40,633 nucleotides of DNA from positions 1-40,633 of the IMG/VR virus record IMGVR_UViG_3300048833_000705. One strand, written 5' to 3'. Origin of the DNA: a virus. Under the pieces are notes generated by a model, which saw nothing but the letters and a program-made list of their open reading frames with translations, had not been told where the DNA came from and made no database searches. Positions 1-40,633 of the stretch are shown here, piece by piece. The position numbers were made by a program, and so were the translations under genes. Within the stretch, counting starts at the first letter, position 1. Every line of letters begins with the position of its first letter.

Positions 1-180
1 ATGAGCCCCCGCCGGTCAGCGCCGCGTCGCGCCCCTGACGCCAACCTCCACCCGCTCCACATCGCCGAACGCCGCATCGCCGAGGTGCGGACCGCGTCGC
101 TCATCGCCCTCCTGGTGGTGGCGGCGGCGCCGGTGGTCGCCTCGGCCGTCGCCATCCTCCGCATCGCGGTGCTGCCATGA
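1..180 (+). CDS. small single-span membrane protein, unknown function
   Basis: The frame is open from an ATG at the first base to a TGA at 178-180 (59 residues). The true start could lie upstream of the window. The first 36 residues are basic and polar. They are followed by one hydrophobic stretch (about residues 37-55, rich in Leu, Val and Ala) that can span the membrane once. The stop overlaps the ATG of the next gene (ATGA at 177-180), which suggests translational coupling. No family is recognised. Position just left of the early region makes phage origin likely but unproven. Confidence 0.5.
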   Translation: MSPRRSAPRRAPDANLHPLHIAERRIAEVRTASLIALLVVAAAPVVASAVAILRIAVLP

Positions 181-344
181 CGCTGGTCGGCATCATCCTC
201 GGCGCCCTCAGCGGCTTCGTCGTCGGCTTCGCGGTCGCCGGGCTGATCGCCTGGTTTCTGCTCGGCACCTGGGCCGTCCTCATCTGCTGGCTCGGCTTCG
301 TCGTCGGCCTCACCGCCGGCGCCGCCATCGGGTGGAGAACGTGA
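177..344 (+). CDS. small two-span membrane protein, unknown function
   Basis: This 55-residue reading frame is almost entirely hydrophobic. Gly/Val/Phe-rich segments at about residues 3-25 and 27-50 are consistent with two closely spaced membrane helices, and it ends in a basic WRT tail. It overlaps the preceding gene by 4 bases and the following ATG by 1 base, so the three appear to be one transcript. The size and shape resemble holin-like or superinfection-exclusion proteins, but nothing specific supports either role. It is too short to be called by homology here. Confidence 0.5.
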   Translation: MTLVGIILGALSGFVVGFAVAGLIAWFLLGTWAVLICWLGFVVGLTAGAAIGWRT

Positions 345-799
345 TGGCGCGCAGCACCTGGCTCCTCTGCCGGCCCAACCCGGATGCGCCCGAGGGCGTC
401 GTGTTCTGGTCGGGCGCGGCGGACACCGTAGACGCGGCGCATGGCGGCCGGGCGGTGGTGGCCTCGGTCACGCTGTTCCGCGCCGAGGCGGCGGAGGTCG
501 CCGACCTCGCCGCCGCGCAACTGCTCGCCCGGCTGTTCGAGGCCATGGGGCCGGCGGCTGCGCCGGCGTCATGGGTGGTGATGCCGGCGGCAATCGCGCT
601 CCCGTCGCCGTATCGCCCGCAGGAGAAGGCCAGGGAGGAACGGGGCCGCGGCGCGACGGCAGAAGACGTCGTTGCCCTGCGCGCTGCCCTGTCCTGTGAC
701 TTCTCCCGCGAGGCCGCGCGCGCCACGCGGCGTGAAGCGATCTCGGAATTGGTCTTTGAGGCGAAGGCAAAGATCAATCGTGAATCGAAGGCGGAATGA
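344..799 (+). CDS. hypothetical protein, 151 aa
   Basis: The ATG at 344 overlaps the previous TGA (TGATG); a GTG at 332 is in frame and could extend it by four residues. The first half looks like a compact alpha/beta domain, with a WLLCRPNPDAPEG start and an Ala-rich helix. The last 60 residues are charged and helical, rich in Arg, Glu and Lys. The family is not recognised. The 3' end overlaps the convergent minus-strand gene by 26 bases, and its last codons lie in the same lower-GC stretch. That may mean the tail was acquired or altered when the neighbour inserted. Confidence 0.5.
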   Translation: MARSTWLLCRPNPDAPEGVVFWSGAADTVDAAHGGRAVVASVTLFRAEAAEVADLAAAQLLARLFEAMGPAAAPASWVVMPAAIALPSPYRPQEKAREERGRGATAEDVVALRAALSCDFSREAARATRREAISELVFEAKAKINRESKAE

Positions 800-1115
800 G
801 GTCTGAGATGAGATCTTCCAGCCGCTCTTCCGCCGCCTGCCGCAACACCCTTCGCGCCTCGGATTGCCGAGGTCCGGCGGCATCGGGTATGGCCGCTGCG
901 ATGCTTGCAAGGCTGATGCGTCGAAACTCGTCCCGGAATCGCGTGACAGAGAATGACGGGCATGCACGCTCCAGCTCATGCAGCAGAAGATTGAACGCGA
1001 ATGTCGTGGCGCCTTCAATGATGCCGCTCACGACACCTTTGTTCTCTCCATCTGCCATCTCTTCCAGCCGTTTTATTCTGGCTTCCAGCGCGTCAAAGCG
1101 TTCTCCGTACATCAT
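774..1115 (-). CDS. minus-strand hypothetical protein in the repressor position
   Basis: This is the only convincing minus-strand gene. I start it at the ATG at 1115 (a second ATG follows at once), preceded by a purine-rich GGGGGAAC ribosome site; this gives 113 residues. An upstream extension of the frame to 1274 would run through the divergent intergenic region and is not favoured. The N-terminus is a short coiled coil (ERFDALEARIKRLEEM), followed by a small-residue helical core and a charged C-terminus. There is no evident helix-turn-helix. The stretch is visibly less GC-rich than its neighbours. Position and orientation match the Mu c repressor, but the sequence gives no support for that function. 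A moron (independently acquired) gene is an equal alternative. Confidence 0.5.
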   Translation of the reverse strand: MMYGERFDALEARIKRLEEMADGENKGVVSGIIEGATTFAFNLLLHELERACPSFSVTRFRDEFRRISLASIAAAIPDAAGPRQSEARRVLRQAAEERLEDLISDLIPPSIHD

Positions 1116-1236
1116 TTTATGTTCCCCCGACTCGCCTAGTGCAATGTCGAGTGTAGGGGAAAGGGCGGGCGCGCGGGATGTTGCCCTGATTAAGCCCCCG
1201 CGTGCCCGCCTCTCACATCTGCGGGGGGGGGGTAGC
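1116..1236. promoter_or_regulatory. divergent control region between minus-strand gene and early operon
   Basis: These 121 bases separate the minus-strand gene from the first early gene and should hold both promoters, by analogy with the Mu operator region. No good -35/-10 pair can be read for either strand. A stem of 7 bp (1195-1201 with 1221-1227) encloses a 19-base loop just before the early start. Its right arm runs into a 10-G homopolymer. Confidence 0.4.
1223..1232 (+). repeat. 10-G homopolymer at the start of the early operon
   Basis: Ten consecutive G residues end 4 bases before the ATG at 1237 and occupy the ribosome-binding position. The first five can pair with CCCCC at 1195-1199. 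A change in tract length would alter the spacing or strength of the ribosome site, or the hairpin. Confidence 0.8.
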
Positions 1237-1410
1237 ATGAAAGCGCCCGCCGCCAAGCTCCGCACCGTCACCATCCGGCTCGACGCAGAGACCTATGGCC
1301 GCCTCGCGGTGATCGCGATGCAGGGCCGCACGACGCTCGCCGAGGCTGCCGCCGCCATCATTCGCGCCGTGGCCGAGGATGACGCCGCGGCCCATCGGAG
1401 GCGCGGCTGA
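1237..1410 (+). CDS. ribbon-helix-helix-like early regulator
   Basis: This 57-residue protein has the layout of an Arc/MetJ/CopG-type DNA-binding domain. A basic N-terminus leads into a short strand (LRTVTIRLD, about residues 8-16). Two helices follow (AETYGRLAVIAMQ and LAEAAAAIIRAVAE). It is first in the early operon, the place of Ner in Mu, so a role in turning down early transcription or choosing lysis versus lysogeny is a reasonable inference. Translation starts behind the 10-G tract. The ORF could be opened further upstream in this frame, but the residues there look non-coding. Confidence 0.55.
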   Translation: MKAPAAKLRTVTIRLDAETYGRLAVIAMQGRTTLAEAAAAIIRAVAEDDAAAHRRRG

Positions 1411-1412
1411 TC

Positions 1413-1868
1413 ATGGCGCGCCGGCGGGACACCCTCACCATGGACCTGCTGGACTGGCAGCCGCCGCGCGTCGCGGTGGGCTATGGCGAGAGCGAGACGC
1501 GCGGCCCGCTCGACCTCGTCATTGCGCGCCTGGTGTCGACCGCCCTCAAGCAGGCGCGCGAGACCCGCGCCGAGATCGCGCGTCAGATGACGGCCTATCT
1601 CGGCCGGCCCGTGTCGGCGACGACGCTGGATGCCTGGGCGAGCCCCGCCCGCAGCAACAACCGCATCCCGCTCGACGCCTTTGTCGCCTTGATCGAGGTC
1701 ACCGGCGACCTGGACCTCCTCGGTTGGCTGCCGGGCCTGCATGGCCACGTCGTGGTGCCGGCGCGCTACGCCGACCTGATCGAACACCACCTCCTGGAGG
1801 AGAAGGAGGCCGAGATCGCTCGCCGGAAGGCCGCGGCGCTCGCCCGATACAAAGGGGGGCGCCGGTGA
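1413..1868 (+). CDS. putative DNA-binding early protein of Mu-like phages
   Basis: A 151-residue protein immediately upstream of the transposase. Residues 30-95 resemble a helical DNA-binding domain. They include a run beginning ETRAEIARQMTAYLGRPVS, which reads like a helix-turn-helix, then TTLDAWASPARSNNRIPLD and a helix-rich GDLDLLGWLPG segment. The C-terminus is a charged helix rich in Glu and Lys. Proteins of this kind commonly precede A in Mu-like prophages of alphaproteobacteria (family knowledge, name not recalled). Its stop overlaps the GTG start of A, so the two are probably translationally coupled. Confidence 0.65.
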   Translation: MARRRDTLTMDLLDWQPPRVAVGYGESETRGPLDLVIARLVSTALKQARETRAEIARQMTAYLGRPVSATTLDAWASPARSNNRIPLDAFVALIEVTGDLDLLGWLPGLHGHVVVPARYADLIEHHLLEEKEAEIARRKAAALARYKGGRR

Positions 1869-4024
1869 AGGAGTGGTTCTCGGCGCGCGAACTCGCCGAT
1901 CTCGCGCTGCCTGCGCTGCCCGCCACCGAGCGCGGCGTGCGCAAGGTGGCCGACCGCGACGGCTGGAGCCACCGCGCTCGCGCCGGCCTCGGCGGCGGGC
2001 GGGAATATCCCCTCTCAGCGCTCCCCGCCGATGCCCGTGCGGCCTATGTGGCCCGCCACATCCAGGCGCTCGACGTGCCCGTGGACGTGGCGAAGATCGC
2101 CGCCAGCGAGCCGGAGGTGGAGCGCGCGCGGCCGGTGGCGCTGGAGCAGCGCGACGCGCGCCTCGCCATCATCGCCGCGGCCGACCGCTTCGCCGCGGCC
2201 GCCGGCCTCGGCCGCAAGCGCGCCGACGCGCTCTTTGCCGACGCCTATGCGGCAGGATCGATCGAGGTGGCCGATTGGGTGCGGGCCTCGGTGCGGGCCT
2301 TCCGGCCGCGCATGCTGGCCTACTGGCGGGCGAACGTCGCGGCCGGCGCCACACACCGCCTCGCGGTGGACAAGGGCGCCACGCGCCGCGGCAAGGGCCT
2401 GCTGGACACCGCCAATGCCGGCGACGTGAAGGTGTTCTGCCTCGCGCTGCTCTCGCGCAACCCTCTGCTCACGGCGGACCATATCCGCGACCTGGTGGGC
2501 GGACACTTCGGCCCGACGCTCCAGGCCGGCGCGCGCACCGTGCCGCTGCCGCCCATCCGCACCTTTCAAGCGGCTTTGAAGGGGTGGAAGGAGGCGCACA
2601 AGGTCGAGCTCTGCGCGCTCACCAATCCGGACGCCTTCAAGTCGAAATATCGCCTCTCCGGCTCGAACTCCATGGCGCACGTGCGCGCCCCGAACCAGCT
2701 CTGGATGATCGATGCGTCGCCGGTCGACATGCTGTGCGTGGACGGGCGCCACAGCATCTATGTGGCCATCGACATCGCCACCCGCCGGATCATGGTCTAC
2801 GTGACCCGCACCCCGCGCAGCGAGGCGGTTTGCCTGCTCATGCGGCGCGCGATCCTGGCTTGGGGCGTGCCCGAGACCGTGAAGACGGACAACGGCTCGG
2901 ACTTCGTCGCCCGCCACACCCAGCGCGTGTTCTCTGGCATCGGCATCGCCCGCTGGCTCTCCGACCCGTTCGCCCCCGAGCAGAAGGGCCACGTGGAGCG
3001 CGCCATCGGCACCTTTCAGCGCGGATGCGTGCGCCTGCTGGACGGCTTCATCGGCCACTCGGTGGCGGACCGGAAGGTGATCGAGGCGCGCAAGAGCTTC
3101 GCCGAGCGCCTCGGCGAGGACCCGCGCGAGGCCCTGTGCGTCGAGCTCACGGCCGCCGAGGTCCAGCGCTACGCCGACCAGTGGGTGGCGACAAAGTACG
3201 CGCACAAGCCGCACGAGGGCCTTGGCGGCGCCACGCCCTTCGAGGCGGCGGCCGCTTCGCGCGAGCCCATTCGCACGGTGGATGCGCGCGCCCTGGACAT
3301 GCTGCTCGCCCCCGCCGCCGGAAAGGACGGCGTCCGCACCGCCACCAAGCGCGGCGTCCGCATCGACGGCTGGCACTACCTCGCGCCGCACGTGATGCCC
3401 GAAACGCAGGTCATGGTCCGCATGGACCCGGCCGACCTGGGCCGCGCCTACCTCTTCGACCTTTCCGGCGCCGAGTATCTCGGCGAGGCCGCGTGCCCCG
3501 AGCTCGCCGGCATCGATCCCAAGGCGGCCGTGGCGGCCGCGCGCGCCGAACAGGCCCGCATCATCGCCGAGCGCACCGCCGCCGCCCGCGCCGAGGCCAA
3601 GCGCCAGACCAAGGGCCCGCGCCTCATCGACCTCGCTCTGCGCCACCAGGCGCGCGAGGCGGGGACGCTGGTGGCCTTCCCCAAGCGCACCGAGGCGCAC
3701 ACCCCGCCCGCGCTCGACGCCGCCGCAATGGCGGCCCGGCCGGCGGCGCCGGCGCCCCTTTCCGAAGACCTCCGCGCCATGCGCGCGCAGCTGGTGGCCA
3801 ACGAGGCCGCCCCCGACGCCACCGTGCGTCCTCTCCGCTCCGCCGACACCCCGAAGGCCCGCTGGGCTCGGGCGGTGGACCTGGAACGGCGCCTCGCCCG
3901 CGGCGAGGCCCTCGCGGCCGAAGAGACCCAATGGCTCCTCGGCTACGCGACCGGCCCCGAATACCGGGGCTTCCGGCTGACCTACGGGCCAGCCGACGAG
4001 CAGAGCCCGGCTTCGGCCGGGTGA
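1865..4024 (+). CDS. A: transposase A (MuA-like DDE recombinase)
   Basis: This protein (719 residues) cuts and joins phage ends to target DNA in integration and replicative transposition. I use the GTG at 1865, which overlaps the previous stop; the frame's first residues from there (KEWFSARELADLA) are the typical Mu-type N-terminal DNA-binding start. The integrase core follows. Asp283 lies in WMIDASPVD, Asp342 in VKTDNGSDF and Glu378 in KGHVERAIG, giving 35 residues between the last two (DD35E). A Mu-transposase C-terminal beta domain follows (about residues 470-560). An Ala/Arg/Lys-rich region then probably contacts protein B. All three catalytic acids are intact. Confidence 0.95.
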   Translation: MKEWFSARELADLALPALPATERGVRKVADRDGWSHRARAGLGGGREYPLSALPADARAAYVARHIQALDVPVDVAKIAASEPEVERARPVALEQRDARLAIIAAADRFAAAAGLGRKRADALFADAYAAGSIEVADWVRASVRAFRPRMLAYWRANVAAGATHRLAVDKGATRRGKGLLDTANAGDVKVFCLALLSRNPLLTADHIRDLVGGHFGPTLQAGARTVPLPPIRTFQAALKGWKEAHKVELCALTNPDAFKSKYRLSGSNSMAHVRAPNQLWMIDASPVDMLCVDGRHSIYVAIDIATRRIMVYVTRTPRSEAVCLLMRRAILAWGVPETVKTDNGSDFVARHTQRVFSGIGIARWLSDPFAPEQKGHVERAIGTFQRGCVRLLDGFIGHSVADRKVIEARKSFAERLGEDPREALCVELTAAEVQRYADQWVATKYAHKPHEGLGGATPFEAAAASREPIRTVDARALDMLLAPAAGKDGVRTATKRGVRIDGWHYLAPHVMPETQVMVRMDPADLGRAYLFDLSGAEYLGEAACPELAGIDPKAAVAAARAEQARIIAERTAAARAEAKRQTKGPRLIDLALRHQAREAGTLVAFPKRTEAHTPPALDAAAMAARPAAPAPLSEDLRAMRAQLVANEAAPDATVRPLRSADTPKARWARAVDLERRLARGEALAAEETQWLLGYATGPEYRGFRLTYGPADEQSPASAG
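2564..2582 (+). repeat. TTNAA repeat pair, copy 1 (inside A)
   Basis: TTCAA at 2565-2569 and TTGAA at 2576-2580 lie 11 bp apart with GC-rich flanks, forming an imperfect palindrome inside the transposase gene. It is one of several copies of the same layout in the window. Confidence 0.5.
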
Positions 4025-4050
4025 ACTGACCCATCTCACAGGGGACCGAG

Positions 4051-4788
4051 ATGCTGAAGGATGCGGCAATCAAAGGGCCGGTCGCGACGAGCAACGTCGC
4101 GGCTTTCATGATGTTGGCGACGAAGCTCATCGAGCGCGACCCGAATGCGCCGGGGCTCGGCGTTTTCCACGGGCCGTCCGGCTACGGGAAGACCTACGCC
4201 TCGATTTTCGCGCAGAACAAGACGCGCGCGCTGCGCGTCGAGGTCAGCGACTATTGGACCCGCAAGACGCTGCTCAAGGCGATCCTCGCCGAGGCTGGGC
4301 AGGCGGGGCGCGGCACCATCGCCGACATGGCCGAAGAGGTGATCCGCCTGCTGGGCGATGAACCCTCCCGGCCGCTCATCATCGACGAGGCCGACCGCCT
4401 CGTGGACCGCGGGATGATTGAGCTCGTGCGCGACCTGCACGACAAGAGCACCGCGCCCATCATCCTGATCGGCGAGGAGCGCCTGCCCGCCAAGATCGAG
4501 CAGCACGAGCGCGTGCACAACCGGGTGCTGGATTGGGCCGGCGCCGTGGCCGCCGACCTCGACGACGCGCGCAGCCTGGCCGCCTCCATCTGCCGCGGCA
4601 TCACGGTAGCGGACGATCTCCTGGATCAGATCGTGAAAGAGAGCGAGGGGCGCGCGCGGCGGATCGTCGTGAACCTGGTGCGCGTCGGCGAGCTCGCCCG
4701 GAACACCGGCGTGAAGGCCGTGGACAAGCAGAAGTGGGGTCAGCACCACTTTTACGATGGCCGCGCGCCAAAGCCGAGGGGGCGGTGA
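4051..4788 (+). CDS. B: transposition protein B (MuB-like AAA+ ATPase)
   Basis: This 245-residue ATPase would bind target DNA, activate A and steer integration away from phage DNA, as MuB does. The Walker A motif GPSGYGKT is at residues 41-48 and Walker B (LIIDEAD, Asp112-Glu113) follows. The C-terminal part carries the helical AAA+ lid. It is shorter than MuB, which has an extra N-terminal DNA-binding domain. A 26-base gap with an AGGGG ribosome site separates it from A. The stop overlaps the next ATG by one base. Confidence 0.92.
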   Translation: MLKDAAIKGPVATSNVAAFMMLATKLIERDPNAPGLGVFHGPSGYGKTYASIFAQNKTRALRVEVSDYWTRKTLLKAILAEAGQAGRGTIADMAEEVIRLLGDEPSRPLIIDEADRLVDRGMIELVRDLHDKSTAPIILIGEERLPAKIEQHERVHNRVLDWAGAVAADLDDARSLAASICRGITVADDLLDQIVKESEGRARRIVVNLVRVGELARNTGVKAVDKQKWGQHHFYDGRAPKPRGR

Positions 4789-5420
4789 TGGGCGGCCGCC
4801 CCACTCCCGAGCTCGCCGCGCTCAACGTGCATGTGCCGCGCGGCCATGCGGGCTATTGGGAAATCATCCGCGCACTCGACAGGGCCGGCCCCTGGACGAC
4901 GAGCGACGTGGTCGGCCGCACGAATGCCGCCAAGCAATCGGCTGCGGACTATATCCAGCGCCTCGTCCGGGCGGGGATTGCCGTGCCATCCGGTGAACGC
5001 CCTACTGCCCGGCCCGGCTGCATCGAGGATGCCGCCCTCTACCGGCTCGCGCGCCGACCGGCGCTGGCGCCGCGGTTGCGCCGGGACGGCAGCGAAAGCC
5101 CACCCACCCGACAGCAGCAGATGTGGACCGCCATGCGGTCGCTGGCGACGTTCAGCTTCCGGGAGCTCGCCCACGCCGCCTCGACAGACGACGTCGTCGT
5201 CTCCGTCGTTGCAGCGAAGGACTATGTGAGCCGTCTCGGCCTTGCCGGCTACCTCACCGCCGTCCAGCCAGGCCGGCCGGGTACGCCCACCATCTGGCGC
5301 CTCAAGCCGTCGATGAACACCGGCCCGCTCGCACCGCTGATCATGCGAACGAAGTTCGTGTGGGACGCCAACCGCGGCGCGGTCGTGGGCCAGCCCGAGC
5401 CCGCCGAGGTGCAGCCATGA
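4788..5420 (+). CDS. hypothetical early protein with two winged-helix-like repeats
   Basis: A 210-residue protein encoded directly after B. Two similar blocks can be seen. Residues 15-85 read GHAGYWEIIRAL, WTTSDVVGRT and a helix ending YIQRLVRAGIA. Residues 105-175 read RQQQMWTAMRSL, FSFRELAHAAS and a helix ending YVSRLGLAGYL. Each looks like a winged helix (helix, helix-turn-helix, wing), so DNA binding is inferred. The function in the phage is unknown. It overlaps B by one base and the next ATG by four. Confidence 0.7.
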   Translation: MGGRPTPELAALNVHVPRGHAGYWEIIRALDRAGPWTTSDVVGRTNAAKQSAADYIQRLVRAGIAVPSGERPTARPGCIEDAALYRLARRPALAPRLRRDGSESPPTRQQQMWTAMRSLATFSFRELAHAASTDDVVVSVVAAKDYVSRLGLAGYLTAVQPGRPGTPTIWRLKPSMNTGPLAPLIMRTKFVWDANRGAVVGQPEPAEVQP

Positions 5421-5800
5421 CGGCGCGCCCGGCTCCCGACCCTCGCGCACGCGCCGTCGCCGGGTGGGGCGACGCGCCGGATTGGATCATGGCCCTCGCC
5501 GACGCCTGCGCAGCGCGGTCACAGGCGGCGATCGCGCGGCGTCTGCGCGTGTCGACCGGAATGGTCAACATGGCCCTCGCCAACCGATATCGCGGCGATA
5601 TGGGCAAGCTCGAAGAGAAGGTGCGCGGCGCCCTCATGGGGGTGACCGTCACCTGCCCGGTGCTCGGCGAAATCGGCCGCGACCGCTGCATCGCCGAACA
5701 GGCGATGCCCTGGACCGCCGCAAGCTCGGTGCGCACCCGCCTGCACCGCGCCTGCCGCGCCGGATGCCCCCATTCCCGCCTCGGAAAGGACCGCCCATGA
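5417..5800 (+). CDS. helix-turn-helix protein with C-terminal cysteine cluster
   Basis: 127 residues. The middle (SQAAIARRLRVSTGMVNMAL, about residues 35-54) is a clear helix-turn-helix. The C-terminal third has Cys residues in VTCPVLGEIGRDRC and RACRAGCPHS, a spacing consistent with a small zinc site. Similar proteins occur in the early operons of many Mu-like phages and are labelled as transcriptional regulators. What it regulates cannot be told from the sequence. ATGA overlaps at both ends tie it to its neighbours. Confidence 0.7.
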   Translation: MTARPAPDPRARAVAGWGDAPDWIMALADACAARSQAAIARRLRVSTGMVNMALANRYRGDMGKLEEKVRGALMGVTVTCPVLGEIGRDRCIAEQAMPWTAASSVRTRLHRACRAGCPHSRLGKDRP

Positions 5801-6147
5801 GCGCGCCCAAGCTCTCCGACGATCTGCGCGCGCTGGCGCTGTTCTACCGCGCGCACGAGTTCACCGGCTGCGAGGTCTCGCCGGCGCGCGCCCGCGAGCT
5901 CGCGGCCCGCCTCGAGGAGCACTTCATCGCCGCGCTCTGCCTGGAGCACGCGCGCGCCGAGCGCGACGAGCTGCTCGCCGTGGCGCGGGACGTCGACCTT
6001 ATGGAGCACGCCCGCGCCGGCGGCCCGTCGCTCAATCGCCTTCGCGAGGTGGCGGCCAAGGCGGCGGCGCCGGTGCCCGACACCAACGTCGTTCTGTTCC
6101 CCATCGTGCCGATCCGGCGCGGCTATGACGATGGAGACGTCGCATGA
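5797..6147 (+). CDS. hypothetical early protein, 116 aa
   Basis: A mostly helical, charged protein, rich in Ala, Arg and Glu up to about residue 95. It ends in a short hydrophobic strand-like stretch (NVVLFPIVPIRRG) and an acidic tail. No family is recognised. ATGA overlaps with both neighbours indicate it is a genuine member of the early operon. Confidence 0.6.
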   Translation: MSAPKLSDDLRALALFYRAHEFTGCEVSPARARELAARLEEHFIAALCLEHARAERDELLAVARDVDLMEHARAGGPSLNRLREVAAKAAAPVPDTNVVLFPIVPIRRGYDDGDVA

Positions 6148-6743
6148 CCTCCATCACGGACGCACCCGAGCCGCCGATCCACCTCATCCTGGAGGTGGTG
6201 GGGGCCATGACCGGAATGTCGGTCGCGCGCCTGCAGTCGGCGCGGCGCGAGGCGGAACTCAGCGTCGCGCGGTTCGTGGGCTACTGGCTTGCCAGCAAGC
6301 TCACCACCCTGTCGCTCGCCGCGATCGGCGTCGAGATGGGCGGGCGCGACCCGACCACGATCCAGCACGGCATCCGCCGGATGGATGAGCTCGTGGCCAA
6401 CAAGGCCGAGCTGCGCGAGCGCCTCGAACACGCGATCTCCACCATCCGCGTCCTGAGCGCCAAGGGCGCATCCCTGCGCCTGGTCACGCGGCCGGATGCC
6501 CAGGGAACGGCCGAGCGCATTCTCGCCGCCGCCCAGGCTGAGCGCGCGGCGGTGACCGCCTCCACCCGCGACATCGTCGCCATGGCGCTGCGCATCGTCC
6601 AACTCACCCGCGCCTGCGAGCTCGCCGCCGATCATCTGGCGGCCGACGAGGCGGGCGAGCCCTCCCAACATGACGACCTCGTCGAGACGCTCGCCGCGCT
6701 CGGCTTCCTGACCATCAAAGAGGAGCAGGCCCATGCAAGTTAA
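6144..6743 (+). CDS. DnaA domain IV-like DNA-binding protein
   Basis: A 199-residue protein whose first 82 residues match the DNA-binding domain IV of the replication initiator DnaA. There is a helix ending in TGMSVARLQSARR, then SVARFVGYWLASKLT, then the DnaA signature-like GGRDPTTIQHGIRRM at 66-80. The AAA+ ATPase domain of DnaA is absent. The remaining 115 residues are helical and unrecognised. It may bind DnaA boxes to recruit or compete with host DnaA, or act as a regulator; neither can be decided here. It overlaps its upstream neighbour by 4 and its downstream neighbour by 11 bases. Confidence 0.8.
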   Translation: MTSITDAPEPPIHLILEVVGAMTGMSVARLQSARREAELSVARFVGYWLASKLTTLSLAAIGVEMGGRDPTTIQHGIRRMDELVANKAELRERLEHAISTIRVLSAKGASLRLVTRPDAQGTAERILAAAQAERAAVTASTRDIVAMALRIVQLTRACELAADHLAADEAGEPSQHDDLVETLAALGFLTIKEEQAHAS

Positions 6744-7377
6744 CGCTACGACGCTGGCCGGCGTCGAGGAGATCAACGGCAAGCGCTACATGCGCGACGC
6801 CGGCGGGCGCCTGGTGCCCGAGGAGCTCGTTAAGGCGGAGCACAAGCTCGAAGACGACACGGTCCGCAAAATCATCGACTACGCCGAAGACTTGAGCGCC
6901 CGCATCTCGCGGTTCCGGGGGCACACCTTCGACGACGTGGCGTCTTTCGTCGAGCTCCTCGCGGAGAAGTATGGCGGCAAGCGCGGCGGCGCAAAGGGCA
7001 ACACCACGCTCACGAGCTATGACGGCTGCCTGCGCGTCGTCGTGCAGGTGCAGGACCAGCTCTCGTTCGGGCCGGAACTCCAGGTCGCGAAAGAGCTCGT
7101 CGACGAATGCATCTCGCAATGGTCGGACGGCGCCGAGCCCGAGCTGTGCGCCTTGGTTCAACACGCCTTCCAGGTGGACAAAGAAGGGCGGATCAACCGG
7201 GCGGCGCTGTTCCAGCTCCGGCGCCTCGTCATCGAGCGTGAGCCCTGGCCCCAGGCGATGGCCGCCTTGAGCGACGCGATCCACGTCATCGGCAGCCGGG
7301 AGTATGTCCGATTCTATCGCCGCGCCGATCCGCGCGGCCGATGGGAGCCGATCACCATCGATCTCGCGGCGGCGTGA
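6733..7377 (+). CDS. DUF3164 family phage protein
   Basis: This 214-residue protein has the features of DUF3164, an uncharacterised family common in the early regions of Mu-like phages. It has an N-terminal INGKRYMRDAGGRLVPEE segment, a central strand-rich part (TTLTSYDGCLRVVVQVQD) and a C-terminal block ending GSREYVRFYRR. The biochemical role is unknown. The start lies 11 bases inside the preceding gene, behind an AGGAGCAGG ribosome site. Confidence 0.85.
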   Translation: MQVNATTLAGVEEINGKRYMRDAGGRLVPEELVKAEHKLEDDTVRKIIDYAEDLSARISRFRGHTFDDVASFVELLAEKYGGKRGGAKGNTTLTSYDGCLRVVVQVQDQLSFGPELQVAKELVDECISQWSDGAEPELCALVQHAFQVDKEGRINRAALFQLRRLVIEREPWPQAMAALSDAIHVIGSREYVRFYRRADPRGRWEPITIDLAAA

Positions 7378-7384
7378 GGGCGGC

Positions 7385-7741
7385 ATGACCCAGCTCCCAA
7401 CCGTCTGGATCGTCCACTCCATCGGCACCCGCGAGGCCCGCGACCTGCGGGCCGCGCGCGAGAAGGACGGGCGCGTGCAGCGCCGGGTGCAGATCCTCGG
7501 CAACAAGGGTGCGCCGGAGACATCCGGCAAGGGGCGGTGGATCGATGCCGCCCTGGTCTACCAGACCGAGGCTGAAGCCAAGGCCGCGCTCCACTTCGCG
7601 CGCCTCCATCGCGATCGGCACAAAATCAACCAGACCCTTGGCGACATCCTGGTGAGCATCGACTTCGTCGCCAGCCTCTCGCTGACCGCCGACCAAGCGG
7701 CGTTGGAACGGCGCCGCGCCGTCGAGGCGGTGCGGTCATGA
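7385..7741 (+). CDS. hypothetical early protein, 118 aa
   Basis: I start this at the ATG at 7385 rather than further upstream, because that ATG follows a GAGGGCGGC ribosome site just after the preceding stop. The N-terminus (TVWIVHSIGTREARDLRAAREK) is mixed alpha/beta. The centre has conserved-looking Arg and Gly residues and the C-terminus is helical. No family is recognised. Its stop overlaps the next ATG by four bases. Confidence 0.6.
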   Translation: MTQLPTVWIVHSIGTREARDLRAAREKDGRVQRRVQILGNKGAPETSGKGRWIDAALVYQTEAEAKAALHFARLHRDRHKINQTLGDILVSIDFVASLSLTADQAALERRRAVEAVRS

Positions 7742-8001
7742 CGCACTACGCCTTCACCAACGGCGCCGGCGTCATCGGCTTCGGCCACCGCATGCCGGCG
7801 GGCGTGCTCCACATTGCCGACGATCCCAGCCACGAGCGCCTCTATGAGGTGGTCGAGGTGCTCGCGCGGCGAGCCGCTGACGGCGAGACCATGCTCGTGC
7901 CCGGCATCCCCGAGGCCGAGACCAACGATCAGGCCATGGAGGCGCTGATCGCCTTCCGACGCCTGGTCATGCGCGACCTTGCACAGGAGGCGAGACAGTG
8001 A
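7738..8001 (+). CDS. hypothetical early protein, 87 aa
   Basis: A small protein that opens with a Gly-rich strand-like segment (THYAFTNGAGVIGFGH) and ends in an acidic helical region. No domain is recognised. The overlaps on both sides (ATGA at 7738, GTGA at 7998) and in-phase codon use support it as a gene. Confidence 0.55.
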   Translation: MTHYAFTNGAGVIGFGHRMPAGVLHIADDPSHERLYEVVEVLARRAADGETMLVPGIPEAETNDQAMEALIAFRRLVMRDLAQEARQ

Positions 8002-8258
8002 TCACAGCCAAGCCTTTCACCGCCGATATATTCGCGGGTCTCGGCGAGGTCGGCCTCATAGGCACCCAGTTCGTCGGGGCCCTGTCCTGCTGGGTCTGGA
8101 TGCAGCAGCGCGACGTGACTGTGGCCGAAGCCGCCAACGTCTTCAATATCACGCCGGAGATCGTCGTCGAGGCGGTCAACGCGCACCCGTGGATGTTCCT
8201 CGCCGGAGCCGAGGGCGCCGGGCCGGAGCTCCAGTTCATCGAGCACGACGGGGCGTGA
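7998..8258 (+). CDS. small HTH-like early protein, 86 aa
   Basis: Starts at a GTG behind a strong AGGAGG ribosome site. The middle (RDVTVAEAANVFNITPEIVVEAV, quoted here across residues 37-59) has the helix-turn-helix-like pattern of Ala, Phe and Ile positions. It ends with NAHPWMFL and an acidic tail. DNA binding is possible but not established. Similar short proteins are seen in other Mu-like early operons; I cannot name the family. Confidence 0.55.
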   Translation: MITAKPFTADIFAGLGEVGLIGTQFVGALSCWVWMQQRDVTVAEAANVFNITPEIVVEAVNAHPWMFLAGAEGAGPELQFIEHDGA

Positions 8259-8260
8259 CC

Positions 8261-8764
8261 ATGGCGCGCACCCGCCGCGGCTGGTCCGCAGAAGCCCGCG
8301 CCGCCGCCTCAGAGCGCATGCGGCGCCTCAACGACGATCCCACCTTCGCGGCCCGCAAGGCCGCCGCGCAGCGCACGCCCGAGGCCCGAGCGGGCCGTGC
8401 CGAGATCATGCGGCGCGTGAACGCCAAGATCGAAGGCGACCCGCAGCTGAGGGCCGCCCGCAATGCCGCCCAGCGACAGGCGCGGCAGCGCCCGGAGTAT
8501 CGCGCGGCGAGGGCCGAGCAGATGCGCCGGCGCATGGCCGAAGAGGCGGGGCTGAAGCAGGCGGCCGCGGCCCATGCGACGGAGATCAACGCCGATCCCG
8601 CGGTCCGCAAGCGTCAGTGGGCCGGCCGCCGGGGCTTCGAGGTGCCGCCCGGCTGGGAGGAGACCTATCGCATCCTGCGCCGGAAGGTCGGTGCGCGCGA
8701 GGCCATCCGCCTCGTTTGGGCGGAGCGGGCGCGGCTGCGCAGCTGCGCGGGAGAACGGGCATGA
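8261..8764 (+). CDS. highly basic protein with degenerate internal repeats
   Basis: 167 residues, very rich in Arg and Ala. A unit of roughly 30-35 residues recurs about three times. Copies start at MRRLNDDPTFAARKAAAQR, at MRRVNAKIEGDPQLRAARN and at ATEINADPAVRKRQ, separated by further basic helices. The repeats recall NUMOD-type DNA-binding modules that accompany homing nucleases, but there is no nuclease domain. The last 35 residues (VPPGWEETYRILRRKVG and onward) form a separate helical unit seen at the end of several small phage proteins. Nucleic-acid binding is inferred from charge. Confidence 0.6.
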   Translation: MARTRRGWSAEARAAASERMRRLNDDPTFAARKAAAQRTPEARAGRAEIMRRVNAKIEGDPQLRAARNAAQRQARQRPEYRAARAEQMRRRMAEEAGLKQAAAAHATEINADPAVRKRQWAGRRGFEVPPGWEETYRILRRKVGAREAIRLVWAERARLRSCAGERA

Positions 8765-9105
8765 CACCCGATCCCGCCAAAGTCGCCGAGCTCTCCGCGG
8801 CCCTGAAATCCGGCGGCTGGGCGGGCGTGATGCATGCCGATACCCGCGACGAGGCCATCTGGCTCTACCGCTCCAAGCTCGATCCCCGCGTGCTGGCGGT
8901 TACGTGTGTCCCGCGGCGGCGTGGCGGTCCCCCGGCGACCATCTCCTATGGCCTCGGCGACCGGTCGGAAGACGTGCTCCTGAGTGTGCTCGGCGCCATC
9001 ACGCGCGAGGACGACGTCTGCACCCTCTACGACGCGCTTGAGGATCTCGCGGCGGCCATCCTCAAGCTGGACGCGGCACCGGCCGACGCGGAGGCCGAGC
9101 TGTGA
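8761..9105 (+). CDS. hypothetical early protein, 114 aa
   Basis: A small alpha/beta protein with an N-terminal helix (AKVAELSAALKSGGW), a strand-rich centre (DEAIWLYRSKLDPRVLAVT) and a C-terminal helix. The family is not recognised. It overlaps the previous gene by four bases, and the GTG of the methyltransferase lies inside its last codons. Confidence 0.55.
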   Translation: MTPDPAKVAELSAALKSGGWAGVMHADTRDEAIWLYRSKLDPRVLAVTCVPRRRGGPPATISYGLGDRSEDVLLSVLGAITREDDVCTLYDALEDLAAAILKLDAAPADAEAEL

Positions 9106-9740
9106 GCGAATGGCCCTTCGGCGCCCTGCGCCCGCTCTCCTATGGCGTGCTGCTCGCGGACCCGCCCTGGTCCTATGAGATGTACGGCGCCGGCGGCTAC
9201 GGCAAGTCGCCGGAGGCGCATTACGAGACCATGAGCGACGCGGAGATCGCGGCGCTGCCCGTGAGCCACCTGGCCTCCGGCGATTGCCTGCTGTGGATGT
9301 GGGCGATCTGGCCCAAGCTCCCGGCCGCCCTCGACGTGATGCGCGCGTGGGGCTTCCGCTACAAGACCGGCGGCTCCTGGACCAAGACGACGCGCCACGG
9401 CAAGCGCGCTTTCGGCACCGGCTACATCCTGCGCTCCACCACCGAGCCGTTCCTGATCGGCACGATCGGCAACCCGGCGGTCGCCAGCCGGCGCGTCCGG
9501 AACCTCATCGAGAGCCCGCGCCGCTTGCACAGCCAGAAGCCGCCGGAGGCACGCGCCATGCTGCGCGAGCTCCGCCCGCACGCCTTCGCGGCCGAGCTGT
9601 TCGGCATCGAGCCGTGGCCCGGCGCCGACACGTGGAACCCCAAGCCGCACCGCCCGCCGACCGAGCCCGCCCCTTCAACGGGGGGGGGGGTACCGGACAG
9701 CCGGGACTCTTCCAGCCCTGAATTTTGGGACCTGACATGA
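9102..9740 (+). CDS. MT-A70 family DNA N6-adenine methyltransferase
   Basis: This 212-residue protein should methylate adenine N6 with S-adenosylmethionine. The catalytic DPPW motif is at residues 20-23 (LLADPPWSYEMYG). The rest of the MT-A70 fold follows: LLWMWAIWPKLP, a GGSWTK segment, STTEPFLIGTIGNP, and a C-terminal SRRLHSQKPPEAR-like stretch with an ELFGIEPWPGADTWNPK region. Its likely use is protecting phage DNA from restriction or marking it. After residue 190 the protein runs through an 11-G tract, so the last 19 residues depend on tract length. In the frame given, the stop overlaps the next ATG. Confidence 0.9.
   Translation: MSEWPFGALRPLSYGVLLADPPWSYEMYGAGGYGKSPEAHYETMSDAEIAALPVSHLASGDCLLWMWAIWPKLPAALDVMRAWGFRYKTGGSWTKTTRHGKRAFGTGYILRSTTEPFLIGTIGNPAVASRRVRNLIESPRRLHSQKPPEARAMLRELRPHAFAAELFGIEPWPGADTWNPKPHRPPTEPAPSTGGGVPDSRDSSSPEFWDLT
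9680..9690 (+). repeat. 11-G homopolymer inside the methyltransferase gene
   Basis: Eleven G residues encode Gly-Gly-Gly near the C-terminus. With 11 Gs the protein ends FWDLT. With 12 (or 9) it would end TGQPGLFQP at 9721. With 10 it would end ALNFGT. Tracts of this length are prone to slippage. Confidence 0.85.
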
Positions 9741-9997
9741 CCCGGATCAGACGCCCGAAGCGCAAGCGCGCACTCACGAAGACGGTGCCCATCGCCGAGG
9801 CGATGAAGGTGTCGCTGATCGCCGAGTGCTGCGCGGAGATGGAGGCAAAGGGCTGGCCCATGCCGAAGGTCATGAGCGTCCGGATGGGGCTGCGCGTCTG
9901 GCGCTGGAGCCTCACCTTTCGCCGCAGCAGCGAACGCGGCAGGGAGATGGAAAGGCACTCCTGGCAAACCCCGCCGCCCGCTTGGGCCAAGGGGTGA
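9737..9997 (+). CDS. hypothetical basic protein, 86 aa
   Basis: The N-terminus is strongly basic (TRIRRPKRKRALTK), followed by a helical segment with two adjacent Cys and a Trp/Arg-rich part (RVWRWSLTFRR). No family is recognised. It is coupled by an ATGA overlap to the methyltransferase in the 11-G frame. In the 12-G frame the upstream stop would lie 15 bases before this start, so tract length could also change its translation. Confidence 0.5.
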   Translation: MTRIRRPKRKRALTKTVPIAEAMKVSLIAECCAEMEAKGWPMPKVMSVRMGLRVWRWSLTFRRSSERGREMERHSWQTPPPAWAKG

Positions 9998-10003
9998 CGC
10001 GCC

Positions 10004-10243
10004 GTGGCCCGCGCCCGCTCCTCCCGCATGGCGATCCGCACGGTGCCCCTCCTCATGTGGGAGGAGCTCCAGGACGCCGACGCATTGCGGGGAGAGCGGG
10101 CGCGGCTCGCGGCGGCGCTGCGGCGCTGCCCACCTTACGCCCGGCGCCGCGTGCGCCTCGAAATGCGCCTGGCCGAGGTGACGGCCAGGCTGCTGGCCAC
10201 CGAGCTCGAATTGAGCCGGGACCAAATCTTGAGGAGGGAGTGA
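10004..10243 (+). CDS. hypothetical helical protein, 79 aa
   Basis: Starts at a GTG at 10004; an ATG at 10028 (MAIRTVPLLM) is an alternative. Residues 25-75 are a long amphipathic helix rich in Arg, Leu and Glu, probably a coiled coil. No family is recognised. The stop overlaps the gemA start by one base. Confidence 0.5.
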   Translation: MARARSSRMAIRTVPLLMWEELQDADALRGERARLAAALRRCPPYARRRVRLEMRLAEVTARLLATELELSRDQILRRE

Positions 10244-10866
10244 TGTCGGCCGCCACCGCCTTGCAGATCGGCGCCATCCACACCATCGCCAAGCGCATCG
10301 GCCTCGACCAGGAGAGCCGGCGCGACGTGATCGCCTCCGCCGCCGGCGGCAAGCGTTCCGCGCGCGACCTTACGGTCACCGAGGCAGGACGTGTCATCGA
10401 GCGCCTGAAGGAGCTTCAAGGCGGCGCGGCGGCGCCGGCCGCCAAGGGCGCCCGCGTTCTCGATGGCGACTATGCGCCCAAGCTGCGCGCGCTATGGATC
10501 TCCGGATGGAACCTCGGCGTGGTGCAGGACCGATCCGACGCCGCGCTCCTCGCCTTCCTGGAGCGGCAGACGGGCCTCTCCCACACGCGCTTCCTGCGCG
10601 ACGCCGCCGATGGGCGCAAGGTGATCGAGGCGCTGAAAGCCTGGCTCGCGCGGGAGGCGGGCGTGGACTGGCCCACCGACCGCAGGGCCAGCGCCTGGGC
10701 CAGCAAGGCCGCAGTCTACCACGCGCAAAGCCGGCGCCTGGAAGCGGCTGGCGGCCCGGCCGAGCTCGTGCGCATGCCGGCCGAGGCGTTCCGGACGGAG
10801 AGCCGACTCGACTTCGAGATCCGCGAGCGCGGCGACCGGCTGCGGCGCCTTTTGAAGGGGGCTTGA
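10243..10866 (+). CDS. gemA: GemA-like protein (Mu gp16 family, DUF1018)
   Basis: A 207-residue member of the family that includes Mu GemA, which is reported to affect host gene expression and DNA supercoiling. Recognisable parts are the start (LQIGAIHTIAKRIGLDQESRRDVI), the SARDLTVTEAGRVIERLKEL block and a second domain with PKLRALWISGWNLGVVQD and an LSHTRFL segment. A GAGGAGGGAG ribosome site precedes the ATG. Its last codons carry the first two cores of the TTNAA repeat cluster. Confidence 0.85.
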   Translation: MSAATALQIGAIHTIAKRIGLDQESRRDVIASAAGGKRSARDLTVTEAGRVIERLKELQGGAAAPAAKGARVLDGDYAPKLRALWISGWNLGVVQDRSDAALLAFLERQTGLSHTRFLRDAADGRKVIEALKAWLAREAGVDWPTDRRASAWASKAAVYHAQSRRLEAAGGPAELVRMPAEAFRTESRLDFEIRERGDRLRRLLKGA

Positions 10867-10903
10867 AATGCCCGTTAAAGCCCCCCTTCAAATCGGCCTT
10901 GAA
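10850..10903 (+). repeat. TTNAA repeat cluster, copy 2 (gemA 3' boundary)
   Basis: Five TTNAA-type cores start near 10852, 10863, 10875, 10887 and 10899, that is about one helical turn apart. Arms at 10851-10864 and about 10878-10892 can form a stem of about 14 bp with one bulged C, across the gemA stop and the next ATG. It could act as an attenuator or RNA processing site. No U tract follows, so a classical terminator is not supported. Confidence 0.5.
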
Positions 10904-11251
10904 GACCTCACGCGCGAGGAACTGCTCAAGCTGGTGAAGACCCTCCAGGGGCGCCAACCCTGGAGGCAACTCTTCCATCCGCGCGAGCTCATCTGGCTCA
11001 AGTACGAAACCGCCAGCGTCCGCGCTCGCGAGCTCGAAACGGAATCGCAGGCGGCGTGGGATCGCTGGCTCGATGCGTCGCAGGCGGTGAAGATCGGCCT
11101 CAGTGACCGGGAGCACCTGCGCCGGTCGAAGGCGCGCGTGGACGCCCAGGAGGCGCGCGATCGCGCCGGGCGCCGCGCCGAGGCTGCCCGCCGGAAGGCG
11201 GATGCACTCTACGACGCATGGCGCCGTCTCGCCGCTCCGGACAATGCGTAG
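10868..11251 (+). CDS. hypothetical coiled-coil protein, 127 aa
   Basis: The N-terminus (about residues 10-30) has the form LEDLTREELLKLVKTLQG, then HPRELIWLKYETASVRARELE leads into a long charged helix up to about residue 118. It is probably a dimeric coiled coil. Function is unknown. The first 12 codons lie in the TTNAA repeat cluster, so the true start could be a little downstream. Confidence 0.55.
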   Translation: MPVKAPLQIGLEDLTREELLKLVKTLQGRQPWRQLFHPRELIWLKYETASVRARELETESQAAWDRWLDASQAVKIGLSDREHLRRSKARVDAQEARDRAGRRAEAARRKADALYDAWRRLAAPDNA

Positions 11252-11263
11252 CGGAGCCGCCCG

Positions 11264-11689
11264 GTGAACTCCGCCTCCCTCTTCGACGAAATCGCCGAGG
11301 TGATCGGCGCCACCGCGGCGCTGACGCTGTTCCGCGCCAAGGGCGGCGGGCGCATTACCGTCCCGGCGAAGGCGCCGGACGGGCATTGGCTGGTGGAGCT
11401 CATCGGCCGCGAGGCGGCGGATCGCCTGTGCGCGCACTACCGGCAGGGCACGCCCGGCGAGCGCATGCGCGGGGCGGAGATCGACCTGCCGCGCGGCCCC
11501 ACCGGCGTCATCGGTGAGATCGCGCCGACCATCCAGCGTGCCCGCCGCATCATGGCCCAGGCGCTCGCCGAGGGCGAAAGCGCCGACGAGGCGGCACGCC
11601 GCTCCGGCCTCACCCGTCGCGCCGCCTACCGCATGCGCCAGCGCATCAAGGCCCCGCGCAAAGACCCGCGACAGGGCGACCTGTTCTGA
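11264..11689 (+). CDS. mor: Mor-like activator of middle/late transcription
   Basis: A 141-residue protein of the Mor/C family. In Mu, Mor activates the middle promoter and its paralogue C activates the late ones. Residues 6-40 (LFDEIAEVIGATAALTLF and the GGGRITVP strand) form the dimerisation region. EGESADEAARRSGLTRRAAYR near residues 103-123 is the helix-turn-helix. Only one such gene is seen, so it may do both jobs. It closes the early operon and lies just before the first GGTGAC palindrome. The protein ends QGDLF, which fits the sliding-clamp-binding consensus. Confidence 0.88.
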   Translation: MNSASLFDEIAEVIGATAALTLFRAKGGGRITVPAKAPDGHWLVELIGREAADRLCAHYRQGTPGERMRGAEIDLPRGPTGVIGEIAPTIQRARRIMAQALAEGESADEAARRSGLTRRAAYRMRQRIKAPRKDPRQGDLF

Positions 11690-11715
11690 TATTCTGCGCC
11701 GGGCGCGGACGCCTT

Positions 11716-11736
11716 GCCGGTGACAACGTCACCGGC
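11716..11736. promoter_or_regulatory. perfect palindrome, candidate late operator site 1 (lysis)
   Basis: The arms GCCGGTGAC and GTCACCGGC are separated by three bases (AAC). It lies 26 bases after the mor stop and about 78 before the endolysin ATG. The core GGTGAC-N3-GTCACC recurs before the head and sheath blocks. No T-run follows, which argues against a simple terminator. No clear -10 box is visible. Confidence 0.65.
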
Positions 11737-11813
11737 CCCCAGGAACAGCCGCCGCGCGAAGGTCCCCCATCTGCCGCAGTCCGCCGCACCGCGCGGCCAT
11801 CGTGGGGGCCGCC

Positions 11814-13070
11814 ATGCTCAAGATCGTCGACCACCGCGCCCAGCGCGACGGCGCACCCGTCGCCTTCGAGCGCACGCCCAACACCAGCCGCGCGCTCGCG
11901 CCGCAGGGCATCATCGTCCACGACACCGCCGGCCATCTCCACGGCGACGACGCCATCTCCTGGCTCTGCAATCCGGCCGCCAAGGCGTCCGCCCATTTCG
12001 TGGTGAAGCGCGACGGCTCCATCACCCAGCTCGCGCCCTGCAACGTGCAGACCTGGCATGCCGGCAAGTCCACCTGGCTCGGCCGCTCGAACGTGAACGG
12101 CTTCGCGGTGGGCATCGAGATCGTCAATCCCGGCAAGCTGGACAAGGCCGGCGACGACTATGTCAACGACCTGAAGGTTAAGGTGCCCGGCCACATGGAC
12201 GTGCAGCCCGCCAGCACCAAGGCGCACGGCTCCGGCTACTGGCTGGCCTACAGTGCCGAGCAGGTGCAAGCGGTCACGGAGCTCTGCCAGGCCCTGCGCG
12301 CGGCTTATCCCGCCATCGGGTGGGTGGCCACCCATTGGGAAATCAGCCCCGGCCGGAAGATCGACACCAATCCGCTGTTCCCGCTGGAGCGCCTGCGCCG
12401 CGCCGTGTTTGGCGACGGCGCGTCCGCGCCCGAGGCCAGAGCGCCCGAGCCGGTCAAGGCGCCGCCCGGCGCGCCGCCGCCCGCCAAGCCGCCCGCCAAG
12501 CCGGCGCCGCAGAAGCCTGCCAACGGCATCGCCGATTGGGAGGTGCGCGGGCTCCAGCAGCGCCTGCGCGACCTCGCCATCACCGAGGTCGGCGCCGTCG
12601 ATGGCATTTGGGGCAGCCGCACCACGGGCGGCGTCGCCGCCTTCCAGGCCTGGCAGGGCATCGCCGTGACGGGCAAGCTGGACGAGGCGACGCGCTCGCG
12701 CCTCTCCGATCCCGACCTTGCGCCCCGGCCGGTCTCTCCGGAGCGCGCGGCCACCACCGTCGAGGACCTGCGCGAGCGCGGCTCCACCACCATCAAGGCG
12801 GCGCAGACGGGGCGTGGCCTGTCCTGGCTGTTCGCGCTTCTCGGGATCGGCGGCGGCGCGCAGCAGGTCGGCCTGGTGGATGGCGCGCAGTCGGTGCTCA
12901 ACGAGGCCGGCGCCATCCGCCCCGTGGTCGAGGGCGCGCGCGACCTTGCCGGCTGGATCGCCAGTGCCTGGTGGATCGCGGCGCTCGTGGGCGCCTACCT
13001 CGTGTGGCACTACTTCGGCGAGATCATCCAGCGCCGATTGGCCGACCAGATTTCCGGCCGGCACATGTGA
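11814..13070 (+). CDS. endolysin: N-acetylmuramoyl-L-alanine amidase with C-terminal membrane segment
   Basis: This 418-residue protein would cut the amide bond between muramic acid and the peptide. I use the ATG at 11814 behind TGGGGG; a GTG at 11802 is in frame. Residues 1-200 are an Amidase_2 domain, with likely zinc ligands His36 (IIVHDTAGH), His174 (ATHWEI) and Asp184 (RKIDTNP). A Pro/Ala/Lys linker follows. A peptidoglycan-binding domain spans about 240-300 (LQQRLRDL, VDGIWGSRTTGGVAAFQ). The end has hydrophobic stretches (WLFALLGIGGG and a segment with ASAWWIAALVGAYLVWHYF). The membrane tail is unusual, and no separate holin gene is obvious nearby. Confidence 0.88.
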   Translation: MLKIVDHRAQRDGAPVAFERTPNTSRALAPQGIIVHDTAGHLHGDDAISWLCNPAAKASAHFVVKRDGSITQLAPCNVQTWHAGKSTWLGRSNVNGFAVGIEIVNPGKLDKAGDDYVNDLKVKVPGHMDVQPASTKAHGSGYWLAYSAEQVQAVTELCQALRAAYPAIGWVATHWEISPGRKIDTNPLFPLERLRRAVFGDGASAPEARAPEPVKAPPGAPPPAKPPAKPAPQKPANGIADWEVRGLQQRLRDLAITEVGAVDGIWGSRTTGGVAAFQAWQGIAVTGKLDEATRSRLSDPDLAPRPVSPERAATTVEDLRERGSTTIKAAQTGRGLSWLFALLGIGGGAQQVGLVDGAQSVLNEAGAIRPVVEGARDLAGWIASAWWIAALVGAYLVWHYFGEIIQRRLADQISGRHM

Positions 13071-13077
13071 GGCCGGC

Positions 13078-13416
13078 ATGATCGCGACGGGTTCCGCCAT
13101 CCTGGGTTTCTTCCTCGGCCCGCTCGGCCGATGGGTCGGCCTGGGCCTCGTCTTGGTCGCCCTCTACGGCACGGCCTACACGCGCGGCTACCTCAAGGCG
13201 TCCGGCTCCTGCGAGGCGCAGGCGCTGCGCACCGCCAACACCATCCTCACTCAGCGGATCGAGGCGCTCCAGAGCCTCGGCGAATCCCATGGCGCCCGGC
13301 TGATCGTCGATCGGGCCGCCGACGAGCTCAACAGGACGCGCGTCGATGAGACACCTCAGATTGCTGGCTGCGGCATTGATCGCGACGGGGCTCGCCGGGT
13401 GCGGGCTGTCCGCTGA
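13078..13416 (+). CDS. Rz: Rz-like inner-membrane spanin
   Basis: 112 residues with one N-terminal membrane helix (about 8-32, LGFFLGPLGRWVGLGLVLVA), followed by a helical periplasmic part with coiled-coil character. This is the usual form of an i-spanin, which joins its outer-membrane partner to fuse the two membranes at lysis. The next gene starts inside it in another frame, the classic Rz/Rz1 arrangement. Sequence similarity alone is weak; the call rests on topology and context. Confidence 0.7.
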   Translation: MIATGSAILGFFLGPLGRWVGLGLVLVALYGTAYTRGYLKASGSCEAQALRTANTILTQRIEALQSLGESHGARLIVDRAADELNRTRVDETPQIAGCGIDRDGARRVRAVR

Positions 13417-13633
13417 TCGTCCCGTTCCGCAGCCCAATACGGGCCTGCCCAAGGTGCCCGCCGACTTGCGCGCCTGCTTCGAGGCGGAGGGCGTCGACAT
13501 CCCCGACCGCGATCTCAACGCCGGCGAGGTGGAGCGCCTGTGGAAGGGCGACCGCCGCAAGGGCGTGGCATGGCAGCGGTGCGGCCGCCGGCTGCTCGCC
13601 TGGATCGACGAGCGCGACGCGAGGTGGCGGTGA
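13346..13633 (+). CDS. Rz1: Rz1-like outer-membrane lipoprotein spanin
   Basis: A 95-residue lipoprotein that overlaps the Rz-like gene by 71 bases in a different frame. The signal peptide (MRHLRLLAAALIATGLAGC) ends in an LAGC lipobox with Cys19 as the lipid site. Beyond it is a Pro-containing segment (PVPQPNTGLPKVP) and a charged region with two more Cys. It is longer than lambda Rz1 but fits an o-spanin. A general phage lipoprotein is the alternative. Confidence 0.7.
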   Translation: MRHLRLLAAALIATGLAGCGLSADRPVPQPNTGLPKVPADLRACFEAEGVDIPDRDLNAGEVERLWKGDRRKGVAWQRCGRRLLAWIDERDARWR

Positions 13634-14034
13634 TGGAGCCCGGCAATATTGCTCAATGGGTGGCGCTGGCAGTGGCCGTCAGCACGACGATCTACCAGGC
13701 GGTGAGCCTGCGCAGCAAGGCCGCCGCCGAAAAGGTCTCCGACCTGGAAAAGAAGACGGACGCGAAGTTCAGGGAGGTCGAGGGGAAGGTCGCTGACAAG
13801 TCCTCGGTTGGCCGGATGGGAGCCCTGGAAGAACGCGTCGACAAGGTCGAGGACCGTGTCTCCCGCGCGGAAAGCCGGCTCGAACACATGCCGGACCGTG
13901 AATCCTCTCATCGCCTGGAGCTGGCGATCACCCGACTCGACGGCCGAATGGAGACGCTCGACGAGCGCGTGAAGCCCATCGCCGCCATGGCGCAACGCGT
14001 GCACGAGCGCATGTTCGATGAGGCAGGCAGATGA
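13633..14034 (+). CDS. DUF2730 family protein (membrane helix plus coiled coil)
   Basis: 133 residues. An N-terminal membrane helix (NIAQWVALAVAVSTTIYQAV, residues 5-24) precedes a long heptad-rich coiled coil with repeated ALEERVDKVEDR-type units. This matches DUF2730, found at the same place in Mu-like phages between lysis and terminase genes. Its role is unknown; a lysis-related or membrane scaffold role is possible. It starts one base inside the previous stop. Confidence 0.75.
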   Translation: MEPGNIAQWVALAVAVSTTIYQAVSLRSKAAAEKVSDLEKKTDAKFREVEGKVADKSSVGRMGALEERVDKVEDRVSRAESRLEHMPDRESSHRLELAITRLDGRMETLDERVKPIAAMAQRVHERMFDEAGR

Positions 14035-14333
14035 GCCGAGAGACGTGGCTGCGGGAAGAAGCCCGCCTCATCATCCTCCGGACGCTGGCGGAGGAAGCCA
14101 ACGAGACGCTCAACAGCAACATCCTCCTGCGCGAATTGCGCGAGCGGTGGATGATCACCCGCGACCGACCCTGGCTGCACGCCGAGCTCGATTTCCTCGC
14201 CGAGCTCGGCGCCGTTACGCTGGTCAAGGCCGAGAGCGTCAAGATCGCGACCCTCACCGACCGCGGCCGGCGCCACCTCGACCGGGAGATCGCCCTCGAC
14301 GGGGTGAAGCGTCCCTCGCGGCCGGAGGCTTAG
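14031..14333 (+). CDS. Mu gp26-like winged-helix protein
   Basis: A 100-residue protein of the Mu gp26 type. The helices WLREEARLIILRTLAEEA and NSNILLRELRERW precede a recognition-helix-like PWLHAELDFLAELGAVTL and a wing (IATLTDRGRRHLD), as in ArsR-type winged helices. It lies directly before the small terminase gene, as in Mu. A DNA-binding or packaging-related role is inferred. The stop (TAG) abuts the next ATG. Confidence 0.75.
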   Translation: MSRETWLREEARLIILRTLAEEANETLNSNILLRELRERWMITRDRPWLHAELDFLAELGAVTLVKAESVKIATLTDRGRRHLDREIALDGVKRPSRPEA

Positions 14334-14927
14334 ATGACGGGGCGCGGGCGCCTCTCATTCTGGGACACGCTGCCCGAGTGGGCCGACGAGGCGCGGCTGT
14401 GGGCGCTCGCCGCGCTCGCCGAACACAGCTTGACCCAGCTGGAGATTCTCGACGGCGTGAACGAGCGCCTGCGGGTTGCCGCCTGGGCCGAGGGCATCAC
14501 GAGCGATATCCCGCAGGCCTCGCGATCCTCCCTCAACCGCCTTTCCATGCGGCGCGCTTCCGTCACGCGCAAGATGGCGGAGGCGCGCGCGCTCTACGAG
14601 GGCATTGCCTCGCAGTTCGACCACCAGTTCGCGGATGAAAGCGCCGTTGTGCTGGGCGAATTCCTCAAGACGCTGGTCCTGGAAATCGCGGAAACCGGCG
14701 GCGCTTCGGCAAAGGAGGCCATGGAACTCTCTCGCGCCTATCAGTCAATCGTGCAAGGCATGAAAGTATCCTCCGATCGCCGCAGGAAGCTGCAGGAGGA
14801 GTACGACGCGAAGACCAAGGCGGTCATTGATCGTGTTGCGGAAGAGGGTGGGCTTTCCGCCGAGATCATCGGCCAGCTGCGCCGTGACTTCCTGGGCGTG
14901 CGCGCCAAGCCGCAGGATCAGTCGTGA
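14334..14927 (+). CDS. terminase small subunit (Mu gp27-like, DUF3486)
   Basis: 197 residues, the usual size for DUF3486, the Mu-type small terminase that recognises phage DNA for packaging. An N-terminal helical domain (DEARLWALAALAEHSLTQLEIL, residues about 18-39) includes a helix-turn-helix-like part. RSSLNRLSMRRA and a long helical oligomerisation region follow. The gene overlaps the GTG of the large subunit by four bases. Confidence 0.85.
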   Translation: MTGRGRLSFWDTLPEWADEARLWALAALAEHSLTQLEILDGVNERLRVAAWAEGITSDIPQASRSSLNRLSMRRASVTRKMAEARALYEGIASQFDHQFADESAVVLGEFLKTLVLEIAETGGASAKEAMELSRAYQSIVQGMKVSSDRRRKLQEEYDAKTKAVIDRVAEEGGLSAEIIGQLRRDFLGVRAKPQDQS

Positions 14928-16543
14928 CGACAGGCGGCGGCCATGTGTTGCCGCGCATGCAGGTCGCGCTGCCGGAGGAGCTCCCGCGTGGCGCCGAGAT
15001 CCCGGAGAATCTCGACCCGCTCGCCGATGGCGTGCTCATGCGCCACCAGGCCGAATGGCTCGAAGACGAATCGGACCTCAAGCTTGCGGAAAAGGGCCGC
15101 CGGACGGGCGTGACCTTTGCCGAGGCGTTAGATCACACCCTGATCGCAGCCGCCAAGAAATCGGAGGGCGGACAGAACTGCTTCTACATCGGCGACACGA
15201 AGGACAAGGGCCGCGAATTTATTGGCTATGTGGCCCACTTCGCCCGGATCGTCGCCGGTGAGCTCGCCAAGGTCGAGGAGTTCCTGTTCGAGGATCAGAA
15301 GCCGGACGGCGAGATCGGGCAGATCCCGGCGTTCCGCGTCCGGTTTCGGAGTGGCTGCCGCGTGGAGGCCCTGTCGTCCCGGCCCGAGAATATCCGCGGC
15401 TTGCAGGGCACTGTGTGCATCGACGAGGCGGCGTTTCATCGTGACGTGCGCTCGGTGCTCGACAGCGTCAACGCGCTCCTCATTTGGGGTGGCAAGATCC
15501 GCGTCATCAGCACCCACAACGGCATCCTCAACCCGTTCAACGAGCTGATCCGCGAAGCGAAAGCGGGTCGGACCCCCTTCTCCTTGCATTTCATCCCCTT
15601 TGAAAAGGCGGTGACGAACGGCCTCTACAAGCGGGTGTGCCTGGTCAAGGGCAGGACCTGGTCGGCAGAAGATGAGGCCGCCTGGGAACATCGCATCCGC
15701 GCGTCCTACGGACCCCGGCTCGCCATCATGCGTCAGGAGCTCGACGCCATTCCGGCTGAGGCCGAAGGGGCCGCGCTGACGCGGGTGCAGATCGAAGCCT
15801 GCATGGAAGGCGACATCCCGATCGTTCGGTGGTCGCAGAATGACGACTTCAAGAACCTTCCGGAGCACGTGCGGAAGGCGGCGGCGCTGGAGTTCTGCGA
15901 GCGCGAGATCGCTCCCCTGCTGGCGCAGCTCGACCCGCATCGGCCGCATTATTTCGGCGAGGATTTCGCCCGCTCGGGTGATGCCACCGTCATCCTGCCG
16001 GCCGTGCTGGAGCGCACGCTCGTCCGCCGCGTGGTGTTCATGGTCGAGCTCCGCAACATCCCGTTCGACCAGCAGCGAGAAATCTTGTTCTACGTCGTCG
16101 ACGGTCTGCCGCGCTTTTCCGGCGGCGCGCTCGACGCCAACGGCAATGGCGCCTATCTCGCGGAAAAGGCGGCGCAGCGCTATGGCGAGCTGAGGATCGT
16201 CGAGGTCAAGGCGAACCAGGCCTGGTACCGCATCAACTCGACCGCCTATGTCGAGGCGTTCGCAGATCGTACCGTGGTGCTCCCGCGCCACGAGGACGTG
16301 CTCCAGGACCACCAGGCGCTGGCCTATGTGGGCGGCGTCATCAAGGTTCCGGACGATCACCGGTTCAAGGGCTCCGATGGCCTCGACCGGCACGGCGATT
16401 CCGCCATCGCCGGCGTGCTTATGTGGCACGCCTCAACCCTTACTCCGCTCGCCTACGAGTACACCCCCGTCTCCGCGATCGGCGCCGACGATGAAGAGGG
16501 CTCGATCTTCGACGAGCCGACAGGAGGCCGCGCGCTATGGTGA
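14924..16543 (+). CDS. terminase large subunit (Mu gp28-like)
   Basis: A 539-residue packaging motor: ATPase plus nuclease. The N-terminal ATPase has the degenerate Walker A typical of Mu gp28 (LAEKGRRTGVTFAEA) and Walker B at Asp167-Glu168 (TVCIDEAAF). A motif resembling coupling motif III follows (IRVISTHNG). The C-terminal RNase H-like nuclease begins near YFGEDFARSGDATVI (Asp347) and continues through VEVKANQAWY and a late Asp-rich stretch. Mu-like phages package by headful from host-flanked copies. It starts at GTG and overlaps the portal gene by 7 bases. Confidence 0.93.
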   Translation: MTTGGGHVLPRMQVALPEELPRGAEIPENLDPLADGVLMRHQAEWLEDESDLKLAEKGRRTGVTFAEALDHTLIAAAKKSEGGQNCFYIGDTKDKGREFIGYVAHFARIVAGELAKVEEFLFEDQKPDGEIGQIPAFRVRFRSGCRVEALSSRPENIRGLQGTVCIDEAAFHRDVRSVLDSVNALLIWGGKIRVISTHNGILNPFNELIREAKAGRTPFSLHFIPFEKAVTNGLYKRVCLVKGRTWSAEDEAAWEHRIRASYGPRLAIMRQELDAIPAEAEGAALTRVQIEACMEGDIPIVRWSQNDDFKNLPEHVRKAAALEFCEREIAPLLAQLDPHRPHYFGEDFARSGDATVILPAVLERTLVRRVVFMVELRNIPFDQQREILFYVVDGLPRFSGGALDANGNGAYLAEKAAQRYGELRIVEVKANQAWYRINSTAYVEAFADRTVVLPRHEDVLQDHQALAYVGGVIKVPDDHRFKGSDGLDRHGDSAIAGVLMWHASTLTPLAYEYTPVSAIGADDEEGSIFDEPTGGRALW

Positions 16544-18177
16544 CATCCGCCATCCTCGATCGCTACGGCCGCCCGATGGAGCGGCCGCAGCTCGGAGTCG
16601 AGATCGCCACCCCGACCCTCGCCGGCGTGCGCGGCACGCTGGCCGACCGGGTCGCCTCCGGCCTCACGCCCGAGCGCCTGGCCGCGGTGCTCCGCCGGGC
16701 GGAGACCGGCGAGATCCGCGACTACCTCACTCTCGCCGAGGAGATGGAGGAGCGGTATCTGCACTATGCCAGCCAGGTGCAGACGCGGCGCCTCGCCATC
16801 GAGACGGTGGAGCTCTCGCTCCAAGTGCCCAAGGGCGTCCCGACCAAGGTGGCCGACGCCGTCCGGAGCCTGCTCGAATCGCCCGACCTGCTGGAGGCGG
16901 CCGGCGCGCTCACGGACGGCATCGCCAAGGGCCTGTCCATCGTCGAGATGGCGTGGGAGTACGAGCGCGGCGCGCTGCGGCCGGTCAAGTACACATGGCG
17001 CGACCCGCGCTATTTCCGGTTCGACCGGCTGTCCATGACCGAGCTGCGCCTCGCCAGCGACACCAACATGGATGGCGAACCGTTGCCCGCCTGGGCGTTC
17101 ATGCGCCACTTGCCGCGGTCCAAGATGGGCATTCCCATCCGTCGCGGCTTCGCGCGGGCCGCCACCTGGGCGTTCCTTTTCCAGAGCTTCGCCCTCAAGG
17201 ATTGGGCGGCATTCGCCGAGATCTACGGCATCCCGCTGCGCGTCGGCTCCTACCATCCCGGCGCCAGCGAGAAGGACAAGCGCACCCTCCTGCGCGCCGT
17301 GGCCGGCATCGCCTCCGACGCCGCGGCGATCATTCCGCAGGGCATGACGATCGACTTCCACGAGGTGAAAGGCTCGCAGGGGGAGAGCGTGTTCGGCTCG
17401 CTCACGGCCTATCTCGACCGCCAGATTTCCAAGCTGGTGGTGGGGCAGACCATGACGTCCGACGACGGATCGTCCGAGGCTCAGGCGAAGGTCCACAACG
17501 AAGTCAGGCTCGACATCCTGAAGGCCGACTGCCGCCAGCTCGCCAACACCATCAATCGCGACCTCATCGAGCCGTTCGTGCTCTTCAACTTCGGGCCGCA
17601 GGACGCGTTTCCCGTGGCCGAGCTGCCCGTCGCCGAGCCGGAGGACATCAAGGAATTGACGGAGGCGGTGGCGCGCCTGGTGCCGCTCGGCCTCAAGGTG
17701 GGGCAGCGCGACATGCGTGAGCGCATCGGCATCTCGGAGCCGGCGCCAGACGAGGACGTCCTCGCCGTGCGCGCGGCCGAGCCGGCAGAGCAGGACGCCG
17801 CGCAAAAGCCCCCTTCAAAGCCCCTTGAAAAGGGCGCGAAGAAGCCCGCCGGCCTCGCTGCCGGCGGCGGCTTCGCCCACCCGCGCGGATGCGCCTGCGG
17901 CGGGTGCCGTGCCTTCGCGGCGCTGGCGGCCGATGGCGACGGCATCGACGTGGACGCCGAGCTCGAGGCGCTGCTCGCCGAGGGGCTCGCGGATTGGGAA
18001 GATCTGGCGGACCCGGTCCTGGAGCCGCTGCGGGCGGCGCTGGCGGCCGCCACGTCCTTCGACGATCTCATTGCCGCCCTGCCGGAGGTGGCCCGCAAGG
18101 GCGGCGGCAACCGCCTGGCCGAGCGTCTGGCGCGCCTTGCCGCCATCGCCCGCGGCCTCGGCGACGTGGCCGACTAG
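16537..18177 (+). CDS. portal protein (Mu gp29-like, DUF935)
   Basis: A 546-residue DUF935 portal, forming the ring through which DNA enters the head. Recognisable parts are the N-terminal RYGRPMERPQL, the YLTLAEEMEERYLHYASQ helix, YTWRDPRYFRFDR and the crown/clip region with DWAAFAEIYGIPLRVGSY. An AGGAGG ribosome site precedes the start. The C-terminus is odd. A KPPSKPLEKGAKK linker coincides with a TTNAA repeat. A Cys cluster (Cys452, 454, 457) and an acidic helical domain to the end follow. The cluster may bind metal. Confidence 0.92.
   Translation: MVTSAILDRYGRPMERPQLGVEIATPTLAGVRGTLADRVASGLTPERLAAVLRRAETGEIRDYLTLAEEMEERYLHYASQVQTRRLAIETVELSLQVPKGVPTKVADAVRSLLESPDLLEAAGALTDGIAKGLSIVEMAWEYERGALRPVKYTWRDPRYFRFDRLSMTELRLASDTNMDGEPLPAWAFMRHLPRSKMGIPIRRGFARAATWAFLFQSFALKDWAAFAEIYGIPLRVGSYHPGASEKDKRTLLRAVAGIASDAAAIIPQGMTIDFHEVKGSQGESVFGSLTAYLDRQISKLVVGQTMTSDDGSSEAQAKVHNEVRLDILKADCRQLANTINRDLIEPFVLFNFGPQDAFPVAELPVAEPEDIKELTEAVARLVPLGLKVGQRDMRERIGISEPAPDEDVLAVRAAEPAEQDAAQKPPSKPLEKGAKKPAGLAAGGGFAHPRGCACGGCRAFAALAADGDGIDVDAELEALLAEGLADWEDLADPVLEPLRAALAAATSFDDLIAALPEVARKGGGNRLAERLARLAAIARGLGDVAD
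17814..17829 (+). repeat. TTNAA repeat pair, copy 3 (portal linker)
   Basis: TTCAA at 17814-17818 and TTGAA at 17825-17829, 11 bp apart, lie in the part of the portal gene encoding a Pro/Lys linker. The flank AAGCCCCCTTCAAA nearly matches the right arm of the copy after gemA. Confidence 0.5.
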
Positions 18178-18179
18178 GC

Positions 18180-19556
18180 ATGCGCCGGCGCGCCTTCCTC
18201 GGCCTGCTGCTGGCGGCGCTCGCCGGCACCGTGAAGCGCGGCATGGATGCCCCGCCCGAGGTGCTGGACTATTTCCGGCGCAAGGACATGGCGCCGAACT
18301 TTTCCTGGCTCGACGTTTGGGGTGAGGAGCACGCCCACGCCTTCACCGTCGCCGGCGTCACCGAGGCGCGGGTGCTGGCGGAGTTCCGCGCCGGCATCGA
18401 CAAGGCCATCGCGGACGGCCAGGGCTTCGAGGCGTTCCGCGAGGAGATGATGCGCCGCCTCACCCCGCACGGCTGGTGGGGTGCCCGCGACGTGGTGGAC
18501 CCCGTCACCGGCAGGGCGAAGCGGGTGGACTTCTCCTCGCCGCGCCGGCTCCAGACGACGTTCTGGTCCAACATGCGGGCGGCCCGCTCGGCGGGCCAGT
18601 GGGACCGCGCGCAACGCACCAAGTCGGCGCTGCCCTACATCCTGTACGTCCGCACGGTCGCAGCTGACCCGAGGCAGGAGCACTTGCGATGGGCCGGCAC
18701 TATCCTGCACGTGGACGATCCGACCTGGAAATGGCTGTGGCCCCCGAACGGGTGGGGCTGCAAGTGCGCGGTGCGGCAGATCTCGGCCTCGCAGCGGGAT
18801 CGCTATCTGGAGGCCAAGAAGGGCGCGGACGGGGTGTTCTACACCGATGCCGCCCCGCCCGAGAATGCCAAGCCGTACCTCAACCGCCGCACGGGCGAGA
18901 CCACCATGGTCCCGGCCGGCATCGATCCCGGCTGGCATACGAACCCCGGCATCGGCCGGGCGAAGACGGTGGGGCAGCAGCTCGTCGACCGCCTGGTGGA
19001 GCAACCGCCTGCCGTGCAGCGGGCGATGACGGAACGCGCGGTGAATTCGCCGGGCTTCGAGAGCTTTGTCGAGCGAGCGCACCGGCGGGAGGTTGCGTGG
19101 AGCAAGGTGCCAGAAGTCGAGCGGGGCTCGCTCGACGTGCGCCGCACGCATTGGGACGATGCGCCGATGCCGCTGGCCGTGATACCGGCCGAGGTCGCCC
19201 AGGCCACTGCCTCCTCGCCCCTCGTCACGGTGACGGACTTTGCCGTCGCGCACAACAGAACCCACCCTCTGCCGGCGTCGGTCTGGTCATGGGTGCAAAG
19301 GATGGTCGACATCGGCGAAATCCGCCGGCGCGCGAGTGACGACGCATTGCAGGTGCTGGTGCCGCGATCGAGGGAGCGCAAGCCGAAATGGTGGTATCTC
19401 ATCCTGAGCCGTGATGCGCGAGCAGGCTGGCGCGTCCGCACTCTGATGCCCGCCAAGGACGGATACATTCAGAATGAGCGCGCCCGCGGCCTGTTGGTGC
19501 GGGCCGGGACGGCAGACGCAATCGAGGATGAAGACGCGGCGGAGGAGAGGCCGTGA
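18180..19556 (+). CDS. F: MuF head morphogenesis protein with probable C-terminal nuclease domain
   Basis: A 458-residue protein. Residues 20-230 are the MuF minor head domain, with YFRRKDMAPNFSWLDVW, a TTFWSNMRAARSAGQW segment and WPPNGWGCKCAVRQI. In related phages this protein sits at the portal inside the head. After a linker (about 230-300) comes a separate 110-residue domain: VTDFAVAHNRTHPLPASVW, a charged loop, and WWYLILSRDARAGWRVRTLM. This layout matches the phage barnase/EndoU/colicin E5/RelE-like (PBECR) nuclease family. If right, the head carries an RNase-like effector. The fusion follows a tail-end ATG just past the portal stop. Confidence 0.85.
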   Translation: MRRRAFLGLLLAALAGTVKRGMDAPPEVLDYFRRKDMAPNFSWLDVWGEEHAHAFTVAGVTEARVLAEFRAGIDKAIADGQGFEAFREEMMRRLTPHGWWGARDVVDPVTGRAKRVDFSSPRRLQTTFWSNMRAARSAGQWDRAQRTKSALPYILYVRTVAADPRQEHLRWAGTILHVDDPTWKWLWPPNGWGCKCAVRQISASQRDRYLEAKKGADGVFYTDAAPPENAKPYLNRRTGETTMVPAGIDPGWHTNPGIGRAKTVGQQLVDRLVEQPPAVQRAMTERAVNSPGFESFVERAHRREVAWSKVPEVERGSLDVRRTHWDDAPMPLAVIPAEVAQATASSPLVTVTDFAVAHNRTHPLPASVWSWVQRMVDIGEIRRRASDDALQVLVPRSRERKPKWWYLILSRDARAGWRVRTLMPAKDGYIQNERARGLLVRAGTADAIEDEDAAEERP

Positions 19557-19638
19557 CCCCTCTCACCGGACTTGCCGGAAGGAACGGTGCCCGAGGGCAA
19601 TGGTTCTCCGCCGCAGAGCGCAGAATACTCCCGCCGTC

Positions 19639-19664
19639 GGCCAAGGGCAATCGGCCGCTTGGCC
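19639..19664 (+). terminator. possible hairpin after the F gene
   Basis: GGCCAAG and CTTGGCC are perfect 7-bp arms around a 12-base loop, about 80 bases past the F stop. No U tract follows, so function as a terminator is uncertain. Confidence 0.3.
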
Positions 19665-19809
19665 CCGCGGGCGCAGGCGAGGCATCCGCCTGATCCTCTC
19701 GGGTCGGCGGCGCCCATATTCCAAATCGCGTTAGAGGCCGCTGGAGGCGCCTCGGGTGCCTTCCGGGCGACGGTGGCCGCGGCCGGACCCTGATCGGCCG
19801 CCCACGGCG

Positions 19810-19825
19810 TTAAATGGCCCTTTAA
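19810..19825 (+). repeat. TTNAA repeat pair, copy 4 (gap before protease gene)
   Basis: TTAAA starting at 19810 and TTTAA starting at 19821 lie 11 bp apart in the most AT-rich part of the gap, about 70 bases upstream of the second palindrome. It could also serve as an UP-element-like stretch. Confidence 0.4.
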
Positions 19826-19896
19826 TTTTCGGATGGCACGGACAAGGATCACGCGGGAGGCGCCGTGGCGCGTTTCGGCGGCCCGCTGCTCCGGCC

Positions 19897-19911
19897 GGTG
19901 ACAGTGTCACC
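19897..19911. promoter_or_regulatory. palindrome, candidate late operator site 2 (protease/head)
   Basis: GGTGAC and GTCACC arms are separated by AGT, 38 bases before the protease ATG at 19949. The layout equals sites 1 and 3. In Mu an activator-dependent promoter lies before the corresponding gene I. Confidence 0.65.
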
Positions 19912-19948
19912 AGGGCGACGATCTGGGGCGCGTCGGTAGCGTGCCCTC

Positions 19949-20944
19949 ATGCCGCGTCCCTCCGCAACCCCCGCTTCGCCCTATGCCACCGGCGTCATCG
20001 CCGCCGAGGTGGCCGAGCTTGCCGCCGGCGCAGAGCCGCCGGCCGAGATCAAGATCACGCCGGCCGGTGCGGTCACCACCCGCGACGGGCGCGTCTACTC
20101 GTTCGACGCGGCGGCGCTGGTGGCGCGCTTTGCGTCTGACGGCATCGACCTGCCCATCGACCTCGACCACGCGACCTCGCGCCGGGTGCTGTTCGGCGAG
20201 CGGGCCAACGCAGTCGGCTGGATCAAGGGTCTCGCCGCCCGCCCGGACGGCATCTACGCGACCCAGATCGAGTGGCTGCCGGAGGGTCGCGCGGCACTGG
20301 CCGCGCGCAGCCATCGCTACATCTCGCCCACCTTCCACCACACCGAGGCCGGCGCGGCCACCTGGCTGCACTCGGTCGCTCTCGTGACCGCTCCGGCGCT
20401 CGCCATGCCCGCAGTGGCCGACGCCTCTCACCACCAGGAGACCGCCCCCGTGCTCAAGCAGATCGCCAAGGCGCTCGGCCTCGCCGAGACCGCCGACGAG
20501 GCCGCGTGCCTCAGCGCCATCGCCAACCTCAACACCGGCAAGGTGGACAAGGCCGTGCATGACGAGACGCTCGCCCGTCTCTCGGCCGCCACCACCGAGC
20601 TCGACGGCATTCGCAAGGCGACGCGCGACGGCAAGGTCGCGACCCTCATCGGCGACGCGCTGAAGGCGAAGAAAATCGTGCCCGCGCAAAAGGAGCAGTA
20701 CGAGGCGCTCTGCGCCACCGACGCCGGCCTCGCCCAGGTCGAGGCCCTACTCGCCGCCACGCCCGCCGCGCTTCACGCCAGCGATCTCGACGAGCGCCCG
20801 CACCCCGATCCGGGCGACGGCGGCACGGTCAACCCCGCCACGCTGGCCGCCCAGGCCACCGCCTATCGCAAGAAGATGGCGGATGCCGGCACGCACATGA
20901 GCGTGGCCGACGCCGTCATTGCCGTCCAGGGAGGCGCCAAGTGA
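19949..20944 (+). CDS. head maturation protease/scaffold (Mu I-like)
   Basis: 331 residues of the Mu-like protease family. The N-terminal half is the protease: DGRVYSFDAAALVARF, PIDLDHATSRRVLF, AVGWIKGLAARPDG and RSHRYISPTFHH, the last two being typical blocks of the family, with probable active-site His and Ser. The C-terminal part (from about residue 160) is helical and Ala/Lys-rich, as expected of an internal scaffold. In Mu a shorter scaffold, Z, is made from an internal start. Internal starts exist here too, but none is decisive. It ends overlapping the next GTG. Confidence 0.88.
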   Translation: MPRPSATPASPYATGVIAAEVAELAAGAEPPAEIKITPAGAVTTRDGRVYSFDAAALVARFASDGIDLPIDLDHATSRRVLFGERANAVGWIKGLAARPDGIYATQIEWLPEGRAALAARSHRYISPTFHHTEAGAATWLHSVALVTAPALAMPAVADASHHQETAPVLKQIAKALGLAETADEAACLSAIANLNTGKVDKAVHDETLARLSAATTELDGIRKATRDGKVATLIGDALKAKKIVPAQKEQYEALCATDAGLAQVEALLAATPAALHASDLDERPHPDPGDGGTVNPATLAAQATAYRKKMADAGTHMSVADAVIAVQGGAK

Positions 20945-21300
20945 CCCCGATCTTCATCAAGAGCCTGCCCGCGGCTGCGGCGACCGGCCCCTATCTCCTC
21001 GTCAAGCTGGGCGTCTCCGGCGCCCAGGCCAGCGCGGCCGCCACCGACGACATCGTCGGCGTGTCGGACAGCATGGGCGCGGACGCCGGCAAGATGCTGG
21101 ACGTGATCCAGGGCGGCTGGGCCGAGGTGCGCTATGGCGGCAATGTCGCCGCCGGCAAGCCGCTCACCGCCGACGCCAATGGCCGCGCCATCCAGGCCAC
21201 CGCCGGCAACGGCGTCCGCATCATCGGCTTCGCCATGGTGGCGGGCGCCGCCGACGACATCGGCGCGGTGCTCATCGCGCCCGGCTTCTACTCCGCCTGA
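20941..21300 (+). CDS. capsid decoration/cement-like protein
   Basis: A 119-residue, small-residue-rich beta protein between protease and major capsid. It has the pattern of DUF2190-type head stabilising proteins: LPAAAATGPYLLVKLG, DIVGVSDSMGA, GGWAEVRYGGNVAAGKPLT and RIIGFAMVAGAADD. It would bind the outside of the capsid shell. It starts at a GTG overlapping the protease stop. Confidence 0.75.
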   Translation: MTPIFIKSLPAAAATGPYLLVKLGVSGAQASAAATDDIVGVSDSMGADAGKMLDVIQGGWAEVRYGGNVAAGKPLTADANGRAIQATAGNGVRIIGFAMVAGAADDIGAVLIAPGFYSA

Positions 21301-21318
21301 TCGCCGCAGCCCAAACGC

Positions 21319-21333
21319 GCCGCGGCTCGCGGC
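21319..21333 (+). repeat. small GC hairpin before the capsid gene
   Basis: GCCGCG and CGCGGC flank a 3-base loop in the 51-base gap before the capsid start. It could pause transcription or protect a processed capsid mRNA; there is no U tract. Confidence 0.3.
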
Positions 21334-21351
21334 ACACCTTGAGAGGTCACC

Positions 21352-22314
21352 ATGGCTCCCCGTCGCCCCTTCGTCGTCGATCCGGTCCTGTCCGCGATCG
21401 CCATTGCGTACCGCAACGACGCGCAGACCCTGATCGCCGATGACGTGCTCCCGCGCCAGGAGGTGGCCCAGGAGCGGTTCGGGTGGACCGAATATCCGCT
21501 GGCGGAGAATTTCACGGTCCCGGACACGCGCGTCGGCCGCAAGGGCCGCGTCGGCCAGGTGGAGTTCACCGGCGAGGAGCGCACGTCCGAGGTCGAGGAC
21601 CACGGTCTCGACGCGCCGGTCCCGCAGACCGACATCGACGCCGCCGCGGCTGCCCGCAAGGCCGGAACGTCCAACTACGATCCCGAAGCGCGCGCCACTG
21701 CCGGCGTGATGGACCTGGTGCTGCTGGCGCGCGAGGTGCGCGTCGCTGCCGTCGTTCAGGATGCGGCCAACTATGCCGCGGCCCGCAAGGTGACGCTCGC
21801 CGGCACGTCTCAGCTGTCCGACTACGACAACTCGGACCCGATCGGCGTCATCCAAGGGGCCATCGACGGCACGCTGATCTTCCGCCCCAACGTGTGCGTC
21901 ATGGGCCAGGCTGTGTGGTCCAAGGTCCGGCGCCACCCCAAGCTGGTCAACGCGATCCGCGGCAATCTGACGGAAGAAGGCATCATCACCCGCCAGCAGT
22001 TCTGCGAGCTGTTCGAGATCCCGCGGCTCCTGGTCGGCGAGTCCTTCGTGAACCTGGCCAAGAAGGGGCAGGCCGCGAACCTCGGCCGCACCTGGGGCAA
22101 GCACATTTCGCTGCTCCACATCAATCCGAGCGTCACCACCGACCAGGGCATCACCTGGGGCATGACGGCCCAGTTCGGCGATCGCATTGCCGGCCGGATC
22201 GAGGACCCCGACATGGGCCTCAAGGGCGGCACCAAGATCCGCGCTGGCGAGCGGGTCAAGGAACTCGTCGTCGCCAAGGACGTCGGGTACCTGATCCAGA
22301 ATGCGGTGGCCTGA
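21352..22314 (+). CDS. major capsid protein
   Basis: 320 residues. It follows protease and decoration genes and precedes head-completion genes, the normal place of the shell protein. Typical features are an N-terminal PVLSAIAIAYRNDAQTLIADD, a long E-loop-like section (RFGWTEYPLAENFTVPDTRV), a central helix (GVMDLVLLAREVRVAAVVQD) and a beta-rich C-terminus with KLVNAIRGNLTEEG. It is an HK97-type fold by inference and looks more like the capsid of other alphaproteobacterial transposable phages than Mu T. A GAGAGG ribosome site precedes the ATG. Confidence 0.85.
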   Translation: MAPRRPFVVDPVLSAIAIAYRNDAQTLIADDVLPRQEVAQERFGWTEYPLAENFTVPDTRVGRKGRVGQVEFTGEERTSEVEDHGLDAPVPQTDIDAAAAARKAGTSNYDPEARATAGVMDLVLLAREVRVAAVVQDAANYAAARKVTLAGTSQLSDYDNSDPIGVIQGAIDGTLIFRPNVCVMGQAVWSKVRRHPKLVNAIRGNLTEEGIITRQQFCELFEIPRLLVGESFVNLAKKGQAANLGRTWGKHISLLHINPSVTTDQGITWGMTAQFGDRIAGRIEDPDMGLKGGTKIRAGERVKELVVAKDVGYLIQNAVA

Positions 22315-22315
22315 C

Positions 22316-22888
22316 GTGGCCGCCGCCAAGAAGACCCCCGCGAAGGCGCCGGCCAAGAAGCCGGCCGCTCCGAAGCCGCAGACCGCTCCCGAGAAGGAGC
22401 CGGACGCGGCCGCGCCGCCGGCGGACACGCCGGCCACCCATACCCCCGAGAGCGACCAGTCGGAGGCGGGGGGCGGCAGCGCGCCGCCCCCCGCCGAGAA
22501 GGCCGCCGGGGACACCGCCATACCCGAGGGGGCGCCGACCGGCGCAGGCGAGGAGGCGGAGAAGTCCGCCGAGCCGCCGCCGGAGCCCCCGGTCGTGGCC
22601 GCAGCCCTCGACACCGGCGACACGTCCGGGCCGCAGGGCGACCCTCCGCCGCCCGAGACCTCGGCGCAGACGAGCGGCAAGGAGTCGGAAGCGGGTGCGG
22701 CGCCCGCTTCCGCGCCGCCTCCTGAGAAGGAGCAGCCCGGCGAGGAGGTGCACGAATTCGAGGCGCTCGGCGCGATCGAGCTCGACCGCCGGCGCACCGA
22801 GCCCGGCCACCCCATCAAGCTCACGCGCAAGCTCCATGCCGAGCTGCGCGCCGCCGGCGCCGTCGCCGGCGACTGGCCCGCCGACTAG
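22316..22888 (+). CDS. head protein with long Pro/Ala/Glu-rich linker
   Basis: I start at the GTG at 22316, one base after the capsid stop; an ATG at 22301 lies inside the capsid gene. Of 190 residues, the first 25 are Lys/Ala/Pro-rich and the next 110 are a low-complexity linker of Pro, Ala, Glu and Gly. The last 45 form a small domain ending IKLTRKLHAELRAAGAV. That ending is a motif common in small phage head proteins (compare Mu gp35-like proteins). Its position supports a head role; function is unknown. Confidence 0.65.
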   Translation: MAAAKKTPAKAPAKKPAAPKPQTAPEKEPDAAAPPADTPATHTPESDQSEAGGGSAPPPAEKAAGDTAIPEGAPTGAGEEAEKSAEPPPEPPVVAAALDTGDTSGPQGDPPPPETSAQTSGKESEAGAAPASAPPPEKEQPGEEVHEFEALGAIELDRRRTEPGHPIKLTRKLHAELRAAGAVAGDWPAD

Positions 22889-22932
22889 GTCCCCCGCCAC
22901 CGGCGTCGGCTCCGGCACCCTTGGGTGTCCCT

Positions 22933-22956
22933 GGACGGGCGGCACGCCGCCCGTCC
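22933..22956 (+). terminator. strong GC hairpin after the capsid block
   Basis: GGACGGGCGGC and GCCGCCCGTCC form an 11-bp inverted repeat with a 2-base centre (in RNA a 10-bp stem with a CACG loop). It is followed by GTCTCTCGC, which is only weakly U-rich. It lies in a 94-base gap between the linker protein and the next gene, a sensible place to reduce transcription after the capsid. Confidence 0.5.
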
Positions 22957-22982
22957 GTCTCTCGCACCGAAGGGATCGACCC

Positions 22983-23213
22983 ATGTCCGGCCATATGCCC
23001 TCCACCTCCGATGACCGCCTGGCCAACAACGTGCTGCGCCACGAATACCGGCGCCTCACCGACGAAGAGAAGGCGCAGGTTCAGGAGCTCAAGGACAAGG
23101 GCGCCGAGTTCCTCGCCCTCCTGGTGCGCATCGGCGCGAGCCGCGAGCTCTCCCTCGCCGCCACCAAGATGGAAGAGGCGGTGTTCTGGAGCGTGAAGCA
23201 CGTCACGCGCTGA
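22983..23213 (+). CDS. Acb2/Tad1-like small protein (candidate cyclic-nucleotide sponge)
   Basis: A 76-residue protein with an AAGGG ribosome site. The pattern is an Asn/Arg start (NNVLRHEYRRLTDEEKAQV), a helix (LKDKGAEFLALLVRIGAS) and the ending RELSLAATKMEEAVFWSVKH. This fits the hairpin family that includes T4 Vs.4 and phage Acb2, which sequester the signal nucleotides of CBASS and Thoeris defence. I rely on memory of the family, not on a search. The gene sits alone between the hairpin and the DUF1320 gene, as accessory genes often do. Confidence 0.6.
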   Translation: MSGHMPSTSDDRLANNVLRHEYRRLTDEEKAQVQELKDKGAEFLALLVRIGASRELSLAATKMEEAVFWSVKHVTR

Positions 23214-23222
23214 GATCGCCCC

Positions 23223-23684
23223 ATGAGCTACGCCACCCTCGCAGACGTCATCGCGCGCTATCCGGCCGAGGCCACCATCCTCGCGGCCGACGAGGCCACG
23301 CGCCAGCGCGACGACGCGCGGATCGAGGCGGCGCTCGTGGACGGGGCGCTGGAGATCCGCGCCATCCTCTCGGCGCGCTACACGCCCGCCGAGTTCGCAG
23401 CGTTCGATGAGGACAGCCGGAAGGTTCTGTCCATCTATCAGATCGACATCGCGCTCTACCGCGTGGCGCTCTCCTTCGGGCGCTCCAACGAGCGGATAAA
23501 GGAGCGCTATGAGATGGCGCTCAAGCGTCTGGAGGCGATCGCCGCCGGCAAGGGCGCGCTGACCCTCGATCCGCCCGGTGGCGGCGGCGCACAGCCCGGC
23601 GAACCGGCCTCGATCGGCCCCGGCGAGGTGATCGTCGAAGCGGCCGAGCGCATGTTCACCCGCGACCGCCTGCGGGGGCTGTGA
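23223..23684 (+). CDS. head-tail joining protein (Mu gp36-like, DUF1320)
   Basis: 153 residues. The start (SYATLADVIARYPAEATILAADE) and the helix around IYQIDIALYRVALSFGRSNERIKERYEMAL are the hallmarks of DUF1320. In Mu the family is encoded between capsid and tail genes and probably acts as a head-completion or connector protein. A Gly/Pro-rich loop near residue 120 precedes a C-terminal helix. It starts 9 bases after the previous stop. Confidence 0.85.
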   Translation: MSYATLADVIARYPAEATILAADEATRQRDDARIEAALVDGALEIRAILSARYTPAEFAAFDEDSRKVLSIYQIDIALYRVALSFGRSNERIKERYEMALKRLEAIAAGKGALTLDPPGGGGAQPGEPASIGPGEVIVEAAERMFTRDRLRGL

Positions 23685-24172
23685 TGGCGGGCGTCTCCAT
23701 CGTCGTCACCCTCGAAGGCATATCGCTGGAGGCCGTAGCGGCCGCGCTCCAGGGCGGCAGCACCGAGCCGCTGATGACCAATATCGGCGCGATCCTGGAA
23801 TCCTCACAGCGCGAGCGGATCGAGGAGACCAAGACCGCGCCGGACGGCACCAAGTGGGTTCCGAGCAACGGGCCGGGAACGACGCTGCTCGCCACCGGCC
23901 GGCATCTGCGGGACAGCCTGGCCTTCATCGCCAGCGCCGACCAGGTGGAAGCGGGATCGTCCTGGGAGTTCGCCCACATCCATCAGGACGGCGCAGTCAT
24001 CAAGCCGAAGAGTGCCGAGCGCCTGGCCTTTCGGGTCGGTGGCCGCAAGGTGTTCGCGAAGCAGGTCAAGATCCCCGCGCGCCCCTTCGCGGGTGTCTCG
24101 GCCGACGACGAGAAGGAGATCCAGCGCGTCACGGTCGACTGGCTGCGCCAGCTGCTGCCGGGGGCGAAATGA
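23684..24172 (+). CDS. G: virion morphogenesis protein (Mu G / P2 S family)
   Basis: 162 residues from the ATG at 23684 (overlapping the previous TGA; a GTG at 23681 is in frame). The family motifs are clear: LMTNIGAILESSQRERIEE, APDGTKWVPSN, LLATGRHLRDSLAF, and PARPFAGVSADDE near the end. Members act in tail completion or in head-tail joining. The order gp36, G, gp37 here differs from Mu, where G follows F. Confidence 0.85.
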   Translation: MAGVSIVVTLEGISLEAVAAALQGGSTEPLMTNIGAILESSQRERIEETKTAPDGTKWVPSNGPGTTLLATGRHLRDSLAFIASADQVEAGSSWEFAHIHQDGAVIKPKSAERLAFRVGGRKVFAKQVKIPARPFAGVSADDEKEIQRVTVDWLRQLLPGAK

Positions 24173-24759
24173 TCGCGCCCTCCACACTCGCGCAGCGCCT
24201 CGCCGCGACCCGGCTCCTGGAGCTTCCGCTCGCCGTTGAAGCGACCTTGAAGCCGCTGTTCCCGGACATCACCGTGCGCACCCTCGCCGGCAAGATCGAC
24301 ATGAGCGACGTGATCGAGGGCGAGGCCTACCAGCCGCCGATGATCGCCGTCACGCTCACGCGCTGGCGCGCACCGGTGGCCGTGAATGGCCGCGTGGACC
24401 TGCCGGTCGAGCTCGCGGCCTATGTGGTGACCGAGGAGAAGGCGTTCGGCGCCACCTCCGTCACGCGCGAGGCGGTGGCCTATGCGCTCACCGCCGGCCT
24501 CATGGAGATCCTCGCGGACTTCGACACGTCCCGGTGGGGCCTCACGAGAATCTCGGAGCCCGAGGAGATCGAGGCTCGGCCGATCTTCACGGCGCAGGCC
24601 TTCGCCAAGGGCGTCGCCTATTACTCGGTCACGTGGCGCCAGACGCTGCTGGGCCTCGGCTCCGACCCGCTGGCGCGCATGGTCTACACGGGCGTGGAAA
24701 GCGTCGATGACGGCGTCACCACCGTGTGGCCGCCGGACCTTTCGGAGGCGCCGGTATGA
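24169..24759 (+). CDS. Mu gp37-like protein (DUF1834)
   Basis: A 196-residue protein of the DUF1834/gp37 family, thought to be a tail terminator or joining protein. Visible features are LKPLFPDITVRTLAGKID, a central strand-rich part (LPVELAAYVVTEEKAFGAT), the helix AVAYALTAGLMEIL and a C-terminal strand with YYSVTWRQTLLLG-like content. It overlaps the previous gene by 4 bases and the V gene by 4 bases, linking head and baseplate blocks. Confidence 0.8.
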   Translation: MIAPSTLAQRLAATRLLELPLAVEATLKPLFPDITVRTLAGKIDMSDVIEGEAYQPPMIAVTLTRWRAPVAVNGRVDLPVELAAYVVTEEKAFGATSVTREAVAYALTAGLMEILADFDTSRWGLTRISEPEEIEARPIFTAQAFAKGVAYYSVTWRQTLLGLGSDPLARMVYTGVESVDDGVTTVWPPDLSEAPV

Positions 24760-25367
24760 GCCCCTCCCTTCGCGCCCTCGCGCAACGGCTCGGCCTGATC
24801 GAGCGTCGCCTCGTCGAGCAGGACCAGCGCCTCGCGCGCCAGCTCCTGCGCGGCAAGGTGAAGGAGGTCCGCAAGAAGGACGGCGATTGGCAGGTGCGCG
24901 TGGACCTCGGCCAGGCCGGGAGCGACGAGCCGGTCCTCTCGCCGTGGGTGCACGTGCAGCCGGCCTCGTCCGGCGCCCTCAAGATCAAGGTCAAGCCCAC
25001 CGAGGGCGAGGCCATGACCGTGCTCTCGCCTTCCGGCGTCGTGGGCAGCGGCAGCTGGGCGGTGCGGTCTCCGTTCACCGACACGCACCCGGCGCCGGAA
25101 GGTGACGAGGACGTGGTGATCGAGCGCGGCGAGACCCGCCTCACGATCGAGGACGGCAAGGTGGTGATGTCCACCGGCGATGCCCGCATCGAGCTCGCCG
25201 GCGGCGACATCAAGATCAGCGGCAAGATCGAGATCCACGGCGACGTGGCGATCGACGGCGGCAGCCTCACGCACAAGGGCGCCAACATCGGCAACACCCA
25301 CCGGCACATCAACGTCATGCCGGGGCTCGCCATCTCCGGCCCACCCCAACCAGGAGCCAGCACGTGA
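24756..25367 (+). CDS. V: baseplate spike protein V (P2 gpV-like)
   Basis: 203 residues. The N-terminal OB-like domain (VKEVRKKDGDWQVRVDLG) is followed by HVQPASSGALKIKVKPTEGE. Then comes a run of short beta repeats (VVIERGETRLTIEDGKVVMS, AGGDIKISGKIEIHGDV) that forms the needle. The tip has NTHRHINVMPG, where the HxH pattern can bind iron, as in P2 gpV. It pierces the outer membrane at infection. It is the first gene of the P2-type tail module. Confidence 0.9.
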   Translation: MSPSLRALAQRLGLIERRLVEQDQRLARQLLRGKVKEVRKKDGDWQVRVDLGQAGSDEPVLSPWVHVQPASSGALKIKVKPTEGEAMTVLSPSGVVGSGSWAVRSPFTDTHPAPEGDEDVVIERGETRLTIEDGKVVMSTGDARIELAGGDIKISGKIEIHGDVAIDGGSLTHKGANIGNTHRHINVMPGLAISGPPQPGAST

Positions 25368-25573
25368 AGACCAACTATCGCGTCACCACCGACCGCCCCG
25401 TCGCCGGCCGCATGCGCAGCGCCGGCGACACGGTCGCGCTCACCGCCGCCGAATACAAGGCCGAGGCGCCATGGGGTGGCCTGGAGCCGGTCAAGGCCGC
25501 CAAGGCCGCGCCGGCCGAGGCGCCGCCGGCGGCCTCCGAAAGCGGCGGCAGCCGCGGCAGCCGCAAGGGCTGA
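25364..25573 (+). CDS. small hypothetical protein, 69 aa
   Basis: Starts at a GTG overlapping V. The first 40 residues (RVTTDRPVAGRMRSAGDTVALT) form a compact strand-rich motif. The rest is Ala/Pro/Lys/Gly-rich and basic. The motif resembles the C-terminal module of the linker protein at 22316 (both have a Gly/Pro turn, then a strand ending in LT). No function is known. It lies between V and W, where P2 has no gene. Confidence 0.5.
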   Translation: MKTNYRVTTDRPVAGRMRSAGDTVALTAAEYKAEAPWGGLEPVKAAKAAPAEAPPAASESGGSRGSRKG

Positions 25574-25580
25574 GGCCGCC

Positions 25581-25985
25581 ATGGCCGCGCGCACACAAAG
25601 GACGGGTACGGACAGGGCCACGGGCCGGCTGCTGCGCGGCCGCGCCCATGCCGAGCAGTCGGTGCGCGACATCCTCGCCACCCGCCGCGGCACCCGCGTG
25701 ATGCGCCTCGACTACGGCTCCGACCTCGCCGCCTTGCGCGGTGAGAACATGACCAAGGTCAACGTGCTCAGGGCCTATGCCGAGATGGTCGAGGCGATCC
25801 ATGACCAGGAGCCCGCGGTGCGGGTGGCCAAGGTCGCGCTGGCGAAGCTCGACGGGCGCGCCGGCATCATCGGCTTTGACCTCTATCTCGTCTTCTACCC
25901 CTACGGTCACCTTGGGGACTATTCGGTCGCCGAGGACATCGACATGCGCGTCCCGGTGACCGCGCTGGCGCGAGGCACCGCATGA
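25581..25985 (+). CDS. W: baseplate wedge protein W (gp25-like)
   Basis: 134 residues of the GPW/gp25 family. RGRAHAEQSVRDILATRRGTRVMRLDYGSDL is typical (quoted in part: EQSVRDILATRRGTRVMR and YGSDLAAL). The C-terminus is VFYPYGHLGDYSVAEDIDMRVPV-like beta structure. It forms the core wedge of the baseplate with J. Its stop overlaps the J start by 4 bases. Confidence 0.9.
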   Translation: MAARTQRTGTDRATGRLLRGRAHAEQSVRDILATRRGTRVMRLDYGSDLAALRGENMTKVNVLRAYAEMVEAIHDQEPAVRVAKVALAKLDGRAGIIGFDLYLVFYPYGHLGDYSVAEDIDMRVPVTALARGTA

Positions 25986-26863
25986 CCGATGGCGTCACCC
26001 AGGCGGATCTCGCGGGCCTGCCGCCGGCGCAGGCGATCGAGGAGCTCGACCACGCGGCGATCGTCGCGGAAATGGTCGCCGACTTCGAGGCCCGGTGGGC
26101 GGCGCTACGCGCGGCCGACCCGGACCTCCCGCCCATCGATGTGCTGGCGCTCGGCAGCGAGCCGGTACGCAAGCAGTTCGAGGCCGCTGCCTTCCGGGAG
26201 CTGCTGTTGCGGGCGCGGATCAACGACGCCCTGCGCTCCAATCTGCTGTTCTACGCCCGCGGCTCCGACCAGGATCAGCTGGTCATCTTCTACGATGTCG
26301 TTCGCCTGGCTCTGGAAGGCGACGCCGCGCTCCAGAGCCGAACCCTCCTCGCCATCCAGGGCCGGTCCCCCGGCGGCCCGGAGGCGCGCTACCGCGCCAT
26401 CGCCCGCGCCGCCGACGTGCGGGTGGCGGACGCCGCGGTCTACCGGCTCGGCCGCGACCCGACCATCCGGGTGGCGATCTATGCCACCGACAATGACGGC
26501 GTCGCCGACGATGCGCTCATCGCCAAGGTGTCGGCCGCCCTGCACGCGCCCGATGTCCAGCTGGTCAACGACAGCATCTTCGTCGGCGCCGCGGTCTTCC
26601 AGGTCGTGAATGTGGCCGCCGATGTCTGGCTCCTGCCGACGACGCCGGACGCGGTGCTAGAAACCCTGCCCGATGTGCTGCGCGCCGCTTGGTCGGCCGA
26701 GACGGGCATGGGCTTTGATTTCGAGCCGAGTTGGGCAGGCGCGCGCCTCATGGTGTCCGGCATCCGCAAGGTGGCCGTGACCACGGCAGCGGTGGTGGCC
26801 GAGCCCTACCAAGCGCTCACGCTCGGCGCCGTCACCATCACCAATCGCGGGAGGTCCTATTGA
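25982..26863 (+). CDS. J: baseplate wedge protein J (P2 gpJ-like)
   Basis: 293 residues, the size of P2 gpJ. Signature parts are PPIDVLALGSEPVRKQFEAA, LLLRARINDALRSNLL with a YARGSDQDQL turn, and ALQSRTLLAIQGRSPGGPE, where J proteins have a conserved PEAYR-type motif (here PEARYRAIA). The C-terminal half is beta-rich. Ends with RGRSY. J and W build the six baseplate wedges. The stop overlaps the TTG start of I. Confidence 0.92.
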   Translation: MTDGVTQADLAGLPPAQAIEELDHAAIVAEMVADFEARWAALRAADPDLPPIDVLALGSEPVRKQFEAAAFRELLLRARINDALRSNLLFYARGSDQDQLVIFYDVVRLALEGDAALQSRTLLAIQGRSPGGPEARYRAIARAADVRVADAAVYRLGRDPTIRVAIYATDNDGVADDALIAKVSAALHAPDVQLVNDSIFVGAAVFQVVNVAADVWLLPTTPDAVLETLPDVLRAAWSAETGMGFDFEPSWAGARLMVSGIRKVAVTTAAVVAEPYQALTLGAVTITNRGRSY

Positions 26864-27963
26864 GCGACCTCCTGCCGAGCTCGGCGAGCCTCTTCGAGCG
26901 CACGCTCCTAGCGGCCACCGACCCGACCGCACGGATCGGCGACACCATCGCCGCGCTGCACGGCCTCAAGCATCACAACCCGCCGCCCTCGCTGCTGCCC
27001 TACCTCGTCTACGAGTATGGCCTCGGCGAGCTCTCGCCATATGTGCCCAACCTTTACGACCTGATCGACGAGGGCCTGGGCTGGCAGCGCATCCGCGGCA
27101 CCCACGGCGCCGTCGCGCAAGCGCTCGCCTGGATCGGCCAGGCCGGCGCCATCGAGCACGCGGCCACCCGCCGGCGCTGGTGGAACATGTGGCAGCTGGC
27201 GCTGGCGGCGATCCCGGCCGAGGCGGACCTGATCCGGATCGAAGGACTTGCGCAGCTCTCCGCCCCCAGGCGCTCGGACTTCTGGCGGGGCTTTCGCGGC
27301 TACGACGCCCGCGAACTGGAACTCGCCGACGCGCGATGGGGCGAGACCCTGCTCGGCGACCAGAGCGGCGCCGTGGTAGCGCCGGGCGCGGCGCGCTGGA
27401 GCTTCGGCCGGCGGGTGGAGATCGACCACGACGTGACCGAGGCGGAGCTCACCGCCCTCGGCGTCTGGACCGAGCCCGTGGGCGGGCCTGAGCTCACATG
27501 GGAGGTGGATGCCGCGTGGGACGATCTCGACGTGTCCTGGGTCGACGACGCCGACCTTTCCCGCTCGCTGCTGATGTTGGCGGGCGCCGGCACGGGGCCG
27601 GCCTGGGCGGTCTTCAAGGACGCGGGCGGCGCGGTGATCGGCTATCGGCGGGCGCTGGCGCGCCGGCAGGTCGTGCCCGATTCCACCGGCGCCTACAGCG
27701 TCGGCGCAAGCCGCTACGCCCCCGGCGCCGGGACCGCGCTCTACGTCGCAGCCCGCACCGATTTCGGGGACGCGGCCGGAAGCATCGCCGCAAGCGTCGG
27801 CTTCATCCTGTCGGCTGTTCCGGCGTCCGGCCAGCCCGTGGGCGCGCGCTGGCTCGGCCCCGGCGGGCTCGCGGCAAGCGGCCCGATCATCGCCGAGACC
27901 GCCGTCACGATCGCCTTCGCACCCCATGTGCGCGAGCACGTCGCCGCACTTCTGAGGTTCTGA
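26860..27963 (+). CDS. I: tail protein I (P2 gpI-like) with C-terminal extension
   Basis: I place the start at the TTG at 26860, because it overlaps the J stop, lies 5 bases after a strong GGGAGG, and gives the normal I start (SDLLPSSASLFERTLLAAT). Residues 1-190 match Phage_tail_I: LPYLVYEYGLGELSPYVP, WQRIRGTHGAVAQALAWIG. Another 177 residues follow that P2 I lacks. They are beta-rich (ARWGETLLGD, RWSFGRRVEIDHDVTE, RYAPGAGTALYVAARTD) and may cover the wedge or attach the next protein. The whole is 367 residues. Confidence 0.85.
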   Translation: MSDLLPSSASLFERTLLAATDPTARIGDTIAALHGLKHHNPPPSLLPYLVYEYGLGELSPYVPNLYDLIDEGLGWQRIRGTHGAVAQALAWIGQAGAIEHAATRRRWWNMWQLALAAIPAEADLIRIEGLAQLSAPRRSDFWRGFRGYDARELELADARWGETLLGDQSGAVVAPGAARWSFGRRVEIDHDVTEAELTALGVWTEPVGGPELTWEVDAAWDDLDVSWVDDADLSRSLLMLAGAGTGPAWAVFKDAGGAVIGYRRALARRQVVPDSTGAYSVGASRYAPGAGTALYVAARTDFGDAAGSIAASVGFILSAVPASGQPVGARWLGPGGLAASGPIIAETAVTIAFAPHVREHVAALLRF

Positions 27964-27965
27964 AA

Positions 27966-30900
27966 ATGCCTTTTACGCACCCTTCAAGCCTCCCCGATGC
28001 CTTCGATCGTTCCGCCGATCGGCCGGCATGGGACGGCGTGGTGTTCCGCGAGCGCCGCTTCGCGCAGGGCGCCGAGCTCAACGAGGTGCAGTCCATCGCC
28101 GGCCGGCGCGCCCGGCGGGTGGGCGACCTGGTGGCGCGCGACGGCGACCGGATCGAGGGTGCGGACATCATCGTCGACGCGCCCGGCGAGCGCCTGGTGC
28201 TCGGCGCCGGCCGCATCTATGTGCGGGGCGACGTGCGCCCGGTGCCCGCCCGCGTCATCGAGGACGTTGCGCTCGCCGGCGACGTGACGGTGGGCGTGCG
28301 CCTCGTTGCCTCCTATGTCACCGAGGATGACGATCCGGCGCTTTTGGGCCTCGCCGCCGGCAGCCTCGGCGAGGGTGAGCCCGGCGCCGCGCGCCTGGTG
28401 GAGACGCTCTCTTGGGCGCTCGCCGGCGACGCGGGCGCGGGCGATTTCTTTGGCGTCTATCTGGTGCGCGACGGCTCGGTGATCGACCAGACGCCGCCGC
28501 CCTCGCTGTCGGGCGTCAACGCCGCTATCGCGGTCTACGACCGGGACGCCAACGGCTCCTATGTGGTCGAGGGCTGCCGGGTGACAGCGCTCGGCGCCGC
28601 CGGCGGCTCCCAGGTGTTCTCGGTGAGCGAGGGCGTCGCCAATATCTTCGGCTACAAGCGCACTCGGCAGACCTCCTTGCGCCATGCCGAGCCGGAAAGC
28701 TGGGACGTGGAGACGGTGGACGCCGAGCCGCACACCTTCGCGGACGGCGGCAGCGGCACCGCCACCATCGTCCTCAACCACGGCCCGATCGACGCCATCA
28801 ATTCGGTGGTCATCACCAAGCAGGTGACCGAGACGGTGGTGCGCGGCACCCCGAACAACACCTCCGACGCGCTGGCGCACACCGGCGTGACCATGATCGT
28901 CTCGGTGACTCAGGGCGCCACCACCTATGCCGCCGGCGGTGACTACACGCTTGCCGCGGACCGCGTAAATTGGGCGCCGGGCGGGGCCGAGCCCGCCGGC
29001 GGGTCCAGCTACCAGGTCACGTACCGCTATCTCGACGCGGTGGCGGTGGACAGCCAGACGGCCGACACCATCACGGTTTCCGGGGGCGTCACCGGCTCGT
29101 CGGTCATCGTCGGCTACGACTGGCGGCTGCCGCGGGTCGACCTCGTCTGCCTCGACCAAGCCGGGGGCGTGGTCTATCTGCGCGGCACCTCGGCCCGATC
29201 GGCGCCGATCGCGCCCATCTCGCCGGTCACGCTTCTGCCGCTCGCCGAGGTCACCAACGACTGGCGCGGCACTCCCGCGGTGAGGAACAGCGGCGTCCGT
29301 TCCATGCCCTATTCCCAGATTTGGCGCATGTGGAACCGGCTGGTGGACGCCCTCGACCTCATCGCCCTGGAGCGCCTCCGCTCGGACGTGGATGCGCGCG
29401 AGCCCGTCGCCAAGCGCGGCGTCTTCGTCGACCCGTGCACCGATGACAGCTTCCGCGACCAGGGCGAGCCGCAGACGGCCGCGGTGTTCCTCGGCTCGAT
29501 CCAGCTCGCCATTGATCCCACCTTCCACGCGGTGGAGATCGCCGCGCCCATCATGCTCGACTGGATCGAGGAGGTGATCATCTCCCAGCCGCTGAAGACC
29601 GGCTGCATGAAGATCAACCCCTACGCCAATTTCGAGCCCCTGCCGGCGCGCCTGACGCTCGACCCGAGCACCGATTTCTGGACCGTCGAACAGACCGAGT
29701 GGCTTTCGCCGCAGACGCTGGCGATCACCCGCCGCCAGATCCGGTGGGGCCACAATGACAGCACCGTCAGCGCGCGCACCACGGTGGCGGACGTGCTGGT
29801 CGACGAGCGCGAGGAGCTGCTCGAATTCTTGCGCGAGATGCCCGTCGCCTTCCAGGTGCGCGGCTTCGGCCCCGGCGAGACGCTCGCAAGCCTGACCTTC
29901 GACGGGGTGGACGTGACGCCGGCCGGCCCGCTGGCGGCCGATGGCGATGGCGAGATCGCTGGCACCATCACGATCCCGGAGGGCATCGTTGCCGGCACGA
30001 AGGAGGTGGTGGCCACCGGCGGCGCCGGCGCCATCGCTCGCGCGCTGTTCGTCGGTCAGGGTGAGATCAGCGTCGAGGTGATGCAGCGCCAGCGCCTGGT
30101 TGAGGTGACCATCACCCACTGGACCGATCCGCTGGCGCAGACCTTCGCCTTGCCGGCGCAGCGCCATGTGTTGGGCGTCAACCTCTATCCCTGCGCCATT
30201 GGCGACGCCGCGAACCCGCTGGTGGTGGACCTGGTGCCCACGGCGACTGGCCTCCCCACACGCGAGGTGCGGGCCGCCGCCTACCAACCCATGACCGGCG
30301 TCGAGGCGGGCGACATGCTCGACGTGCGCTGGGCGGCGCCGATCTACATCCCGGCCGACCGCGAGATGGCCTTCGTGGTCAAGACGGATGATGCCGCGCA
30401 TGCGCTTTCCATCGCCACCCTCGGCGATTTCGACGCGGTGGCACAGCGATGGGTTTCGGCCCAGCCTTATGCCGTGGGAACGCTCCTGAGCTCGGCCAAT
30501 GCGAGCACCTGGACGCCGCACCAGGCGGCGGACCTCGCCTTCGAGCTCGTAGCGGCGAAGTTCACAGCCACCACCAAGACGATGGATCTCGGGTCGTTCG
30601 ACCTGGTGGACTGCTCCGACCTCCTGATCCTCGCCACCGTCGAGCTCCCCACGGCGGAATGCAAATTCCGCTTCGAGCTGGTGCGCGCGGGCGGAGCGGT
30701 GATCGAAGTCCAGCCCAACCAGCCCATGGAGTTCTCGGCCTACATCACCGAAACCGTGCAGTTGCGCGCGGTCCTCACGGGCACCGCGCAGGTGAGCCCT
30801 ACACTCTGGCCCGGCATCACGCTGGTGGCGGGCAAAATGCGGGCCTCGGGCACCTATGTAAGCCGCCGCTTCACCGCCGGCACGGCAGCCCGCGTTTCCA

Positions 30901-31133
30901 CCAATCTCAAGGCGCGCCTGCCGGCGGGATCGGGCGTCACGGTGGAGCTCGACGTGGGAGGCGTGTGGACCGCTGTGCCGCTGACCGCCACCGAGTCGCT
31001 CAATGACGGCTGGGCCGAGCGCGAGCACACCGTCGCATCCATCACCAGCGCTGAGACGCGCGTGCGGCTGACGCTCACCGGGACGCCGGCGGCGCGGCCC
31101 TCGCTCGCCGACCCGCGCGCAGTCTCGATCTGA
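27966..31133 (+). CDS. large DUF4815 tail/baseplate-associated protein
   Basis: 1055 residues, the largest gene here. The N-terminus (DAFDRSADRPAWDGVVFRE and AQGAELNEVQSIAGRRARR) is that of DUF4815, a family encoded next to phage baseplate and fibre genes. A long beta-rich body follows, with domains such as NHGPIDAINSVVITKQV and IRWGHNDSTVSARTTVADV, ending in a carbohydrate-binding-like module (YVSRRFTAGTAARVS). In position it replaces P2 H as the fibre or side-tail component. It may attach fibres to the baseplate. Confidence 0.75.
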   Translation: MPFTHPSSLPDAFDRSADRPAWDGVVFRERRFAQGAELNEVQSIAGRRARRVGDLVARDGDRIEGADIIVDAPGERLVLGAGRIYVRGDVRPVPARVIEDVALAGDVTVGVRLVASYVTEDDDPALLGLAAGSLGEGEPGAARLVETLSWALAGDAGAGDFFGVYLVRDGSVIDQTPPPSLSGVNAAIAVYDRDANGSYVVEGCRVTALGAAGGSQVFSVSEGVANIFGYKRTRQTSLRHAEPESWDVETVDAEPHTFADGGSGTATIVLNHGPIDAINSVVITKQVTETVVRGTPNNTSDALAHTGVTMIVSVTQGATTYAAGGDYTLAADRVNWAPGGAEPAGGSSYQVTYRYLDAVAVDSQTADTITVSGGVTGSSVIVGYDWRLPRVDLVCLDQAGGVVYLRGTSARSAPIAPISPVTLLPLAEVTNDWRGTPAVRNSGVRSMPYSQIWRMWNRLVDALDLIALERLRSDVDAREPVAKRGVFVDPCTDDSFRDQGEPQTAAVFLGSIQLAIDPTFHAVEIAAPIMLDWIEEVIISQPLKTGCMKINPYANFEPLPARLTLDPSTDFWTVEQTEWLSPQTLAITRRQIRWGHNDSTVSARTTVADVLVDEREELLEFLREMPVAFQVRGFGPGETLASLTFDGVDVTPAGPLAADGDGEIAGTITIPEGIVAGTKEVVATGGAGAIARALFVGQGEISVEVMQRQRLVEVTITHWTDPLAQTFALPAQRHVLGVNLYPCAIGDAANPLVVDLVPTATGLPTREVRAAAYQPMTGVEAGDMLDVRWAAPIYIPADREMAFVVKTDDAAHALSIATLGDFDAVAQRWVSAQPYAVGTLLSSANASTWTPHQAADLAFELVAAKFTATTKTMDLGSFDLVDCSDLLILATVELPTAECKFRFELVRAGGAVIEVQPNQPMEFSAYITETVQLRAVLTGTAQVSPTLWPGITLVAGKMRASGTYVSRRFTAGTAARVSTNLKARLPAGSGVTVELDVGGVWTAVPLTATESLNDGWAEREHTVASITSAETRVRLTLTGTPAARPSLADPRAVSI
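27972..27987 (+). repeat. weak TTNAA repeat pair (DUF4815 start)
   Basis: A degenerate core (TTTAC, 27972) and TTCAA (27983-27987) are 11 bp apart in the first codons of the DUF4815 gene. One core is imperfect, so membership in the repeat family is uncertain. Confidence 0.3.
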
Positions 31134-31143
31134 GGAGGGGCCC

Positions 31144-32286
31144 ATGGCCATCGTGGATGATCGCACCTCCCGCAACTACCCGCTGCCGCACGCGAGCAAC
31201 AAGCTGCCCGAGGACGTAGAGCGGCTGCGCGAAGCCTTCACGGCCATCGACACCGACATGGCCGCGGCACTCTTGCAGATCGCCGGCAAGGCGGCCGCCG
31301 CGCACGTCCACGCCATGGGCGACGTGACCGGCCTGGTGGCGGCGCTCGCCGGCAAGGCCGCGCTGGCCCATCTCCACGCGCTCGCGGACCTGACCGACAC
31401 GGACGTCACCGGCGCCACCAACGGCCAGTTGCTCAAGAAGATCGGCTCGAAGTGGCAGCCCGGCTCGATCTCGCTGGCGGACGTGGTGGGCTGGGAGGGC
31501 ACCGTCGCGTCGATGATCGCGGCCCAGGTGGCGGGCCTGGTGGGCGGATCGCCCGCCACCCTCGACACGCTGGACGAACTCGCGCAGGCGCTTGGGGGCG
31601 ATCCGGACTTCGCCACCACCATAGCGACCGCCCTCGGCAACCGGTTGCGCATCGACGCCGGTCAGACGCTCAATCCGACGCAGCAGGGGCAGGGACGATC
31701 CAACCTCGGCCTCGGCGGCCTGGCCGTGCTGAGCTCGATCGCCGATGCCGGACTGATCGCCAACTCCATCTTAACCTTCGCCAAGCTCCACGCCTCCGCC
31801 GTCGCCTCGCAGGCCGAGGCCGAGGCCGCCGCCGCCAGCGACAAGCTCATGACTCCGCTGCGGGTGCGGCAGGCGGTCATCAAGTGGCTGGCGACCGTGG
31901 AGCAGGCGGAAGCCGGAACGGCGACCGACGTGCTCATGACGCCGGCCACCACCAAGGCCGAGGTGCGAAAGCTCAGTGAGGCCAGCCTCACTCTCAATGG
32001 GTATCAGAAGATGCCCTCCGGCCTGATCATGCAGTGGGGCAAGTTCACGGGCGCCAGCGAAAGCACCGTGAATTTCCCGGTCGTCTTTCCCGAGAACGTG
32101 TTCTCGGTAACCGCGACGTTGGTCGATCCGACCAACTTCGCCGTGTCCAACACTTGGAGCGCCGCCATCAGCTCCATCACGACAAGCGGCTTCCTTGCCC
32201 GCCGCCGCCTTAATACCTCGACCGGCGGCAATTCCATCAACACCATCACGGCGATCGACATCAACTGGATGGCGCTCGGCAACTAG
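31144..32286 (+). CDS. tail fibre protein
   Basis: 380 residues. The start (AIVDDRTSRNYPLPHASN) and EDVERLREAFTAIDTDM are typical of fibres that attach to the baseplate. Two HxH repeats (AHVHAMGDVTGL and AHLHALADLTD) match metal-binding trimer segments. The C-terminus (KMPSGLIMQWGKFTG, FPVVFPENVFSVTATLVD, DINWMALGN) is the gp53-like receptor-binding tip. Unlike Mu, no invertible G segment or second fibre set is seen. A GAGGGGCCC ribosome site precedes the ATG. Confidence 0.88.
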   Translation: MAIVDDRTSRNYPLPHASNKLPEDVERLREAFTAIDTDMAAALLQIAGKAAAAHVHAMGDVTGLVAALAGKAALAHLHALADLTDTDVTGATNGQLLKKIGSKWQPGSISLADVVGWEGTVASMIAAQVAGLVGGSPATLDTLDELAQALGGDPDFATTIATALGNRLRIDAGQTLNPTQQGQGRSNLGLGGLAVLSSIADAGLIANSILTFAKLHASAVASQAEAEAAAASDKLMTPLRVRQAVIKWLATVEQAEAGTATDVLMTPATTKAEVRKLSEASLTLNGYQKMPSGLIMQWGKFTGASESTVNFPVVFPENVFSVTATLVDPTNFAVSNTWSAAISSITTSGFLARRRLNTSTGGNSINTITAIDINWMALGN

Positions 32287-32295
32287 GAGGGCACC

Positions 32296-32538
32296 ATGTC
32301 GCGCGGATTTCTGAAGGCAGCGGGTCGTGTGGCGGTCCAGCATTGGACCATCGTCCCCTCCAATGACCCCATGCTGGTGCGTCCCTGGGCCATCGTCGCG
32401 CTGACCGATGGTGTGGCAGCGCTGGTGGATGAGGCGGGGACGGCCGTTTCCTATCCCGTGACGGCCGGCCAGCAACTCAACATCTGCCCGGTCAAAGTGC
32501 TGCCGGCGACCACCGCGACCCTGGTGGGCTGGAGATAG
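32296..32538 (+). CDS. hypothetical fibre-associated protein, 80 aa
   Basis: A strand-rich 80-residue protein (VQHWTIVPSNDPMLVRPWAIV; GVAALVDEAGTAVSYPVTAG). It starts behind AGGAGGGCACC right after the fibre stop. The spacing suggests a partner of the fibre, but no family is recognised. Small beta-rich proteins of this kind follow fibre genes in other phages. Confidence 0.55.
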   Translation: MSRGFLKAAGRVAVQHWTIVPSNDPMLVRPWAIVALTDGVAALVDEAGTAVSYPVTAGQQLNICPVKVLPATTATLVGWR

Positions 32539-32541
32539 CCG

Positions 32542-33864
32542 GTGCCCTGGCCGACGCCCAACGCCAACATCAACAGCCTCATAGCCCAGCGCGGCCTAAG
32601 GCGCTGGTGGGCCGGCGCAGCCTATCGGCTCGATGGCGTCGCGCCCGCCCTCGCGGCCGACTTCGCCCGCGGGCGCTTCGCTCTGGCCGGCGCGCTGGTG
32701 CCGCTCTCCTCGGTCCTCGCCGTCTCGTCCGGCGCCAAACGGGTGTTCGACGGCTCCGGTGCGCTGGCGACCGTCCCAGCCGACACGCCAGCCTTCACGT
32801 GGCGCGGCGGGAAGCGGCGCCTCCTGATCGAGGGGCCTGCGGTCAATCTGGCGTGGTTCTCGGACATGCGTCTGTGGACGCCGATCAACGGCCTCACCGT
32901 CGCTGACGGACCTGCTGGACCGGACGGCGTCACCCCCTGGGCACGTATCGCCGATACCAATGACGCAGGCACGAGCAACCTGCGCGTGGTCGCGGATATC
33001 CCCCAGGACACGACCACCTACGTTGCCTCGCTACTGGTGCTCAAGGACCCGACCGCCGTCTCCAACGGCCAGCTAAGGATCAACTTGGCCGGGGGCACCA
33101 CCCCCTTGGAGTTCCGACTGGCGGTGAAGCAGAAATCCGGCGGCATCGGAGACACAAGCGGCTCGCCTGTGGGGGCTTGGTATACCGACTATGGCCTCTT
33201 CGGGCTCGTGGAGATGGCCTTCGCCAACAACGGCACCAACAACAAGCTCAACATCTCGTATTTTCCAGCGGCCGTCCCCGATCCGGGCAGCGCGTCGGTC
33301 GCCACCCCCAGCACGACCACCGGCCACGCTTATGTCGCGTGGGGGCAGGCCGAGGTCGGCACCCGTGCCACCTCGCGTATCCTCGCAGCCGGGACGCAGG
33401 CCGCACGCATCGCCGACGTGGTGCAACTCTCCGCAGGCGCGGCGGCGCCGCTCCAAGGTGCGGCAGCCACGATGGCGTGGCGCGGGCGCGTGCTTCTGTC
33501 GGCCGTCAACTTGCCGCTTGTCGGCCTGTCCTCAGGATATGCGCTGCTCCGCGCGTCGGCGAACAGCAACAACATCGTGCTCGACGGAAGCAGTGCCTCG
33601 GGGCTGGTCCTGTCGACTGGCGTCACCATGCCTGGAGAGGTCCCTGCGGCCATCGGTTGGGATGGCACGGGGCGGGCGGGTGCCATGAACGGCGAGACGG
33701 CGAAGTCCGATGTGGCCACACTCGACCGCTCGCGTGCCAGCGTTTGGCTCGGCGGCTATCAGGGCCTCCCCGCCGGCCGCGCACTGGAGATTGACGAACT
33801 GGTGGTTTGGCCGGTGCGCGGCTCCGGCGCGGCGCTCATCGCACAGGCTAGGGGGTGGGCATGA
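32542..33864 (+). CDS. putative tail/adhesin protein with lectin-like domain
   Basis: 440 residues from a GTG at 32542. The first 110 residues (RWWAGAAYRLDGVAPAL, and a GGKRRLLIEGPAVNLAWFSD motif) resemble the N-terminal part of tail proteins that carry carbohydrate-binding domains. The middle is beta-rich, with a jelly-roll pattern (TTTYVASLLVLKD, VEMAFANNGTNNKLNISYFP), and the end is a second beta domain (IDELVVWPVRGSG). A role in host surface recognition is likely. The codon use appears less extreme than in the neighbours, which could mean recent exchange. Confidence 0.6.
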   Translation: MPWPTPNANINSLIAQRGLRRWWAGAAYRLDGVAPALAADFARGRFALAGALVPLSSVLAVSSGAKRVFDGSGALATVPADTPAFTWRGGKRRLLIEGPAVNLAWFSDMRLWTPINGLTVADGPAGPDGVTPWARIADTNDAGTSNLRVVADIPQDTTTYVASLLVLKDPTAVSNGQLRINLAGGTTPLEFRLAVKQKSGGIGDTSGSPVGAWYTDYGLFGLVEMAFANNGTNNKLNISYFPAAVPDPGSASVATPSTTTGHAYVAWGQAEVGTRATSRILAAGTQAARIADVVQLSAGAAAPLQGAAATMAWRGRVLLSAVNLPLVGLSSGYALLRASANSNNIVLDGSSASGLVLSTGVTMPGEVPAAIGWDGTGRAGAMNGETAKSDVATLDRSRASVWLGGYQGLPAGRALEIDELVVWPVRGSGAALIAQARGWA

Positions 33865-34223
33865 GCACGGCGGTCCCCATCACGATCTACCTTCGCTTTC
33901 CCGACCGGGACACCGCCCGCGCCGCCTTCGCGCTCTACGGCTCCGGCACCGTCGAGGGGCCGGACGGCGTGCCCGTCTGGCCGTCCTGCGGCACCTATCA
34001 GGGCCACCGCTACGACATCGCCGTGGTGGGCGCGGACGGGACGATCTTCCGCCCGACCGGCGAGACGGTGGAGACCGATCCGGAGCTTGGCCCCATGCCG
34101 GTGCTGGCAGCGGTCGCCGGCTTCCATGTGAACGTGCTGTGGCACGGGCCGGACGAGCTGATCCCGGACTTCGGCGCGGCACGGGTGTTCCCGGTCACGC
34201 CGGAAGGCGGGTTCGTGTCATGA
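33861..34223 (+). CDS. hypothetical protein, 120 aa
   Basis: From the ATG at 33861 (a GTG at 33855 is in frame). TIYLRFPDRDTARAAFALYG and GTIFRPTGETVETDPELG are seen, then GFHVNVLWHG. Proteins with this pattern often follow fibre genes in alphaproteobacterial phages. No function is known; a fibre assembly or decoration role is conceivable. It overlaps both neighbours by 4 bases. Confidence 0.6.
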   Translation: MSTAVPITIYLRFPDRDTARAAFALYGSGTVEGPDGVPVWPSCGTYQGHRYDIAVVGADGTIFRPTGETVETDPELGPMPVLAAVAGFHVNVLWHGPDELIPDFGAARVFPVTPEGGFVS

Positions 34224-34468
34224 GGGCGATCCCCATTCACAATCACCCCGAACGCGCCCGGCGCCGGCGTGCGGCGGAGCGGGTGCTGCGCGATGCGCTG
34301 GCGCGGGTGCGCTCCGGCGAGGTCGACGAACTGGTGATCCTCATGATCGCGCCGGACGGAACGACCACCCGCGAGCGCACCGATTTGCGGAATGCGGACG
34401 TGGCGCTCGGCGCCCTCCGGCGGGCGGAGCACGAGATCCTGCAGACGGTCGAGAGGTCGGGCGGGTGA
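34220..34468 (+). CDS. hypothetical protein, 82 aa
   Basis: A short basic protein with an Arg-rich helix (ERARRRRAAERVLRDALARV), a strand (GEVDELVILMIAPDG) and a charged helical end. No family is recognised. It is the last gene of the baseplate/fibre block. Its stop codon lies inside the third GGTGAC palindrome. Confidence 0.55.
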   Translation: MRAIPIHNHPERARRRRAAERVLRDALARVRSGEVDELVILMIAPDGTTTRERTDLRNADVALGALRRAEHEILQTVERSGG

Positions 34469-34478
34469 CGGCGTCACC
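34464..34478. promoter_or_regulatory. palindrome, candidate late operator site 3a (sheath block)
   Basis: GGTGAC and GTCACC arms are separated by GGC. It overlaps the stop of the preceding gene and lies about 60 bases before the sheath ATG. It is the same 15-bp layout as sites 1 and 2. Confidence 0.6.
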
Positions 34479-34498
34479 GGAGTATCCGCGGGCGCCCC

Positions 34499-34513
34499 GA
34501 TGACACCGTCACC
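34499..34513. promoter_or_regulatory. imperfect palindrome, candidate late operator site 3b (sheath block)
   Basis: GATGAC and GTCACC are separated by ACC, one mismatch from the consensus. It lies 35 bp from site 3a centre to centre, followed at once by another GTGAC half-site at 34515. A tandem operator is suggested. Confidence 0.5.
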
Positions 34514-34536
34514 CGTGACAACCTAGAGGTCAACAC

Positions 34537-35970
34537 ATGGCTGCGCTCTCTCCCAATCACGGCGTCCGCTTCATCGACGGCGCGGAGGATGCGCGCACCG
34601 TCCAGATCCCCGACTTTTCCACCATCGCCATCGTCGGCGCCGCGGAGGAGGCCGACGAAGACGCGTTCCCGATCGACAAGAATGTTCACCTCTACGCCTC
34701 GGAGAGCGAGGCCATCGCCAAGCTCGGCGCCGAGGGCGAGATCCCCGCGGCGATCGAGGCAATCCTCGCCGAGGGCGTCAGTCCCTCGATCCTGGTGCGC
34801 CGCGTCGCGCATTCGGAGACCCGCAACACGCTGCTCGGCTCGGTCATCGGCTCGGCCGCCGCGCGCACCGGGCTGTGGGGCCTCCTGGACGCGCGGGCCG
34901 AGACCTCGGTGCGCCCCGGCATCATCATCGCGCCCGGCCTCACCAACGACGCGCTCACTGGCGCCACCACCGTCACCATGACCGAGCAGGGCACGGGCTA
35001 CAGCGCGGCCACCGTCACCTTCGCCTCGGTCGGCGCGACCGTGCTGCCCACGGGCACGTGCGTGGTGGCGGACGGCAAGGTGACGGGCGTCACCATCGAC
35101 AATGCCGGCATCGTTTCCGGTGCGGTCACCGCCGTGATCACCGGCGACGGCGCCGGCGCGACCTGTACGGTGGCCACCGGGCCCGTCGCCAACCCGGTCG
35201 CGAACACCATGGCGGCCGTGGCCAAGCGCCTGCTGGCCATCGCCATCCCCGACGCGCCGAACCTCACGCGCACCGAGGCCGCCGCCTGGGCGACCAGGCT
35301 CAAGAGCGATCTCGGCCGCCACCTCTACGCCATCGATCCGGCGGTGCGCCGCTGGGCCGGCGACACCGTCATCACCGCGCCGGCCTCGCCGGTGGCGGCG
35401 GCGCTGTTCGCCAAGCGCGACCGCGAGCGCGGCGGCCCGTACTGGAGCCCGGAAAACCAGTCCGCCACCGGCATCGTCGGCACCGCGCGGCCGGTCTCCT
35501 ATTATGACGGCGAGGTGGACCACGAGGCGAACTACATGGTCCAGGCCAGCGTCAACACCTGGATCGAGGGCCGCGAGCTGTTCGGGTCCGAGACGCTGTC
35601 CAACGACAGCAACTGGCGCTTCATCAACAAGGTGCGCACCGAGAACGCGATCCGCGCCTCGCTGCCCTCCGCCCTGCGCAAGTGGCGCGGCGAGAACTTC
35701 ACCGCCCACAATGCCTTGATGATCGTCAAGACGATCGAGAGCTTTCTCGACGAGCTCGTCGCCCTCGGCGCCGTGGTCGGCTACACGCGCTACTTCGACC
35801 GCGGGCTCAACCCCAACGCCAACATGCGGCAGGGCATCCTGCGCATCGAGCTCGCGCGCGAGAACACGCCGCCGTTCTCCGACATCCAGATCGGCATGCA
35901 CCCCTACATCGCCGCGTTCGACATCCTCGCCGCCGACATTCAGGCGGCGCTCGGCACCCTCGCGGCCTGA
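34537..35970 (+). CDS. FI: contractile tail sheath protein with inserted beta domain
   Basis: 477 residues of the P2 FI / Mu L sheath family. HGVRFIDGAEDARTVQIPD begins it; the conserved core includes RPGIIIAPG, DAPNLTRTEAAAWA, and in the C-terminal domain WIEGRELFGSETLSND, ANMRQGILRIELARENTPPF and HPYIAAFDILAADIQ. At about residues 140-225 a Gly/Thr/Val-rich insert (MTEQGTGYSAATVTFAS, VTGVTIDNAGIVSG) interrupts the core. It looks like a surface beta domain. The AGAGGTC ribosome site is close to the ATG. Confidence 0.93.
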   Translation: MAALSPNHGVRFIDGAEDARTVQIPDFSTIAIVGAAEEADEDAFPIDKNVHLYASESEAIAKLGAEGEIPAAIEAILAEGVSPSILVRRVAHSETRNTLLGSVIGSAAARTGLWGLLDARAETSVRPGIIIAPGLTNDALTGATTVTMTEQGTGYSAATVTFASVGATVLPTGTCVVADGKVTGVTIDNAGIVSGAVTAVITGDGAGATCTVATGPVANPVANTMAAVAKRLLAIAIPDAPNLTRTEAAAWATRLKSDLGRHLYAIDPAVRRWAGDTVITAPASPVAAALFAKRDRERGGPYWSPENQSATGIVGTARPVSYYDGEVDHEANYMVQASVNTWIEGRELFGSETLSNDSNWRFINKVRTENAIRASLPSALRKWRGENFTAHNALMIVKTIESFLDELVALGAVVGYTRYFDRGLNPNANMRQGILRIELARENTPPFSDIQIGMHPYIAAFDILAADIQAALGTLAA

Positions 35971-35994
35971 CCGGCCGGCCCATAGGAGGCACCC

Positions 35995-36513
35995 ATGGAT
36001 CACGTCCGGAACGCCGGCAATCTGTATTGCGAGGGCTTCAACAGCTGGGAAAGCCTCGCGAGCTATCAGCTCCCGAGCCCGCGCGCCAAGACCGAGAACT
36101 TCCACCCCGGCGGCGGCATCATGGAGCTTGAGGTGCCGATCGGCGCGATCGAGCCTTTGACCTTCGCGTTCAACCTCGTCTCGGCCAATCCGCGCATGCT
36201 CGGCGGCTTCGGCCTGGAGCTGAGGCAGTCCCGCCTTTACACGGTCTATGAGCTGCTCACCGACCATCTGACGGGCGTCAAGCGCGAGCGCATCATCACC
36301 ATGCGCGGGGTCTTTTCGGAGGCGACGCCGGACGAGATGCAGGGCCGCGGCCTGCGCGGCTACGGCTACCAGATCAAGTCCATCACCGACTATGAGGACG
36401 TGATCGAGGGCTACGGCATCATCGCCCGCTTTACGTTCCGCACCAACACCTGGTCCGGCTACGGCTTCGACATCGGCGGCGACGACAACCGCATCCTGCG
36501 GATCGCCGGCTAA
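35995..36513 (+). CDS. FII: tail tube protein (P2 gpFII-like)
   Basis: 172 residues, the size of P2 FII. It builds the inner tube of the tail through which DNA passes. The N-terminus (HVRNAGNLYCEGFNSW), the GGGIMELEVPIGAIEPL strand and the C-terminal YQIKSITDYEDVIEGYG match the family. It follows the sheath by 24 bases with AGGAGGCACCC ahead of the ATG. Confidence 0.9.
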   Translation: MDHVRNAGNLYCEGFNSWESLASYQLPSPRAKTENFHPGGGIMELEVPIGAIEPLTFAFNLVSANPRMLGGFGLELRQSRLYTVYELLTDHLTGVKRERIITMRGVFSEATPDEMQGRGLRGYGYQIKSITDYEDVIEGYGIIARFTFRTNTWSGYGFDIGGDDNRILRIAG

Positions 36514-36520
36514 ACGGGCC

Positions 36521-36536
36521 TTTAAGCACGCTTCAA
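36521..36536 (+). repeat. TTNAA repeat pair, copy 5 (before E)
   Basis: TTTAA at 36521-36525 and TTCAA at 36532-36536 are 11 bp apart in the 35-base gap between the tube and E genes. Arms around GGCCTTTAAGC and GCTTCAAAGG form an imperfect palindrome. Confidence 0.5.
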
Positions 36537-36548
36537 AGGAGCCTGACC

Positions 36549-36992
36549 GTGGACACGCTGCCGCCTCCGATCGATGCCCAGCCCACTCTTTCCCCGGTGC
36601 CGCCGCCGCCTGGTTCGCCCGACGCGCTGCGGCGCGCCGGCGGGCCGCAGGGGCCGACCGCCCCTTCCGCCGACCCGGCGCCGGCGCCGGCGCGCCCGTT
36701 GGTGGCTGTGCTGGAGTTTGATGCGCGTCAGGCGAAGACGGTGCTTCTCGACTTTCCCTTCCAGTTTGACGGCAGGCGGCACACGGAAATCACGGTGCGC
36801 CGGCTGCTGACGTGCCAAGTGGCGGAGCTGTGTGTCGGCGGCCGCGTGCCCGAGCCGTTCGATGTCTATGCCGTCATGACCGGCATTCCCGCCCCTGTCC
36901 TGCGCGGCCTCGACGCGGACGATGGCCAGGCCGTTGCGGAGGCGGCCTTCGATTTTTTGCCCCGACTGTTGAGGGACGCGTTCAGCGGTTGA
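36549..36992 (+). CDS. E: tail assembly chaperone E (short product)
   Basis: 147 residues, from a GTG. The first 50 are Pro-rich and unlike other E proteins. The domain proper runs from about residue 50: LVAVLEFDARQAKTVLLDF, HTEITVRRLLTCQVAEL, VYAVMTGIPAPVLRGL. This belongs to the E/E' family of tail chaperones that bind the tape measure. Its 0-frame codon TTG at 36957-36959 ends the slippery heptamer. Confidence 0.8.
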   Translation: MDTLPPPIDAQPTLSPVPPPPGSPDALRRAGGPQGPTAPSADPAPAPARPLVAVLEFDARQAKTVLLDFPFQFDGRRHTEITVRRLLTCQVAELCVGGRVPEPFDVYAVMTGIPAPVLRGLDADDGQAVAEAAFDFLPRLLRDAFSG

Positions 36993-37159
36993 AGCTGAAC
37001 GACTGGCGCTCGGCCGCCGGACGCGTGGCCGCGACCTTCAGCACCCCGTTGAGCGAGATCCTCGCGATGCCATGGGACGAACTGACCTTGTGGTGGACGG
37101 AGGCGAAGGCCATCGACCGTGAGCGGTGGGAGCCGCTGCGGCGCGCATTGGGAAGGTGA
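36549..37159 (+). CDS. E+E' product made by -1 frameshift
   Basis: The heptamer TTTTTTG (36953-36959), read as GAT TTT TTG, allows ribosomes to slip back one base. It is the same sequence that P2 uses. The next codon is then GCC at 36959, and the fused product has 203 residues (137 from the E frame and 66 from the -1 frame). E' ends at 37159. Its frame (RLKLNDWRSAAGRVAATF; MPWDELTLWWTEAKAI) is typical of P2 E' and has no good start of its own. Confidence 0.75.
36953..36959 (+). promoter_or_regulatory. slippery heptamer for programmed -1 frameshift
   Basis: The T TTT TTG arrangement (zero frame GAT TTT TTG) is the type used in P2 E+E'. A stimulating downstream structure could not be defined by eye. 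Confidence 0.75.
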
Positions 37160-37162
37160 TCG

Positions 37163-39229
37163 GTGTCGATCCTCGACGTAGCCCTCCGGCTGAGGCTCAT
37201 CAACCAGACCAAGGCGCCCGCACGCGAGGCGGGGCGCGACCTCCACAGCGTTGAGACGGCAGCCCGCCGGCTCAACGGCGCGCGCGGCGGGGAGCGCCTG
37301 ACCCAGGAGCTGCGCAAGGTCACCGGCGAGGCGAAGAAGGCGACCGACAGCGTCGACCGGCTGAACCGATCAACGCGCGCCCTCGGATCGGCCCGACCAG
37401 GTTCAGCCGGCGCTGGCGTCGGCGCCGGCGGAGGGGGCTCCGGCGGCCTAGGACTGGCTGGCGGCGTGGCGGCCGCCCGGGCCGCGCGCATCGCGGCAGC
37501 TTCGACCGAGGTGGGCGCGGGCCTCGGCATGTCCGGAGCTGCGTTGGGTGTCACGGCGGCAAGTGGTCTGGCCGCCGGCGGGATCATCGCTACCGGCCTG
37601 GCTCTGAAAGGAGCGGTAAGCGAGGCCATCTCGTTCGAGGACGCGATGGCGGAGGTCCGCAAGGCCGTCGACCTGACACCGGACTCGCTCCGAGCGCTGG
37701 AGCGCGAAATCCTAAAGATCAGCCGGGTGACGCCCCTGGCGAAAGAGGAGATCGCGCAGCTCGTTGCACAGGCGGGTTTCGCGGGCCGGCCGGCGGATGA
37801 ACTGGTGCGCTTCGGCACCTTCGCTGCCAAGGCCGCGGTCGCGTTCGGCATGTCGGCCGAGGAGGCGGGCGACGCGCTCGCCAAGATGGGCAACGTCTTC
37901 GGGCTGACCCAAGCCGGCATTGAGCAACTCGGCGACGCCATCAACACGCTGGGCGACAACACCGCCTCAAAGGAACGCGACATCGTCAACTTCCTTCAGC
38001 GCGTGGGTGCGCAGGCCAAGACCTTCGGCCTGGCGGAGAGCGAGGCGGCCGCATTCGGCGCCACCATGTTGAGCCTCGGCACCACTTCGGAGGTGGCCGG
38101 CACGGGCTTCAACGCCCTGCTCACCAAGCTCCAGACGGCGTCGAAGCAGAACAAGGGGTTTCAGGGCGGGCTGAAGGCGCTCGGCCTCACAGCAAAGCAG
38201 GTCGGCGCGCTGATCAAGAAGGGGCCGGCTGAGGCCATCGTTGAGGTGCTGACGCGGATCGAGAAGCTGCCCTCCGACAAGAAGGCGGGCGTGCTCATGG
38301 ATCTGTTCGGCCTCGAATATGCGGACGATGCCGCGCGCCTGGCCGGGTCGATCAAGCAGATCGCCGAGGCGCTCCAGATGGTGCGGGACAAGGCGAAGGC
38401 GCAGGGCTCGGTGGACCGGGCCTTCTCGATCTTCGACGAAACCACCAGCTCGAAGATCAAGAAGCTCGGCAACCAGATGGCGGCGCTCGGCACCCGCATC
38501 GGTCAGGCATTCACACCCATCATTGGGGCCGCAGCCGACGCGCTCGGCAGCCTTCTGGAGAAGATCAACTCGACGCTCGATCGCGCGGCCGAGGTCAGGG
38601 CGCTATCGGACAAGCTCAATGGCGGCGGGGCGCTTGATGCTCAGGATCGGGCGCGGCTTGGTGGCGACCCCGAGCTCAATCGGAAATTCCAAACGGCAGT
38701 AGCCAAGGGGCAGCATCCGCTCATTGGCGCGGTGCAGCGGCAGATGGATCTGGAAGCCGAGGTTGCGGCCGGAGAGAAGGCCGCAGCGGGTGGGGACATC
38801 GGCGCCCAGAACCGGCTGATTGGTTTGCGCGCCGCCTTGTCGCAGGTGAAGGCCGAGGTTGAGTCCGCGCTCAAGGTGCCTGGAGCCGCGGACGCGGTGA
38901 CCCAGTCCATGCGGGCCGTGACGGACGCGGTGAAGTCAGAGGGCGAGGAAGCGGTCCAGGCGGCGCAGTCGATCGCGGATCGCATCCGCGCGCTCTTCAA
39001 CTTCAATGTCGCACCGACCATCTCGCCTCAATTTGCCCCGTCAGGATCGGGCGGCAGCTCGGCCCCGCTGCCGCCCCTGCCGCCGAAGCAGAAGGTCAGC
39101 GCCGCCGGCGGACCACAGAACGTCACCTTCCACATCACGGGCGGCGACCCGGAGGCGACAGCCCTTGCGGTCGAGCGGCGCCTCGCGCGTCTCGGCAACA
39201 CCGCCGGCGCCCTCTACGACACGGCCTGA
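37163..39229 (+). CDS. T: tail tape measure protein
   Basis: 688 residues, starting at GTG. It sets tail length and is threaded in the tube. Features include the N-terminal coiled coil (LDVALRLRLINQTKAPARE), a Gly/Ala-rich hydrophobic stretch (AALGVTAASGLAAGGIIATG), the TMP core (FEDAMAEVRKAVDLTPDSL; AFGMSAEEAGDALAKMGNV; GTTSEVAGTGFNALLTKLQT) and a C-terminal helical region with disordered Ser/Pro ends. It is shorter than the P2 T protein. It lies just after E/E', the usual place. Confidence 0.92.
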   Translation: MSILDVALRLRLINQTKAPAREAGRDLHSVETAARRLNGARGGERLTQELRKVTGEAKKATDSVDRLNRSTRALGSARPGSAGAGVGAGGGGSGGLGLAGGVAAARAARIAAASTEVGAGLGMSGAALGVTAASGLAAGGIIATGLALKGAVSEAISFEDAMAEVRKAVDLTPDSLRALEREILKISRVTPLAKEEIAQLVAQAGFAGRPADELVRFGTFAAKAAVAFGMSAEEAGDALAKMGNVFGLTQAGIEQLGDAINTLGDNTASKERDIVNFLQRVGAQAKTFGLAESEAAAFGATMLSLGTTSEVAGTGFNALLTKLQTASKQNKGFQGGLKALGLTAKQVGALIKKGPAEAIVEVLTRIEKLPSDKKAGVLMDLFGLEYADDAARLAGSIKQIAEALQMVRDKAKAQGSVDRAFSIFDETTSSKIKKLGNQMAALGTRIGQAFTPIIGAAADALGSLLEKINSTLDRAAEVRALSDKLNGGGALDAQDRARLGGDPELNRKFQTAVAKGQHPLIGAVQRQMDLEAEVAAGEKAAAGGDIGAQNRLIGLRAALSQVKAEVESALKVPGAADAVTQSMRAVTDAVKSEGEEAVQAAQSIADRIRALFNFNVAPTISPQFAPSGSGGSSAPLPPLPPKQKVSAAGGPQNVTFHITGGDPEATALAVERRLARLGNTAGALYDTA

Positions 39230-39231
39230 CC

Positions 39232-39606
39232 ATGCTGATGAGCCTCGGCCCCCACGTCTTCACGGTCATCGGCCTCAACGGCCGCGAGATCGAGCTCGTC
39301 ACCGAGGCGATCTGGAGCGAGTTCGGCCGCTTCGGCCAGAGCGACGGGGCGCACTTCACCGGCATGAAGCGCGCGGTCCAGGTGATCCGCGGCCAGCTGT
39401 TCCCCGACGCCATCGGCGGCCTCGCGGACTACCAGGCCATTCGCGCCACCCAATATGCGGGCAGGCCCGTACCCATGCTGCGGATGGGTGCGGGATCGCT
39501 CACCGCCAGCGTGCTCGGCCGGGTGACCATCGAGCAGGTTTCGGACCTCACCACCTATGGGGGCGCCATGCTCGCCTTCGACGTGACCGTTCGGAGCTAT
39601 GTGTGA
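39232..39606 (+). CDS. U: tail protein U (P2 gpU-like)
   Basis: 124 residues. The start (LMSLGPHVFTVIGLNGREIE), FGQSDGAHFTGMKRAVQVIRG-like body, RGQLFPDAIGGLADYQAIR and a C-terminal YGGAMLAFDVTVRSYV are those of the P2 U family. U completes the tail end. It follows the tape measure by 2 bases. Confidence 0.9.
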   Translation: MLMSLGPHVFTVIGLNGREIELVTEAIWSEFGRFGQSDGAHFTGMKRAVQVIRGQLFPDAIGGLADYQAIRATQYAGRPVPMLRMGAGSLTASVLGRVTIEQVSDLTTYGGAMLAFDVTVRSYV

Positions 39607-39839
39607 TGGCGGTGGACCGCATCTACACCGTCCAGCGGGACGGCGAGCGCCTCGACAAGATCGCCCGTTCCGAGCTCGGCAGCGAGCGCGGCGGGACGGT
39701 AGAGGCGATCCTCGACCTCAACCCCGGCCTCGCCTCCCTCGGCGACACGCCGCCGCCCGGCACCACGATCCGGCTCCCGGCGCTGCGCAGCACGGTTGAG
39801 ACTGTCACAGTGCCGCGCATTTGGGGCGGCGACGCATGA
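39606..39839 (+). CDS. X: tail protein X (LysM-like)
   Basis: 77 residues of the tail protein X family, a small LysM-like domain: RIYTVQRDGERLDKIARSELG, and NPGLASLGDTPPPGTTIRLPAL. It is thought to bind peptidoglycan or join the tail hub. The ATG overlaps the U stop, and its own stop overlaps the D start. Confidence 0.88.
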   Translation: MAVDRIYTVQRDGERLDKIARSELGSERGGTVEAILDLNPGLASLGDTPPPGTTIRLPALRSTVETVTVPRIWGGDA

Positions 39840-40633
39840 CGCCCGTCTTCCGGCTCTACAAGGGTTCGACCGACCTCATGGTCGGCATGGCGCCCTATTT
39901 CATCTCGGCCACCTACACGGACGAGGCGGGGGTCACCAACGACGCGCTTGAGGTGGTATTGGCCGACGCGGCGCGCCGCCTGCCGCTGCCCACCGAGGAT
40001 GATCTCCTGGCTGCGTTCGGCGGCTATGTCCCGTCGCCCATCGCAATGCTGGGCACGTTCAAGGTGCAGGGCTGGGCGGCCGACTGGCAACCCGGCAATC
40101 CCGAGACCCTCACCATGACGGCGCGCGCGGCCACCTTCACCGGCGAGATCAAGGCGTTCGGGTCCAAGCATTGAGATGACGCGACTCTCGGCTCCATCCT
40201 GGAGGACACCGCCAAGGCGGCTGGCCTTTCGCTCGCCATCGATCCGGAGCTCTCCGCCGCTCAGGTGCCCTACGCGCTGCGCTGGGAGGCGTCGCCGATC
40301 GATTTTGCGACCCGGATCGCGCAGGAGCACGGCGGCATCGTCAAGGCCGCCGGGGGGCGCCTCGCGGTGGTGAAGAAGGGCAGCGGCAAGGGCGCGGGCG
40401 GCTCGGCGCTGCCGATCATCCGCGTGACCCGGCTCGGCAGTTCCGGCTGGCACGTGGAGAGCGAGCCGCGGCCGCGGCAGGGCGAGGTCACCGCCACCTG
40501 GATCGACCCGGCGACGGGCGAACGCAAGGCCGAGACCAAGTCCACGGGCCAGGACGGACCGAAGCACACGCTCATCCACCCGCGCGCCAGCCAGGCAGAA
40601 GCGGAGGCGGCCGCCGGCGCCCGCGCCACCGAG
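39836..40633 (+). pseudogene. D: tail hub protein D (P2 gpD-like), interrupted by an in-frame TGA; runs off the window
   Basis: The frame opens at 39836 and reads as P2 D (FRLYKGSTDLMVGMAPYFIS; DALEVVLADAARRLPLP; MLGTFKVQGWAADW). It stops at TGA 40172-40174 after GSKH. The same frame stays open for another 153 codons to the end of the window, and reads as the rest of D (DDATLGSILEDTAKAAGLSL; PIDFATRIAQEHGGIVKAAG; WHVESEPRPRQGEVTATW). Homologues usually have Trp at this point (KHW-D), so the change looks like TGG to TGA. A real mutation, read-through or sequence error are all possible. The gene is also cut at 40633. Confidence 0.8.

Follow-up and report, generated by a model that had tools for sequence, protein, structure and literature searches.

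An MT-A70 methyltransferase gene carries an 11-G tract in its predicted unstructured tail

The window analysed here is the whole 40,633-nucleotide stretch of IMG/VR virus record IMGVR_UViG_3300048833_000705. Its source is a Mu-like phage of an alphaproteobacterium, the Mu-like character following from a GemA gene in the neighbourhood of the locus and from blastn matches between the stretch and the GemA genes of several phages; megablast returned no near-identical phage. The locus, all of it on the + strand, comprises an MT-A70-family adenine DNA methyltransferase gene (9102–9740, GTG start, 212 residues), an 11-G homopolymer within that gene (9680–9690), and a following gene of 86 residues (9737–9997) whose start, in the 11-G frame, forms an ATGA overlap with the methyltransferase stop. 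This second gene matched no family and no PHROG, and no homologue was confirmed by patterns in viral_contigs or by tblastn in phages; a single one was found via synteny in a related virus record (L006).

The methyltransferase was assigned from a Pfam match to PF05063 (E = 1.1e-22, 81.2 bits, with the cut-off at 23.9, over residues 14–178), from a match to the PHROG 359 DNA methyltransferases (E = 5e-60), and from an AlphaFold2 model whose best Foldseek matches are Tetrahymena MTA1 and human METTL3 (E down to 6e-16). The DPPW catalytic motif lies at residues 20–23. From residue 181 onward (9642–9737) the model has no secondary structure and pLDDT falls at about 48–57 per 10-residue block; on this basis, and from the variation of this region among relatives, we describe it as a predicted unstructured C-terminal tail. 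The tract, which encodes the TGGGV segment, begins near residue 193, and as the Pfam domain ends at residue 178 the original prediction was right to place the run beyond the MT-A70 core. Given the lack of modelled structure from residue 181, the tract would lie in a disordered tail and the catalytic domain would stay intact at any tract length.

At residues 178–186 (about 9633–9659) a conserved WGN[EQ]xxKF segment is replaced: the window virus and the relatives L006 and L007 have TWNPKPHR there, and L008 and L009 have TWGxPHR. GNQ residues of METTL3 contact the cofactor, and the proteins with the replaced segment may have an altered cofactor-site edge.

Every tract length leaves an open frame to a nearby stop

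The record sequence has exactly 11 G at 9680–9690, and a recount agreed with the tract length, with the frame change predicted for one added or two removed G, and with a stop displaced 19 bases upstream. As recorded, the protein ends in STGGGVPDSRDSSSPEFWDLT (212 residues, stop ending at 9740). With 12 or 9 G it would end in TGQPGLFQP, the stop then ending at 9721 (the QPGLFQP-stop end, 9698–9721, is read only at these two lengths). This frame had been described correctly and a third one overlooked: 10 or 13 G lead to an end in YRTAGTLPALNFGT, with a stop ending at 9735. The stops of all three post-tract frames (9721, 9735, 9740) span 19 nt, and all three frames stop at most 15 nt from the start of the next gene. 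A change in tract length alters only the predicted disordered tail and no truncation is possible; since the three stops lie within 19 nt of each other, slippage could exchange the last ~9–16 residues and would never turn the enzyme off.

The tract exceeds chance length. G runs of lengths 1 to 6 occur 6742, 2651, 460, 82, 20 and 3 times in the window, those of 7–9 not at all, and those of 10 (1223–1232) and 11 once each, leaving the distribution empty between 6 and 10; beyond these two there is no G or C run of at least 7 in the window. Markov simulations produced a run of at least 11 in 10%, 0.5%, 0% and 2.5% of cases at orders 1, 2, 3 and 4, respectively. An 8-mer dinucleotide shuffle was not significant, the observed count being reached in 20 of 100 shuffles.

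A long homopolymer near the end of a gene, followed by three short open tails, might also reflect slippage of polymerase or ribosome on the G run, so that a single, unchanged DNA sequence would yield a constant mix of tails. RNA folding around the tract is weaker than in shuffled sequences (z = +1.5) and no relative carries a comparable signal, both of which speak against such slippage, and we consider it very unlikely. No repeats surrounding the tract were found at the setting used.

The tract is absent from homologous genes

Homologues were collected by tblastn and pattern scans, giving 168 distinct genes with that of the window and 167 without it. The original prediction had itself listed homologues lacking a G run as an outcome that would tell against it; none of the 167 has a G or C run of at least 7 at the tract position. 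Within the gene, a run of 8 occurs in only two other homologues (L079 and L108), in both cases in the last codons, the one in L079 being 6 nt upstream of the following start. No G or C run of at least 8 occurs in the five virus records (about 217 kb) that are nearest by methyltransferase gene. Judged from these comparisons of sequence, the tract appears private to the window virus as far as the searched collections show, collections which include few relatives above 80% identity and may be missing records very close to the window. Closer relatives were also sought in class, genus and family genomes, where none exceeded 77%.

Most homologues end shortly past the WGN[EQ]xxKF segment. The nearest relatives by identity (L006, 82%; L008 and L043, 77%; L007, 74%; L009 and L044, 72%) carry the changed segment, TWNPKPHR or TWGxPHR, and have longer tails in all cases except L007. 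The ends of these tails differ (SPDLWSVAQ in L006, QPSLFLAP in L008, PMPLFEGS in L009, EAGSAA in L007).

Elsewhere in the family, the methyltransferase frame extends by more than 100 residues in L012 (3547–3915) and L013 (3547–3897), where it runs antisense to an opposite-strand frame with a signal-peptide-like start (MRAVFALVLVLVALPADA in L012, MRNLLSMLLVLAAGSPALA in L013); L010 has a similarly long tail. The L012 and L013 ends possibly record the insertion of a convergent accessory gene where the methyltransferase ends.

Spacing to the next gene favors the recorded frame

Among the 94 genes at 45% identity or above (window included), the modal distance from methyltransferase stop to next start is −4, the ATGA overlap (55 genes), and the +15 spacing that the QPGLF frame would leave occurs once. 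In L006, the closest relative, the stop likewise overlaps as ATGA with the start of an equivalent 86-residue gene. As the overlap is common to this relative and modal in the family, the 11-G frame looks ancestral, with a likelihood ratio over the alternative that we put at about ten by estimate rather than computation. QPGLF had been proposed as the more natural protein end; homologue spacing points instead to the 11-G frame, and L006 ends in SPDLWSVAQ, which the recorded end SPEFWDLT resembles (frame 0 against L006, p = 0.06). The alternative QPGLFQP resembles the QPSLFLAP of L008 and L043 (shuffle p = 0.009 before correction). With 12 comparisons made, neither similarity withstands correction (lowest p 0.009), and over the 9 codons of the shared stretch codon statistics are slightly better for the QPGLF frame (−0.25 versus −0.48 per codon). 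Peptide alignments and post-tract codon usage were both rejected as arbiters of the frame, neither being decisive and the codon stretch being too short.

The tract is known from one sequence, and assembly homopolymer lengths can be wrong; in published work such lengths varied between sequencing methods (PMC10877375). The recorded length could thus be off by at least one base and the real gene fixed in another frame, a reading to which the slight codon preference for QPGLF lends something. Against a miscall, the recorded length gives both the family-typical ATGA overlap and an end like that of the closest relative, and we judge it decidedly unlikely.

A possible clamp-binding motif in the alternative tail

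The QPGLF of the alternative tail fits Q-x-x-L-F, a motif absent from the recorded 11-G frame. The consensus for binding the bacterial beta clamp is QL(S/D)LF, although wider variation is tolerated (PMC9690074); the alternative frame gives a C-terminal Q-P-G-L-F that deviates at positions 2 and 3 and that is neither conserved nor part of the present frame. Across the family, Q..[LMI]F occurs within the last 20 residues in 3 of the 168 genes, in two cases within the ordinary WGN[EQ]xxKF segment, which is a conserved family end likely to have another role. There is no sign of clamp binding as a family property, and the clamp-motif idea, drawn from sequence, is weak: what stands of it is the match in the alternative tail and its likeness to the L008/L043 end, and the proposed binding role finds no echo in a family where three genes carry the pattern.

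These observations bear on whether the tract is a true phase-variable switch, in which slipped-strand mispairing would alternate SPEFWDLT with QPGLFQP and the latter form would bind the host beta clamp and bring the methyltransferase to replicating DNA. At 11 G, the tract has a length at which slippage of G runs is known from other bacteria and phages, each of the two frames resembles the end of a real relative (SPDLW in L006, QPSLF in L008), and Q..[LMI]F would arise by chance in about 0.6% of unselected ends; a precedent in Campylobacter phages is cited in PMC10877375. Set against this, the run is found in no homologue, Q..LF is not a family feature, the third frame carries neither motif, and the tail similarities do not survive correction. 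For the phase switching put forward in the original prediction, no second tract length was found either: no variant with fixed flanks was present in viral_contigs, where near-identical records may be missing. We therefore regard such a switch as unlikely. It keeps some plausibility because each frame closes with a P-x-hydrophobic-aromatic type of peptide that a relative also has. A more specific form, which we hold to be improbable, is that poly-G slippage exchanges a C-terminal docking peptide, of SPEFW type as in L006 or of the QPGLF clamp-binding type as in L008, and so would re-target the enzyme rather than turn it on or off; we know of no example of phase variation in partner or location among phage methyltransferases.

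Other long G runs precede start codons

The second long run of the window, 10 G at 1223–1232 (+ strand), is followed after 4 nt by the ATG (1237) of a 57-residue reading frame, itself upstream of a transcriptional regulator gene (1413) and a transposase-like frame; a length change here would shift the spacing for ribosome binding. Neither the L006 nor the L009 record, both from related viruses, contains a G run of at least 8. Related loci, viral or prophage, also have runs of 9–10 G shortly before a start codon (L045, 2370–2378; L040, 2969–2978; L031, 2521–2529), which in L045 and L040 is that of the methyltransferase itself; for phase-variable expression, these runs would be stronger candidates than the tract of the window.

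Runs placed just before start codons in this group (window 1223, L031, L045, L079) raise the thought that the 11-G run works at the DNA or RNA level, for instance by contributing to a quadruplex or by serving the next gene as a G-rich ribosome-binding stretch. Yet the run stops 46 nt short of the next start, too far away for ribosome binding, with no start codon close behind it, and a role of this kind seems highly improbable.

Discussion

The tract is, we think probably, a recently expanded, unstable poly-G run within a dispensable tail, a mutation hotspot rather than a demonstrated switch. An ordinary phage-borne MT-A70 methyltransferase would have gained the 11-G run in its unstructured tail, in the window virus only, the run having presumably expanded by replication slippage where constraint is weak. 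Such a tail would tolerate every frame, the catalytic domain being untouched, and the run could, given this tolerance, lengthen and slip without hindrance. The ancestral frame would be the 11-G one, translationally coupled to the next gene via the ATGA overlap, and continuing slippage is probable, yielding what we expect to be harmless tail variants of small effect. Two observations sit awkwardly with a neutral expansion: both window frames happen to offer an end of the P.[LMIF][FW] type, a pattern confined, in the last 20 residues, to 3 of 168 genes, all in the small group of relatives around the window, and one for which ~0.6% of unselected ends is expected each; and the presence of two long G runs with none of 7–9 hints at something that generates long runs here, be it biased slippage, selection or a habit of the assembly.

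The catalytic domain is that of the MT-A70 enzymes of Rhodovulum phage RS1 and Rhodobacter phage RC1 (PF05063, PHROG 359), and in RS1 too the methyltransferase gene overlaps the next by 4 nt. The window protein and its nearest relatives differ from most phage MT-A70 homologues in their longer tail, and the window alone has the G run. Our literature search on phage poly-G methyltransferases found nothing direct. Poly-G tracts of Campylobacter phages are hypermutable according to Sorensen et al. (2021, Cell Rep 35:109214), as cited in PMC10877375, so that the general idea of poly-G phase variation in phages is not new; the present case shares with them a poly-G run in a phage gene at a length that could slip. 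The title of that study speaks of variation that creates phenotypic diversity and evades bacterial resistance, whereas here there is one sequence and only a disordered enzyme tail is affected. Type III Mod methyltransferases are phase-variable and likewise carry simple repeats in the gene, which switch the enzyme on and off (PMC13076061); in contrast, every frame here keeps the whole catalytic domain, making on/off switching impossible.

As it stands, the locus shows a long homopolymer persisting where it cannot break a gene. If slippage does occur and the tails differ in function, the result would be a switch of the partner or location of the enzyme, not of its presence.

Follow-up and report, generated by a model that had tools for sequence, protein, structure and literature searches.

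The window that we have analysed, the full 40,633 nucleotides of virus record IMGVR_UViG_3300048833_000705, holds exactly three perfect copies of the palindrome GGTGAC-N3-GTCACC, counted as an exact pattern over its whole length. The first (positions 11719-11733, centre AAC) lies between a gene annotated as a Mor/C-type late activator (11264-11689, plus strand; 141 amino acids, GTG start; PHROG 836, "late transcriptional activator," E 4.7e-25) and an amidase-type endolysin (11802-13070, plus strand; Pfam Amidase_2 at 7.1e-22 as well as PHROG lysis families), whose start, by our reading, is likely the ATG at 11814. The second (19897-19911, centre AGT) precedes the head maturation protease (19949-20944, plus strand; PHROG 328, E 3.1e-56), and the third (34464-34478, centre GGC), which includes the stop codon (34466-34468) of the upstream open frame, precedes the tail sheath (34537-35970, plus strand; PHROG 23, E 2e-60). 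The arms are identical in all three, only the three-base centres differ, and no copy is assigned a strand. An initial annotation had placed the three copies before endolysin, protease, and sheath genes, and both the count and the PHROGs assignments bear it out. It had also listed the one-mismatch copy GATGAC-ACC-GTCACC at 34499-34513 (again without strand), which is there; it missed a second one, at 24706-24720 (no strand) inside the open frame 24482-25105, which is probably a chance occurrence.

How surprising are these numbers? Counting against shuffled controls, as the initial annotation had proposed, we found no perfect copy in 100 dinucleotide shuffles of the window; with up to one mismatch allowed, the window has five sites, against a mean of 0.07 and a maximum of 1 in 60 Markov-1 sequences. 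The same annotation held that frequent occurrence inside host genes would speak against an operator. The word is rare in host genomes: 15 genomes with related prophages (69.9 Mb, summed from rounded sizes) contain it 23 times and a backwards control 5 times, a density of ~0.33 per Mb and thus an expectation of ~0.013 in 40.6 kb.

Absence from close relatives had been named as the other telling observation, and in the nearest relatives the word stands at the same positions. A palindrome is found before the sheath in 14 of 15 relatives' loci (at the sheath locus L008, none is seen by eye), before the protease in all 12 relatives' loci that have upstream DNA, and 3' of the Mor-type gene in 14 of 15 phages (G003 lacks such a site); all three sites, at one mismatch or fewer, are present in the window and in nine related records. 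The letters of the palindrome differ between clades. A related word, GCTGACANNTGTCAGC, occurs 16 times in the 15 host genomes, with 14 copies clustered at activator loci as judged from matching coordinates. The isolate POA1180 carries CCTGAC-N3-GTCAGG three times, before lys, protease, and sheath, and POA1180, RR1-B, and B23 each have their own repeated palindromes. When a pairing rule was applied to the 150 bp before chosen genes, KS10 yielded no repeated palindrome and Mu a single doubtful pair; the C sites of Mu itself are thus not recovered by this rule. Searched for near-identity against phage records, window positions 11200-20700 returned no match.

If these palindromes serve promoters, there should be something for RNA polymerase downstream of them. 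The initial annotation saw no -10 boxes; -10-like boxes are nevertheless present, all on the plus strand: GAAGGT (11758-11763), 24 bp past the first palindrome; TAGCGT (19937-19942), six bases ahead of the protease ATG, so placed that the protease mRNA looks leaderless; and a degenerate, poor CACCGT (34504-34509) at offset 25 past the right arm of the third. Across 46 sites hand-picked from 20 records (with G018 as a whole and G021's lys site excluded as near-duplicates), xAnnnT stands at offsets 23-25 in 13/13 lys and 15/15 sheath sites and in only 9/18 protease sites, and TA stands at the right offset in 6/13 lys, 14/15 sheath, and 17/18 protease sites, the last against a background of 0.003. 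A box 23-25 bp downstream would put the dyad centre near -44 (between -43.5 and -45.5); the Mu Mor site, as given in part of the text of PMC4390567, spans 16 bp, has its centre at -43.5, and takes the place of the -35 box. The one-mismatch copy at 34499-34513 is unlikely to be an operator of the same kind, since it overlaps the expected -10 position, at which the two nearest relatives carry TAGCCT.

The activator gene deserves a closer look. Homologues are found in 14 of 22 related records. The Pfam Mor model (PF08765) scores 15.9 bits on the window's protein, below the gathering cut-off of 24.9, which is reached in 2 of the 22 related records; at E up to 0.1, the model matches 46 of the 50 members of our set A2. 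PHROG 836 matches both Mu Mor (1.2e-10) and Mu C (2.1e-11), each of which matches PHROG 532 better, and hhalign pairs the window's protein with Mu Mor (E 4.2e-6, probability 87) and with Mu C (E 1.7e-4, probability 49). By these comparisons, the protein qualifies as a homologue of the Mor/C family, above all over its helix-turn-helix (HTH) half. A Foldseek fold search of the PDB gave nothing at E 0.001 or better and nothing usable; in a profile search, the solved Mor structure 1rr7 was a weak match (E 0.39), and the entry 9l0y came up with the Mor sequence. AlphaFold models helices at residues 107-114 and 118-129 (mean pLDDT 84), and modelling from the single sequence gave a poor structure (pLDDT 57). 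Viral contigs searched with the activator alone yielded nothing confirmed, and with an alignment query, they yielded confirmed homologues. When 23 records were searched at E up to 1 with the profile of the window's activator family only, no second activator frame turned up in the window or in the 14 other records with a match.

Does the palindrome belong to this protein? One way of asking is whether the two have changed together. From 105 loci, we took 104 activator frames and 86 distinct proteins, including that of the window, and 67 of the 86 entered an operator table, with the operators called by hand when the helices had already been seen. The other 19 had no clear operator and were left out (L089, L093, L099, L105, L108, L113, L115, L121, L122, L143, L155, L159, L163, L168, L175, L180, L181, L186, and L187), several of them having a single palindrome or conflicting ones; L109 was assigned the operator of its phage's protease and sheath sites. 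The candidate recognition helix, residues 118-125 (RRAAYRMR; 11615-11638, plus strand), lies in the second AlphaFold helix. Among these 67 pairs, the operator letters track this helix and not the remaining protein: the partial Mantel correlation of operator with helix, given the rest of the protein, is 0.43-0.45 (p 0.0002) at four redundancy cut-offs (n = 67, 51, 33, and 22), and that of operator with the rest, given the helix, is not significant. These Mantel tests, like the Fisher tests, are tree-free and leave shared ancestry in, and the Mor-type protein is the only phage protein against which co-variation was measured. With the curated calls (n = 51), residues 118-125 are the best of 133 eight-residue windows for operator divergence. 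Automatic operator calls point the same way, but they place the best window at residues 112-119, with p 0.0005 as a single-window value for the best picked from 133, and rank 118-125 only fifth or third. The automatic pairing drew on 67 loci in which 7 kb or more follow the gene (a different set from the 67 curated proteins) and gave 35 loci, 30 or 23 after thinning, among them no fewer than two clear miscalls (L087 and L110).

Two correspondences stand out at helix positions that were picked after the table had been inspected. Where an Arg precedes the conserved helix Arg, base 2 is G in 12/12 proteins (other residues, 3/55), and where Tyr, Phe, His, Trp, or Leu stands at a later position, base 3 is T in 49/49 (other residues, 2/18); among 33 representatives, the counts are 6/6 versus 3/27 and 22/22 versus 2/11. 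In leave-one-out prediction, the nearest helix does better than the rest of the protein by only a small gain: 40.4 versus 38.0 of 51, 21.5 versus 18.0 of 33, and 11.9 versus 8.5 of 23. A strict helix-to-arm code is broken by three proteins, and we dropped it as a rule: L120, L136, and L174 lack Arg at the first helix position and still have G as base 2, and two of them, L136 and L174, combine Arg at the later position with T as base 3. We also rejected the idea that a seven-residue insertion before the HTH sets the N3 spacing in the GGTGAC-N3 phages, because the insertion occurs with N4 in L084 and is missing from L150, whose spacing is N3.

Three other explanations need to be weighed. That the palindromes arose by chance, or simply from a G+C content of 70%, has something to recommend it, since the window abounds in G+C-rich palindromes, with as many as six occurrences of other six-base arms; however, the empty shuffles, the low density in host genomes, and the conserved positions in divergent relatives leave it with next to no credence. 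Intrinsic terminators or insulators between transcription units are a better thought, with the palindromes at block boundaries and capable of forming hairpins, with a T run behind the post-activator copy in L106, L107, L126, L135, L142, and L026, and with T runs after both copies in phage RR1-B. Yet in ~400 bp around each of the three copies in the window we found neither terminator-like nor sigma-70-like sites, and in particular no G+C stem with a T run, in agreement with the initial annotation's case against termination; a terminator, moreover, has no need of constant arm letters within one phage or of co-variation with an activator helix, and most of the sites that we examined have a -10-like box at a fixed distance behind them. 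Termination would come as a considerable surprise.

Just as improbable, in our judgement, is that the operators serve a repressor, or some other regulator of phage or host origin. A palindrome by itself names no protein, the extra copy at 34499 lies over the -10, a fitting place for a repressor, and the Mor-type protein was the sole candidate in the co-variation comparison; against this, operator divergence follows the Mor-type recognition helix and not the remainder of that protein, the sites lie upstream of a -10-like box, where an activator belongs, and 14 of the 16 host-genome copies of the related word fall at activator loci. The proposal in the initial annotation that the single Mor-type gene before the first site supplies the activator gains support from the one frame per phage, from site conservation, and from the helix/operator co-variation.

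The reading that we favour, with a probability of roughly 0.88, is that the three palindromes are late-regulon operators bound by the single Mor/C-family activator encoded at 11264-11689. The activator, presumably produced with the early genes, would sit as a dimer on each palindrome, one HTH per arm, at about -44 from the transcription start, where it would substitute for a -35 box and recruit or activate host RNA polymerase at the weak -10 box 23-25 bp downstream. Three blocks would thereby be switched on—lysis, terminase, and portal; protease, head, baseplate, and fibre; sheath and tape measure—in a two-step cascade that does without Mu's separate middle activator. One palindrome could then make the regulon readable across a broad range of Mu-like phages and prophages, most of them from Alphaproteobacteria; a draft helix-to-operator code may predict late promoters from the protein, and many matched activator/operator pairs are on offer for tests of protein-DNA specificity.

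The other end of the activator invites a bolder thought. Its C-terminal QGDLF (11672-11686, plus strand) resembles a beta-clamp motif, and a family tail comparison suggests that the resemblance is shared: Qxx[LFM][FLM] ends five residues or fewer from the C-terminus in 72 of 92 family members, and shuffled tails have it in a mean of 0.39 and a maximum of 3. (Fourteen additional tails are a subset of 36 records, with the Mu group, duplicates, and fragments excluded.) Against the consensus, a C-terminal Q-L-x-L-F within a flexible tail, taken from part of PMC4549789, the tail retains Q, L4, and F5, and position 2 is mostly G; AlphaFold models it at ~60 pLDDT. It is possible, and we would bet against it at present, that the Mor/C family, Mu C and Mor included, has a conserved C-terminal beta-clamp-binding Q-x-x-L-F, by which an operator-bound dimer would be tethered to the host clamp on fresh phage DNA. 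Late transcription would then be coupled to replication, as in T4, whose late transcription needs replication via gp45 (PMC6024815, in part); late genes would be timed after replication, in a second, independently evolved case. The word "clamp" is absent from PMC4461284 and PMC4287176. Should the QxxLF tail bind the clamp of the host, T4 gp45 would be the parallel to the window's system, with the differences that the proteins are different ones and that the window's link to the clamp is a motif resemblance.

What is already known that looks like this? The window's protein shares PHROG 836 membership (4.7e-25) with genes of KS10, POA1180, and RR1-B; the portions of main text of the KS10 and POA1180 papers available to us contain neither "palindrom" nor "inverted repeat," and among the literature matches listed, titles and abstract beginnings describe neither operators of the window's type nor a clamp motif in Mor/C. 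Mu C, which serves the late promoters lys, I, P, and mom, is a related protein, and its gene, like the window's, stands directly before lys. The initial annotation had seen in the three sites the layout of C before lys, I, and P; C does act at lys and I (PMC4461284, in part), and those two fit, but what follows the third site is the sheath gene (Mu L) and not a Mu P homologue. The window also differs from Mu in having one activator frame, with no second gene found by the profile of its own family, and apparently no cascade of Mor and then C. Mu Mor at Pm, likewise a related protein, is described in the same part of PMC4390567 as a dimer on a 16-bp dyad that replaces the -35 box; Pm has two 5-bp repeats 6 bp apart, whereas the window has longer, near-perfect palindromes and, unlike Mu, what appears to be one protein serving three late promoters.

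What stands at the head of the late genes in this virus, and which protein reads it? The window is a 40,633-base virus record with 70% G+C. It encodes a transposase of the Mu type, an AAA/TniB-like protein, amidase, terminase, portal, protease, major head protein, baseplate, fibre, sheath and tape measure, and a frame at 9102-9740 with a DPPW motif looks like an MT-A70-type adenine methyltransferase. The word GGTGAC-N3-GTCACC occurs only at 11719, 19897 and 34464 and in none of 100 shuffles; the palindrome that the initial annotation pointed out at these three sites is real. Copies with one mismatch lie at 24706, within an open frame, and at 34499. The genes downstream of the perfect copies are those for endolysin (lys), head protease and tail sheath, respectively, and because baseplate and fibre genes sit between the head and sheath genes, each of the three sites begins a late block of its own. 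At the third site, the open frame on the upstream side ends inside the palindrome, its stop codon (34466-34468) being part of the left arm (GGTGAC). In two relatives, L088 and L105, the activator gene similarly has its stop at the edge of the palindrome or within it.

Searching viral contigs with sheath and protease gave 15 and 13 loci, some sharing records. By reading, a palindrome lies 5' of sheath in 14 of the 15 (GGTGAC-N3 in two, the GCTGAC-N4 kind in eleven, imperfect in L009, L010 and L014, and CCGGAA-N4 in one, L013), with none visible before sheath in L008. It also lies 5' of protease in all 12 loci having upstream DNA; L027, cut within the protease gene, falls outside that number, and L020 and L021, identical before the gene, show one changed base. 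A palindrome also follows the Mor-type gene in 14 of 15 phages, mostly within ~50 bp (200-460 bp in G010, G011 and G014), G003 being the exception; the window and nine related records have all three sites with at most one mismatch. In 15 host genomes (69.9 Mb), GGTGAC-N3 has 23 perfect copies versus 5 for the backwards control, and the related word GCTGACANNTGTCAGC has 16 copies in 6 of the 15 versus 0; of the 16, 14 cluster at activator loci as placed by matching coordinates. Two activator loci (L112 and L115) share one scaffold of R. palustris JSC-3b, and a fourth GCTGACANNTGTCAGC copy falls, by matched coordinates, inside the stretch of the second. In L115, L121 and L163, the activator gene is immediately 5' of the protease gene, not of lys, and no operator was recognised.

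Of the named phages, POA1180 carries CCTGAC-N3-GTCAGG three times, ahead of lys, protease and sheath; "promoter," "palindrom" and "inverted repeat" are absent from the available part of that paper's main text. RR1-B has two identical CCGGAA-N5-TTCCGG sites, with a T run at both, and B23 has two CCTGAA-N4-TTCAGG sites. In both, sheath follows the head genes without an intervening baseplate block and no third copy was found within 150 bp before sheath, so how many sites a phage has may depend on its gene order. For KS10, no palindrome pair was found. In L106, L107, L126, L135, L142, L026 and L188 (RR1-B), a T run comes after the palindrome that lies 3' of the activator gene; there the palindrome may be terminator and operator in one.

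The candidate reader, encoded at 11264-11689 (+) just before the first site, is a member of PHROG 836, the "late transcriptional activator" family (4.7e-25). Mu Mor and Mu C match that family at 1.2e-10 and 2.1e-11, both matching PHROG 532 better, and the protein's Pfam Mor score is under the cut-off. An AlphaFold model (50 sequences; pLDDT 84) places helices at 107-114 and 118-129 as a helix-turn-helix. Across 23 records searched, the window and each of the 14 others with any activator-family frame have a single one, in a frame search that a very distant second activator could escape.

The initial annotation had proposed a late operator read by this Mor-type protein, and we hold that interpretation at a probability of about 0.88, mainly because the operator co-varies with the recognition helix (residues 118-125). 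Named genomes yielded 39 loci in alignment searches and viral contigs another 66; together with the window, these encode 86 distinct proteins. When palindromes 3' of the activator gene that recur further downstream were sought automatically, 36 of the 67 loci reached the top score, as did 2 of 201 shuffled ones; a looser score of 22 was reached by 54 of 67 and 41 of 201, respectively. With half-sites and spacings of 67 proteins assigned by hand, operator distance followed the helix with the rest of the protein controlled (partial r 0.43-0.45, p 0.0002), and no such relation held for the rest with the helix controlled; residues 118-125 were the best of 133 eight-residue windows (partial r 0.547; median 0.026). 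When only the automatic calls are used (35 loci, of which at least two are plainly wrong), 112-119 is the best window, with p 0.0005 uncorrected for window choice, and 118-125 ranks fifth or third. At helix positions picked after looking at the data, G at arm base 2 goes with Arg before the conserved Arg (12/12 versus 3/55 with other residues) and T at base 3 with Tyr, Phe, His, Trp or Leu at a later position (49/49 versus 2/18); among 33 representatives, the counts are 6/6 versus 3/27 and 22/22 versus 2/11. In nearest-neighbour operator prediction, the helix was only slightly ahead of the rest of the protein.

That no -10 boxes are present, as had also been stated, is not right. In 46 sites picked by hand from 20 records (13 lys, 18 protease, 15 sheath), xAnnnT starts 23-25 bases past the right arm in 13/13, 9/18 and 15/15, and a TA step stands at those offsets in 6/13, 17/18 and 14/15, the background being 0.003-0.048 per three-offset window. 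The window's -10-like boxes are GAAGGT (lys), TAGCGT (protease, from 19937, six bases before ATG) and a poor CACCGT (sheath), overlapped by the one-mismatch copy at 34499; at the place of this box, the two nearest relatives have TAGCCT. With the box assigned to -12 to -7, the centre of the dyad is at -43.5 to -45.5 (-44 or -45 in the window). In Mu, the Mor dimer occupies a 16-bp element with its centre at -43.5, which takes the place of the -35 (PMC4390567), and at Mu late promoters the activator site is upstream of -35 (PMC4461284).

At all 18 protease sites, five to eight bases separate the box from an ATG (TAGCGTGCACCCATG and variants), a spacing at which transcription would start on or next to the ATG and give a leaderless mRNA. 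By eye, nothing like a Shine-Dalgarno sequence lies between box and ATG at the 18 sites, and the letters right behind the ATG appear conserved; in five, the box is overlapped by a further ATG that lies upstream and in another frame.

The activator ends in a Q-x-x-L-F tail (11672-11686) kept across the Mor/C-type family. Q-x-x-[LFM]-[FLM] ends at most five residues from the C-terminus in 72 of 92 activators, including Mu Mor (shuffled tails: mean 0.39, maximum 3), and at the very end in 63; Mu C, with QPDLF seven residues in, is counted only in the 77 of 92 within 30. Of the fifteen that lack the motif, six keep LF (HPDLFD, PDLF, GDLFE, GPLFE). In 23 records with 1,846 plus-strand frames of 100 codons or more, 12 of the 13 frames with strict QxxLF ends are activators, as are 14 of 22 under the looser rule; further Mor/C relatives of other phages have the motif by the same rule in 8 of 14 and farther in for 3 more. 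Could the tail bind the sliding clamp? It resembles a beta-clamp-binding motif, with position 2 mostly G in this family, and in T4, late transcription depends on replication by way of gp45 (PMC6024815). Contact with RNA polymerase instead is an equally simple reading, and because, in vitro, Mor together with polymerase activates Pm (PMC4287176), a clamp would at most enhance.

The system of late operators probably read by a Mor-type activator is a modified form of the Mu Mor/C regulon, from which it differs in that one activator was found instead of two, the palindromes are near-perfect, a third promoter stands at the sheath block, and the operators change with the activator's helix.
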